From: Owenia fusiformis
Lineage: Eukaryota; Annelida; Polychaeta; Sabellida; Oweniidae
NCBI GenBank assembly: GCA_903813345.2
Contig: CAIIXF020000008.1
Location: forward strand, 11,993,278 to 12,057,277
Length of the DNA: 64,000 nucleotides
Direction: 5' to 3'
Part shown: one piece after another, positions 1 to 64,000 of the stretch
Layout of the letters: every line of letters begins with the position of its first letter
Position numbering within the stretch: the first letter of the stretch is position 1
Notes under the pieces: model-generated
What the model saw: the letters and a program-made list of their open reading frames with translations, nothing else
Databases searched by the model: none
Told to the model about the DNA's origin: nothing
Translations under genes and position numbers: made by a program

Positions 1-502
1 GTAATAACCTGGAAAATAACAAAGATTCTCAAGTACACGTACATATCATTTCTACAAAAAGGCAGTGAGAAATGTTTTTTCAAATGGGCCTATCAAAAGA
101 AGATTTTTTGGTAAATTATGAAATTTGTTGACCAGATATTCTTGAAAATCAAAGGACTATTGACATTGAATAAAATTCAGAACAAATGAACTTTTTAGAA
201 AAAGGCAAGAAAAATGAGAGCAACTGCAAAATAATATTGTTTTGTGCCTTAAGCCTCACATCTGATCCAAGGCAACTGTACAACGGCCATAGCTTCCCAA
301 GAGAGAAATATATAGCACAAAATATAGGGATAAGCAGTACAATGTAGATTTTGTATATCAATTTTGTGAAGCTATGCCCATCGTACAGCGGCCTTAGAGC
401 AAATATGACTGAGGCTTTGCTCTCAATTCATCGCTATCCCTTCTACGTTTCTTCTGCTATTCACTTTGAATTATACATAATCCATGTAATTCTAACACTT
501 AC

Positions 503-1366
503 TTTCCAACACCAGAGGCCAATCTTTACTCATCTTTCTTCGGAACTCTGAAAACAAGAAGTGGTATTTAACAAAAATTACACTTTTGAATAATGACCTT
601 TACTAAAAATTATTTCTGATAAAATGTTGAAGTAAAATTCCACGACTCAATTAAAACAATGCCTATCATGATGTGAGAGATATCATAGTAGCGATCTCCC
701 CAGCATCAAAGCAAGTGGGCGCACAACCACCTTAGATTTTAAAAACAGGTTTGCACCCACCTAAGATTTCATTTGCACCCACTTGAAAATGAGAAAAATC
801 ATATAAAATGGGCATATGTTGACCAATTTTGGACTGAATTGGGGAAATGAGAATTTTGCACCCACTTGAGAAAAAATCCTTGAGAGAACACTGGGTCGAC
901 TCAGAGTTAATAATATATCATGACATCATATGAGATGAAGACATACGAATTCATGAACTTAAGAATGCTTAATAAGAAATGCACCCCTGATCAAGAAAAA
1001 TATTACTTTTAATTCCATCATATAACATTGTGTTTTGAAAAGGTCATAATTCAAACAGGTAGATATTTTCACAAACTACCTGCACTTAAACATATTTTTG
1101 TAAAAATCTGAGCTGGTTACCCCAAAAAATAATAACGCTCAAAGTAATATGATATCATTAAGAATCAATTGGTCATTACAGTTCACAATTTTAGTCTGAG
1201 GTGTGGCGACAAGACCATATACAGTGTATATGATCTCATTACCTTGCGACCTATTCAAGGTTCTCCATACAGTGTAAGTCCCTGCTATCAATGTTATCTC
1301 AAACACCAAGAAGAATTTAAATCCTTTATACAATCCGAATGTTGACTGCTTTCCGTACTTCTTCAT
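503..1366 (-). CDS. CEBPZOS: CEBPZOS-like mitochondrial microprotein, two coding exons, 3' end outside window
   Basis: Coding exon 1 is 1366 down to 1243, starting at ATG (1366-1364) and ending at a good donor (CAAG|GTAATG). Coding exon 2 is 547 down to 503, between a TTTTCAG acceptor and an A|GTAAGTG donor. Intron phases agree (phase 1 to phase 1). The joined protein begins MKKYGKQSTFG, has one membrane segment at about residues 16-34 and continues SQ-EFRRKMSKDWPLVLE, which follows human CEBPZOS (SQDFRQTMSKKYPFILE). CEBPZOS is a single-pass mitochondrial protein of about 80 residues with no settled function. The last exon, expected to encode roughly 25 residues, was not found and probably lies left of base 1. 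The ATG sits only 74 bases after the stop of the C19orf25-like ORF on the same strand. SMIM4 was considered because of the FG-Y start, but exon 2 decides for CEBPZOS. Confidence 0.75.
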
Positions 1367-1440
1367 GGTAAAACGTCCCTGTGTTTTCTGCACTACAATG
1401 CCTTGAAATGACTGTCTGTTCCTTGTTGGATTAAAACTTT

Positions 1441-1782
1441 TTATGATTTTTTTGAAGGCAGATTAGCCTGTCCTTTCATTAACTGCAATGATTCTTTTAG
1501 TTCTTTACCCGCACTTTCCATAGAGTTCCTTAAAAGTTCTAAATTTTCAGGTACTTCTTTTAAATTATGGTGAAGTTCTATAAAGTGAAATGCGTCTTTG
1601 TATATTTTGTTGATTTCGTTTTTCTTTTCTGCAGTATCCTCAGTTATGTCATCAGTCTCAGAATTTTTAAAAATTGAAAATAAAGGGTCCGATTCTGGTA
1701 TGTTTTTTAAATCGTCGTGTATTTGATCCACGGTTGGTGGTGCTGGTCTCTTTGGCAATGGTACTTGAGCTTTTTTGGACAT
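1441..1782 (-). CDS. UPF0449 family protein, C19orf25-like
   Basis: A single uninterrupted ORF of 113 codons from ATG at 1782-1780. The N-terminus KKAQVPLPKRPAPPTVDQI and the following ESDPLFSIF match the most conserved part of human C19orf25 (LPTRPAPPTVEQI, EDPVFTI), and the length is nearly the same (118 residues in human). The second half is charged and helical (about residues 50-105, ending in KELKESLQLMKGQ), so probably a coiled coil. There is no signal peptide or membrane segment. The family has no established function. No intron is evident in the coding part. It lies directly upstream of the CEBPZOS-like ORF, with no convincing splice acceptor between them. Confidence 0.85.
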   Translation of the reverse strand: MSKKAQVPLPKRPAPPTVDQIHDDLKNIPESDPLFSIFKNSETDDITEDTAEKKNEINKIYKDAFHFIELHHNLKEVPENLELLRNSMESAGKELKESLQLMKGQANLPSKKS

Positions 1783-2145
1783 CTCAAGTTCTTAGTTTGT
1801 GTGCTATGGTGTTAGGTTGTACTGTTATTCACTAGGTGTTGTTCTCATTCATGATCTTTTACCTTTTTAATTGCATATCAACTGGAAGACAAAATAAATT
1901 GTAGTTTAATACCATATGTCATGAGTAATATATCTACACTCCAGTGAACATCACGGGGATTATCACATTACTAGCATTTTTTATGGCACGTGATGTGTGT
2001 TCCAGGCTGAGGGTGTTTCATTGTATAACCAATCATGAAATGAGAAACATAACGTAATAATATGTAATTATTAATGTGAGTTATTGATAGGGCACAAATA
2101 TTGAAACAGATAATAGAGTTGTCTTGAAAGGAAAATCAACCCCTC

Positions 2146-2150
<5 letters not shown>

Positions 2151-2178
<28 letters not shown>
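2151..2178. repeat. (CT)n microsatellite
   Basis: Fourteen uninterrupted CT dinucleotides, read directly from the sequence. Confidence 0.95.
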
Positions 2179-2181
<3 letters not shown>

Positions 2182-2803
2182 TACACAGAAATTCTGAGGG
2201 AGTTGATGTCCTTTTTAGGAAAACTATACCATTTGTTCCAATGCCTGTGCATAAGGTCCATTTTCCAATTTTCTCCACTGGGTTTGTGTTACCATAGATT
2301 CCTATGGGAGATATTCCTGCTAGTAATGCCACTATATTCTTTATATTAGGTAAATATTATGGACTAACCAATTAAGGTAATAGGCCTAATAGTATGAGGG
2401 GCTTAGGTCTGGGAACATGTGCTCTGACAGTCTGAAGATGTAAACATGTTCCTAGACCAATGGCACTTTTTCTCTTAGGCCTACATAGGCATAGCCAGGG
2501 GGGTGCGATGGGTGCGATCGCATCCCCCCCCCGTGACCAATAAAAATAGAACCATGAGAAAGAAGAGGAAAAGAGCTTTAAAATGCTTTTTATTTGAAGC
2601 TTCTAGCTCAATCTTGAAGGAAGTTGCATACATTTGTAAAGTTCAAAATAAATCTTATTTTTTGACTTGTTCATGCCATAAACGCATCCCCCTGACTGAA
2701 AGCTGGCTACACCCCTGGGCCTATTACCTCAATATACAGAATATAAGAGGGAGGGAAGAAAGGTGAAAGAAAGCTTAGACTCAGACAGACTAAAGGGGGT
2801 AGT

Positions 2804-3265
2804 GACTTCATGGGGAGTAAGTCGTCCTGCTTTTATATTATCTGTTCGAACTTGACTGTATTTACGCCTTCTATAAACTGTGAACAAAGCATTTCACCCG
2901 GGGCATATTCGCGAACAATACCCCTGGTAATACCTGTAATGTGTGATGTCATAACGGCGGGCCGTAGTAATAGAGAACCATAATGAATATTCGAAACATT
3001 TTGGTGAGTTTTCATGTTCGAATCGTAATATAGACCTCAGAGCAGGTGTAATATCGTTGAATACACCCCTTAGGGCTAGGCACAAAAGGTTTCGAACCCC
3101 TACCTTCGGTTGTTCAGGGTACATAAAACGTTTGTTCCTAGCCCTAAGGGGTGTATTCGACGATATAACCCCCACTCTTCGGTCTATATTTCTTAAATAT
3201 TAGATTATATTAGTAGAGAGAATAATAGATTCAGAGAGGGGGATGACTTACTCCCCATCATGACC
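2804..3265. repeat. Fold-back (MITE-like) element
   Basis: The ends ATGGGGAGTAAGTCGTCC (left) and GGATGACTTACTCCCCAT (right) are inverted copies. Inside, CCCCTTAGGGCTAGGCACAAA near 3065 pairs with TTTGTTCCTAGCCCTAAGGGG near 3130, and ATAGACC pairs with GGTCTAT. Almost the whole 460 bp folds on itself. No transposase ORF is seen. Target duplication not clear. Confidence 0.75.
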
Positions 3266-3790
3266 CATGGCGCGTCATTTCCACTTCGAGTTTCGAGTCA
3301 CAAGAGAAAAGCACTGTTGAAAAAACAGTACCAGAGACTATTAGGTGACATGATAGCACCGTATAGCCTATATGCTTACAACCGAGTTTTTGGCTTTTGC
3401 ACCCATTTCATTACTCGACATGTAGTAAATGTAACGCTCTAGGGTCAATCTTACAGAAGTGTACTCAGTTCTTAATAGCCTTAAAAAATTGACAGCCCAG
3501 AGCAAAGATCCGGAGCAAGATCCAGCCCCTTATTGGTAGTAGGCTCAAACTAGGATGGATATGGGAAGATAATGACACAAGCAAAAAATGCTACATCAAA
3601 AAATGACCACCCAAAAATATGACCCTCGTCCCTCTTACTGACCTTTATTTTTTCCATCTGTCAGACATTGATTTACCCTGTAATCTCTTCTTTATGTATT
3701 AGTTTGAATGGTTGCATGATATCAATTATTGACGCTGTAAATCGAATTTTCCCAGGACATTTCTTTCAGATTTTCAGGGCGTAAAGATAA

Positions 3791-4041
3791 TGGAGTGTTT
3801 CGGTAATTTCCAGCAATGTCCGATGTTTTGTCTCTCAAATTACGTCACATCGCAACAAACGGCCAATGAAAGTAAAGATCGTGTAGCCTAACAAACCGCT
3901 GTTATTGTTTTATACTGGATTTTAAAGATAGGTCATGGGGTTTCTCATTAATCTCTGATGTGACGTCATCCAGAGTGGCGTCAGAAAAGACATTTGACTT
4001 CGGAATAAACATTTGAGGACAGAAATAGCCGAAGCACTCCA
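3791..4041. repeat. Short inverted-repeat element
   Basis: TGGAGTGTTTCGG at the left end is matched by CCGAAGCACTCCA at the right end, about 250 bp apart, with further complementarity inward around the GTGACGTCA/ACGTCAC sequences. Non-coding. Probably a MITE just upstream of SLC30A6. Confidence 0.5.
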
Positions 4042-4562
4042 TAAATATACGCTCGCTTATTTTATGCTTTTATCAACAGACGCTTTCTTGAATGTGTGGC
4101 TTTAGTGATTGGAGATGAAGCTAACAACAGTACGCATCGTTTGAGGTATGACATGTGATATTGATATTGATTTGACTCCAAAATCAAAGAAATATAAATT
4201 TTCGGAAGATTTGATTTCGTGTCTTGTCCTTGAGTATATTTATTGAGCCTAGACACCACTGAAGAAGAGGTAATCTGGCAGAGGTCAGTGGCCCAGAGAA
4301 AAGACTAGCTTGCAGATGTACGTATAAATCGAAAAAGATCGAGGAAAAATAAAAATTACAAACCGGAAAAGATTTTCCGCAATAGCTAATGTTACAGGAG
4401 ATATGATTGGTCAAAATAACGGAAGTACTAAAACTTAACCAATCAAATTACACGTCATAAAAACTACCAGACATGGAGTGACTTAAAATTTTACACGTTG
4501 CAAAAGTGCATATTTTGTTGAATATTTGATTATTTCAAATAGTTATATTAAAAATTATCACA

Positions 4563-7500
4563 ATGACACAACGAGGAGATGTTTCTGTTGCATTGGACAT
4601 GGGGAAAATTGGTTCCATAGGTTCTGGAGCAGGTAGTTTCAGTTTGAATAAAATTTTGAAAAAATAAAAAATATTTTTATAATTTTTTTCTTGAAGCTAG
4701 GCCTAAATTCTTCTGCTGCCGGCATGCCTACATCTACATTAATGATTTGCAAGAGACTAATGAGCCCAGTGTCTCGTTTATTTAAATTGTATTATATTGT
4801 ATGTCACCATCATATTTTGGTGAGCAACACACCATTTGTTTATTCAGTATTTTATCAATTTGACACTCGACTATGGCGAAGATGTAAAACATTGACGACC
4901 ATTTTTGGCTAACTTCAACATATGGGGTAAACATGGTAGAAAACAGAAATTCCACTCAGTCAAACACCCAGTGTTACATAATGCACTAATAGATTTGTCT
5001 GAACATGAGCTTATTCTGAACCAGGAATATCCACCAAGCTACAATCTTCTACAGTTGGGGACAAAAATAAATGACAGGTCGATTTTCGATCACCATTTCC
5101 TAATTATGGTGGTCTGAAAGCCCATAATTTCCAATATTGTCTAGATACATATCCCTTAAAATTTGTATATTTTACATTTTGTATAATCTCATCCACTGAT
5201 TTATGGCCTCTTGTAAATTCTCTTATTTTTAACATGGGAAATCCTCACTTCAGCAAATCCACCTGTCATTTATTTATGTCCCCAACTGTACCTGATTCTT
5301 CTGACTAACTTTGATCATGAAAAATAAGACTTATCTAAAAATGATACTGTTTCTTACCTTCTAAAAATTAGTAGAACATTCAGCCTAACAGCTCATAACC
5401 TTTGTATCAACCATAATCACAATATCTAAGAGATAATAAAAAATGAAGTGTAAAACAATATTGTTTAAACACCGTATGTATGGAGACCCCCAAAAAATAC
5501 TGTGCTGCGAGTATTGCCGAGACAGACGCGTCAAATTCAAATATGTAATAGTGATCTTAAGGTAAGATAAGGATTAAAGAATGTTTCACTAGCTTCTTGA
5601 ATGTAAGTGAGTTTAGCTCAGTCTTATTTTTCATGATCAAACTAGTAGTCAGATAAATCAGGTGGAAGACTGATCTGGGCTATTTTGAGAAGACATGTAC
5701 CATTGTTTCCTGCATCACTATGTCAAATGATCAAAATCTGAATTTAACCTTGTGTGTGGTTTTTTGGTCTATCCTGTATTAAATGTATGTGTACTTTTTT
5801 GTAGATCTTCGTCAAAGAAGTCACACTGATACTTTGAATTCTACAGTAAGTTAGAACCCATTCTATTTTTAGCCGTTAGATATTATAAGTACATGTTCAA
5901 TGATATATTGAAGAAATATGTGCAGATACAGAGAATATTTGATGAAAATCATTAAAATGTTTATGTTACATAGAGCTTTGAATAAAATATTATATATTAG
6001 GTCATTGTGAGTGATTTTTAACTGTTCAATGTAAATATATAATTAACTCCTACTACTGCAGTGCTAAATGACAGTCATAAATTATATTGTTTCTGTTCAT
6101 AGGGTGTTATCCATCCATTTGTAAAGCACAATAAATCAGTATGGGGTTCTGCAAGGAGAGAGCTAGGAGGTCTTCTAGCTGAGAGTGGGGTAAGTTTACT
6201 GTCTTTTAATGGATGTCAGTAGGGGATAGGGGAAATTTTAAGGTTATTATGGAGGTCATTATGGCCAACGGAGTGGGGGCACTTGTAATATCTCTATTAA
6301 AGTTTAAAGAAAGTTGTGATGACACATTGTAAAATAGAACTATGTATATAAATAGGGTGGTAAAGTAGACTATAATGTAACTAAAGAGGATAAGGGGGTT
6401 GGTTAAGATGGGGACTATACTATAAACTCAAGTTTCTAGTTGAAAAGTGCCTGTTATGCCCACATTGTTCTCTTATGCCAGTGGTGAATTTCCTCTCAGG
6501 TATTACCAGTTCAGGTCCATCATTATTACCTAAATTATATAAAATCAGTACAAATTCAAGGAAGCAGGTTACCTACACCCCATTGCCTAAGGACAATACA
6601 AAATCTATTAAAGTAGAGCTACACCCATGCTAACCTACTGTACCAATAAATCTACTCACACGTTCAAACCAAATTGGTTATTAGAACTAGTTTTTTCAGT
6701 ATATAAAAATTCAGCACATTTGTTTTTCAGGCTAAGAAGGTACTACTCTTCATAGGGATTACCATTGTGTCATATGTGATGTTAATGTCTTGGTGCCGCA
6801 CCACTAACAGCCTAGGTAAGTCATTCTCAAGCTACCTCTCAGAGGTTTCATTTGAAGGCAACAGTGCTTTTGTCTCTGGCTCTTTTTTACTAAAATTGCC
6901 TGTTGTTTTGAGGAATTTGAAACTATACCCAAGTTAGATAACATTTTTGTGGATGGTGTTCGGTGGTTGGAGTTAAGCGTTCAGCGGCCAATGTCTAACA
7001 AATGGCAGGTGGTGACATTTGGCATGTTGATGCCTTGTTTTTCTTGATGTTTTCATTCATTTTACCTGTTGTCAAAAATGGCTGATGAAACCCTTGCATC
7101 TTGTAAGATTGAATTCATTAAAACTATCCTTTTCACCATATAATCCTGCCAAATTGTGCCATTTAAACCTTTCTTTTTCTTAAGTTATATTCACATTGCC
7201 ATCAGGCAGGTTGTGGCAATGTTTTCTCCAGGCCTTCATTGCATGATTTCATTCGCTTGTCAGAACATGATACAAAATACAAAATGTTTTACTTTTATTT
7301 TGCAGCTCTCTTGGCGTATACCTATCTCATAATGTTCGGTGTATTAAAGTAAGTAAATTTTATTCTTTAGTGTACAAGTACATATTATTATTTGATAGAA
7401 AGAGGAGGGAATACCCCACAGTTCATTAATGATCTATATGTTAAGATGTACAGATAGGGGTTTGTCTTTATTTAGAGATAGGTTCATCAATGAATTCTGG

Positions 7501-10500
7501 GATATTCCCCTCTAACTTGATATTGTTAATATTCACCCATATTGTTTTTGATATCCAACCACAGGTGAATAAAGTTGTTTGGGTGTGACGTTATGTGTTG
7601 GATTTCATTATGGGAATATGCCCAATTATTATATCTCATTGTACTCTCTACTGAAGAAGAGCAGTATTGCCTAGCCTGTGCCAAAACAACAAACGACATT
7701 GTAAAACACTTCATTTTAGAATGTTCATCTCTAAGTGCAACAAGAGATATATTTTTTGAAAAGATTGTTAATCTTCTACCTGTTGAAGACTCAATTAACA
7801 TCTTAAACTCTGACGATGATGTCTTAGTAGAATGTTTATTGGGTAGTCGCACAGATGTACTACAGAATTACGATTTTGCTGAATGGCAACAATTCATTAA
7901 CCTTTGTTCCAATCAAATAAGCGCCATGCTTAAAGAATTCACGTCGTAAGCAAATATTACCTTGCCTTACTCATTTCGCCACATATTGTTATTTTGTATC
8001 TATTGTATCTAATGTATATATTGTAATTTAATAATTTGTCTTTTGTATTAATTTGCTCTCCAAATTGGAGGAAATAAAGAACCATACCATGCCATACCTC
8101 GTTTTGACCAGGATTGGGATAAAGTAACAGCCATTACTTTCTTTTCAAATTGGGAGACAGTAAATGTTGATTTTGATATTTTAAATTCAATGAAAATAAA
8201 AATTATGAAATTGACAGTGAAGGTATCAGCCTTTTTTCTTCTATTGATACTGACCACTCTATATGTCAGTATCAATAGAAGTTATGCAAGTTCAGGATCA
8301 GCTTAAAAGTTAATATTAGTAATGGGGTTTGTATTGTTAAAGTCTTTGTCACAATGAACGTCATGGAAGAGAGAGTCACATTTTTAGGTCACTTGAAATA
8401 GGTTTGACTTGTGTATTCATTTATTGTCCAACCCTAATACTTTATATGTAAGGATCATGGACTGCCTATTCAAATTATTCTCTACTTAACAAAGATACGT
8501 ATCCATTCATAAGTGTGTCGGGACCATAACTCAAATCCTGGTTATCAGATTTGTTTCATTTTTATTGAATGATGACTTTAGAATGAGCGAATTACCTCTG
8601 CTGAATTTTAAAATTATCACTCAATTTAATATGGCTACAATTTTTCATAAAAATACTTTTATGATTAGTTCTCAAATGCCATTCTACATATTTAATTTTT
8701 TTCCCAAATCATAATTTTATCCAGAATCATTTCAAAATGGCTGCCATTTTTTGCATCTCACCTCACCAACTTTGATCATATATAATAATAATGACATTGG
8801 TTAAAAAATATATGATCAAAATACATTTATTATCAACATACATTTATTCATTCTAAACATTAACAATGACAAGCACATTTTTATTACCCTATCTGAACAA
8901 TTTTCCAGTGGGTTACAATTTCATAGTTTTTATGTATTATAATTTAAAGAGATCTAGACCAGGTACTTATCTAAACTTTGACATTAGATAATAGTTTAGA
9001 TACTGCACACTTTTGATTACAGCTTACAGTCTCTGTTAAACTAAGTTAACAAGCATTTTGTGTCACAGAACCTCCCCTTTTTCTGTCATATTTCTTATAT
9101 TCTAGCAGCATTTCAGACCATGTTGTGTCATAAAGGCATTCCCTGACTTAATTGCTATGAAAAGAAAGAACACATGAAACACTCCTAATGCTACAATACC
9201 CACGTGGATTCCCTGTTTGTAATTCAGATCTTCTGTTTTAAGATAAGCATGTGTTGTATATTCAGTCTCATCTGCAGTATTTTCAAATTCACAAGTATAA
9301 TTAAAGTATTGTATGTAGATCTCATCACAGGAGACTCCATATTCATGTATCTCTTCATCCAGACCAATACCAGTTCCATGAACACCAACCATTGTAAGGA
9401 CAACAACCATGGAAATGATTAACAATATAAGTTGAACCTTGTATCGCTTCTTTTTCTGTTCACCCTGTGGTAGAAAATGTAAACGATGTGCGTGGAATCC
9501 AGATATGAGAAGGGCACAACCAGATATTTCTGGGAGAAAAAGTTGCCACATTGTTGTTTTGAATATTGCTTCAAGTACAGACAACAATGGGAAGGTTATG
9601 GGCGTAAGTTTAAACATGAAACTTGTGTTAATGAATCCTTTCTCCGTTTCATCTTTGAAAGTGGCTTGTGGCAAACCCTCGATTAAATCATGTCTAGCAT
9701 ATAGTGCCCACACAACTATAACAAATACAACATAAGCTAGTACTATGTTAGCAGTATGTAAGGCTTGGCGTTCATTCCATCCTATGAAATTGGGTCCTGT
9801 ATATGTTGCATTACTTGTTATATTATGTTCAGTTGGTGTTTTACTCGTCACATTCTCTTCAAATGATGCATTAGCTGTCACATTATCGCATTTTAACTCT
9901 AATGTCTTAAGAAGTTCATCATCACATGATGTTCCATTAACATGTATTTCCCTGTCAATGTACATTCCATACGCTGATACTGCCATTGTAGCTAAACAAG
10001 CTACGAGTGCCAGGAAAAGTAGTACGCTCATAACCTTAAAGAATGTCTGAACAACATTATTTTCAGCTGGTAGTTGCTTCATTTTGTCCCCATACCAAAC
10101 AGCCAATGAGATAATAATAAAGACCCATAATCCGGTAAAATACTTCCATGTTGAAGTTTTCAGAAAAGGGGATGCAATACTTATTCCTAGCAAAGGGAAA
10201 CAAAACCAAAATGCTAACCCAGTTAAATCGATCATTGCTTTGCCATATGGGTTAGCGTAGGAAAATGGTGTTTTCTTCTTTGGTTGTTTTGGTGGTTGTT
10301 GTTGTTCTGTTGCTACAGCAATTCTATCATCTATGGTTGTATGAGTGTGGACAAATTCAGCACCATGCGTGGGTGCAGGGATGGGGTCTTTAGCTGTTTG
10401 TGCTGTGTTTGAATGTTCTTGTGGATGGTGTTCTGTGGCTACTACGATCTTATCATCTATGGTTGTATGAGTATGTACAAATTCTGCACCATGTGTGGCT

Positions 10501-13500
10501 GGAGGGATCACCTCAGATGCTTGATGCGTTTTTGTTTTTGAGTGTTTTTCTAGATGATGTTCTGTGGCTACAGCTATTTTATCATCTATTGATGTATGAG
10601 TATGCACAAATTCTGCACCATGCCTGGATGCAGGGATCGACTCAGGTGCATTTTGCATTTTTGTTTTGGAGTGTTTTTCTAGATGATGTTCCGTGGCTAC
10701 AGCAATTCTGTCATCTATTGATGTATGAGTGTGCACAAATTCTGCACCATGTGTGGGTGCAGAAATTGCCATTTCACTTACATGTTTTGTTTTATTTGCT
10801 TTTGAGTGTTTCTCTGGGTGTTGTTCTGTGGCTACAACAATCTTATCCTCTATAGATGTAACATGTAGCACTTTGGCAGCATTCTTAGGTGCAGGAATTA
10901 CATGTATTTTTTTAACTGAGGCATGTTTAGCAGTTGATCGTGCTTTTGAGGTAGCAGGTAGTCCTGGTTGTGTCGATGAACCAATTGGTAGTTCTGGTGT
11001 AGAGATTGATTGTACAGGTGGAAAAGTCATGCTATTCGGTGGAGGATGTACACCCTGTAGGGGAGTAAGTCTTGTATTTGATGGATACAATGTTTCTAAT
11101 GGAAACAATTCACCAGTTCCTGGAGGCTGATTTCCATGAGTGAGTCTGTCATAGGCTGGAGGGGCTATATATGAAGCAGGCCCAGGAATAACACTGCCAT
11201 GTTGGATCAGACCACCACTTCCACTTGTTGATGTCATCCATAGTTTATGAATTGCCTCATTCAGCAGTAAGCGCTGACCAAGGTTCTCCGTCTTTAACTC
11301 AGTATCAATGATAGGTTGTGTTACAAGTCTTAACGTTTCTTGATTTTTAAAACCGTGATTCAGCAACATGTGTATTGTGTTCTCAGTTAGGCCCTGTGTT
11401 TGACACCATGATCTGAAGTCTAACGATTCTGCCATTGTTGAATTATGTAATCCAATAAGTATATGTTATAATGTATATTTCTGTAGATGTTGTACCATAG
11501 ATATACAAGGTTAACAGTCACTGCTTCTAATCCTTCTTAATGTATACTATTAATGTATACTAGTATATAATATATGTAAAATATCTGCTGTAGAATATGA
11601 GTGTAGGCACAGCTTCATTAACTATATACATAATTACCTCTGTTATATTCCAATTTATCAATACATATATACCAAGTGAATGTGATGTGCAGCCACTTGG
11701 ATAAGTCCTTATACCTTATTATTGATCGCTAAATCTTTATACCTGTATACCTCCAAGTTCAGTAATAGATTGTTATGTACACACAAGAGAGAATAAGCTT
11801 ATATTGATTCATACTACAAGCAGTCTATTTGAGTCAATAGACATTTCTGGCAAGGTTTCCACCATAGATGGAGTCAACATTGAAGATGTGTAAAGATACA
11901 CTTAGTCATTATAATCACTGTTGTCATGGTGTTGTCAACAGTGTTGTCAAAACAGCTTTCTGCAAGCATATTGTATACACATTATTATTCCCATAAAAGC
12001 CCATGGATTTTGTTTTAACATTTTTTGTGATCTGTATTAACCAGTAAAATTTAAGTAGTTCTTTGTGGAATTAATAATAATGATTCAAAGCAACAATTTT
12101 TACACTGCCACATCCTTGAATTTTCTTTATTTTAAAATAGTTTTATTTTCTAGTGAAATTGAGATTTTATTTTATCAATTCCTGTGAACTAATTTGATCC
12201 AGGTATAAGAAAATAATTGACATATAGACATAACAAGGATTTTGGAACCAAGTAAATTTGAACTTGTCATCATTAAAGTATAAGTTACACTGTTTGTCAT
12301 TGTTCATTTAAAATCACAATTTAAACCCAATATAATGCAACTATTGACATTTAAGTTGATCTTAAGCTTTCAACAAAATTCCTGGAGAAGAATGATGGAT
12401 TGTGCCATGGCATGGGGTGGTTTATATTGTCTGGGATTAAACCGATTTAAAAAAAAATACTTGTAAACACTGTGAAATTCATGTATTTCCTGGTCAAAAG
12501 TCATGCTCCGGCACTACCAAAATTAGACTTTCCACCGTGTGAACATTAGTGAAGATGTGATGAAGAATTACCAGTCATCTAATCCAAATAGATTTAATCT
12601 GACTTTGTCGTTTACTGCTCATGTTATTAATTCATCCTGGTTAAAGTGTGGTTGTTTGTTTCAGTTTGCTAACTATTCTATTGACCATGTGGGTGCAGAA
12701 ACAGCCTCCATCCCCTGCTTTCTCTTTTGGGTAAGTTAAAGCTCTTTTATTTATAAGGACTCTTTTAGTGCGGTGTATTATAATCTAAATGTATCATGAT
12801 CAATATAATGTCTTTTCGTCATATGTGAGATCTTTGTTTTCATAATTCATCTCTTGTTGAAACCCTTTATTTCCATTAGCTAGCCACGCTGCACTCTGAT
12901 TATTTAGCATGATTTACAGCTTTAGTACTCATAAGATTTAAATGAACTCCAAAATAGCTTTAATTGGAAGTTTCAATATTTTAAAATTAATTGAAATAAA
13001 ACTCGGCTATTTGTGTTTGAAAAATCTATTGTTATCATTTTCTGACTACATATTCTAATTGGTCAGAAGATAGCTCAATGAATCATTTCTAGCGAAAGAG
13101 CACAAATGTTGTTGAGCTCTTAAGAAGGGTGACCTGTTGTAGGTATGAGAGGTTTGAGGTGATTGCAGTATTTGCTACTACTATACTGGCACAACTGGGC
13201 TCACTGTTCATTATGAAAGAAAGCATTGAGAGAATGATCATACAGCCAGAAATACACACGTAAGTTCAAATGAAGTGCAATCAAGAACTGTGAAACAGCT
13301 TCATTGAAAGCAATTTATAGCTGTCAGCTCCTTTATTTAATTTGTGCATTACTATTTTCTTTTTGTCTCTTGTGGTAATAGCCAATCTACATCTATTTTA
13401 AATTAAGTTACAAGTGTGTTAGCATCATTCATTTTTGTCATAACTGATGTTTCTCAGAATTTAAAACGTTCAAAAATCTGAAATGCATATTTTAATTTTC

Positions 13501-16351
13501 TTTTAGTGGTCGACTCCTCATTGCTACACTGTTTGCCTTCCTGGTTCATATGATGCTAGCCTATGGTGTAGAGAACAAGGCCATGAACCATGTGATTGCT
13601 GCATCAACCTCCAGCTGGCTGCAGGAGCATGTGGCAGACATGAGTGAAGGGTGAGTGCCTTGGGTTGTCAGGGGTGCCTAGGGTTGTCGGGGATGTCAGG
13701 GGTGCCTGGAGTTTTCAGGGGTACCTGGGGTTGTCAGGGGTGCCTAGGTTGTATATTTTCTATGATTATGTTATTTTTGGATAGGAAATTTGAAATTAAA
13801 ATTAGGATGTTAATTAGATTTTGAATTTAGTGAAATTGTGCATTTGTAAGGTGACAAACAAAGGTTATGTAAAAACATATTGGGGTTGTGAAATATTAAT
13901 GCAGCTCAACAGAAAATTGAAGTAAGATTGAGATTGTTTGATTTTGTTTGCTTATGCATCTCTGGTATAAAAAAGTTGCTTGGGCAAATGTCATCACATT
14001 ACATTTAATAATAGAGATTTGCACACATGGCTTTCATTGAATGTATAATATACAATGTACATTGTACATGTATAAATGTTGCTTAATTGTTAAAAACAGA
14101 ATTGTTTTAATGAACGGTACACTGCATCAACATATTTTATTTTTGTTGTAGACTTTGCCATGTAGTACCTGGTTTAAGCAAGCTACTTCTTCCTCGGATC
14201 AATCCATTTACTTTAATAGCCTTTGCTGGCAGTCTAGCTCTTATCCTGGAGTACATACTCATTGATATCAAGTAAGTAACAGAATTTTCATAAAGGTAGC
14301 ATGATTTAAATGCTTAAAGATAAACAGGTACATTAGGAAGAATGACTATGATTATTTGATGAATTCTGGACATGAATCTTTCTGGTGGTCTCTGCTGTTT
14401 TTTTGTTCTACAGTAAAACCTGTGTAAGTGGAATACCATTGGTACCTGTAATAAGTGTTCCACTTGTGAGGTGTTCCATTTACAGAGGTTCATTTAACAT
14501 TAAGTCGATTGATTATTGGGTTCTGAAAAGTGGTCCACTTTTTTTCTTTTTTTTATACATTATCAATTTATTTCATCATAATCATGTTTTACAAGAATGG
14601 CTTGCCAATCGCTTATAAAGCATTATAGGCTAAGCTAAGTGGCCACTTAAGAGGTGTTACACCTTAAAGGTTGTACTGTTACTCTTAATATTTTCATTCT
14701 ATATTCAGCTATTGGCACTTTGTATTTTGCATCTCTATTACATTACCTTACAAGTGCTTGTATTTCCCATGTTCTCTTACATGACCTTTATGTACTGTTA
14801 TGTATTTGTAGTAACTATTTCTCAGCTGACACTTGTGCTGCATTGTGGATTGCAGTGATGTACTCTTACTTGACCTTTATATATTATTTTGTGTTTGTAG
14901 TAACTATTTCTCAGCTGACACTTGTGCTGCATTGTGGATTGCAGTGATGATTTGCGGCACCATGTTTCCTATGGCCATCTATAGTGGAAAGATGTTGTTA
15001 CAGGTAAGGCTACATCATCATACAAATCATACAAATTCTAGATAAAGTATTACTATGACCAAACAGATATGGACTTCTCCAACACCACATCTTCTGCACT
15101 AGCTACTTATTCTTAAGGAACAGGGTCGGGTCAATCACCTCTGCTGGTGGCACCTTTCAATAAAAATTTGATGCACTTTTAGTACAAAAAAGATATGAAA
15201 GATGCTTGTCATTTTGAACTTCTCACTTGATGTAGTTTTTAATGGTAATCTTATCTCTGTTGTTCTCGAACATTTCAGACTACACCAGCTCACATTATTG
15301 GTCAACTGGACAAGTCTATTAGAGAAGCATCTACACTGGATGGCGTGCTTGAGTTCAGAAATGAACATTTTTGGACACTTTCATTTGGAGTACTGGTTAG
15401 TAGAGAACAAAGTCCTCACCCATTATGTGATGAATAAAATGCCTAAAAGAGCACAATACATGTATGTAATTTGTATGTTGATTCAATCAATACAAGTACC
15501 TGGGCCAGTTCCTTTTAATTTGGGCCTGTTGATCTTTTCAGTATGTATTGGACAAAAAAATGGCACCTGGTCTGAAACCCATATAAAGCACTCTGCAATC
15601 TATGTTAAACTAGTGATTTTTAGAATTTGAAGATGTGATGATTTTTCTTTTCCAGGCTGGATCTGTACATGTCAGGATACGTCGAGATGCAGATGAACAA
15701 TTAGTGCTCGCACACGTTGCTAACAGATTATCCAATGTTGTAAAAAATCTGACAATACAGACGTTCAAAGATGATTGGACACGTGGGTCTACCTTCCACA
15801 TGTCAAGAACCCCAAATCTGGGGACAACACTTTCTACTCCAGGGGTTTCCCCTATCAAAATCAATTCCAGCATAACACAAGATGGGTATAGCAGTGTAAA
15901 TCTTGGTGCTCAATTACCAGACTTGAAACCAACTTTAAATCATAGTCATAGTCATTTAAACAATATGCCCCCACCACTAGGGGGTGCCTATAGCCCATAT
16001 ATATCAAGTGGCAAATCTAGTCCCCAAAGTACATACAATATTGGAGTGAAAGCTCCTGAAATAACTCCACTTAGTACTAGCACACCATATGGGACCCCAA
16101 GTGCTCCTAGGATGCCTGGTCAAAATCTCCAAAGAATCACTTTAAATACAAACAATCAAAGGACTCAACAGACTAACCAAAGGACTACATATGATTTAGG
16201 ATCTAGTCAGTTTTACTCCGCAACATCTGCGAACATTGGTGCTGGTAATCATGGTAACCAAAACAACAGTAGCTTCTCAGGACATATCAACGAAAACATG
16301 GTGCCATTTTTAGGAGGCAGTTTTTCCAAACCAAATTATGAACCATCGTAA
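4563..16351 (+). CDS. SLC30A6: Zinc transporter 6 (ZnT6), complete, 12 coding exons
   Basis: Exons: 4563-4632, 5805-5845, 6103-6189, 6731-6815, 7306-7348, 12665-12730, 13143-13259, 13507-13650, 14152-14271, 14901-15003, 15279-15395, 15656-16351. All junctions are GT/AG and the phases join into 562 codons. Exons 3-12 align end to end with human ZnT6, e.g. ASTSSWLQEHVADMSEG, NNYFSADTCAALWIAVM and AGSVHVRIRRDADEQLVLAH. ZnT6 is a cation diffusion facilitator family member that pairs with ZnT5 to load zinc into the early secretory pathway and is thought not to bind zinc in its membrane part. Consistent with that, no HxxxD pair is visible in the TM2 (YLIMFGVLNLLTILL) or TM5 (NPFTLIAFAGSLALIL) regions. 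Differences from human (461 aa): about 37 extra N-terminal residues from exons 1-2 and a long Asn/Gln/Ser-rich C-terminal tail. Intron 5 hosts another gene; exon 10 has a duplicated acceptor region. Confidence 0.93.
5051..5661. repeat. Nested inverted repeats in SLC30A6 intron 1
   Basis: ACAGTTGGGGACAAAAATAA at 5054 is the reverse complement (few changes) of TTATTTATGTCCCCAACTGT ending near 5290. Directly beyond, TTTGATCATGAAAAATAAGA at 5311 pairs with TCTTATTTTTCATGATCAAA near 5622-5641. This looks like two adjoining or nested MITE-type elements. Short ORFs here are not supported as genes. Confidence 0.6.
6945..7050 (-). repeat. Interspersed repeat copy (GTCACCACCTGCCATTTG family)
   Basis: Read on the minus strand this holds AACAAGGCATCAACATGC, then AAATGTCACCACCTGCCATT. 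Related copies are at 17650-17760, 32335-32400 and 63165-63310, so it is an interspersed, non-coding repeat family of roughly 100-130 bp (SINE-like or MITE; type undetermined). Confidence 0.6.
7575..8095 (+). pseudogene. 3' end of a non-LTR retrotransposon (LINE), 5'-truncated
   Basis: An open frame from about 7575 to 7949 encodes CLACAKTTNDIVKHFILEC, the Cys-x2-Cys...His...Cys signature found at the C-terminus of many LINE ORF2 proteins (C-x-x-C...E-x-x-x-H-F-x-x-x-C). No reverse transcriptase domain remains upstream, so the copy is truncated, as usual for target-primed insertion. After the stop there is an AT-rich 3' UTR running to about 8095 (GGAAATAAAGAACCATACC). It sits in intron 5 of SLC30A6 in the sense orientation. 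Family not determined. Confidence 0.65.
8096..9101. other. Intronic, no gene seen
   Basis: AT-rich intron 5 of SLC30A6, downstream of the LINE remnant and downstream (3') of the minus-strand membrane protein gene. Only short shadow ORFs. Confidence 0.5.
9102..11435 (-). CDS. Intronless SAM-like, repeat-bearing multi-pass membrane protein, function unknown
   Basis: A 777-codon ORF from ATG at 11435 to a stop at 9102-9104, with no frameshift. Residues 5-66 look like a SAM-type helical domain (W-x10-T-x3-LL-x2-GF...L...LGQRLLLNEAIHKLW). Residues 70-180 are Pro/Gly/Ser-rich. Residues about 185-382 hold five repeats of about 42 residues; the core HGAEFVHTHTSIDDRIAVAT is almost unchanged in the last four. 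Residues about 395-775 contain hydrophobic segments in two similar halves, each with a loop carrying DxEIHxxGxSCDE and a second Cys. The first loop has several N-glycosylation sequons (NGT, NVT, NAS, NIT, NAT), so it is probably extracellular or lumenal. I recognise no family. It lies wholly inside SLC30A6 intron 5, on the opposite strand. Intact reading frame, internal repeats and glycosylation sites argue that it is a real gene, perhaps founded by a retrocopy. Confidence 0.85.
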   Translation of the reverse strand: MAESLDFRSWCQTQGLTENTIHMLLNHGFKNQETLRLVTQPIIDTELKTENLGQRLLLNEAIHKLWMTSTSGSGGLIQHGSVIPGPASYIAPPAYDRLTHGNQPPGTGELFPLETLYPSNTRLTPLQGVHPPPNSMTFPPVQSISTPELPIGSSTQPGLPATSKARSTAKHASVKKIHVIPAPKNAAKVLHVTSIEDKIVVATEQHPEKHSKANKTKHVSEMAISAPTHGAEFVHTHTSIDDRIAVATEHHLEKHSKTKMQNAPESIPASRHGAEFVHTHTSIDDKIAVATEHHLEKHSKTKTHQASEVIPPATHGAEFVHTHTTIDDKIVVATEHHPQEHSNTAQTAKDPIPAPTHGAEFVHTHTTIDDRIAVATEQQQPPKQPKKKTPFSYANPYGKAMIDLTGLAFWFCFPLLGISIASPFLKTSTWKYFTGLWVFIIISLAVWYGDKMKQLPAENNVVQTFFKVMSVLLFLALVACLATMAVSAYGMYIDREIHVNGTSCDDELLKTLELKCDNVTANASFEENVTSKTPTEHNITSNATYTGPNFIGWNERQALHTANIVLAYVVFVIVVWALYARHDLIEGLPQATFKDETEKGFINTSFMFKLTPITFPLLSVLEAIFKTTMWQLFLPEISGCALLISGFHAHRLHFLPQGEQKKKRYKVQLILLIISMVVVLTMVGVHGTGIGLDEEIHEYGVSCDEIYIQYFNYTCEFENTADETEYTTHAYLKTEDLNYKQGIHVGIVALGVFHVFFLFIAIKSGNAFMTQHGLKCC
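10290..10880 (-). repeat. In-frame tandem repeats (about 126 bp, 5 copies) in the 777-codon gene
   Basis: Successive copies start about 126-132 bases apart and code for HGAEFVHTHT(S/T)IDD(K/R)I(A/V)VATE, followed by a variable His/Lys/Ser-rich linker. The copy nearest the N-terminus is degenerate (AAKVLHVTSIEDKIVVATE). Confidence 0.85.
11436..12664. other. Intronic and 5' flank of the nested gene
   Basis: Remaining part of SLC30A6 intron 5. It must carry the promoter of the minus-strand 777-codon gene. AT-rich; no further exon or clear repeat recognised. Confidence 0.45.
13655..13750 (+). repeat. G-rich minisatellite in SLC30A6 intron 8
   Basis: Four to five degenerate units of the type GGGTTGTCAGGGGTGCCTA directly behind the exon 8 donor. 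Length about 20-40 bp per unit depending on register. Confidence 0.75.
14772..14949 (+). repeat. 89-bp tandem duplication across an SLC30A6 splice acceptor
   Basis: 14772-14860 and 14861-14949 are two copies of the intron 9 end, the acceptor TTTGTAG and the first 49 bases of exon 10 (TAACTATTTCTCAGC...GCAGTGATG). The exonic halves are identical; the intronic halves differ at several bases. Only the second copy runs on into the rest of exon 10 in frame. Using the first acceptor adds 89 bases, shifts the frame and meets a stop at about 14945. Confidence 0.95.
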
Positions 16352-16606
16352 TTAAAGTTTTGGTGGAGTCACCTAAAATGGCTATTTATGTATATGTGCT
16401 GTATTTACATATTATTAGGGTATATAAATGTTATAGATGGGTCAAACAAATAGTTCCTCAACTGCCATTATTCTGTGACGTTTATTGTAATATCTAATGA
16501 GTATTAAAATATTTTTCAGTGTATTTAAAAGCACAGTGAATAGTGTCATAATATTGTCTCTGTGATATTAAACTCCAGATAATATGTGCTAAATTATTTA
16601 AATTAA

Positions 16607-17206
16607 AGGAATATTCCTTGCCAAACCATCTCTCTCCTCATATGGTAGCTATAACCATATATATGCTTGCCATGTTTAGCAAAACACGCAAAAATGTTTT
16701 GATATGGTCAAATTTGATCACTTAAAAATGTGATGCTCAATTCCAGTAAGCTGCCATCTTTTAAAATTTCACACAGGAAGTGATGTCATCGACTCTCAAC
16801 TTTGCATATAACATTAGGTGAGGAGCTATTAAGAATTACAAAACCAGCTAAATATTCTTTTTCAACTTTGTATCTTATTTAATCCTTCTGAAAATCTCTT
16901 CTTTTATTCTAAGTTGACAAGCCCTGAAAATATTTTTGCACAGAAAGTAATGATCACTTGTCTAGAAGTGATTTTGTGCTATTTTCCTATACTGTTATGG
17001 GCAAGGATATAGAAGTTGAGAGTTGATGACATCACTTCCTGCAAGAAATCTTAAAAGATGGCAGCTCACTGGAAATAAGCACTAGATTTTTAAATGATCA
17101 ATATTGACCATATTAAAACATTTTCCCATGTTTTGCTGAATATGGAAACTACATATGATTATAGCTACCATATCAAGAGAGAAAGGGTCTGGCAAGGAAT
17201 ATTCCT
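16607..17206. mobile_element. TTAA-flanked MITE (piggyBac-type target)
   Basis: Ends AGGAATATTCCTTGCCA and TGGCAAGGAATATTCCT are perfect inverted repeats, bounded on both sides by TTAA (16603-16606 and 17207-17210). The complementarity goes on inward (GTAGCTATAACCATAT against ATATGATTATAGCTAC). 600 bp, no transposase ORF. Confidence 0.85.
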
Positions 17207-17649
17207 TTAAGTATTAATTACAGATCTAAACACGAATTCAATTGTAATTAAGTTGTATTTTATAATTGTTATAACGGCAGGAGCATCGGAGCCAGGATCT
17301 AAATTTGGTAAGGCAAATAATCTTTGGCAGTTTCAATTAATTGAAATTTTACTGGAGCTTTACTTTACAGTGATATTTGTGGTAAAGGGTATTTGTATTC
17401 CTGTTGTGCATCTTATCATCTCCACATTAAAGTTGCTAATCTCACTTGTTGTCATGTGAACAGACCAGAAAAGCACGAATAGACAATAACTAGGAGTTTT
17501 TAACATAGACTTGAAATTCATGCTCATATGATAGATATTCTTGCCCTTCATTCTCATTTGAGATCAGACATGACATTATATTTTTTTGCCTTTAATTGTA
17601 TACCTTAATGTGTTCATAGTATTCTTAACTAGAGGATTTCTAGTTGTTA

Positions 17650-17760
17650 TTTCACCACCAAAAGTGGTGTCATATTGTTGTAGTCTCCCTACTTTTTTGT
17701 GAACAGTGTTTGGTGGTCAGCGTCTGTAGCAAATGGCAGGTGGTGACATTTTGCAATAAT
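17650..17760 (-). repeat. Interspersed repeat copy (GTCACCACCTGCCATTTG family)
   Basis: On the minus strand AAAATGTCACCACCTGCCAT is followed by sequence related to the copies at 6945, 32335 and 63165. Non-coding. Confidence 0.55.
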
Positions 17761-18566
17761 TAAATTTTCATATGTTTTCATGAAATGAATGTACATGTTC
17801 ACATATACTTTCCATAAGTTGAATTATAAGTATTTAAATTAAGCCACCATGTACTTGTAAAGTTACCAGTAACATACACACATAAAGCTTACAATGGACC
17901 AATGAGGATGTTACTATCTCAGAATACCATGTATTTTATCTTCTTCACAATCACAAATATTAACTTTCTGTTTGAATAAATTTCTAATTCAAGCCTGTTA
18001 TTAACACCTCTTGTGAAAAGTTAAAACTCTTGGAAACTCTTAGTTTTAGTGCAATTTTCTCTGAACTTATTGATCGACCTGGTAGTTAATCTTGTTCACA
18101 ATCACAAATATATACTTTCTATTGGAATAATATTCTATAATTCTCACATGACTATCAGGGAATACTTAACTGAGTGTGTATGAACATGTATTATGTAACA
18201 TTGGGAATATAAATTGCATAATGTTAGTGGAATATATAGCAAAGAACATGGTGCAATCGGAGAGTAAACCCTGGAGAAGATTACGTTACACACGCTGTCT
18301 GCAGCCTGAATGAGCAGTTAATGACAATTTATTAATAACAACAGAAATGGAAATCGAGGCGATATGTTTATTCACAATTCAAGCTTTATTTAGGCCTGTG
18401 TACTTGAGATTTCTCCATTTGATTCTTATGTACAGTATTTTGGAATAGTTGATGTAGCTATTTCTGTGTAATAATTGCTTCATATGAATTCATTATTCAA
18501 ATAAAATAGCAGCAAATCAATTAGACATTCAGTTTCTTTTATAGAATTCAAGTACTAATATATGTA

Positions 18567-19182
18567 CAGGGTCGGCCAAAAAAAACAATACCCAAGTTTA
18601 AGGATGAATATTGTATAATATAACACTAAACCCTGCCATGTATTGTATATCATTTTAAAGATAAATCATTTTGTAACAAAATGACACCATCTGATTGAAA
18701 AACTGTTGTTTACTGGAGTTCAAGGCTAAAATTGACACCAGGGGTGTCATGAGCAACCAAAAAATGATTCACTGCAGATTTCCAAATTGTGGAAAATGGA
18801 GGGAAATTTGAACTTTGGCTTCCTCGAAAGAGGTACATTTATACAAGTAAAGTGCAAAATTCAACAATAATACTTCAATATTTTAAATTGTGTATTACTC
18901 TTAAATAAATTTTTGATGATCCAGTCAAGCATATTGAGTGTGCAGCTGTGACTGCAATATGGAGGGAAATTTTCATATTTTGATTTTTGGTTGCTCACGG
19001 CACCTCTGGTGTCAATTTTAGTCTTTAACTCCATGAGAAAGCAAATGTATTTCAACTGGATGGTGTCATTTTTTGGGGAAAAGATTTATCTTTGAAATGA
19101 TATATAATACATGGCATGGTTTGACATAGACCATATAAATCATTCATCTTTAAACTTGGGTATTGGTTTTTGGCCCACCCTG
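18567..19182. mobile_element. TA-flanked MITE (Tc1/mariner-type target)
   Basis: Left end CAGGGTCGGCCAAAAAAAAC and right end GGTTTTTGGCCCACCCTG are inverted repeats with TA on each side. Next to them AATACCCAAGTTTAA pairs with TTAAACTTGGGTATT. Inner arms also pair (TTTTAGTCTTTAACTCCAT against TGGAGTTCAAGGCTAAAAT). 616 bp, no ORF. Confidence 0.85.
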
Positions 19183-19189
19183 TATATAT

Positions 19190-20880
19190 ATATAAGGGCT
19201 ATGTACTGGGAGGCTTTGGATATGGGGTTTATCCAGAGGGAGATATGCATATCTACAGTATGTGAACGTTACAAAAAACGAACCAATACGGGAACAGCGA
19301 TTATGACGTAGCGGGCAAATATACTATATCATCCCTCGTGCATATCTCACGAGGGATGAATCCAATATCCAAACCGATCGTACATAACTGCTTTATCCTA
19401 TACCAAGTAGAGTTCAGTGAAATTACCGGAAGCGGGGAGATATGCACCGAAGCGGGAAGATATGCACCGAGGCGGGAGATATGGAGGTTCTGGGAACCTC
19501 AAAATCAGGATACGGGACATATCTTACCAACTTATCTCCCTAAAACTCTACTTGGCATAGGATAAACATGTTTATCCCATACTTGGACGTGTTATATTTT
19601 CATCAGCGGGCAGATAGATATAGAGATTATCCTATATGAGGTTCAGGATATTGGGATTATCCCGAGGCTAATATAATATATTTGCCCGAGGGCCGCAGGT
19701 CCCGAGGGAAAATATATTATATTGGCCAAGGGATAATCCCAATATCCTGAACCGACTATAGGATAATATGTTTATCCCATACCAATCTTGGTCATCTGGT
19801 TCACATTGTTCAATCGTGGAAATATTTTAGAATATTCATGTCCAGTTTTGTTTTCTTGGCCGTGAACGGATTTTCCTGTTCTCTCAAATATTCCCAAATT
19901 TATTTTCTCGAATTTTTGATTGATTAAGTGGATGCTCTTTCCCTTTTTTAAGCCATCAAACAGATCCCGATTGTCTGTGTTTTCTCCATTGTAGTTTACA
20001 GTCATTACACGAACGTTACAAAAAACGAACCAATACGGGAACAGCGATTATGTCGTAGTGGGCAGATATGGCAAGTATGGGATAAATAGAGATTATCCTA
20101 TATGAGGTTCAGGATATTGGGATTATCCCGAGGCTAATATAATATATTTGCCCGAGGGCCGCAGGTCCCGAGGGAAAATATATTATATTGGCTAAGGGAT
20201 AATCCCGATATCCTGAACCGACTATAGGATAATATGTTTATCCCATACCAATCTTGGTCATCTGGTTCACATTGTTCATTTGTGGAAATATTTTAGAATA
20301 TTCATGTCCAGTTTTGTTTTCTTGGCCGTGGGCGGATTTTCCTGTTCTTTCAAATATTCCCACATTTATTTTCTCAAATTTTTGATTGATTAAGTGGATG
20401 CTCCTTCCCATTTTTAAACCATCAAACAGATCCTGATTGTCTGTGTTTTCTCCATTGTAGTTTACAGTCATTACGCGAACGTTACAAATTATGAACAAAT
20501 ATGCGAGCGGCGATTGTGACGTAGCGGGCAGATATACTATATCTGCCCGCTCGGAGCGGGACGTAAAGCTATATCTGCCCGCTGATGAAAATATAAGTTT
20601 TTACAAACCGGCTTTATGTACCTGTAACACGTCCAAGTATGGGATAAATAGCTTTACGTCCCGCTCCGAGCGGGCAGATATAGTATATCTGCCCGCTACG
20701 TCATAATCGCTGTTCCCGTATTGGTTCGTTTTTTGTAACGTTCGCATACTGTAGACGACAATGGAGAATAATGCAGACAATCGGAACTGTGGCAAATTGG
20801 ACAATGTGATTGGTATGGGATAAACAGATCATCCTGTAGTCGGTTCAGGATATTGGGATTATCCCTTGGTCAATAGACAT
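19190..20880. repeat. Complex nest of inverted and direct repeats, with two copies of an unknown ORF
   Basis: A unit of 466 bp is repeated (19623 and 20089 onward). Each contains hairpin arms (GGATATTGGGATTATCCCGA against GGGATAATCCCAATATCC; TAATATAATATATTTGCCCG against its complement). Other palindromes are built on GCGGGCAGATATA (20523-20551, 20672-20700) and on GTTACAAAAAACGAACCAAT (19268, 20015, inverted at 20720). Minus-strand frames at 19772-20005 and 20238-20471 encode 77 residues each, about 90% identical and without stops (start MTVNYNGENTDN, end NNVNQMTKIGMG). A third, internally deleted copy is inverted near 20761-20822. The family is unknown to me; related hairpins occur at 27.9-28.3 kb. 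Confidence 0.75.
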
Positions 20881-22100
20881 AAATTGGTCTAGTTTGGCAA
20901 GAATTAGGCATTTTCAGAATATTTGCAGCTAGGAAAACATCATTTACTCTGACTGGAGATAAGATAGTGAAACAGAAATTAAACAAAATTGCAAAGTTAA
21001 AGTCCGACATAATTTTTATTATTTCATAATTTTCAAATTATTTAATCAAATTATCAATACTATTTTCAGCACCATTGTCCTTTACATTAATATATTTACA
21101 TACTAGTACATATTATACAAGGCCATAGAATACACCATGTCTCAATTTATTTTTCACATCTCTGTACACAATATACAATTTTCAGGGACTACATTATACA
21201 TCCATAACCTCTCTGTACATATATGGACTTATAAATATTCTAAATTTTCATATTATGATACATAAATATTTTCAACCATAAATCACAATTACAAGAGAAC
21301 TAGAAAATTCACCAATTCAAAAAGACACGACAGAGCTTTTCAAGTCTTCAGCAATTTTAGACAATCGAATGCCCTGAGCTTGACTGAACACATTCATCTC
21401 TTTCAAGTAACATCTATTCTACTTTATTAGATCATATAGTTACAGAAGGCTCAATTTGATCAAATTACAGGCTGTTTGATAGAACGAATTACCTAGCTCA
21501 TTATCTAGACTTCTATAAGCTCATATCATACGTATAAAGCTTATATTATTCCCACTACGTCATGCTTAACAATTGTTGCATTTGTCACGTTATTCAAATG
21601 TTTAGGTCAGTATCGACAGGTTCTATGCTTACTATTTTAACATTAGTCACTTTTGTCTCACCACCCTCATAATGTAGTTTATACATTGTTATTATGACCA
21701 AAAATTATATTAAATTTTATAACTAAAATTAAAAATTAATGATTCGATTTTCATTAGCTAGTCATTCCAAATTTTTGAAATCTTCCCAAAATTTGGCCAT
21801 TGGTCAATGTCCAGCCTCTTTTTTCACATGACCTCAAAAAGTCCATATATCTATCAATAACTTTAGAAACAAGTTTTTTAATCAATTTGCATAACTTTTT
21901 TTCACCCTGATACATTTCTCCCAACAATTTTCTCCAAAAATCCTTGACAATTTAGCCATCTATTTGTGTTGAGTTTCTTTCCTGGCATTTCCAGATCTGT
22001 AGGACACTGTACCCATGTAATCAAATAAATAGTCCCCATAATGAGCCCCGTTTATCATTACAAGGGTAAGAATAATTTCCATAATAAGCCTCAAGGCTCT

Positions 22101-25100
22101 CTAATCATCATCAGAGTAATAATAGTCTGCTTGTTGATCGGAGTCATTGGCATTTTCTTCCATGTGGTCATCTTCATCAAATATTGGCCTGTTCATATCC
22201 AACTTCACCGATGTATCATCTGACTGACTCTGGAACATATAAAAAGTATTTACTCATTGAAATTATTACTCTGGGACTCAATCTGAGATAATCTTTTAGC
22301 TATGTTATTCATGCAACTACAGGGCCTAGGGGTAAAAATGATATATGCTAACTTGAAGTATACATGTAGTTTCTAAATTCTAAAATCTCTTGAGTAAACT
22401 CTTCTAGGATCAAACTTTCTTGTTGTGGTATTCACTCTACTATACCTAACCCCTAGAAATGCATAAGATACTCGGTTTGTCTTATTGAATTGTTTAGTAT
22501 ATTTTTGAAAGTACCTTATTAACATCTAACAGTCATCCGATAAACCATTAATAAGGAACAGCCAAATATAAACAAATAACATAATCATTACTGATAAGCC
22601 AAATGGGTTGCTCATGAACACCAAATGCAAGGTATAGTAGAGTGTATTGTGTTTGGTTAATTCGGTTGGTTTGTTTCCATGGTGGGTTGGTGTTTGATTT
22701 ATTGGTTGGTGGTTTGCTTAGGTGTCCATGTAATGCCACATTTACTAAGTAGCCACATAAGCTTTATCCCATTGTCTCCCAAAGGAGAAAACCCTCCATT
22801 TGATTTCACCCCAACAATTTACCTCTCCAAGGTACCTAGGTATTCTGAATCTTTGAGGACAATAACAACAGTTTTTACTGAAGAGACATGAATATTTACA
22901 ATGTAATGCTGTCATGTAGCCCCCTTTTCAGCCCAATAGGAAACCAGGGAATTATATATTGCTCACCTGTCGTTCAATATGCTCTTTCCCATATCTGTGA
23001 ATAGCTCTCCCCTTTCTAGCATTCTTTAACTTGTTTATATACAGATCTGCATTGTACCTGGAAACACACATATTGACTTGAGTGATACAGCTGTAAATGA
23101 ACACACTTTCTATGTACAGAAACAGAGATTAAGGGTAGAATTATGGGATCTATTTTTAAGATGTCATTATACAATGTAAGGGGTCTTAAGTAATTAAAGG
23201 AAAAGTTCCAACCTTAACATTTTTGAGAAACAAATGTGTGTCATCCATAAATTGTACAACATGATATACATCCACATGTAATCCTTGGGTGGATGAAATG
23301 TGTAATAGCATGGCAAAATGGGATAATATAGAAATTCTTACCTATTGACAGATTTGAGAAAAGCAGGAGTGGGCATGGAAGAATGTGGAGTCCTCCGTTC
23401 AGAGCGCAATAAACGTGCTGGAATGCCCGCTTTGGGGGTGCGATATTTCTCCCCAGGGGTCAGCCCAGAATCTAAATTGTCAAAATCATCATCCGATTCA
23501 TCAAGGTTCGGAATCTGCAATTAAAACTTTGATGCATCAGAAAGATTTAAGCCAATAAGCATCTCACCCGAACACCATTTGGACTGCCTAAAAGTGTTCG
23601 AATCAGCATGCGTTCACATTTTGCATTTGTGAGAATCAGGATTTTGAAGAAATGTTAGTTACTTTTCAATAATTATTTCTCATTAGTTCAAATAACTGCA
23701 CAGCTATGACATTCAAATAATTTGAAACTCTGATTTAAATAAAATTAGTCACCTAAGAAAGGCACATTATGATTGAGACCATTCTATGTTTTTTCCAAAA
23801 GTTTGGACATCATTAATTCAAATAGTGATCTTTTAACTTTGAATTTAATAAAATGTTTTACTATAAGAATTTATCAGTTTGTCAAATCTCTAAAATCCTT
23901 AAAATGGCCACTCCAATTCCAAATAATATTCCTTAAACATACATTTTGTGATTGAACAATAAGGAAATCTAGAGTACTGCACACATGGCTTAAAGCAACA
24001 AATTAAAGCAACAATTTTCCTGAAAATTGAATGGCGAAAGATGCAGGCCAAGCGAGTGGTGGGTTTTGGTGGTTCATCCCTCCAAGAAATTTTGGAACCC
24101 TTGCTTGACCACCTTCTCCCCCCTAGAAATAAATCCAGATTTGTATTGAACTCAATGGGGTCAATTTTTTCCTGAAATTCCTGAAGACTTTAAACAAGTG
24201 CTAGAATAGTCATGGACGGACGGCTTTTCTATATCCCCCTCGACATTCGTTTGGTGGGATCATAAGCAGTACAACATTTGGTGTAAAAATACTGAATACA
24301 TCTGGAGATATTGTCATTTCATTGATGTATGAAAATAAAAATAATGGTGCCAAAAGGGGCCTATCGTCCTGAAAGGTATTACATAATAGGGCTCCATATG
24401 GAGCCTATCGTCGTCAAAGGGTTAAGCGATGTGCACACCTTCACATAGGGATTGTTGAAATCAATTAGTGTTTCCACTAATCATGATTATCACATTGAAA
24501 ATAGTTTGAATATGACTTTTGTCTAAAAAATCAGGCCCATCAAACTTAATGCTTTTAAATCTTACACATGGATAATTCAAGAGATAATATGGTACCTGTA
24601 TGATTTTTTTCTTCTTGAAAGGAGTGGCTTCAAACATATCTTCTTCATAGGCTTTGTCATGTTCCTCCATCAATTCACGAAGCTGTCTCTTGCGTTTCAT
24701 TGTGCCAGCTTTACCAGTTAACTGGCCAACCTCTTTCTTTTCTTTGGGTGCTGGGACTGAAAGAACTGTTCTGTTTAATAGCATGTTGAGCAGGTACATT
24801 CAGTTTCAATTTATTCTCATACGATCCATATTTTGAAAAAAAAGATTTAGTCACACATGTTTATGTTGTGTATTCAACTTGAAGGTGAAACACCACACTC
24901 ATTTGAAACTAATTTGCTCAACTTAAAGTAATTTTACAGGAAGTTTGAATGTTCTCCGGATTAATATCTTAAAACAAATGAAGCCTCAATTAATTAATTA
25001 CCCTTTTTGTGATGTTTTGACGGATGTGCTACAATAGCTCCTTGGCCCTGGTAGAATTCCTGGCAGTGTTCAGCAGATTTGCTACTGCCTACCTTCTTGG

Positions 25101-28100
25101 CAACTTCATGCCAGAACATGGAGCGGGTAGCAGGTATAGATTTAACAGCTCTAAAATGAAGGGGCAATGTATTAGCATGATACATTTCTTTTAGTATAAA
25201 GTAATATAACTTGATAATATAAAAGAAATGCATGTAAAATTTTCAATTTTCAATCTCAATGATTTGTCTATATGCGACTTCTCATTTAATGCAACATGGT
25301 TTTATTACGGATATCATTACCTTGAAAACTTGAATATGGTAAATGTGTAATAAGTGACCTTGTATCTAAATGTCCATTGCCAAAGCATTAAAAGATCTGT
25401 GCCTGATTACACTTTTCAACACATAAACATGTAAAGAAAAAGCTGTGTATATTGTGTTTATACCTCTTAAGGCTAGAACATTAGACTGACCTGTATAGCC
25501 TTTCTGTTTCCTCTTCATTCCAAATGTCCTTTCCATCCTCAGCAGTGTTGGACACTTGTTGGGCAGAGTCATTTTGTTCTTTCAGAGGTCGAGATTTATT
25601 GGATCTAGTTCTAGTTCTCCTGTGAGATCTTTCTTTGTTTGATATTGTATCAAATCTCACCTTTTCTCTCACTTTCATGGCACTTTTATCTTTATGTTCA
25701 GAACTCTTCCTTTTTGGTTTTGAATTTATCAGACATGGTTTCAATGATGAAAAGTTGTGATCTTTCTCCACATCTGACTCAAGTGTGTCGTCATATTTTA
25801 TAACTTTTTTTGATATATTTCTGTTTCTTTTTGTTTTAAGCATGAGATACTCAGGGGAAAATGGCGAGTCAGGGATACTCCATGCAAATATTCGTTCCCG
25901 TGCTTCTGTCTTTGAACCTCTCTGTGGTCTACGTACAAGTGGTGTTTTAACATTATAATCATCATGTAATTCAAAATTATTAGATCCAGATGTATTCTCT
26001 TTTTCAATTTTTGCTTTGGTATAGCATGTTTTTCTTCCCTTGGTTTGCTGTTGCAGGCGTTTGCTCCTGCGATCGTCAATCATCTTAGTTATATCCTCAG
26101 CAAGATTATAACCAGATACATTTATATTAGAGTTGGATATTTTAATGTTGATAGATGCATCAACTGTATTATTTTCTGGGTGATAGTTACAAGTATTTTT
26201 TGAGTTTCTCTTAGTTTGAGCTTTCTTCTTGTTTTTACTTCCCGCAGTGTTTGATTGATTCTCATAGACTTTGGCCAAACTTCGCTTGGAATTTTTAGGA
26301 GAATCAATAAGATTCGAGAATTCCATTTCTGCTTTTGTATGCGATCGTCTAGATTTTTTCTCATATGAGTATGGTGATTTCTTTTTATTCACAGTTAGTA
26401 TTTCATCTGTTTGGGAATGGTGTTCACTTTGTCGATCCAATCTCTTTGAATTGTTTAACTTTTTTACAGATCGGAAATTGGAATCAATTTCTCCTGAACT
26501 ATCCTCCGTCTCAGATTTAGAAGAACTCATTTCTTCGCTTATACCTTCATTGTCTTTAGAGTCTGAATCGGAGCTTGAGCTCCATTCTATGATTGACTGA
26601 CTTTGATTATTTGATCTCCTTGACTGGTTCATGATGTTCTGGACATGCTTTTCTCGTAACCTTTTCTGTCTCTGAAATAATATATTCAGATTTTTACAAG
26701 ACAATTCCATACAATGCAGTAATCTCTTCAGTATAGGTGCAACAGGTCATAGCACAAAATTGAGAATTTCAAAAAATAATATTGAACCCATTTGAAAATG
26801 CATTTGCAACCAATTGACAATTGAAAGATCTTGCTAGTTTGACAAGATTCGGTATCTCTTGGAATAGGTGAAATGGAAAGTTGCACCCAGCTGAGAAAAA
26901 ATCTCAAGACTGATATAATAATGGTGAGTCTAAGAATACCACGAAGTGCCTTTATATTTTGAATTTGCAAAGAACATCATAAAATATCATCATGAGAGTG
27001 TAAAATGTTTTACAGATGCTGACATCAAATGCCAAATGTTGATGCGAAATACAAGTCACATAAAAATGGTGCCTGTAAAAATAAGTCAACATTTGATGAA
27101 ACAATAATCAAAAAAATATATATGACCAAGGCAAATGATTTATCCGATTTTCAGAACACAAGCCTTTTTTCAAAAATGAGCATTTATACCTTATCTTGTG
27201 TGAAGGATATATTGGGGGTGCCCACCAGGCTATTAGCAGACTCTTGTACAATCTCAACTGTATCTGCCCCAGCACAGTATTTCACTCTCTGTCCTGTCCA
27301 CCATGCTAGCTGGGGCTTAACCATACGACCACTACGTGTCTTCTTTAAATCACTTGTGCTAATCATTGGGGAAGCTATATCAAATAATCAAATTACATGT
27401 GAACTAAATGTTTAGTTAATGCATTAAATGTACAGTAGAACCAGTAAAGTGCAAAACCTCTGAAAGTAGCAAACACTTTTCAGAGTCTAATTAAATGACC
27501 AATTGACTTTATGTTAATCTTGAACAAGTGGAACACCTCCCAAGTTGAACACTTTTTAGAGGTACTAAAGTTGTTTCTCCAACACAGGCTTCACTGTATT
27601 TTTATTTTGTTGTATTTTTTGTTACAAAGGAAGCTCTAGACACCTATAAGAGGGCATATCAGTGCATATATCAAAAATATTCTATTGAGAAAATATCAAA
27701 ATAATTTTTGAATGTGCATTAGGTTCACAAACTTTTTACAAGTATAATATCTTTCCAATGCATTTTCTGCTTTTATTTATAAAATATTCATGGCACATTA
27801 TGAGAGTGCAAATACTAATAAATAAATAATAACTCAAATAATGTTTCTTTGGAACATTTAAGAAAACCAATGTTCAATAATGGATATTTGATCCTGGGAC
27901 TACTCATCTTGATATATAGGGGTTATGCACTGGGAGGTTTTGGATACAGGGAATATCCCGAGGGATATACAATATATATAGATGTATTGTATATCCCAAG
28001 GGATATTCCTTGTATCCAAACCGACCGTGCATAACTGGTGTATCTCATACTTGAGTGGGTTTAGGGTAGATATAACCTTTTCCACCTTTTTCAAATGACA

Positions 28101-31100
28101 AGATATTTATATTTAACATTTTCGTAATATTCTTTTTGTTCAATACAATGAAATTGTAACATTTGAACTTAAAAAAATTAAATTTCAAAATTAAAACTTT
28201 TGATATTTAAACTTTTTTAAACTTTTGAAAAATTCCCGGGAGCGGGATGGATATATTATATCTGCCCGCATTTGGCCTGGAGCGGGACATATACAATATA
28301 TCCTGCCCGCTCCTCAGATACGATATATATTCCCGGGTGATATCTACCCCAAACCCAATCAAGTATGAGATACAAAGTGATATAGGGTGTAGTTGTAAAT
28401 GATCAATACAGGATATATTCTCTTCAAGAAATTCTGTATTGGAATGAGATGAAGTCTAGTGCCAATACAGAAAATCGAGATAGGATATATCCTGTATTAC
28501 ACTTCAAATCATTCAATAACGTTTTTATCGTGTGATCCTCTGTATTGCTACTGAGATTGTCCCATCCGTACCAATATTTTCTGTATTGTGACGGAGACGA
28601 TCAATGGGGACCATCTCAGTAGCAATACAGATTGGTACAGCACAAGAACTGACCAATCAGAGGGCTTCATTTTACAGATCATACGATAATGGTGTATGCA
28701 ACACATACATATTTCCTAAATACCTTTCTTTGTGTCATTAATGTTGGAAACCAATATTCTTTTAGTCTTCTCTGCTTTCACAGGGTTTGACCTGAAACAT
28801 TTAACACCATATGAATTATTATTATTTATTTATTTTTTATTTCATGATAATTTAACAATGGAATGTACAAAGCATTTGCACTCGACACCCTTAGTAATTG
28901 GGCGTATCAGTGCATCAGTGCTACCTACAGTAGGTAATTGACATGTAAATTCTTAATTGATCAGAATAAAAGACAACTTGTCAGTCATTAATTTGTCAGC
29001 GGGTGTTTCATAATATCTTAATTAACTCGGGATACTGTGGAGTCAAATGGGAGGTTGTCAACTTTAACAAAAATAGTTTTAATTGGTTTTCCACATGAGT
29101 GAATTTTTGAGGAAATCATATCACCTTTACCTTTAAGGTAAGGGATATTCAATTATCAACAGTTGTGAAAAGATGAAGTAAATTCTGTTATGGTTTAACC
29201 CCCCCCCTCCTCTAACGAAATTTTAAAATGTTGATTTGTCTTCCACTCGATAATTTAACAAGATGACAACAATATAGCAGTTTTCAAATTGCGATAAAAA
29301 ATCAGCACTCTTTGCTGATGAAACCATCATTTTTTCCCTCCACCATAATGAAACTAACTTCGTTATTCCACAACTGTTGATAATTGGAGACCACCCAATG
29401 CTCTATCATTTTCTTAACAACACAATTTAAATTGATCTTACAGTACTCTCAATCAGCCTTGGGCGAACTTGGTTCAATATTTGGATGCTCACTTACCTTA
29501 TCAAACTTCTCCAGTTGACAGGAATCCCTTGCAAAAAGTCATGAATGTATATTGAGGGAAAACCTGGAAATGGATGAATCTGCTACATGATTTATAAATA
29601 ACAGGAATAAGTACATTTTTAGCCATTCAATCTATTTTTCATTCGTCTGTTTATCTAGCCTTGATTGAACCAGAGTATACAGTTGATATACCGTTATTCA
29701 GATACAACACTGTAACAAGGCATCAACATGACAAAATATCACAACCTTTTAAGTCATGGTAGTGACATAAAAACAAGAGTTCCGAGTAAAGGATGAAAAT
29801 GAATCTATAGCTGCAACTCTATTTTGAAGAACCAATTGAGCAAAATGTTCAATGGTGTTCAATGGATTCATTGATTTAATACTCTCAAAAATGTAAACAG
29901 AAATACCTTTGGAGTTAAATACTAATAGGAACATTGAAAAGTAATCCATCTTACCATGCTCTATGGAAGCCTGGGTGTTCATCTTTCCGGATATCTTATA
30001 CAAAGAACCAGAGGCATTCTTTACTGTTTGAGAGTTCACCCGACTTCGAATATTTCCTGAACTCCACAACTGTCCATCCGACCTACAAAAAATAAGTAAA
30101 TAAAAAACATGCATATAAAATGAGTTTCCTGGTAATCTCAACCCAGTAAAACTCAACCCAAAGTCAACTCAACCCAGTAAAACTCAACCCAAAGTCAACT
30201 CAACCAAGTAAAACTCAACCCCAAGTCAACTCAACCTCAGTTAGAAAAAATTGGGGATAAATGATATCCCAAAATGTTAATTTTTCACTGAAGATACATG
30301 TACATGTATTACATAATTGTGAATTGAGTAGTTATGGGTTCATTTACTTACAAGCGGTCTCCTTGTATTTTAATTGTGGACCTGGATGGAACAATATACC
30401 AATTGAGCAAGGTTTCTTTAACTTCTAACGCCTCCTGGAAATACAGAAAAAATGCTTTTGAATTACTTTTTGCATATCAGAGGGTTTATTCATAATCATT
30501 TTACTCAACATCAGATGTTTAATTAATTAAATCGTCAGTTCTTCAGTTTGAAAACATATTTAAAATCCTTCAAAATTAGGTCAACAATTGATCTATTTAG
30601 TATACTTTTTGGTACCTAAGGAATATAACACTTTGGGCTTGTGAGAAAAGTGAGATTAATTTCTTTGAGAAGATTATTCTAAAGCTACGTGACCATTTAT
30701 AGGACCCATTGCTTATAAAAGGTTGTTTGAGTGTCGAGTGAGTTAAAATACTTGTTAAGACAAGATTATTGGTAGGGAATCAAAGTGATACTTGGCATAA
30801 AGTCATATTACCATCCAATTCACATTATAAATAAGAAATTTGGAGTAGAAAATAATTCATTGTTCATTCATTTCTATATGTATAGAACATATTTTTGTAA
30901 TACACATCATTTCAATTCACAGTACTAATAACGTATAGCTATACACATAAACATGAGTTATGCTTTCACTTATGAGTGAAATCTCTTTATCTGGACTAAA
31001 TCTGATATCCATTTTTATGCGTTGGAAGAAAATATATTTCTTATAAATTCAGCAGCCATTTTAAAAAATCATTCTTGAGCAGAAGAAGATAAAATCTGAA

Positions 31101-34100
31101 CCAAATATTACTTCTCCAACAGTGCAGAATATTGATCCGTCTGAGAAACAATGAAAATCAAGTAGTATTTTACAATTTTATTTAAACTAAACAGAGGAAA
31201 GGATACAGTTACATTAACATATATCAAAAATACTGAAACCCTGAATCTCATGCTCTTGAAATACCCTGGTTGTTTTGAGGAAAGGGCTGCAATCTTAAGA
31301 ATTTACCAAATCCTCATTTCAAAGGGCAACATAGTGAATCTTGGCCCAAAGGCTAAAGGCCAAGATTTCACGATTTTGCCTGCTAAAATGAGGTGTTTAG
31401 TATTATCACCACCTACTGCATTTAAGTACAAACTCGTTATTCACCCTGGACCAGGGCGGATACCACTATTGCCTGGCACTATGGCTCCACCCATTGCTCA
31501 AGTCTTTTAAATACAACATAAAATATCCTAAATACCTTTATGGGTTCTACATTTGGAGCCAGTAATGTACTTTATTTACAGGGTCACACAAAAAATGCCA
31601 CCCACAAATTTTGGAATAACTTTCTCGGTATTGCAGGAATCTTCATGTTTTTTTATGTGTAGATAGAGTGTTCAATGGAAGAAAGATTGTTATGCTTGCA
31701 TAGCATCAACAACTTGAAAATTTAGAGATATTTCATTGTCTGCGGAGACATGCTCTGACAACAAACGATCACACAAAAATGTAAATTAGAAATCTGTAAA
31801 GTTAACCAATAAGTGAGTCAGTTCATCAAATTTGACAAAATTATTTAAGAAAATGGCTAGATATGACATATTAATGATAAAATATGTGGAAGCATTACAG
31901 AAATGACTTAAATAATGGCTAAGACAGAAATCTTAATTCCCAGAAAACTGCATTTTTGAACATTTTTTGACGATTTCACCGAGAGCATGCCTGGACAGAA
32001 ATCGTGCTATCTCTAAATCTCAAAGTTGTTGATGCTATCCAAGTAGAACAGTATTTTCTTCATTGAACACTCCATCTACACAAAAAATCATGAAGATTCC
32101 TTCATTATTGAGAAAGTTATTCCAAAATAAGTGGGTGGCATTTTTTGTGTCACTCTGTACAACAGATTAATAATTATCTGTATATATTCATGAAATATTT
32201 ATAAATAGACCAGACCCTGGCCTCACATAAATACTGTACTGTAAATTTCACTGTATATATGTTCTTTAATCTTTTTATAATCTAATATCAAAAATGTATA
32301 ACACATCAGAAATGATGGATAAAATAAACAAATAAAACAAGGCATTAACATGCAAAATGTCACCACCTGAGATTTGTTAGACACTGAATACAAACCACAA
32401 AAATACAGGTATAACAATATGTTTTTTCAAAACAAATTTTTGATTACATTTTCTTAGGAAATTATTTAAAATAAATCAAAAAATTACAAATATCGATTAC
32501 GATAACAGTTTACTTTGATTATTGAATTTTCTTTAACTCAACACATGTTTACTCACTTTAACTTGGGTTTGAAGAAGTGAGGCTACCACATTTACATTTA
32601 CACACTTTTTATTTTAAAGATCAATTAAATAAGAAATTATATAGGTCTAAGATGACTAGGGTCTGGGTTGTTATATTTTGCAAAGTATAAAGCCATCATT
32701 CGCATGTTAACATGGTTAACTAGTGTGTATGTTGAATACTAAAATATTATAGTTTTAGGGAACCTAAATGTGAACATCTAAGCGCTAGACACTGAATAGA
32801 TTTGACTTACAAATAGCCAATTTTTTAAACCAGGAGCTTATTTATATAGAGCATCTTTAATTTACAGACCAAAAAAACATTTAAGACACTGGTTTAAGAA
32901 ATATATGACATTCAGTTTATTTATCAGTCTTATATACCATGGCCTCCATAGAAAAGGTCACATGACAATTTTTATATTAAATGTCTCTTTGTTTAGATTC
33001 AGAGCACCCTCCAATCTCATACTTTCTTGTATAATCTCCCATAAACTCATATCTTAATACTCTATTTCTCAGTCTTGCGAATACATCATAAGAAAACGCG
33101 AGACCAGTATCAGTTTTTTCATGAGGTATATGAGACACCCAGCAATTAGGGAGCACAACAAATGTGTACCCAGCAGCTTTTAACTCCATCAGATAACTAA
33201 CTTTATTCATTCCATACCCAACAAAACGTTCATCATATAAAGGAAGCTGGTTGTGTTTTCTTAATACAACATAAGGTTCATATTTAATTTGATAATCTGT
33301 GACTTCATATGAATGACTTGTTTTAAACCATTTCTCATAGTTTGTTGCTTTGTGGTTGTCAGATCTTTCACCATTGAATATTCTAATTCCAGACTGTGTG
33401 TTGTATAATTTCCTAAGCTCTACTTTTGATTTTGCTAGGTTGTTTGATTTGAATGGGTTCTTTAAATACTCAAAGGCCGGGGCAACAAATGCTGTTTTAT
33501 CCAAATTTGTAGTATATGTATTATCGGTATCAGCCTGATTGAGAATATTTTTCAATCGAATTATTTCTAACTTGGCATGTCTTTGAAAGTTAATTGATGG
33601 TAAGAAGTCAGCATCTGTTAATAACAGATACTCAGTTTGTACACGACGCATTGCATGGTTTCTCAATGTATTAATTGGATACTTTTCCATATAGTATGCT
33701 CCGTACAAAATTGTGATTTCACATCTCTGTGTGAGCGTTTTAAGCTTACGAATTAAATAATTGTCGTCATAAATTTGTTTGTCAGATAGAGATTCAGATG
33801 CAGGAATGTAGATTGCTATAGATACTGGGCCATCCCAGTAAGGTAGGACATCATTTAACATATACAGTCTATCAGCAGAGACTTGTGTCACCAGAGTGAT
33901 GTCATTTGCAATGCTAATGATATGATGATTCAATGTTAACCGTCTAAATCTAAATTTCTCAATGTTCGGGAGTGGGGCTTGCTCTGGACATGTTGCAATG
34001 AAATCATTAAGTTTAGGATCATTCTGCATTGTGGCCTCTTCTACAATTGGTGATATTATGATATCCATAAATGCAACAGGTCCCTTAAATCCAGCACAGG

Positions 34101-37100
34101 CAAGACTCAGTGATATGCTTAAGAGAGGGGCTGTATCTTTAGGCAGCATGTAAACATCGCTCTGCTGTTGATGGCCTTCTTGTGGTGAAAACTGCAACTG
34201 GATTGTATGATTTGATCCATCAGTAAATTTTAATAATGCCATTGCTGTGTACTGATGCCCAAAAGGGTTATCCTGTTTCATCAATATCTTGTTAAAACTA
34301 TTAACGGAGAAATACAATCCTTTTATAGGTGCGGTTTGTCGAATTGGAATATACTGGTACAAAGCGCGAACTTTGGATAAGCATTGCACTGCAAAGGCCA
34401 TGTAACATCTCAAATTAGAGCAGTCAGTGTATTTGGTCCAATACTCCTCCTTGATAAACCACCATCCTCTTGATAAAGAAACTTCACTGTTATCAACTAT
34501 TTTGTTTGACGATAATGTGTTAATGAAACGGTAATATCTTGCATTTTTCCCATTGTTGCGATTATATTCATTTTGTTTTAGGGAAAGGAGATGATGATAT
34601 TCCCTTTGTTGTGAACTATTCAGACGATTGTATAAATATCTATTTTGCTTCATATACTGCAGTTGACTAATTTCACCTCTCTTCACAGAAGCCTCATTGG
34701 AAGGCAAGTTGCCTGAAGGAATATATATATACATATAATTATTTAAATGTTCATTCTGCTTCACATATGGGAGGGAATCAGTTTCATTTTGTTCCAAAGA
34801 TTCCTTATTAACATTTCTTGGTGGATATTCCTTAGTCTTATTGTCAGAGTCGTATGTAGGAGGTATTTCCATAGTATCAACAGACAGTTGAGAAACAGAC
34901 ATCTCTAGTATATCAAAGTCAGTCTCAATTGGGATATCCTGCACTTGCAGGAACATGTGTAGGGTACATGCTCCACAAAATATGACAATCCATCGCAGGG
35001 CTGTGCTCCTGCTCATACAAATCATTGCTATATTTATAATGTGAACCACTGGAATACTTATGAGGATGATTCAACTGTAATATAATATTTCAACCTATGT
35101 AAGCTGTCAGGAGACTTAGTTTTGTATTATGCTAAGTGAAATAACATTATCACCCAATAAACAAAATGATTGTCTATGGACAGTTTGTACAAGATAAAGG
35201 ACTTCTCGTTTGCCTTTCAATCAATTTATTTGTGCTATGTTATCATTTACATTTTGTTTAAGGTAACGGTAAAGTTAATCAAAAGTACAAAAACATGGCA
35301 GCCATATTTTTTTGATAAAGTCACAAGATTTTGTGTATCTGTTTTCCTTATATGTGAATGCATTGACTGACTAAAGAGACAGTTTTGAAAAATATGTTTA
35401 AATGTGATGTTTTCTTTGACGTTTCTGTTTAGTCAGGAAATGCATGCACATACAAGGAAAACATTATACAAAATCTTCTGACTTTATGAAAAAAATATGG
35501 CTGCCATCTTTTTGTACTTTTGATTAACTTTAATTTCACCTTAAAAATGGACAAATTTTAGGTCTGTTCATTTTGCATTCCTTTTCTGAAAACTATAGCG
35601 AGACCTAAGGTGCAGCCCATTTCACTGCTTTATTGCGTCAGTAATAACTAAAAAATAAGAAATCATTATGCAATAACATGAAAAAATATGTTCCTATTAT
35701 ACATAAATGACATTTGTTTATCATAGATTGCTTCTAGTTTGGCTAATAAAGTGTGTGGCCTCTTATATTTTGATGCTCCTCTGCCATAGTATTTTCAAAA
35801 AGATTAACATGGCTGAAATTCTTTAAATTACAAGAGGGCACAGGCTTATTGCACAGAAAACTAAATAATCTGAAATATACAAATGTCACTCATGTACAAT
35901 ATGAATATACTTTTCCATTATATTATTGCACAATGGTCTCCTGGTTTCTTATTTTTGGGGTTGTACTGACGCAATAAAACAGTGAAATGGGCTTTAGTTG
36001 CAGGTTTTTAGAAATGTTATGGGCTTCCTTATATTGGAGTCTTATGTTATTTTCAGGTATACACAACTAATTTAAGGTCTCATGGAAGTTAACAGGAAAT
36101 GACAAAACAAAAAATGACAAAGCCATGCTGGATTTTGAAAATTTTTTGAACCAAGATAACAGAGTTCTGTTTAGACCTCCAGTCAGTTTAACTAGTTCCA
36201 CACATCATTTACACGACCGGGAACACAATTGAAATGGTCAGAATGACCATAAACATGAGAGAATAACCTTTTCAGCCCTCTGAAAATGTGACTAAAAATA
36301 GCTAAGAGTCAGTGCTCAGGAAAGGTCAGTGAACAGAATCTTTTGACTTTTTCAGAAAATGTGCCCAATATATTGCTCTAAATGATACAATTTAAAAAAA
36401 TCTGATATCATTCTTAGAAAAAGAAAAAATTTAAAAAAACTGAATTGAAAATTGATCTATTTTCCTTTTTACTACAGCCAATATTGTTTCAGACAATTTT
36501 TTTAAATTTCAAAGATTGTGTCATTTAGAGCAATATTTTGGACACATTTTCTGAAAAAATCAAAAGATTCTGTTGATTGACCTTTCCTGAGCACCTACTT
36601 TTAGCTATTTTTCAGTCACATTTTCAGAGGGCTGAAAAGGATATTTTATCATGTTTATGGTCATTCTGACCATTTCAATTGTGTTCCCAGTCATGTAAAT
36701 GATATGTGGAACTAGTTAAACTGACTGGAGGTCCAAACAGAACTCTGTTATCTTGGTTCAAAATATTTTCAAAATCCAGCATGGCTTTGTCATTTTTTGT
36801 TTTGTCATTTCCTGTTAACTTCCATGAGACCTTAATACATGCTCTTCATCTTTAACACAAATAGTGCATATACCCAGATTATTAGTTGCCTATAAATAAT
36901 ATACAAGTACCTAAATAATGACAAAATTCAGTGACCTAGTTGTTTGTACTTTTTAAAGGTAGGTCTCTGAATTCTCTAAATTTAATATACTGCAGCACAG
37001 GCAATGGAACATAGAAATAATCCCCCCCCGCACTCTCTATATATAAGTAAAATAAATTATTATTGCAGAATATATTTACCCTCAACTCATATAATCTAGG

Positions 37101-40100
37101 TACATTTATGTTCTCTTTGTGTAAAACTGGAGGACATAGACCATGTATGAAATGAGTAATGTGTATCTGAAAATAATATGAGATTCCAACTGGGAAGCCA
37201 ATACAATTTCTGAACATACAGAAACTACCCTGTAATCAAATTTACTTATACCATTTATCATTTACGCTGTGATTTGTTCAAAGTTTACTGACAGCTTACA
37301 AAGGTGATTTTCCCAGACTTTTCAATTATTTCCTCGATTTTGAATTTTGATGTTATCCTCCATGCAGTGTTCATATTTTTACATTCCATCCTTTGATTGC
37401 ATCTTTATCCACTTTCACATTTTCACATATATTCCAAACAAACTACAAGTATACACTAGTAAAATATTCACAATATGCATAAGCAGAACAGTGTATATAG
37501 TGACTGGTCCTTGCCTTACTGTACTAACTGTATGCACTCAACTTTTCAATTATCAAATACCTATAGGTTCACAGCCAACAACTTATAAATACTTTGGAAT
37601 TTGACGCTTGGATTCATATAACTACCCACATTAAGGTAGTTCTGCAGTAATTTGTGGAAATGTCATTTCAACATAAACTTAACAAATAGGCTATATTTTG
37701 ATTTTGAATTATGTATTCTATAAAAGCATCAAGTACTAGTAAATAACAAGAATAATTAGAAAAATAAAACCCATTCCATTAATATTGGTAACTGTATATA
37801 TGAAAATCTATATATGAAAATAGACTTCATGTGGAACAACCTTAAGGACAGGGTGCATGTTGGGAAATTTTCTGCATTGCTCAATTGAGTCACATGTTAT
37901 TTTTCAAACATGAATACCTCCTTCCCCACATTGTCTACATCTTCCAAGTTTGCACAAAGAGTGCACTTATGTGCCTAGAAAAGCCTTGTGAGAAGGTTTG
38001 TTTTGTAAAATGTATAAAAAATGAGAAAATTCAGTGAAAAAAATTTCTGAAAATTTTCTGATTTTTTTCACTGAATTTTCTTGTTTTTTATACACTTTAT
38101 CAAAACATTCTTCTCACAAGTCTTTTCTAGGCACATAAGTGCACTCTTTGTGCAAAACTGGAAGATATAGACAATGAAGGGAAGGAGTGATTCTTGTTTG
38201 AAAAATAACATGTGACTCAATTGAGGAATGTAGAAAATTTCCCATCATGCACCCTGACCTTAAGGTATTATACTGGCATATACATATAAACAGGCTTTTG
38301 TGCTCAATGTACTGTGTCAATTCACTATGCATTTGCCAATATAAAGAGTCAGTGAACAATGTCAAGTATTCACCATGTTTATATCAAACACACAATTCTG
38401 AGGAATTAAGACCAAATACAAACTACATTTAAAACCTTTGCAATTTTTTTGACAAGCAAGGAAAGGTTTGATTGAGATGCTTAATATTTTCGTAAACTGT
38501 TGACTATGAAACAATTAAAGTTGTACTCAAACCATTTTATTCGATTTAGAGATATTGATGCTATGTTACGGTATAGTAGCCACACTTTATGATGGTGAAC
38601 CATCAATAATTCCAAAAATTCATTTTATCATGATATCAGGGATATAAAGTCAGCACTAGTCTGTTTTCGCGGCAAATCCGATTTCATGTTCAGAGCAGAA
38701 ATTTTACGTCATGTGACATGGCATGTATGGTTGAAACAATTTGCTGTGAAATACGATTTTGTAGATAAAAATGAAACCCTGGCTTTCAAAATAGAGTTAT
38801 TCACTCTTATGTTGAGCCAATTATTGCATGATTGAGGCTATTCTCATCAATTTTGAAAAGGGTATAATATCACTATTGGCTATTGGAATGTGTGCAAATG
38901 TGAAACTAATGTTTATTTCCACTTTGGTTCAGCCTTCGTATTAGTTTGCAACAACAACTTTTCAATTTAGCGCCAGAAGAACTTGGCACACGGTACGTCA
39001 TGGTCAGGTGACCTCAAAAAGTGCGCAAAAATAACAACATTTCAGAGGTTGACAGTCTTATCCTAATAAATCGTGTTGTGTGGGGAAATAGCACAAGCTT
39101 TGTAGTCAAAATAACAAGAGGGATGCTATTTGTGCTAAAAACAAGATAATACGAGATTCTTTAATTGGTTTTAGTACAACTTTAATGTAGTTCTGTAGCC
39201 ACATGTACAAAACAAAAAACTAGGAAATCTATTTCAACATTTAATATGAAATTATTTGAATTTTGAACAGATTCTTATAAACAAAGTACAGGGTGGTCCA
39301 AAAAATGGGACACTCGCATTTCAAAAATAAATATTGATTTTCTTGATGAAAACATGTCATATTATATACCAGTGGATAGATAATTTACTCATCTTTAATT
39401 TGGTACATTTGTGTTCTAATTTATCATAATGTCTGTTAACCAGCGTCCATTATATAAATTATGTCATTTTTGATTCAAAATGGCTTTTCAAAAACTTGCA
39501 AAATAGTCTAAAAACCAAGTTTTTTGTCAACTTTATTTATAATTATTTACATAAACAGATGTTCAATACATCCACCATTTTGATCAATTTTAGCCCTCAA
39601 TTTTGACTTAAACTGATCATATAGCAAACTTGTCTATCCATACAGGGGTTTTTCCCACTAAGTTGAAAACAGCCAAAGTTATCCCACTTTTTAAAAAAGG
39701 AAATACTTCAAAATTTTCAAACTATAGACCTATATCTCTACTTAGTGTCTTTTCTAAACTCTTAGAACAGATCATGAAAAATAGATTAATAACATTTATT
39801 GAAACATACAAACTTTTATTCAAAAATCAGTGTGGTTTTAGAAAACATTATTCAACTTATATGGCAATCCTCTCCTTCGTGGAAGAAGTGAGGATATCTC
39901 TAGATAAAAGCTCAACTTATGCTATTGGGATATTTTTAGATTTATCGAAAGCCTTCGATACAGTAAATCATGAAATTCTTCTAAAAAAACTTGAAAATTT
40001 TGGAATTTGCAATGTCGCAAAAAATTGGTTTGAAAGCTATTTATCTGATAGGAAAATCATTACTTCTTTTAACAACACTCTATCTGAAGAAAATATTATC

Positions 40101-43100
40101 ACTTGTGGTGTACCTCAAGGGTCTGTTTTAGGCCCCATCTTATTCATTCTCTATATTAATGATTTACATAAGGTTTCAAATATTCTTAAATTTACTATTT
40201 TCGCAGATGATACAAATATCTTATGTTCAAACAAAGACCTTCATGATCTATATAGAAATGTAAATCTAGAAATGGAAAAGACATTAGAATGGTTCAAATC
40301 AAATAAACTTTCTTTGAATATAGACAAGACAAATTATATGCTATTTACAAGATCAAAGTTAAATATTGATGAAAATCAAGATTTTAATATAAAAATAGGG
40401 GGTAATATTCTTGAAAGAGTAATGCATACAAATTTTCTTGGAGTAACAATTGATTGTAAATTAAAATGGAATGAGCACATAAATAAGGTTATACATAAAA
40501 TATCTAAAATTATTGGTATTCTGGGAAAGATTAAATATAAATTGAATACAAAAACCATGATTACCATTTATAATTCACTTATATTATCACAATTGAACTA
40601 TTGCAACATCATATGGGGTAATGCATGTAAAACCTTTTTGAATAAATTGCTTTTGTTACAAAAACGTGCAGTGAGAATAATCACAAATTCTGACTTTTTA
40701 GCACATAGCCCACCTCTTTTTAAACAACTCAATTTTCTAGATATTTTTGACATACATAAGCTTGAAGTTGCAAAATTTCTTTATCAATACACAACAAAAC
40801 CCGATGGCTTTCCTTTTGACATATTTGAAAACTATTTTACTCCAAATTTGATATTTCATGAACATGAGACAAGATTCCAAAATTGCCTTCACATGAAAAA
40901 ATTTAGAACAATTATAGGTCAAAACTCAATAAAATATTCAGGTGCTCAGCTTTGGAATAATCTGCCAACTTCTTTGAAAACATTACCTTCCATTAACTGT
41001 TTTAAAAAGAATTTTAAAATTCATATGACATCAACCTATTCTGAACTGAATTACTGACAAACATATATGTAGATTTTATATATTGTTATCAATTTTATTC
41101 TCATTTAACTGAGTAAATATTTTTAAATTGTTCTTTTTTCTCATTTCCATTTGACTCAGGTTAATATTTAAATGTTTTCACGCTGATACACTTATTAAAA
41201 GTGTCAAGTGTTATTATGTATTTGATTTTAATTTTAGAGAATAAATATTTTTAATAAATTAATGAATATGAACAAAATCGCTCCATTTCTTTTCGAGTAA
41301 TAGTAAAATATGTTAAAATGGTGGCCATTTTTCAAAATGGCCGCCTTCTACTAAAAGTGTCATTATACAATGTGCCTTGCTTATAGTATCCACATACCAA
41401 ATATGAACAAAATGGCTCTACTACTTTTTGAGTTACAGCAAAAATCGTAAAATTACAAGTAAAGGCCGCCATTTTTCAAGTGGTACACAGTAGAGGTGTC
41501 AAGTATTAACCGGTTAACCGCCGATAATGCCTTGACCGGTCTGTGTTTTTATGGGTGGTTAGTTGACCGTGTATAATTCTGTTACTTCCCGCGCTAATAC
41601 TGCATGCTCATCTCTTTGGTTTTAAAGTGTCAGTTTCACGTAAGCTACTCATACATGTCATAAGTCCGATAACTCCTTACAAACATCCAATCAGCAACTT
41701 TATTCCCTGACACATTGCTTTCCCGAGCTTACTTTGCACGTTAATCTGTTTGTTTTTCAAGTATCAGTTTCATGTGAGCTACTCATACATGTGATAGTTC
41801 CGATCACTCCTTACAAATATCCAATCAGCACCTTTAATCCCTGCCACATTGCTTTCCCACGCTTACTTTGCATGTTAATCTGTTTGTTTTTCAAGTGTCA
41901 GCCATGTGTAATCAACTCATATTGCAAAACTATTTCATAAATATATTATATGCATTTTTTAATTCTTCAGTTTTGTTATTATTGTTGTCTATCAACGTCG
42001 CCAAAATGTCAAAGGTCAAAGCCTCGCTTTGGTAGTGAGAAAATTAAAATCAAAATAAACACTAATCAGCTGCAATTCTCGTTGTTATGGTGCGTTCGTG
42101 GAGATTCCAAGGGTAAACCAGTGTGGTAATTTAGAGGTACCGGTAGTCAGGTAGTGTATGAATAGAACAGAGTAAAGCTTGACGAACGTAAAAAATAAAC
42201 GCTGATATATCATTTTTCCAATTTTTTTCAACTTTCAAGATCGAAGATGAAGATTTCATTTGAAATTTCCCGCCGGTTAACCGACTTTAACCGGTAAAAA
42301 CATCCGGTTAACTGGTTAATACTCAAGCAGTTAATTGACACCACTAGTACACAGGACTACCAGATTGAAACATGTAATCGTAAAATGAAAAAAAGTGGTC
42401 GTAAATTACGAATGATGGACTACTACTTTCCTAAGCTTCTGGTTCAGAACACCCTCCAATCTCATACTTTCTCGTATAATCTGCCATAAACTCATATCTT
42501 AATACTCTATTTCTGAGTCTAGCTACTGCATCATAAGAGAACTCCTGATTGTGATTCGTTCTCTTATGAGGTATATGAGACACCCAGCAATTAGGGAGCA
42601 CAATAAATGTGTACCCAGCAGCTTTTAACTCCATCAGATAACTAACTTTATTCATTCCGTACCCAACAAAACGTTCATCATATAAAGGAAGCTGGCTGTG
42701 TTTTCTTAATACAACATAAGGTTCATATTTAATTTGATAATCTGTCACTTCATATGAGTGACTTGTTTCAAACCAAAACTCATAGTCCGTTGCTTTGTGT
42801 TTGTCAGATCCTGCACCATTGTATATTCTAATGTCAGATTTTGTTTTGTATAATTTTTTAAGCTCTACTTTCGATTTTGCTAGGTTTTTTGATTTGAATG
42901 GGGTTTTCAAATACTCAAAGGCTGGTGCTACAAATGCTATTCTATCCATATCTGTATAAGTATGATCATCAAGATCTACAACAAATTTTAATAGATTTAT
43001 CTCTGTTTTGGCATGTCTTTGAAAGTTAAACGATGGTAATAAGTTGGAATCTGATAATAGTAGATATTCAGATTGAACACGACGTATGGCATGATTTCTC

Positions 43101-46100
43101 AATGTATTAATTGGATACTTTTCCATATAGAATGTTCCGTACAAAATTGTCATTTCACACCTTTGCGCGAGATTTTTGAGTTTATGAATTATATACTCAT
43201 CATCATATATTGGTTTGTCAGATGGAGATTCAGATGCAGGAATGTAGATTGCTATGGAAACTGGGCCATCCCAGTAAGGAAGGACATCTTTTAACATATA
43301 CAGTCTATCAGCAGAGACTTGTGTCACCAGAGTAATGTCATTTGCAAGGCTAATGATATGATGATTCAATGTTAACCGTCTAAATCTATATGTCACAATA
43401 TTTGGTACTGGGGCTTGCTCTGGACATTTTGTGGTGAAATCATTTAGTTTAGGATCATTCTGCATTGTGACATCATCTACAATTGGTGATATAGTGATAT
43501 CCATAAACGAGACATGTCCCTTAAATCCAGCACAGGCAAGACTCAGTGATATGCTTGAGAGAGGGGCTGTATCTATAGGCAACATGTAAACATTACTTTG
43601 CTGTTGATGGCCTTCTTGTGGTGAAAACTGCAACTGGATTGTATGATTTGACCCATCAGTAAATTTTAATAATGCCATTGCGCCGTAATGATATCCAAAA
43701 AGGTCATCCCTTTTGATCAATATCTTGTTAATACTACAAACGGAGAAATACACTCCTCTTATAGGCGCCAGTTTTCGAATTGGAATATACTGGTATAGAG
43801 CACGAAGTTTTGATGAGCATTGCACTGCAAAGGCAATCTTACAGCTCCCATTGGAGCAGTCTGTATATTTCATCCAGTATTCCTCCTTGACAGACCACCA
43901 TCCTCTTGATAAAGAAACTTCACTGTAATCAACTATCTCTGCTGAAGATAATGTTTCAATTAGACGATAATATTTATTATATTTCACATAGGTCTGATTA
44001 TATTCATTTTGCTTCACATACTGCAGGTTATCCGCTTCATTTTGCTTCACATATTGCAGGTGATCCGCTTCATTTTGCTTCACATTTCTGGTTGTAGATT
44101 CCGTAGTATTATTTGTATGTGGGGCATGTGTTTGAGGTATTTCCAAAGAAAATGCACTCTTTTGAAAAACTGGCCTTCCTAGTATATCAGAATCTGTAAG
44201 AATTGACATATCCAGCATGTGTAGAAACATATGGAGGGTACATGCTCCACAGAATATGACAAAACATTGAAGGACTGTGATCCTTCTTATAAAAACCATA
44301 GCTCTTCTCTTATAATAGTTGATTCTTATATTACTAAATGAAAATATCTGATACTTGTTACTTTATTAAAGAATTATTAATGCTCTATGCTGTAGAGTTA
44401 ATAATATATGCACCATAATATTATGTATTTGATATGCTGCAGGTGAAATATTTCATCATTTTCTGCTTCTGTATTTGATCTCATCTCATTCATATTATGC
44501 ACAATATGCAGATTATACATTCTGGGAACGATTCACCTGAGATATAATATTTCACTCTATGCAAGCAGTCAGGAGTCTCAAAACGATAAATGGTAAATAA
44601 AAGAACAAATAACCAAAAATTCAACAAAAAGATTGTTCATGGGCATGACAGAAAGTGGATGCAAAATGAAAACGAACATCTGTTTTTTATTTAATTTTGT
44701 GCAAACAGGTTAAGCTTCTTGTTGTGATGGACCCTGCAAATTCAGCCGCCATGCATATCAAGGTCAATGGACTGTATTTATTCACCAAGTTTGTGTCAAA
44801 CAATTAAGGTCAAATAGAAAGACTGCATATAAAAACCTTTGTATAATTCTTGACATGTGTACAAATTGAAGAAATAATGAGTGTATCAACTCCATAAATT
44901 TCATGCTTCACACCAATAGAACCATATCTCAACCACAATGTCATGATGGTAGCCTAAAGGCCTCGAGACTGAACAATACATAATACAAGTTAATTCTAAA
45001 TTTCAGGAGAAAATATCAAAAATATAAGATTTTAGTGACATATAAAGGGAATTTATTGCTATACCCATGTATTATTTACAAAGGATTCAGTATAATATAA
45101 TTATTATTTGTTCCATAAAATAAAAATGTAATTTAAACAAACCTTTTTTTAAAAAATTGATAAAGATCTTTTTAAACCACATTATTCAGATTTAATTTTG
45201 CATGTACAGGGTATCAAATAAATATGTTCTCCCCTCTATTTCCAAAAGTATGAATTTTTGTACAAGTTTAAATATTTTTCTTTGAGAGTATTCAGTTCTT
45301 TAGCTCTTTGCATGTCCATATCCTACATAGGACTTCATTTTTTCTTTTATTTAAATGATTAAAAGTTTGTTCCAACATGCATGCAATAAGCTTCCTTTTG
45401 AATCTTGTTTTCTAATTCTTTTCTAATTTTTTCATTTTATTTTCTGTGAGCTCATTTTTACAAAATAATTGCATGAAATAATTTAACTCATTTTTACTGA
45501 GCACATAATCTTAGAACTATATTGTTGAAGATCAAACAGACAAGTGGTTATTTTGCGCCAAATTCAAAACTAATGAAAACTGGTATCCGACTGATACTAT
45601 TTGTAAGATGTCATTGTCATATGAGTTGGATACGATTTTAATGGCGCATACCAAAATTATCTTTTGTCATTATCGGCCATTAATATTTAGTATCCATTGG
45701 ATAAAATTATATATTTGCAAGATGATACCATCAGATAATTTAAAATGCTAAAAAACATATATGTAAAGTATATATACATCATTCTGAGATACCATGGTTA
45801 CCTGATGAAAAGTTACATGGCAATTTATAAATCTTCTCCATGGTCAGGTTCAGAACACCCTCCAATCTCATACCTTCTTGTATAATCTGCCATAAACTCA
45901 TATCTTAATACTCTATTTTTGAGTCTAGCTACTGCATCATAGGAGAACTCTTGATTGTTATTTGTTTTCTCATGAGGTATATGAGACACCCAGCAATTAG
46001 GGAGCACAATAAATGTGTACCCAGCAGCTTTTAACTCCATCAGATAACTAACTTTATTCATTCCGTACCCAACAAAACGTTCATCATATAAAGGAAGCTG

Positions 46101-49100
46101 GCTGTGTTTTCTTAATACAACATAAGGTTCATATTTAATTTGATAATCTGTCACTTCGTAGGAATAACTTGTTTCAAACCATTTTTCATAGTCTGTTGCT
46201 TTGTGGTTTTCAGACCATACACCATTGAATATTCTAATTTCAGATTGTTTTTTGTATAATTGACTAAGCTCTACTTTTGATTTTGCTAGGTTGTTTGATT
46301 TGAATGGGTTTTTCAAATACTCAAAGGCTGGTGCTACAAGTGCAGCTCTGTCCATGTCTGTAGTATAAGAATTATCATGAAGATCTAGGACAAATTTTAA
46401 TCGATTTATCTCTGATTTGGCATGTTTTTGAAAGTTAAGTGATGGTAAAAAATCAGCATCTAATAAAAGTAGATATTCAGATTGTACATGACGTATTGCA
46501 TGATTTCTCAATGTATTAATTGGATACTTTTCATTATAGAAGGCTCCATACAAAATTGTGATTTCACACCTCTGTGTGAGATTTTTGAGCTTATGAATTA
46601 TATACTCATCATTATATATTGGTTTGCCAGCTGGAGATGCAGGAATGTAGACTGCTATGGAAACTGGGCCATCCCAGTAAGGAAGGACATCATTTAACAT
46701 ATACCATCTATCAGCAGAGACTTGTGTCACCAGAGTGATGTCATTTGCAAGGCTAATGATATGATGATTCAATGTTAACCGTCTAAATCTAAATGTCACA
46801 ATATTTGGTACTGGGGCTTGCTCTGGACATTTTGCGATGAAATCATTAAGTTTAGGATCATTCTGCATTGTGACATCATCTACAATTGGTGATATAGTGA
46901 TATCCATAAACAAGACATGTCCCTTAAATCCAGCACAGGCAAGACTCAGAGATATGCTTGAGAGAGGGGCTGTATCTATAGGCAACATGTAAACATTACT
47001 TTGCTGTTGATGGCCTTCTTGTGGTGAAAACTGCAACTGGATTGTATGATTTGACCCATCAGTAAATTTTAATAATGCCATTGCGCCATAATGATACCCA
47101 AAAAGGTCATCCCTTTTGATCAATATCTTGTTAATACTACAAACGGAGAAATACACTCCTCTTATAGGCGACAGTTTTCGAATTGGAATATACTGGTATA
47201 GAGCACGAAGTTTGGATAAGCATTGCACTGCAAAGGCAATCTTACAGCTCCCATTGAAGCAGTCTGTATATTTCGTCCAGTATTCCTCCTTGACAGACCA
47301 CCATCCTCTTGATAAAGAAACTTCACTGTAATCAACTATCTCTGCTGAAGATAATGTTTCAATTAGACGATAATATTTATTATATTTCACATAGGTCTGA
47401 TTATATTCATTTTGCTTCACATACTGCAGGTTATCCGCTTCATTTTGCTTCACATATTGCAGGTGATCCGCTTCATTTTGCTTCACATTTCTGATTGTAG
47501 ATTCCTTAGTAGTATTTGTAAGTGAGGCATGTGTTTGAGGTATTTCCAAAGAATATGCAGTCTTTTGAAAAACTGGCCTTCCTAGTATATCAGCATCTGT
47601 AAGAAATGACATATCCAGCATGTGTAGAAACATATGTAGGGTATATGCTCCACAGAATATGACAAAACATTGTAGGACTGTGATCCTTCTGATACAAACC
47701 ATAGCTCTTATAATATAGTTGGTTCTTATTACTAAAATAAAATATCAGATACTTGTTACTTTATTAAAGAATTATTAATGCTTTATGCTGTAGACCTTAT
47801 AATATATGCACCATAATATTATGTATTTGATATGCTGCAGGTGAAATATTTCATCATTTTCTGCTTCTATATTTGATCTCATTCATATTATGCACAATAC
47901 GCAGATGATATATATTCAGGGAAAGATTCACCTGAGATATATTTCACTTTATGTAAGCAGTCGGGAGTCTCAAAATGATAAATGGTAAATAAAAGAACAA
48001 ATAACCGAAAATTCAACAAAAAGATTGTTCATGGGCATGACAGAAAGTGTATGCAAAATGAAAACAAAAATCTGTTTTTTAATTCAAACAGGTTAAGCTT
48101 CTTGGTGTGATGGACCCTGCAAATTCAGCCGCCATGCATATCAAGGTCAATGGACTGTATTTCTTCACCAAGTTTGTGTCAAACAATTAAGGTCAAATAG
48201 AAAGACTGCATATAAAACCTTTGTATAATTCTTGACATGTGTACAAATTGAAGAAATAATGAGTGTATCAACTCCATAAAATTCATGCTTCACACCAATG
48301 TAACCATAACACAACCACAATGTCATGATGGTAACCTAAAAGCCTCGAGACTGAACAATACATAATACAAGTTAATTCTAAATTTCAGGAGAAAATATCA
48401 AAAATATAAGATTTTAGTGACATATAAAGGGAATTTATTGCTATACCCATGTATTATTTACAAAGGATTCAGTATAATATAATTATTATTTGTTCCATAA
48501 AATAAAAATGTAATTTAAACAAACCTTTTTTTTAAAATTGATAAAGATCTTTTTAAACCACATTATTCAGATTTAATTTTGCATGTACAGGGTATCAAAT
48601 AAATATGTTCTCCCCTCTATTTCCAAAAGTATGAATTTTTGTACAAGTTTAAATATTTTTCTTTGAGAGTATTCAGTTCTTTAGCTCTTTGCATGTCCAT
48701 ATCCTACATAGGACTTCATTTTTTCTTTTATTAAATGATTAATAAAAGTTTGTTCCAACATGCATGCAATAAGCTTCCTTTTGAATCTTGTTTTCTAATT
48801 CTTTTCTAATTTTTTCATTTTATTTTCTGTGAGCTCATTTTTACAAAATAATTGCATGAAATAATTTAACTCATTTTTACTGAGCACATAATCTTGGAAC
48901 TATATTGTTGCCGATCAAACAGACAAGTGGTTATTTTGCGCCAAATTCAAAACTAATGAAAACTGGTATCCGACTGATACTATTTGTAAGATGTCATTGT
49001 CATATGAGTTGGATACGATTTTAATGGCGCATACCAAAATTATCTTTTGTCATTATCCCCATTAATATTTAGTATCCATTGGATAAAATTATATATTTGC

Positions 49101-52100
49101 AAGATGATACCATCAGATAATTTAAAATGCTAAAAAACATATATGTAAAGTATATATACATCATTCTGAGATACCATGGTTACCTGATGAAAAGTTACAT
49201 GGCAATTTATGAATCATCTCCATGTTCAGGTTCAGAACACCCTCCAATCTCATACTTTCTTGTATAATCTGCCATAAACTCATATCTTAATACTCTATTT
49301 TTGAGTCTAGCTACTGCATCATAAGAGAACTCCTGATTGTTATTAGTTTTCTCATGAGGTATATGAGACACCCAGCAATTAGGGAGCACAATAAATGTGT
49401 ACCCAGCAGCTTTTAACTCCATCAGATAACTTACTTTATTCATTCCGTACCCAACAAAACGTTCATCATATAAAGGAAGCTGGCTGTGTTTTCTTAATAC
49501 AACATAAGGTTCATATTTAATTTGATAATCTGTCACTTCGTATGAATAACTTGTTTCAAACCATTTTTCATAGTCCGTTGCTTTGTGGTTTTCAGACCAT
49601 ACACCATTGAATATTCTAATTTGAGATTGGTTTTTGTATAATTGACTAAGCTCTACTTTTGATTTTGCTAGGTTGTTTGATTTGAATGGGTTTTTCAAAT
49701 ACTCAAAGGCTGGTGCTACAAGTGCAGTTCTATCCATATCTGTAGTATAAGAATTATCATTAAGATCTAGGACAAATTTTAATCGATTTATCTCTGATTT
49801 GGCATGTCTTTGAAAGTTAAGTGATGGTAAAAAATCAGCATCTGATAATAGTAGATATTCAGATTGTACATGACGTATTGCATGATTTCTCAATGTATTA
49901 ATTGGATACTTTTCATTACAGAATGCTCCGTACAAAATTGTGATTTCACACCTCTGTGTAAGATTTTTGAGCTTATGAATTATATACTCATCATCATATA
50001 TTGGTTTGCCAGCTGGAGATGCAGGAATGTAGATTGCTATGGAAACTGGGCCATCCCAGTAAGGAAGGACATCATTTAACATATACAGTCTATCAGCAGA
50101 GACTTGTGTCACAAGAGTGATGTCATTTGCAAGGCTAATGATATGATGATTCAATGTTAACTGTCTAAATCTAAATGTCGCAATATTTGGAACTGGGGCT
50201 TGCTCTGGACATTTTGCGATGAAATCATTAACCTTCGGATCACTCTGCATTGTGACATCATCTACAATTGGTGATAGATTGACATCCATAAACGAGACAG
50301 GTCCCTTATATCCAGCACATGCAAGACTCAGAGATATGCTTGAGAGAGGAGCTTTGTCTTTAGGCAACATGTAAACATCATTCTGCTGTTGATGGCCTTC
50401 TTGTGGTGAAAACTGTAACTGGATTGTATGATTTGATCCATCAGTAAATTTTAATAATGCCATTGCTGTGTACTGATGCCCAAAAGGGTTATCCTGTTTC
50501 ATCAATATCTTGTTAAAACTATTCACAGAGAAATACACTCCTCTTATTGGGGCAGTTTGTAAAATTGGGAGATACTGGTATAGAGCACGAAGTTTGGATA
50601 AGCATTGCACTGCAAAGGCAATCTTACAGCTCCCATTGGCACAGTCCGTATATTTCGTCCAGTATTCCTCCTTGATAAACCACCATCCTCTTGATAAAGA
50701 AACTTCACTGTTATCAACTATCTCTACTGAAGATAATGTTTCAATTAGGCGATAATATTTATTATATTTCACATAAGTCTGATTATATTCATTTTGCTTC
50801 ACATATTGCAGGTGATCTACTTCATTTTGCTTCACATATTGCAGGTGATCCGCTTCATTTTGTTTAACATTTCTTGCTGTAGAGTCCTTACTCTTCTTCG
50901 TATATGAGGCACGTGTCTGAGGTATTTCCATAGCATTTGAAGTCTTTCGTGAAACTGGCATTCCTCGGATATCAAAATCTGTAAGAACTGGCATATCTAG
51001 CACATGTAGAAACATATATAGGGTACATGCTCCGCAGAATATGACAAAACATCGTAGGACTGTGATCTTTCTAATAAAAACCATAGTTCTTTTAGTCACA
51101 TTTGGTTCATACCAGTATCATAAAACACAGTATATGTGTATAATATATAGTAATAGAAAACATCCAATATTTGTTACTTTATTAATCCTTTATGCTGTAG
51201 AGTTAATAATATATGCATTATAATATTCTGTATGTGGGTTACTGCAGCTGAAACAAATTAATAATTTTCTGCTGGTATATTTTATCTCATTCATCCAATG
51301 CAGATGATGATGATGATGATGATGATGATGATATGTTCTTTGAATGATTCACCTGGGATACATCACTTTATACATCTATACAGCTTTATGTAAGCTGTTG
51401 GAGAGACTCGTAAACTATAAGTTGGTAACTCTACGGAGTTGCAAATACCAAACAACAAATTATCTATCAGTCTGAAATATGTCACAATATAATATTTCTG
51501 TATAATATAGCCTGAAACATAAGTCTTATCAAAATTCTAAAATTCACAAATAAGAAAAATGCTACAATAATTGTGATTGACTCTATCTAAAATAAAATAT
51601 CCTCGATTCGAGTATAATGTAGCTAACTTTAGCCATACTTTGAAAAGATCTCAAATTACTGCAAATTCTAACATAGGGTGAGCATTATGCATTTGCCTAC
51701 GCCTGAATCTGAATAAAGGATGTAATATTTGGAATCTACTCTAATACCTTACACTTGAGTATAATAAAATCATACTTTACAGAGATCTTGAAACAAACAA
51801 AAATTCCTTACAATGAGCAAAACAAATTCCAACCATTGTTAAAGTGGTGACTAGCTTGAAAAATATTCAGTTAAACAAATTTTGGTCCACAACCAGAGAT
51901 ACTTCCCTAACCCTTACCCCAAACTCTAACCCGTGACCCTTAAGAAGTATCAGCATTTAGCCACACCCATTTCAGTTTCAGAGAATCAGAGCTCTCCAAA
52001 ATGTTACGTCCACCAAATATTAAGAAAATCTATCCACAAGACTTAGTATTAGTTTTTTCTGGAGATATGGAACTGACGGACAGAGGGCTTCACTATATCC

Positions 52101-55100
52101 CAACCAAACTTCATTTGTTGGGATAATAAAATAACAGATCATTCAAAAATCAAAAGTAGCGTTCATGGACATGACAGAAAATAGATGGAAAATTCAAGAG
52201 ATTTCATTTTGTACAAACAGCTTTATAGTCTAGATGAAAACAAAGGATTTATTACTGAACCTTGTTTTGGAGTATATACAATGTTTTATTGCATTTTTTG
52301 ATAGTAAGACATGTCCTGGTCAAAAAGCCACAAATATGCAGTTGTGGAAGGTTGAGTGTTTTTTTCTATTGTCTTTTTAAAATTATGTAATATTTCTGAA
52401 AGGGGGCGTGGCACATTTGGTAGTATTCATGTATTTAAATGGAGTTAAAAATCCCTTATCAGTTATTTTTGTTTAATTTATGACTTGCAATATACATATC
52501 TACCTGTGAACATTCTCTCTCTGAAAAATACAGTAATTATGCAAATTAAGTCATTAAATCAACACTACCAGAACAATGTAAACTAAGTGCAGTAACGATT
52601 GTCTGATTTTTATAACGGGTTCACCTTTGGTAGAACAGAGATTTGGTATCATTGTAAAGCTAAAAATATAAATGTGTTACAAGTGGAGTTAATTTCACTT
52701 GAATAACATAACCCTAGATTAGAGTAGAATAAATATGATCTAGTATTTCAATTATGAGTATCGGGGTAAAAGAAGTGTACCACAACTGTGTTTTTATGCA
52801 TATTTTTTAACATTAACTCAATTTGATTATTTGTGCAATATAATACACTATGATATCAGTCTAAGCTTGTATTCGCGAATGCAACTAACGCGGTTGGCTA
52901 CCCGATTAACTTACTATTTTATGGGCAACTCATTTAGATATGAATAGTACCTGCCACTATTCCGCATTCATATTTAAATGAATTGGTCATAAAATAGTAG
53001 GTTAATCCGGTAGTCGCTAGCTGTTAGTTGCATTTGCAAATGTAAGCTTATGTTTTACTCTTACTTCAAAAGGTAGTATTATTAATCTATTGTCACCTGC
53101 TATAATTGAACCTAAACATATACAAGTATTTCATAACTTCAAAACAATTTCCAAAACAATAACCTTTAACATGTAATAGCAGATAGACTTGAAATTACAC
53201 ATTTAGTATTAAAGATGTCATTTTAAAAGCAAAAAAGGCTCCAAAACGTAATAAAATATGTAGTTTGGATGTTCATTTATGTCTGTGGATTATATTTTAT
53301 ACCACAAACACTTATAAATACCTGAAATTTGCAATAAAAGTGCCCAAAAATTGTTGTTTCGAAATTCCCCATTTTTCCTGTATCGCGCTAGTCACGTGAC
53401 CCTTACGCGTAGCAGGCAATGCCTAGTATTACAGATATTACAGTACATATTTCAACATGTTCAATATGGCAAACATCAGCGATTCTGACTCCCGGGTTCT
53501 GGGAAATGGCTATATATAAATCGGCGAGAGGGTGTTATTTAAGGAGGACAATTTAAGGAGGGGAAATATGTCCAAGTATGCCAGTAAAAGAGCAGATATG
53601 GACTTTAGACAAGTACTATGATGGAGAATCAACTAAAAAAATGTGCGTTCTGGAATGAAGACCCGTTGCCATTGACTGAGAATCCCAGCGATCCTATAAT
53701 CCTACTCAGTTTGAATTTAGACGCGGAAAACAGGTTATGAAAACGGGCTCTCTGCAAAGTTATCAAATTTAGAAAATATGGATCTTGTTTTTGAGTGGCT
53801 TAACAAGCATTCGGATACAAGACAAGGCGCTATCTCTTGTCAAATACACGCAGACTTGCAGTAAATTGGCCATTGCAAATTGCAAAATCAGATCGTCAAA
53901 TTAATCGCTTCGTTTTTAAACGTATGCTTCATATCTTCATCCAAAACTTTAGGATTCGATAGAGATAAGTTAAAACTTGTACAGGAAGAAATGGGAGATC
54001 CTACCTTAATTTAGAATCGCTGATTTCTCTGGACAAATTCCGAGAAGAAACTGTTCAACATCGCGATCAGCTCAGACTAAACTTACATGTCGTGCATGTC
54101 ACTCTGAACTCACGTGATAAAATACGGAATTTTGATTGGTTACTACTCGTGTTGTCATGACGCGAAAAACAATAGTAAACACTGAATATGTTAATGAACT
54201 GTCATATATGGAGCAATTGTCTTTCTGATTGGTTAACTTTACACGCCTCCTAAATGAATATAGTAGTCATAGTAAATGATTCATTGATAACTCTGAAAGC
54301 GGGCGTGACCAGCTTTATTTTGACACCAAATTCAAGATGTTTCAAATAAAAATGGCCTCGCAAGACGAGGTTGAAATATTGGCAGTTTGATACTGATATG
54401 GTCTACGATAGATCAAAATTGACTGCCCCGCGTCATATGTCACGTGAGCCTATATTTGTTGAAAAATGAAAGAGATAGTGACACTTTTTAATCTTAAGTT
54501 AATACCAATATTACAAACACATATCTATTTTTTTCATTAAATATTTATTTCTTCATTATACATACATTTGTTTTACACTGCATTGATTTATTTTTGCAAA
54601 ACCTTTGCTATTAGATCTTTAAAACAACTTTGCTTATGAAATCTTATATTTTACTTTATTCAACTAAAATTATTTAATGTTCCTTCATTTCTTTTTTTAA
54701 ATTGTAATATGTAATCCAGTTCATTCTGACACTAATCTTATTTTATTTAAGATTTAAATTTTAAAAATACACTTCATTATAGAATATTGATTCCAAAAGA
54801 TACCCGTTTCGTCATTGTGAATTCGTATCTTTTCAGAAAAAAACTATCATTCAGACTTGAATTAAATGGCCAATTAGTATTACTGTAGTAATGTTCTAAA
54901 CATGTTCTAGACACCCTGCTCTTGTTATAGATACGAACAGGACTAATACATACGCTACATATTAACACCGTAAATGATTGAATTCTATCTATTCATTTAA
55001 TTGCGATAACCTGTGTGGCATTTTGTCTTGTTAATGTTGGAAGATTATCTTTTAATGTAAAGTTGACATTAATTTTTGTCACTAGTTTGTCCATATGAGC

Positions 55101-58100
55101 CAACACTAATTGATCATAAAAGAGTATACCGTTTCTACCTTTCTCATTTATTAAATTGTAATGTAATCTATTTCATTCTGATACTAATCCTATTTTATTT
55201 AAGATTTAAATTCTAAAAATACACTTCGTTATAAAATATTGATTCAAAAGATACATCGTTGCTTCATTGTGAATAAGTAACTTTTCAGAAAAAAAAACTA
55301 TTATCAAGAATCAAATTAAATGGGCAAATACTATGTTTTAATATTCTGATGAAAGGATTTTGCTCCTTGACATCCCGCCCTTGTTTTAGATTTGAATGGG
55401 ACTACTATGCTACATAGGTCTACATGGACACAGTAAATGGTTAAATCCATTCTGATACTCATCACATATTTCTGCCTTCAACAAGAAATATGAAGGCCAT
55501 GATTTCTCATGATGGGCTAAATCTTACCTAATTTAATTCATGAACTTTTGAGAATTTTTGTATACTTTCTTCATGGTAGCATAAGTTTTGTGTGGCTGTG
55601 AGTCCAAGTGAAGTATGAAATTAGGCCACCAAACGCAAGGCCTTCTGTTATCAGGTGAGAATTGCTGCCATTTTTGCAATTTCTTGACTGTGACTGTATT
55701 TTAATTTGTGACTATTGAACTGTAATATTATGACATCACAGTGCTGAATGTCATAATTTGTACTTAGTAAACATCATGCTGAATAAATTTAACAATTTTC
55801 CAAACATTTTGATCATTTAAAAGAAAGAAATATTTATAAAATAACACTTTGGATATTTTCATAAGAGAAATTGGTACCTGCCCCACCCACCCCTACCCAC
55901 ATGTTGCTATAGCAACCATATTAAGACTCAATTATGATGCTGAAAATTCAGGATATAATAGATAAAACTTCAATTGTAATATACACAAAATTTCAGCTGA
56001 ATTGAAGAATATTAAAGAAAGTTAGAGCATATAGTGCATTACTTCTGGGACAACCCTCATAGACATGAAAAGGAATGACATAAGCCAGAAATATTCGAAA
56101 ATTGAAACAATTTTTTGTTAGGCTGCTCGCTTCATTGATTCTTTCTTAAAGTAATGATGTTAATTGTTGAGCAAGTGTAATCTTAATTTTTTGAAGGTGG
56201 AAAGAGTATTAGAATTAGTAATTTTATGAGGTAAAGTGTTCCACAGGTTTGACCCTGTCTTCTTTATAGGGTATTTTCCCATGTTTGTTCTGAACGTACT
56301 AGATCTAAGATTGTATATTTGTCTGGTTTGAACGTGAATTAGTGATTCTCAGTTTATATAATAAGGTTTTGTCTCTTGGAGCTGATGATTTCATCATAAT
56401 AAATTAATTACCCTACATACAATTCTGCTGATTTTTTCGTAATACATTTGTTGTATCTCTAGCTCAAGCTACTGAGGAATTGAAGATTCTACCTGATGCC
56501 TTTAGAAGGTTTTAGAGAAAACCTTAACTGTGAGGGCCTTTTGAACAACCCCCCCCCCCCCCCCCTTAGAGCTTCTAGGGCCAATATCCTGTATGCGAGT
56601 AGAAATAATCTTGATTTACGTCATTAAAAATTCACAATTCAGTCAAACTGATGTCATATTTGGAATCTACATGTAAAATTACATCTAGAAATGTGGTTTT
56701 GCAAAGAGTTTATCAATTATGAAAATTTATTTTTCTGAGAAAATGTGACTTCTAGGTCGGGGAGATTCCCAATAGACCCCATATTGTAAAACCACAAAAA
56801 GTGAAATATCTTTTCTTGTGTTGGGCAGATAATATTTTCTCTTACTGGACATATTTTAATTTGTATGACTATCACATACATAAGGGTAATGTGAAGAGCG
56901 AACCACTAAAACTGATGAATATTCAAGTTTAAAGGAATTTTGTAATACCCTGCCATGTTATTTCCCCCGAATCAGCCACCTGGTGTGAAACTGACTGCTT
57001 TACTAATTTGATGAAGTATTTTGCTGACATCAGCATATTATATTTTGAATAAAGTTGACATTTTAGTTAAAAGAGTAACCTTGTTCTTTGAAACATTAAG
57101 TTTTGACCATCCAAGTCCAAATATATGGTTGTAAATTGATTAGATATGTAAAATCAATTGAAATGAGAAAAATAACTATTACCGCTGACTCAGCACTTAA
57201 TCACGGCATTAATTTTTATCAGTTTCTCGGTTCAGTTTAAAGCTAATCATGTAAATATGACATGAAATCACTAGAACCATGTAAAAGCAAGTATATAAGT
57301 TCTTAAAAGTAGATTCTTAAAATTCCTCCTTATGGAATATTGCAAATTCTGCTGACCTTGCAGAAAAAATTGCTCAAGGTAACATTACTGCATATTTGTC
57401 TAATCTTCATCAGAACACATCAGACCAACATATTTTGCAATAAAACATTGTATATACTCCAAAACAACCCCCCCCCCTGGCTTTCTTCTAGACTATTAGC
57501 TTCTCATTGATTGTACTGAATCTGCAATTTCAGCAACCATGTATATCAAGGCCATGTCAAGGCCAACTAAGGTCAAATACAAGGACTGCATATAAAGACC
57601 CTTGTATAACTTTAGACATGTGCACAAATTGAAGATTATTGCTTCAAATGTTTGCCAATCTATTAGGCAATTCATTTGTATGGCCTGAGTGAGAAACAAC
57701 TAAATATCAAACCATCCAGAAAGACCATGCATTTTAATATGTGTATATATGTTTTGGGTTAACACATATAGTGAAACTTGGTTGTGGCTTGGATGTGGAT
57801 TAAGATTTATAAACAAATTGAAAAAAGAAATTGTTTGTCAACAAATACAAGGCAACCTCATATAAACAAATCAATAAAATATGTGTTCCAATAATCATTA
57901 ATATAAAAATATTGATATATTAAACTTTTAGAAAACATCATTTGAACTTCACTATTTTTCAGAGATGTCTATTTGAACTTCATTACAGCAGATGGATTTT
58001 TGGGCTGCATTTGCAAAACTTTTATGGTAATGAAAACAAATTACAATAACATTGGTATGATTTTTGCAATGTTTTAAATAATAGAGCATAACAAGTCATA

Positions 58101-61100
58101 TAAGTGCAGTAGGTGATTTATGAGCTGAAGTGACAATAAAATCATTACTCAAACCATAATTCTCAACATTGAAACATATCAAACATGGTTTCCATGGCAA
58201 CATTATATATTCAGTTGACGTCTCATATTTTAATGTATAAATTGACCCATCTTAAGTGGTTAATAAAAAAGGTTAGATTATAGTTGTTTTAGGTTTAGAA
58301 TTCTGTTCCACTTTAAATAATTTTCAAGTTCATACTTTTCTCATTTCCAAGGACCATATTACTGTATATGTAAAATGGATTATCATATGAATCTAACCCT
58401 ACAAAATCTTCAAAATTTGAGATGGGTGCAAAACCCTGTTGCTTTTATACAAGAGGGGCCTTGTTATGGCAGCATATTTAACCATATTATTACTTAGGAC
58501 TATTTCATGATATAATATTGAACTTGTCTTCAAATTTCTACAAAAAGAACATTTTCAAAGTTATTTACTTGTACTAGTTTACAATCTCCAATGATTTTTG
58601 AGTTTTCTGGAAAAAGTTGTTAAAATGAATAGTAACAAGAACATCCAGCTGCGGGCAGAGTTTTACATTTATCCAATTGAAAACATTTAAAAAATAAATT
58701 AAGTTTTTTTCAGCATCTCTGAATCAAGTAGGATTGGCTCCAATAGTTTCACTCTGAATATTCTGCCATATATAAAGATGTCATGGTTACCAAATTCAAA
58801 TTCAAACAGCCGCGATTTTGTACACTTCAGAATTTGAACAGACAAGATGTGATCAAAATATTGGTTCCAATCTTTTGGATTGTTGATTCTGAATTATAGT
58901 CAGTTACAATGTCTGAAAATAACGACATTTTGACATTTTTATTGTTGGAAAATATTGAGTTTAGCCCCTGGGAGCCAATCCTCCTTGGTCTCCTTATAAA
59001 GCACCCTATGCAGACAGAGCCTGTGGGAAATATTGGGTGCGGAGCATATGAGCGGCGGGTGCGGAGCTAACGGTTATTTTTGAATTTAAATTTGGGATAT
59101 TTCTGAAACTAAGCCGTTTTGGGACTTCAAATATACCAAGATATGTGTATTTGACACCAAATATCAATACAATTGTGAAAATAGTAGGGCAATTCATTCT
59201 ATAGCGACGCAGTGTGCCTTAAACCTTTCCCAGACCTATATATTTTGAAATTATCCTTTTAATACTGAGTCCCCAGCATTCATAAAAATGGTGTTCAAGG
59301 TGCACTATCTATACAAATTATTTTTGCATCTTGGAAGCCAGGCAGTATCTGTGTGATTTTATAAAAATTCGGAAATGTTCTTCAGATATGAGCCCCTCTA
59401 AATATTGGGTGCGGAGCAGCTCCATAAACGTAGCTCCGCACCCAATATTTAGAGGGGCTCATATCTGAAGAACATTTCCGAATTTTTATAAAATCACACA
59501 GATACTGCCTGGCTTCCAAGATGCAAAAATAATTTGCATGGGTAGTGTATATTGAACACCATTTTTTATGAATGCTGGGGACGCAGTATTAAAAGGATAG
59601 TCTCAAAATATATAGGTCTGGGAAATGTTTAAGGCATACTGCTTCGCTATAAAATGAATTGCACTACTATTTTCACAATTTTATTGATATTTGGTGTCAA
59701 ATACACATATCTTGGTATATTTGAAGTCCCAAAACGGCTTAGTTTCAGAAATATCCCAATTTTAAATTCAAAAATGACCGTTAGCTCCGCACCCTCCGCT
59801 CATTTGCGCCGCACCCAATATTTCCCACAGGCTCTGTCTGCATAGGGTGTAAAGGAATAGTATAAAACTCTCCCAACTAATACTGCTATTGCCATCTATC
59901 TTTCAATGTTTATATCAAGTCATTTATCGGAAGGAAAGTCAGTACTTACTTCACTGTCTTTATGTGTTGCCTCATGATTGTTTTTCCATTTACTTCCATT
60001 TGATGCTATGTTTTCATTTTTGTCTTCAGAATCTTCATCTGATGCCATTGATTCGCCAACCCTGGTTACACCTATAAGTGTACATGGTAGCGTAATGATT
60101 AAGATTGAATAATGACACAATCAAAATGAGACAATAACATGACTTGGTCATCACTATGTTTTCTTATCTTACAACTGGTTATCAGGTTATTCAAATGCAT
60201 AGATTCAAAGACATTCATATCAAGTAAAAGACATAAAAGATATCATATGATCATAAATTTTATGAATGATATGATTTCCATCCATAAATGGATACGATAA
60301 TGCACAAATGAGTGTAACAAGAAATACAAATATCCAAGTTTTTTTCAAATGTTTCATTACGTCTGATATGCCATTGTAAAGAAACTAACAAGGATTCCCT
60401 CAGTAACGGCGAGTGAAGCGGGAAGAGCCCAGCACCGAATAGCCCGGCCTCTGGTCGGCGCGAACTGTGTTGTTTAGGACAATGACACTTGACTTTATTT
60501 GAAGATTCAAGAAATTGTACATACAGGTCAATGCAAAAAACGTTCAGAATTTTACCTTTTGATTTAGTTGCAGATTTCACATTTCTTAGGCTCCGCCTTT
60601 TTGTAGGACTCTCAAATCTTCCAGTAGTATTAACAGTGCCAGTGTTTTTCATTCTTGTATTTTCTTTGAGTGTCCTATTACTTGATTTGTCAGATCTTTT
60701 CTGGCTAGATTTAACAGTTTTCAAACTCTGTCTTGGATCTTTTGGAATTTTGTTTTTAGAAATAGATGACAATGCTTGAACCTTACTGGATGGTTTTGAT
60801 GCGCCTATGATGCTAAAATTATGTTCACTATCATCTGAGTCAAGATTATTTTCAGTTTCATCAAAGTCAAAATTATTTTTATTATCATCAGAGTCAGAAT
60901 TAGTCTCATCTGGTAGAACAACTCTAGTTTTACTGTTATCTGGATTAGCTTCGCTTTGACGTTTCTGCACACTTTTCTTATGACTCTCGCGGTTTGTAGA
61001 AGTAATATCATCGAGATGGAGGTGATCTTTTAGACTACGGGGTCTACGACGATCTCTTTTAGTATTCAGAGGGGTTATGACATCATCTGTTTCCACATTG

Positions 61101-63721
61101 AGATGTTTAGCTCTGGACTTCATATGAATAGGGAGATGTGTGACATGTGGAGGTTCTTCACCAATTTCAAATTCATCATCTTCCTCCTCATCTTCAATGT
61201 TTTTGGTCGTTGACTGATATTCATCTGAATATTTAGCTGAATTTTCAAAGGACACAGATTGATCAGGAATTTCATCTGAATCAGAACCATCATCTAATAT
61301 TTTGTTTAAATTCATTTTGATGGGTAGTTCGTTTTCATTATTGTAATCATTAATTTCAACATCATTTAAATCAGAATGATTTTCATCAGAACAGTTTTTA
61401 CTTATGTCATCTATTTCATTCATTGGCTTGGAGTTTATTCTTTCCTCCGAAGCTGCATCATTTGGAATTGTTTCTGACTGAAGATCTTGTTTATGATGTA
61501 CATCGCCCACATCACTTATTTCATCAGAACCCTCATCATCAGACTTTTCTACATTTTCAACAGTATTATTATTCAATTGTTTACTATCAATTTTGACACC
61601 AAAGACAAGAGCACTTTCAAAGTGTTTTGACTTCAGTACCCTATTATTCATGTCAAGTGGTGAATCGTTATTCGAGGAATCCATCTCTAAAGATTCATCA
61701 CCCAGAAATGAATCAAATGATTTCAACTGGATTTTTTCCCTGGGTATTTTTGATTTGGATGGTTCTAAGACCATTGAATCCTTACTAGTGTCCAATATAC
61801 TGTCCTGCATTTCATTAACTGAGTTTGTAGAATCATTTTTCATCATTTTGAATATGGCGGATTTCGGCACTTTTTTCGGTGAGACAAAATCAGTGGTTGG
61901 TGCTTCGCTGACGTCATTATCCTCATCACCACTGTCATCTGATTGGTCAGTGGATGCAAATGACGTAGGAGACAGAACTGTGTGACGATACACAAGGTTT
62001 GATTTCTGTCGAATCGCATCTGCCCGTGCCTTCTCCCAGTAAAACACAGGGCTTAAATTCCTCTGAGGTGATTTCCTTAGCGGTGAACTTGGATCCCCTT
62101 CAACCTCATATTCATCAATGGGGACATTTTCTTCACAGTTTTGTTTTAACTCTCCATCCACTCTCTCAACAATGCCGTCATTAGGTGCAACAAGATTCTT
62201 CCTTTCACAGAGGCTTTCAGAGTGCTGTGTTGAGTTACAGGAAACAGGATGTAATGAGAGAGGGGTGAGGAAACCTTCTTTGTCCTTATTACACTGTAGA
62301 TTGGTTAACCATGCAGACCTCCCTCGACTTGTGTCTTGTAGACTGGTGTTAGGATTATTTGCAGATCCCATAGATGTGTTCAAGAATGCTGAATCATTCA
62401 GCTTATCTTTAACAATCTGAAATGAGAATAAGAGAGCATGTATGCATTATTGTACTTATGCTTTATTGTACTTATGCATTATTGTACTTATAACAATTTA
62501 CCGACACAAATCGTAATCAGCCATATGTTTGGAAAAGTACATGTATTAGACCAATCAGGTTCTGCACTACATTGAAAATCACATGCCTCCTTGTTGGGAA
62601 TCTGTTACCACCATATCAAAAGTTTGTAAAGATGTTTTGACAAATCTATCATTAATCAAAATAGGTAAAACAAGTACTTTGCACTCTGATGGTCGTCATT
62701 TACACCCATATTTTCTGACTCCTTCAAGTCAGTCCTACTATATCTACATGTATAGGTATATTCATGTCCAGGTACTTTACCTTAGGGATTGGACTAGCAT
62801 CATAGAGGGAGTTGAAGGCAGATTCTGTGACGCTCTGCTTGGTCTCAGATTGTTTGACTACCTATAATACACAATATGATAAACAGAATGTACTTAAATG
62901 CGTAAAATACAGTGAAAATACAATACAATGAACTGTTATGTATACAATCATGTAATGATTATGATATTTACAAATACAAAAAGGCAAGTGTCAGGATTAC
63001 AAATTATGAATTTGTTACAGATGTTACATTGTACTATGGGCTTTCAACTAGGAACTTATTATAAGAATTAAAAAATTTGAAACCGTCAGCAAATTTGAGC
63101 AAACATACAGATTATAATTATCCCTGCAAACAAAGCAGACTGGTTTGGCTGACATAAACAAACAAGGCAATTAAACATGCAAAATGTCACCAGCTGCCAT
63201 TTGTTACAGTTGCTGAATGCCAAACACCAACCATCAACTGTCAAACACCATCTACCACAAAAAAAAGTTGGAGACTATAATGTCACCACTTACCACTTGT
63301 GGTGGTGACATAAAATAGAACTACTTCAAAAAGCATATAAACTATTCACATATAAAAAAGATTAGAAGTGCGATTTTTCCAGCATTAACGCAAATCAGTG
63401 CTCCACCCTGCATAAAATTTGAAAAATACTTGCTACCCTGTTGAAAATCAGTTTGCATCACTGTCAAAAACATATGATTTAGTAAAATGGGTAAAAATAG
63501 GATCATTTGGAAAGCCTGAGGAGGTCACTACTCACTATAGAGGGTTTGCTTATAAGGGTTTTGATATAATCGAAAAAGACATTTTGTGATATGTTAGAGC
63601 CAAGCAAAATATATCTACATGCACTTACCCTAGGCTTTGGACTGGCTTCATAAAGTGCATCAAACGTCAGTTGCATATCCGTCACCTTGCCCCCAATCAC
63701 TAGTGGTCTTGGAGTATTCAT
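22101..63721 (-). CDS. MIS18BP1: MIS18BP1/KNL2 orthologue, complete, 15 coding exons
   Basis: Exons in order: 63721-63629, 62861-62781, 62416-60556, 60071-59950, 30434-30352, 30082-29955, 29563-29497, 28791-28724, 27374-27190, 26671-25491, 25150-25002, 24756-24596, 23514-23342, 23057-22967, 22229-22101. All are GT/AG, phases agree and the sum is 1523 codons (human 1132). SANTA domain at about 720-812 (SSGNIRSRVNSQTVKNASGS, GFPSI...PVNW); CENP-C-like motif at about 846-865 (RSGRMVKPQLAWWTGQRV); acidic and basic low-complexity stretches; SANT/Myb at about 1280-1325 (WNEEETERLY, FWHEVAKKVGSSKSAEHCQ); conserved C-terminal GKAGTMKRKRQLREL and NKLKNARKGRAIHRYG. The family recruits the CENP-A loading machinery to centromeres. 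The link over the 29.5-kb intron rests on matching phase (0/0) and on the SANTA domain lacking any other 5' part; further small exons there cannot be excluded. An in-frame TGA lies upstream of the start. Confidence 0.88.
24040..24270 (+). repeat. Interspersed repeat (SINE-like) in a MIS18BP1 intron
   Basis: The stretch CATGGACGGACGGC...CTATATCCCCCTCGACATTCGTTTGGTGGGAT resembles the segment near 52050-52135 (CTGACGGACAGAGGGC...CTATATCCCAACCAAACTTCATTTGTTGGGAT). Two copies in one window point to an interspersed repeat. Non-coding. Confidence 0.5.
27433..27596. mobile_element. Short TA-flanked MITE
   Basis: TA-CAGTAGAACC at the left end and GGCTTCACTG-TA at the right end are imperfect inverted repeats, with GCAAACACTTTTCAGA and similar stretches inside. 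A related sequence (ACAGTAAAACCTGTGTAAGTGGAA) occurs at 14413 in SLC30A6. No ORF. Confidence 0.5.
27900..28370. repeat. Hairpin repeats related to the 19.2-20.9 kb nest
   Basis: TTATGCACTGGGAGGTTTTG pairs with CAAACCGACCGTGCATAA, and CGAGGGATATACAATATA pairs with TATTGTATATCCCAAGGG. Further on AGCGGGATGGATATATTATA and ATCTGCCCGC repeat the GCGGGCAGATAT theme of the 19-21 kb region. Lies in the MIS18BP1 intron between exons at 28724 and 27374. Confidence 0.7.
28385..28680. repeat. Inverted-repeat element built on AATACAG
   Basis: CAATACAGGATATATTCT pairs with AGGATATATCCTGTATT, and CTGTATTGCTACTGAGAT pairs with ATCTCAGTAGCAATACAG. Non-coding, probably a fold-back element. Confidence 0.6.
30137..30238 (-). 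repeat. 31-bp minisatellite, about three units
   Basis: Units of the form AACTCAACCCAAAGTCAACT plus CAACCCAGTAA are repeated with few changes, in the MIS18BP1 intron between the first two SANTA exons. Confidence 0.85.
31579..32157. mobile_element. TA-flanked MITE
   Basis: CAGGGTCACACAAAAAATGC at the left and GCATTTTTTGTGTCACTCTG at the right, each next to TA, are inverted repeats; CACCCAC...TTTTGGAATAACTTTCTC pairs with GAGAAAGTTATTCCAAAATA. The arms extend toward the middle (CAACTTGAAAATTTAGAGAT against ATCTCTAAATCTCAAAGTTG). 579 bp, non-coding. Confidence 0.85.
32335..32400 (+). repeat. Interspersed repeat copy (GTCACCACCTG family), partial
   Basis: ACAAGGCATTAACATGCAAA followed by ATGTCACCACCTGAGATTTG; related to the copies at 6945, 17650 and 63165. 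Confidence 0.5.
32977..35049 (-). CDS. GT49 (LARGE/B4GAT1-like) glycosyltransferase, paralogue 1
   Basis: Intronless 690-codon ORF. A signal-anchor follows the N-terminus (about residues 16-36, ALRWIVIFCGACTLHMFLQ), as in Golgi type II enzymes. The stem (40-190) is longer than in the other three copies and has degenerate KQN repeats. About 195-350 is a beta-rich region (SLSRGWWFIKEEYW, LLKFTDGSNHTIQLQFSPQE) unknown to me. About 375-680 is the GT49 domain: ITLVTQVSADRLYML, the DxD motif DAD at 479-481 (LLLTDADFLPS), and YDERFVGYGMNKVSYLMELK with LPNCWVSHIPH, which follow human LARGE (FDERFIGYGWNKVSHIMEL). The family transfers glucuronic acid or GlcNAc onto glycans; the acceptor here is unknown. 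The start may instead be the Met at residue 9 or 12. It lies inside the MIS18BP1 intron, apart from the other copies. Confidence 0.88.
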   Translation of the reverse strand: MVHIINIAMICMSRSTALRWIVIFCGACTLHMFLQVQDIPIETDFDILEMSVSQLSVDTMEIPPTYDSDNKTKEYPPRNVNKESLEQNETDSLPYVKQNEHLNNYMYIYIPSGNLPSNEASVKRGEISQLQYMKQNRYLYNRLNSSQQREYHHLLSLKQNEYNRNNGKNARYYRFINTLSSNKIVDNSEVSLSRGWWFIKEEYWTKYTDCSNLRCYMAFAVQCLSKVRALYQYIPIRQTAPIKGLYFSVNSFNKILMKQDNPFGHQYTAMALLKFTDGSNHTIQLQFSPQEGHQQQSDVYMLPKDTAPLLSISLSLACAGFKGPVAFMDIIISPIVEEATMQNDPKLNDFIATCPEQAPLPNIEKFRFRRLTLNHHIISIANDITLVTQVSADRLYMLNDVLPYWDGPVSIAIYIPASESLSDKQIYDDNYLIRKLKTLTQRCEITILYGAYYMEKYPINTLRNHAMRRVQTEYLLLTDADFLPSINFQRHAKLEIIRLKNILNQADTDNTYTTNLDKTAFVAPAFEYLKNPFKSNNLAKSKVELRKLYNTQSGIRIFNGERSDNHKATNYEKWFKTSHSYEVTDYQIKYEPYVVLRKHNQLPLYDERFVGYGMNKVSYLMELKAAGYTFVVLPNCWVSHIPHEKTDTGLAFSYDVFARLRNRVLRYEFMGDYTRKYEIGGCSESKQRDI
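35262..35540. mobile_element. TTAA-flanked palindromic MITE
   Basis: TTAA-GGTAACGGTAAAGTTAATC ... GATTAACTTTAATTTCACC-TTAA; the arms continue (AAAGTACAAAAACATGGCAG against CTGCCATCTTTTTGTACTTT). 279 bp; nearly the whole element is self-complementary. Confidence 0.8.
35545..36071. other. Gap between MITEs, with a spaced inverted repeat
   Basis: AAAACTATAGCGAGACCT... has GCCCATTTCACTGCTTTATT near 35617 that pairs with AATAAAACAGTGAAATGGGC near 35974-35993, about 380 bp apart, so another fold-back element may lie here. No gene. Confidence 0.5.
36076..36831. mobile_element. TTAA-flanked palindromic MITE, 756 bp
   Basis: GGTCTCATGGAAGTTAACAG ... CTGTTAACTTCCATGAGACC between TTAA at 36072-36075 and 36832-36835. 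Both arms run to the centre near 36450 with few mismatches (CTCAGGAAAGGTCA against TGACCTTTCCTGAG). Confidence 0.88.
37846..38259. mobile_element. TTAA-flanked palindromic MITE, 414 bp
   Basis: GGACAGGGTGCATGTTGGGA ... CCCATCATGCACCCTGACC between TTAA at 37842-37845 and 38260-38263. Arms continue to the centre (GAAAATTCAGTGAAAAAAA against its complement near 38060). Confidence 0.88.
38519..39181. mobile_element. TTAA-flanked MITE, 663 bp
   Basis: AGTTGTACTCAAACCA at the left and TGGTTTTAGTACAACT at the right (one insertion/mismatch) are inverted and each is bordered by TTAA (38515-38518, 39182-39185). Non-coding interior. Confidence 0.75.
39289..39621 (-). mobile_element. Terminal fragment of a Tc1/mariner-type transposon
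   Basis: Next to a TA, CAGGGTGGTCCAAAAAATGG is a typical terminal sequence. From 39621 down to 39547 the minus strand encodes YDQFKSKLRAKIDQNGGCIE and HLFM, then a stop. This is the usual C-terminal end of transposases of the Tc1/mariner (IS630) group (R-x-x-I-x-x-N-G-G-x-x-E-H-L). The rest of the transposase is missing; the LINE begins at this point. Confidence 0.65.
39622..41267 (+). mobile_element. 5'-truncated LINE with intact reverse transcriptase part
   Basis: The open frame (about 39624-41057, roughly 475 codons) starts inside a reverse transcriptase: NLSIHTGVFPTKLKTA, NYRPISLL, FLDLSKAFDTV, GVPQGSVLGP, then the catalytic FADDTN, and a C-terminal region with LLLLQKRAVRIIT and SPPLFKQLNFL. 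Order and motifs are those of non-LTR elements of the Jockey/CR1/L2 group. The endonuclease and ORF1 are absent (5' truncation) but there is no stop or frameshift in what remains, so the insertion is fairly young. A 3' UTR with AATAAATATTTTTAATAAAT follows; the exact 3' end near 41267 is inferred. It sits in the MIS18BP1 intron in antisense. Confidence 0.85.
41268..41490. repeat. Direct repeat of about 133 bp
   Basis: ATATGAACAAAATCGCTC near 41268 recurs as ATATGAACAAAATGGCTC near 41400, each followed by TTT-GAGTAA/TTACAG and a GGCCGCC-ATTTTT stretch. Two degenerate tandem units between LINE and hAT element. Confidence 0.5.
41491..42346. mobile_element. Non-autonomous hAT element, 856 bp, with 8-bp target duplication
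   Basis: TAGAGGTGTCAA at the left and TTGACACCACTA at the right are inverted termini of hAT type; next to them are TATTAACCGGTTAACCG and GGTTAACTGGTTAATACT. The 8 bases GTACACAG occur directly outside both ends (41483-41490 and 42347-42354). No transposase ORF. Inside is a 134-bp tandem duplication (CAGTTTCACGTAAGCTACTC at 41631 and CAGTTTCATGTGAGCTACTC at 41765). Its right end is about 85 bases from the stop codon of GT49 paralogue 2. Confidence 0.92.
42431..44299 (-). CDS. GT49-like protein, paralogue 2, DxD motif lost
   Basis: Intronless 622-codon ORF from MVFIRRITVLQCFVIF (signal-anchor at about 9-28). The stem has repeats of 11 residues, YVKQNEADHLQ/YVKQNEADNLQ, at about 75-110. Beta-rich region about 130-285, GT49 domain about 312-610. 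Where the other copies have DAD, this one has DSN (residues 417-419, LLLSDSNLLPS), so the metal/nucleotide-sugar site is broken although the reading frame is intact. The rest of the domain, including YDERFVGYGMNKVSYLMELK, is kept. It may be a non-catalytic paralogue or a gene at the start of decay. The hAT element lies just behind its 3' end and has replaced or displaced the downstream sequence shared by copies 3 and 4. Confidence 0.87.
   Translation of the reverse strand: MVFIRRITVLQCFVIFCGACTLHMFLHMLDMSILTDSDILGRPVFQKSAFSLEIPQTHAPHTNNTTESTTRNVKQNEADHLQYVKQNEADNLQYVKQNEYNQTYVKYNKYYRLIETLSSAEIVDYSEVSLSRGWWSVKEEYWMKYTDCSNGSCKIAFAVQCSSKLRALYQYIPIRKLAPIRGVYFSVCSINKILIKRDDLFGYHYGAMALLKFTDGSNHTIQLQFSPQEGHQQQSNVYMLPIDTAPLSSISLSLACAGFKGHVSFMDITISPIVDDVTMQNDPKLNDFTTKCPEQAPVPNIVTYRFRRLTLNHHIISLANDITLVTQVSADRLYMLKDVLPYWDGPVSIAIYIPASESPSDKPIYDDEYIIHKLKNLAQRCEMTILYGTFYMEKYPINTLRNHAIRRVQSEYLLLSDSNLLPSFNFQRHAKTEINLLKFVVDLDDHTYTDMDRIAFVAPAFEYLKTPFKSKNLAKSKVELKKLYKTKSDIRIYNGAGSDKHKATDYEFWFETSHSYEVTDYQIKYEPYVVLRKHSQLPLYDERFVGYGMNKVSYLMELKAAGYTFIVLPNCWVSHIPHKRTNHNQEFSYDAVARLRNRVLRYEFMADYTRKYEIGGCSEPEA
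44300..45824. repeat. Duplicated spacer between GT49 paralogues (copy 1)
   Basis: Nearly identical over its length to 47703-49206, with small indels (for example CTCGAGACTGAACAATACAT at 44965 and 48342; TGAGATACCATGGTTACCTG at 45786 and 49168). It is both the 5' flank of copy 2 and the 3' flank of copy 3, defining a 3.38-kb tandem duplication unit. Confidence 0.92.
45825..47702 (-). CDS. GT49 (LARGE/B4GAT1-like) glycosyltransferase, paralogue 3
   Basis: Intronless 625-codon ORF (start MVCIRRITVLQCFVIF). Same layout as copy 2: signal-anchor at about 9-28, VKQNE stem repeats, beta-rich region, GT49 domain with DAD at 415-417 (LLLLDADFLPS). The N-terminal half is almost the same as copy 2 (RKLSPIRGVYFSVCSINK), while the catalytic half follows copy 4 (PASPAGKPIY, KSEINRLKFVLDL), so it is a mosaic. 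One change close to the domain start is seen only here (SADRWYML; the others have RLYML). Expected to be an active Golgi enzyme; acceptor unknown. Confidence 0.88.
   Translation of the reverse strand: MVCIRRITVLQCFVIFCGAYTLHMFLHMLDMSFLTDADILGRPVFQKTAYSLEIPQTHASLTNTTKESTIRNVKQNEADHLQYVKQNEADNLQYVKQNEYNQTYVKYNKYYRLIETLSSAEIVDYSEVSLSRGWWSVKEEYWTKYTDCFNGSCKIAFAVQCLSKLRALYQYIPIRKLSPIRGVYFSVCSINKILIKRDDLFGYHYGAMALLKFTDGSNHTIQLQFSPQEGHQQQSNVYMLPIDTAPLSSISLSLACAGFKGHVLFMDITISPIVDDVTMQNDPKLNDFIAKCPEQAPVPNIVTFRFRRLTLNHHIISLANDITLVTQVSADRWYMLNDVLPYWDGPVSIAVYIPASPAGKPIYNDEYIIHKLKNLTQRCEITILYGAFYNEKYPINTLRNHAIRHVQSEYLLLLDADFLPSLNFQKHAKSEINRLKFVLDLHDNSYTTDMDRAALVAPAFEYLKNPFKSNNLAKSKVELSQLYKKQSEIRIFNGVWSENHKATDYEKWFETSYSYEVTDYQIKYEPYVVLRKHSQLPLYDERFVGYGMNKVSYLMELKAAGYTFIVLPNCWVSHIPHEKTNNNQEFSYDAVARLKNRVLRYEFMADYTRRYEIGGCSEPDHGEDL
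47703..49206. repeat. Duplicated spacer between GT49 paralogues (copy 2)
   Basis: Counterpart of 44300-45824; 5' flank of copy 3 and 3' flank of copy 4. The very high identity of non-coding sequence shows the duplication, or a later conversion, is recent. Confidence 0.92.
49207..51099 (-). CDS. GT49 (LARGE/B4GAT1-like) glycosyltransferase, paralogue 4
   Basis: Intronless ORF of 630 codons. The paralogues begin at MVFIRR or MVCIRR, so the Met at residue 6 (51084) is the likelier start. Signal-anchor at about 14-32; VKQNEADHLQ/YVKQNEVDHLQ repeats at about 75-115; beta-rich region at about 137-292 whose sequence (RGVYFSVNSFNKILMKQDNP) is closer to copy 1 than to 2 or 3; GT49 domain at about 318-620 with DAD at 420-422 and YDERFVGYGMNKVSYLMELK. 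It is the most upstream gene of the array and lacks the shared spacer on its 5' side, where a (GAT)n tract begins at 51303. Confidence 0.88.
   Translation of the reverse strand: MTKRTMVFIRKITVLRCFVIFCGACTLYMFLHVLDMPVLTDFDIRGMPVSRKTSNAMEIPQTRASYTKKSKDSTARNVKQNEADHLQYVKQNEVDHLQYVKQNEYNQTYVKYNKYYRLIETLSSVEIVDNSEVSLSRGWWFIKEEYWTKYTDCANGSCKIAFAVQCLSKLRALYQYLPILQTAPIRGVYFSVNSFNKILMKQDNPFGHQYTAMALLKFTDGSNHTIQLQFSPQEGHQQQNDVYMLPKDKAPLSSISLSLACAGYKGPVSFMDVNLSPIVDDVTMQSDPKVNDFIAKCPEQAPVPNIATFRFRQLTLNHHIISLANDITLVTQVSADRLYMLNDVLPYWDGPVSIAIYIPASPAGKPIYDDEYIIHKLKNLTQRCEITILYGAFCNEKYPINTLRNHAIRHVQSEYLLLSDADFLPSLNFQRHAKSEINRLKFVLDLNDNSYTTDMDRTALVAPAFEYLKNPFKSNNLAKSKVELSQLYKNQSQIRIFNGVWSENHKATDYEKWFETSYSYEVTDYQIKYEPYVVLRKHSQLPLYDERFVGYGMNKVSYLMELKAAGYTFIVLPNCWVSHIPHEKTNNNQEFSYDAVARLKNRVLRYEFMADYTRKYEIGGCSEPEHGDDS
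51303..51332. repeat. (GAT)n microsatellite
   Basis: About ten GAT units, about 200 bp upstream of GT49 paralogue 4. Confidence 0.95.
51340..52860. other. Intronic, no gene seen
   Basis: AT-rich. Around 51880-52135 there is a copy of the repeat also seen at 24040-24270 (GACGGACAGAGGGCTTCACT, then TATATCCC). Otherwise nothing supportable. Confidence 0.45.
52862..53050. repeat. Fold-back element, about 190 bp
   Basis: AAGCTTGTATTCGCGAATGC pairs with GCATTTGCAAATGTAAGCTT; inside, CCGATTAACTTACTATTTTA pairs with TAAAATAGTAGGTTAATCCGG. Non-coding. Confidence 0.75.
53380..54480. other. Unassigned stretch, less AT-rich than its surroundings
   Basis: Carries more CpG than the rest of the intron (GCGCTAGTCACGTGACC, TTACGCGTAGC, GGCGAGAGG, GACGCGGAAAAC, CCGCGTCATATGTCACGTG). 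No long open frame remains. The texture (CpG-bearing, repeatedly stopped frames) suits a decayed mobile element or retrocopy, or a regulatory island; I cannot identify it. Confidence 0.35.
54699..55440. repeat. Direct duplication of about 290 bp, offset about 450 bp
   Basis: TATTTTATTTAAGATTTAAA followed by AAAATACACTTC and ATATTGATTC occurs from about 54738 and again from about 55191. Similarity runs from TTAAATTGTAAT (54699, 55149) to ACCGTAAATG / ACAGTAAATG (54975, 55438). Confidence 0.75.
55441..57500. other. Intronic, no gene seen
   Basis: AT-rich, only short open frames. Contains a run of 17 C at 56549-56565. Confidence 0.45.
56549..56565 (+). repeat. Poly-C tract (17 C)
   Basis: Uninterrupted run of C read directly from the sequence; length may vary or be affected by sequencing. 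Confidence 0.9.
57505..57640. repeat. Diverged copy of part of the GT49 spacer
   Basis: GCAATTTCAGCAACCATGTA, TATCAAGG, AACTAAGGTCAAATACAAGG, ACTGCATATAAAGACCCTTG and GTGCACAAATTGAAGA match, in order and orientation, the spacer at about 44735-44875 (GCAAATTCAGCCGCCATGCA ... GTGTACAAATTGAAGAAA). No GT49 coding sequence adjoins it. Confidence 0.6.
57700..58996. other. Intronic, no gene seen
   Basis: AT-rich intron sequence between the spacer-like repeat and the large palindrome; no supported exon, RNA gene or transposon end. Confidence 0.45.
59002..59849. mobile_element. 848-bp nearly perfect palindrome with 5-bp target duplication
   Basis: Two arms of about 417 bp (59002-59418 and 59433-59849) around a loop of about 14 bases. 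Ends CACCCTATGCAGACAGAGCC and GGCTCTGTCTGCATAGGGTG; TAAAG stands directly outside both ends (58997-59001, 59850-59854). Arms differ at only a few bases and indels. The two mirrored 63-codon frames inside are a consequence of the palindrome, not genes. Best read as a fold-back or MITE insertion. Confidence 0.88.
60377..60482 (+). rRNA. Fragment of 28S rRNA gene (pseudogene) in a MIS18BP1 intron
   Basis: AAAGAAACTAACAAGGATTC and CCTCAGTAACGGCGAGTGAA, then GGGAAGAGCCCAGCACCGAA, are the conserved segment near the 5' end of the large-subunit rRNA (usual form ACTAACCAGGATTCCCTCAG...GCCGAATC). The GC-rich piece ends near TGTTTAGGACAA and stands out from AT-rich surroundings. About 106 bp only, so not a functional gene. 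It lies in the intron directly downstream of MIS18BP1 exon 3 (donor at 60555), antisense to that gene. Confidence 0.9.
63165..63310 (+). repeat. Interspersed repeat copy (GTCACCACCTGCCATTTG family)
   Basis: ACAAGGCAATTAAACATGCA, AAATGTCACCAGCTGCCATT, then a self-complementary end (TGTCACCACTTACCACTTGT against GTGGTGGTGACA). Longest copy of the family in the window; in the first MIS18BP1 intron. Confidence 0.6.
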
Positions 63722-64000
63722 GACATCAGTATACCCTTTGTGTTCATCTCATTATCTGAAAGGTAAAGTATTTGATATTATGTTAGAAGTCAAAGGGTGG
63801 GTTGAATCAAGGTCTAAAAATATACCCATGATTGAAATGACCAGGCCTCACTACACACTTAACTTTTTTATCAAGTAGTTGTTTCCAGATAGCTATTTGA
63901 GAGAAGCAGGATGTGATGATTTTGATGAGAGTGATCTTTATTTTTATGACTTATCAGTGCCATGATAAGATATTACACTGTATTGCTATGTATTATTTTA

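What the first reader, a model, noticed from the sequence alone, without database searches (positions are those of the whole stretch)
30435..59949. Tandem array of intronless GT49 glycosyltransferase genes inside one MIS18BP1/KNL2 intron, same strand
The SANTA domain begins at 30434 with phase 0, and the upstream acidic exon ends at 59950 with phase 0, so four intact GT49 genes (32977, 42431, 45825, 49207) sit inside a centromere-protein gene. Same-strand nesting of independent genes is unusual: the nested genes need their own promoters and poly(A) sites without ending the host transcript. The alternative is that the 60-63.7 kb exons are a separate gene.
Basis: partly seen in the sequence, partly recalled or inferred. 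Interest (0 to 1): 0.75.

Follow-up and report, generated by a model that had tools for sequence, protein, structure and literature searches.

The report
GT49 genes nested in M18BP1 intron
A gene for a protein that helps mark centromeres seems to carry, inside one very long intron and reading the same way, four copies of a small sugar-transferase gene; it is a tidy new case of genes nested within a gene, and no transcript data were available to confirm it.

Summary
On the minus strand, 15 exons join into one open frame of 1,523 codons (63721 to 22101) with SANTA (Pfam E 4e-15), Myb/SANT (4.5e-8) and a CENP-C-like motif (PDB 7y7i_K, E 0.002): an M18BP1/KNL2 gene. Intron 4 is 59949-30435 (29,515 bp; the other 13 are 245-1,349 bp) and holds four same-strand single-exon GT49 ORFs: three in a 3.4-kb tandem repeat, the fourth about 7 kb further on. 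They belong to 11 long intronless GT49 ORFs found in this genome and show purifying selection. Copy 3 is doubtful: DSN replaces its catalytic D-x-D. That exons 1-4 belong to the SANTA gene is likely (about 0.88), not proven: phases fit, but seven tests against a recalled human N-terminus were not significant. New member of a known kind.

The parts
63629..63721 (-). M18BP1/KNL2 exon 1, coding part (ATG at 63721)
   Evidence: model; donor AGG|GTAAGT; shares the motif FDALYEASPKPR / FNSLYDASPIPK with exon 2 (1 of 5000 shuffles as good)
62781..62861 (-). M18BP1/KNL2 exon 2
   Evidence: phase 0 in and out
60556..62416 (-). M18BP1/KNL2 exon 3, long N-terminal exon
   Evidence: single copy in the genome; no Pfam match and no PDB match
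59950..60071 (-). M18BP1/KNL2 exon 4 (acidic); ends in a strong donor, phase 0
30435..59949 (-). Intron 4 of the inferred host gene, 29,515 bp, holding the GT49 array
49207..51084 (-). GT49 copy 1, single exon, 625 aa, DAD motif
45825..47702 (-). GT49 copy 2, single exon, 625 aa, DAD motif
42431..44299 (-). GT49 copy 3, single exon, 622 aa, DSN in place of D-x-D; tandem-unit similarity stops at about 42438, at its stop codon
32977..35025 (-). GT49 copy 4, single exon, 682 aa, DAD motif, most diverged of the four
42438..51371 (-). Tandem block: three units with a period of about 3.4 kb; 51371-45844 aligns with 47952-42438 at 92.7%
39612..41057 (+). Reverse-transcriptase open frame (LINE-like) between copies 3 and 4
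   Evidence: RVT_1 E 4.9e-38
59002..59849 (.). 848-bp palindromic repeat, 100 bp beyond the exon-4 donor
30352..30434 (-). M18BP1/KNL2 exon 5, first part of SANTA
29955..30082 (-). M18BP1/KNL2 exon 6, middle of SANTA
29497..29563 (-). M18BP1/KNL2 exon 7, end of SANTA
28724..28791 (-). M18BP1/KNL2 exon 8
27190..27374 (-). M18BP1/KNL2 exon 9, CENP-C-like motif (TRSGRMVKPQLAWWTGQRVKY)
   Evidence: PDB 7y7i_K E 0.0019
25491..26671 (-). M18BP1/KNL2 exon 10, ends in the first part of SANT/Myb
   Evidence: single copy in the genome
25002..25150 (-). M18BP1/KNL2 exon 11, rest of SANT/Myb
   Evidence: Myb_DNA-binding E 4.5e-8
24596..24756 (-). M18BP1/KNL2 exon 12
23342..23514 (-). M18BP1/KNL2 exon 13
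22967..23057 (-). M18BP1/KNL2 exon 14
22101..22229 (-). M18BP1/KNL2 exon 15, stop codon at 22101-22103

Best explanation
A single M18BP1/KNL2 gene runs on the minus strand from 63721 to 22101. Its fourth intron received a single-exon GT49 gene, a member of an old intronless GT49 family scattered over this genome (shown: the family; inferred: arrival by insertion). The resident gene then duplicated: once long ago (copy 4 against the rest, dS about 0.34-0.37) and twice more recently as a 3.4-kb tandem unit (dS about 0.10-0.18). Mobile elements and the duplications swelled the intron to 29.5 kb. The GT49 copies most likely have their own promoters and poly(A) sites and encode membrane-anchored Golgi-type glycosyltransferases unrelated to centromeres; the host transcript is spliced over them (all of this sentence inferred). 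Copies 1, 2 and 4 are probably working genes; copy 3 is probably losing its original enzyme activity.
For: Host: ATG-to-stop model of 15 exons in one frame; SANTA, CENP-C-like motif and Myb in one reading frame; exons 3 and 10 single copy in the genome; exon-4 donor GAA|GTAAGT and exon-5 acceptor TTTTTTCTGTATTTCCAG|GAG fit the consensus. Exons 1 and 2 share a motif (1 of 5000 shuffles as good), which ties those two to one gene. Array: PF13896 in 4 of 4; 11 long intronless GT49 ORFs of 568-697 aa in the genome (such counts are lower bounds); the four array members group with support 88/89, and with the C8:36.8 Mb copy at 99/99; tandem period; synonymous changes exceed non-synonymous ones per site in 6 of 6 array pairs, Fisher p 0.0009 to 7e-17.
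Against: No transcript evidence of any kind. Exons 1-4 match no Pfam family; exons 1-3 match no M18BP1 chain in the PDB (exon 4 was not searched there). Seven tests against a recalled human M18BP1 N-terminus, five alignments and two motif scans, were not significant. S/T-P sites are as enriched in residues 720-1523 as in 1-260, so they do not mark the N-terminus. The T-over-A skew of the other introns (0.057) is absent from four of the five spacers tested in intron 4. Sense poly(A) hexamers are not depleted in intron 4: AATAAA 44 sense and 46 antisense, ATTAAA 43 and 23. Exon 4 read through its donor stops after nine codons, with an AATAAA 265 nt beyond the donor, so a short separate gene is possible. 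Within the array dN/dS (0.32-0.49) is higher than to the outside copy (0.27-0.31), and copy 2 has 28 non-synonymous against 10 synonymous changed codons where copy 1 has 17 and 17: constraint may have relaxed.
Confidence: 0.8

Rival explanations
1. Two genes, not one: exons 1-4 are a separate gene ending upstream of the array, and the SANTA gene has its own 5' exon(s) between 30.4 and 60 kb. The GT49 array would then be intergenic.
For: Exons 1-4 match nothing known in the searches made; seven non-significant tests against the recalled human N-terminus; a stop nine codons into the read-through of exon 4 and an AATAAA 265 nt after its donor; strand skew of the spacers unlike that of the other introns.
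Against: Exon 4 ends at a strong donor in the phase that exon 5 needs. Exon 5 has no Met, so it needs an upstream coding exon, and of the ORFs of 60 aa or more between 30.4 and 60 kb other than GT49 none looks like one (by eye; shorter exons are not listed there). A long region before SANTA is usual in vertebrate M18BP1 (about 380 residues in human: recalled).
Confidence: 0.12
2. The GT49 ORFs are not independent genes but alternative last exons of the host transcript: host promoter, host 5' exons, GT49 3' end.
For: Same strand; each ORF is single-exon; the host transcript would pass all four.
Against: Seven dispersed family members have the same single-exon form elsewhere. Sequence upstream of the ATG, up to about 170 bp, is shared between the C8:36.8 Mb copy and copies 2 and 3, and in a separate piece copy 1, but not copy 4. 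No splice acceptor was seen just upstream of the ATGs (300 bases of each read by eye, not scored).
Confidence: 0.06
3. Only some of the four ORFs are functional genes; copy 3 is a young pseudogene kept open by chance.
For: DSN instead of D-x-D, in 1 of 11 family members; 42 non-synonymous and 17 synonymous changed codons on its branch against 10 and 9 on its sister's; the tandem unit breaks off at its stop codon, so it lacks the 3' flank of copies 1 and 2.
Against: The branch contrast is not significant (Fisher p 0.17); dN/dS against its sister is 0.49 with synonymous excess p 0.0009; in a simulation 62 random substitutions, about as many as on its branch, left an ORF of this kind open in 3.6% of 2000 runs, so chance openness over the whole branch is unlikely.
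Confidence: 0.35

Closest known systems
[quoted passage not shown]
   Same: Many paralogues in one orientation inside a single large host intron
   Different: Opposite strand to the host; conserved in four insect species; spans 80.9 kb in Drosophila
TipE cluster in the last intron of CG18675 in insects (PMC3240667, passages)
   Same: Paralogues, one of them called a retrogene, nested together in one intron; expression distinct from the host's
   Different: Mixed strands; an unrelated gene among them in flies; kept in most insects studied, lost from the intron in two; expression data exist
H13/Mcts2 in mouse (PMC13309782, abstract and introduction)
   Same: Retrocopy in the fourth intron of a host gene; a model for interference between nested and host transcription
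   Different: One nested gene; imprinted CpG-island promoter; mechanism tested experimentally
MOB2 with KRTAP5-1 to -6 in human (PMC4394429, passages)
   Same: Several paralogues within one host gene
   Different: Orientation relative to the host, and whether they share one intron, is not clear from the passage I saw
B4GAT1 and LARGE (GT49 enzymes of dystroglycan glycosylation)
   Same: PF13896 domain; copy 1 aligns with the GT49 domain of LARGE1 (PDB 7zvj, E 1.3e-43), the DAD lining up with its D-x-D
   Different: The best-scoring GT49 gene of this genome (C8:24.98 Mb) has its domain on at least two exons and its match to copy 1 is 36% identical; the substrate of the intronless family is unknown
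M18BP1/KNL2 of chicken and Xenopus (PMC13021935 and PMC4830207, passages)
   Same: SANTA, SANT and CENP-C motif in one protein
   Different: N-terminal region here showed no significant similarity in tests with a recalled human sequence; chicken and frog N-termini were not compared

Membership tests
M18BP1/KNL2 | SANTA domain | tested here: met
   PF09133 E 4.3e-15, 56.4 bits against a cut-off of 21; PDB 9r6h E 3.8e-5
M18BP1/KNL2 | SANT/Myb domain C-terminal to SANTA | tested here: met
   PF00249 E 4.5e-8, 33.5 bits against a cut-off of 24.4
M18BP1/KNL2 | CENP-C-like motif (non-mammalian members) | tested here: met
   PDB 7y7i_K E 0.0019; that this chain is chicken KNL2 is recalled, the call names it Myb-like domain-containing protein
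M18BP1/KNL2 | Mis18-binding N-terminal region, here exons 1-4 | tested here: inconclusive
   Seven tests against a recalled human N-terminus not significant; S/T-P sites 9 against 3.6 expected in residues 1-260, but also 12 against 5.4 in residues 720-1523
GT49 glycosyltransferases (PF13896) | GT49 domain | tested here: met
   4 of 4 over the curated cut-off
GT49 glycosyltransferases (PF13896) | D-x-D metal-binding motif | tested here: inconclusive
   Met in copies 1, 2 and 4, not met in copy 3 (DSN); 10 of 11 family members have it
GT49 glycosyltransferases (PF13896) | Type II membrane anchor | not tested
   A hydrophobic stretch follows the first Met in 4 of 4 (by eye); no predictor was run
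Nested genes, same strand | Lies wholly within one intron of a host gene | tested here: inconclusive
   True if exon 4 joins exon 5; no transcript data
Nested genes, same strand | Own promoter and poly(A) site | not testable with these tools
   First AATAAA 383, 384, 727 and 56 nt after the stops of copies 1-4, but 44 occur in 29.5 kb
Retrogenes | No intron where a related gene has one | tested here: met
   The domain of the gene in L008 is split over two open frames; the 11 long ORFs run through that region unbroken. Read by eye; the exact splice sites of L008 were not determined and its parenthood is not shown
Retrogenes | Poly(A) tract and target-site duplication | not tested
   The nearest outside copy is at dS 0.45-0.53, so such marks are not expected to survive

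The most novel reading that the evidence does not exclude
The array acts on its host: when GT49 copies are transcribed, the polymerase on M18BP1 stops early and the host mRNA ends in intron 4, giving a SANTA-less N-terminal isoform (exons 1-4 plus nine codons, with an AATAAA 265 nt beyond the exon-4 donor). Differentiated cells that make GT49 enzymes would thereby lose full-length M18BP1 and CENP-A loading. This would be the H13/Mcts2 kind of interference on a centromere gene, multiplied by a tandem array.
Probability: 0.07. Interest if true: 0.65.

Novelty: new member of a known kind. Interest (0 to 1): 0.3.

Why it matters
If confirmed by cDNA, this is a clean natural test of how a long host transcript gets past several same-strand genes, with a cell-cycle protein of the centromere as the host. 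It also records a small intronless expansion of GT49 in one animal genome. As a kind of arrangement it is known; the strand, the number of copies and the host make it a useful rather than a surprising case.

Tried and rejected
Exons 1-4 as a recognisable Mis18-binding N-terminus: by eye MNTP...FDALYEASPKP looked like a recalled human N-terminus. Seven tests on the recalled human sequence were not significant: four local alignments (1154 of 2000, 81 of 1000, 100 of 1000 and 61 of 200 shuffles as good), one alignment anchored at the N-termini (4623 of 5000), and two motif scans (1923 of 3000 on residues 1-389 as typed; 1287 of 3000 on residues 1-140). I dropped that argument.

PDB search with the exon 1-2 peptide and the start of exon 3: three matches up to E 10, the best a lysozyme entry at E 0.012, the others TFIIB, none M18BP1. 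PDB search with exon 3: none. Exon 4 was not searched in the PDB.

SANTA searched in the whole genome by profile: no match at E 0.001; the domain is split over exons and no control rang, so this is not evidence of absence.

Yippee/Mis18 in the genome: three matches; the one read in full (L010) looks like a YPEL5-type protein by recall; the other two were not read. It says nothing on Mis18.

Strand skews and poly(A) hexamers of intron 4 gave no support for a single transcription unit.

Not tested: whether the seven other intronless GT49 genes are nested too; the identity of the organism; synteny (the tool holds no relatives of this genome).

Searches for the arrangement in print: (15 of 61 papers listed; 12 of 12; 9 of 9), 33 different papers in all. 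I saw passages or sections of six of them (PMC4394429, PMC3192792, PMC13309782, PMC3240667, PMC4582122, PMC10295696) and of the rest only title and start of abstract. None of what I saw mentions GT49 genes in M18BP1. PMC4582122 and PMC10295696 (which lists one GT49 in a snail) gave nothing further that I used.
Full report
What was checked. The window is one stretch of a 498-Mb genome, contig C8:11993278-12057277, with no N in it. On the minus strand I placed exon borders by eye and joined them in a script: 15 coding exons from an ATG at 63721 to a stop at 22101, 1,523 codons, no stop inside. All 14 introns are GT-AG; borders were chosen to be so and in frame, so that is partly by construction. 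Intron 4 is 59949-30435, 29,515 bp; the other 13 are 245-1,349 bp.

The host. Its middle part matches SANTA (PF09133, E 4.3e-15) and its later part Myb_DNA-binding (PF00249, E 4.5e-8). The SANTA part matches Mis18-binding protein 1 in PDB 9r6h (E 3.8e-5). Between the two lies TRSGRMVKPQLAWWTGQRVKY, whose best PDB match is 7y7i_K (E 0.0019); I recall that chain as the CENP-C motif of chicken KNL2. M18BP1 of vertebrates other than mammals carries such a motif (passages of PMC4830207 and PMC13021935). So the 3' part of the gene is an M18BP1/KNL2 beyond reasonable doubt.

One gene or two. For one gene: exon 4 ends at GAA|GTAAGT in phase 0 and exon 5 begins in phase 0 after a good acceptor; exon 5 has no Met, so it needs a coding exon upstream; of the minus-strand ORFs of 60 aa or more between 30.4 and 60 kb none besides the GT49s looks like that exon (by eye; shorter exons would not be listed); exons 3 and 10 are single copy in the genome; exons 1 and 2 share a motif (1 of 5000 shuffles as good), which ties those two together. 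Against, or silent: exons 1-4 match no Pfam family, and exons 1-3 no M18BP1 chain in the PDB. Human M18BP1 binds Mis18 through its first 140 residues under CDK control (passages of PMC5245964); here S/T-P sites are 9 against 3.6 expected in residues 1-260, but also 12 against 5.4 in residues 720-1523 and 3 against 3.5 in between, so they do not single out the N-terminus. The strand skew of four of five spacers of intron 4 does not resemble that of the other introns. I put one gene at about 0.88.

The array. 4 of 4 ORFs match PF13896 (E 4e-42 to 5e-47), and copy 1 aligns with the GT49 domain of LARGE1 (PDB 7zvj, E 1.3e-43). A genome search found 38 matches to the profile (a lower bound). Among them are 11 long single-frame ORFs of 568-697 aa: the four here and seven elsewhere on C1, C5, C6, C8 and C11; a protein search found the same 11. 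One further gene, with pieces at C8:24975980 and 24982132, matches the profile best and has its domain on at least two exons. The 11 run through that split region without a break (by eye), as copies made through RNA would, though the event must be old: the best match between copy 1 and that gene is 36% identical.

History. In the tree of 12 sequences (the program warns of the long branch of the outgroup) copies 2 and 3 are sisters (100/99), copy 1 joins them (99/99), then copy 4 (88/89), then the copy at C8:36.8 Mb (99/99). Copies 1-3 lie in a tandem repeat with a 3.4-kb period: 51371-45844 against 47952-42438 at 92.7%. Synonymous distances are 0.10-0.18 among copies 1-3, 0.34-0.37 to copy 4, and 0.45-0.53 to the C8:36.8 Mb copy. 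The simplest story is one arrival in the intron and three local duplications. Similarity to the outside copy reaches about 170 bp upstream of the ATG for copies 2 and 3, in a separate piece for copy 1, and hardly beyond the ATG for copy 4.

Are they working genes? In 6 of 6 array pairs synonymous changes exceed non-synonymous ones per site (Fisher p 0.0009 to 7e-17; dN/dS 0.32-0.49). These ratios are higher than those to the outside copy (0.27-0.31). With an outgroup, changed codons (non-synonymous/synonymous) are 42/17 for copy 3 and 10/9 for copy 2 since they parted; 28/10 for copy 2 and 17/17 for copy 1 since those parted; 56/33 for copy 4 and 22/19 for copy 1. So constraint may have relaxed in more than one copy. 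Simulated random substitutions left an ORF open in 3.6% (62 changes in copy 2's sequence), 13% (34, copy 1) and 0.5% (95, copy 4) of 2000 runs each. Copy 3 stands out by DSN in place of the D-x-D that the other 10 of 11 have and by the repeat unit breaking off at its stop codon, so that it lacks the 3' flank that copies 1 and 2 share; its branch contrast with copy 2 is not significant (p 0.17). I read it as a copy losing its original activity rather than as a plain pseudogene. The first AATAAA lies 383, 384, 727 and 56 nt after the stops of copies 1, 2, 3 and 4, but there are 44 sense AATAAA in 29.5 kb (46 antisense; ATTAAA 43 and 23), so this is no evidence of poly(A) sites.

How unusual. Passages of PMC3192792 give 63% of human nested genes on the opposite strand and 41% with a single exon, so the same strand is a large minority; the same passages caution that of 53 same-strand protein-coding cases 22 were most likely splice variants of the host. 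Passages of PMC4394429 give about 10% of Drosophila and about 1% of human genes as nested, two thirds on the opposite strand. Clusters of paralogues in one host intron are known: GMC oxidoreductases in Flo-2, opposite strand, and TipE genes in CG18675, mixed strands; KRTAP5 genes lie within MOB2. I did not see, in the listings (33 papers, six of them looked into), a same-strand array like this one, but those listings are short.

How it probably works. Inferred: the GT49 copies are separate transcription units, and the host transcript is spliced over the 29.5-kb intron when they are silent. Work on H13/Mcts2 (abstract and introduction of PMC13309782) shows that an active nested gene can make the host end early in an intron. 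The same could happen here: read through its donor, exon 4 stops after nine codons, and an AATAAA lies 265 nt beyond the donor. This is the most novel reading left open and is untested.

Verdict. A real arrangement, correctly read from raw sequence in its coordinates; likely same-strand nesting of a small paralogue array in a centromere-protein gene; a known kind of gene organisation, one doubtful copy, and no transcript proof.

Noticed in passing
59002-59849: An 848-bp palindrome (arms about 417 bp, 94-95% alike). One arm (59430-59849) has 40 scored places in the genome at 99-100% identity, its own included, out of 852 first-look candidates: a foldback element whose near-identical copies suggest recent spread. 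It sits 100 bp from the exon-4 donor.
   Followed up: partly
36072-36835, 37839-38266, 35257-35545, 35614-35993, 31577-32159, 52862-53050: Six further self-complementary stretches in intron 4 (69-89% identical to their own reverse complement), probably older foldback or MITE-like elements.
   Followed up: no
9102-11465 (-): Intronless 787-aa open frame with several repeats of roughly 40-45 aa (HGAEFVHTHT...; by eye) followed by hydrophobic segments; no Pfam match at E 0.05.
   Followed up: no
G000 C8:24953335 and C8:24975980 (loci L003, L008): An intronless GT49 gene lies about 22 kb from the split GT49 gene that matches the profile best, on the opposite strand.
   Followed up: no
20600-19775 (-): Two open frames that repeat the same stretch (NYNGENTDN.DLFDGLK.G.SIHLINQKFEKIN...), perhaps part of a mobile element beyond the 3' end of the host gene.
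   Followed up: no
15617-16351 (+): Open frame of 244 aa on the plus strand, polar, possibly an exon of a neighbouring gene; no Pfam match at E 0.05.
   Followed up: no
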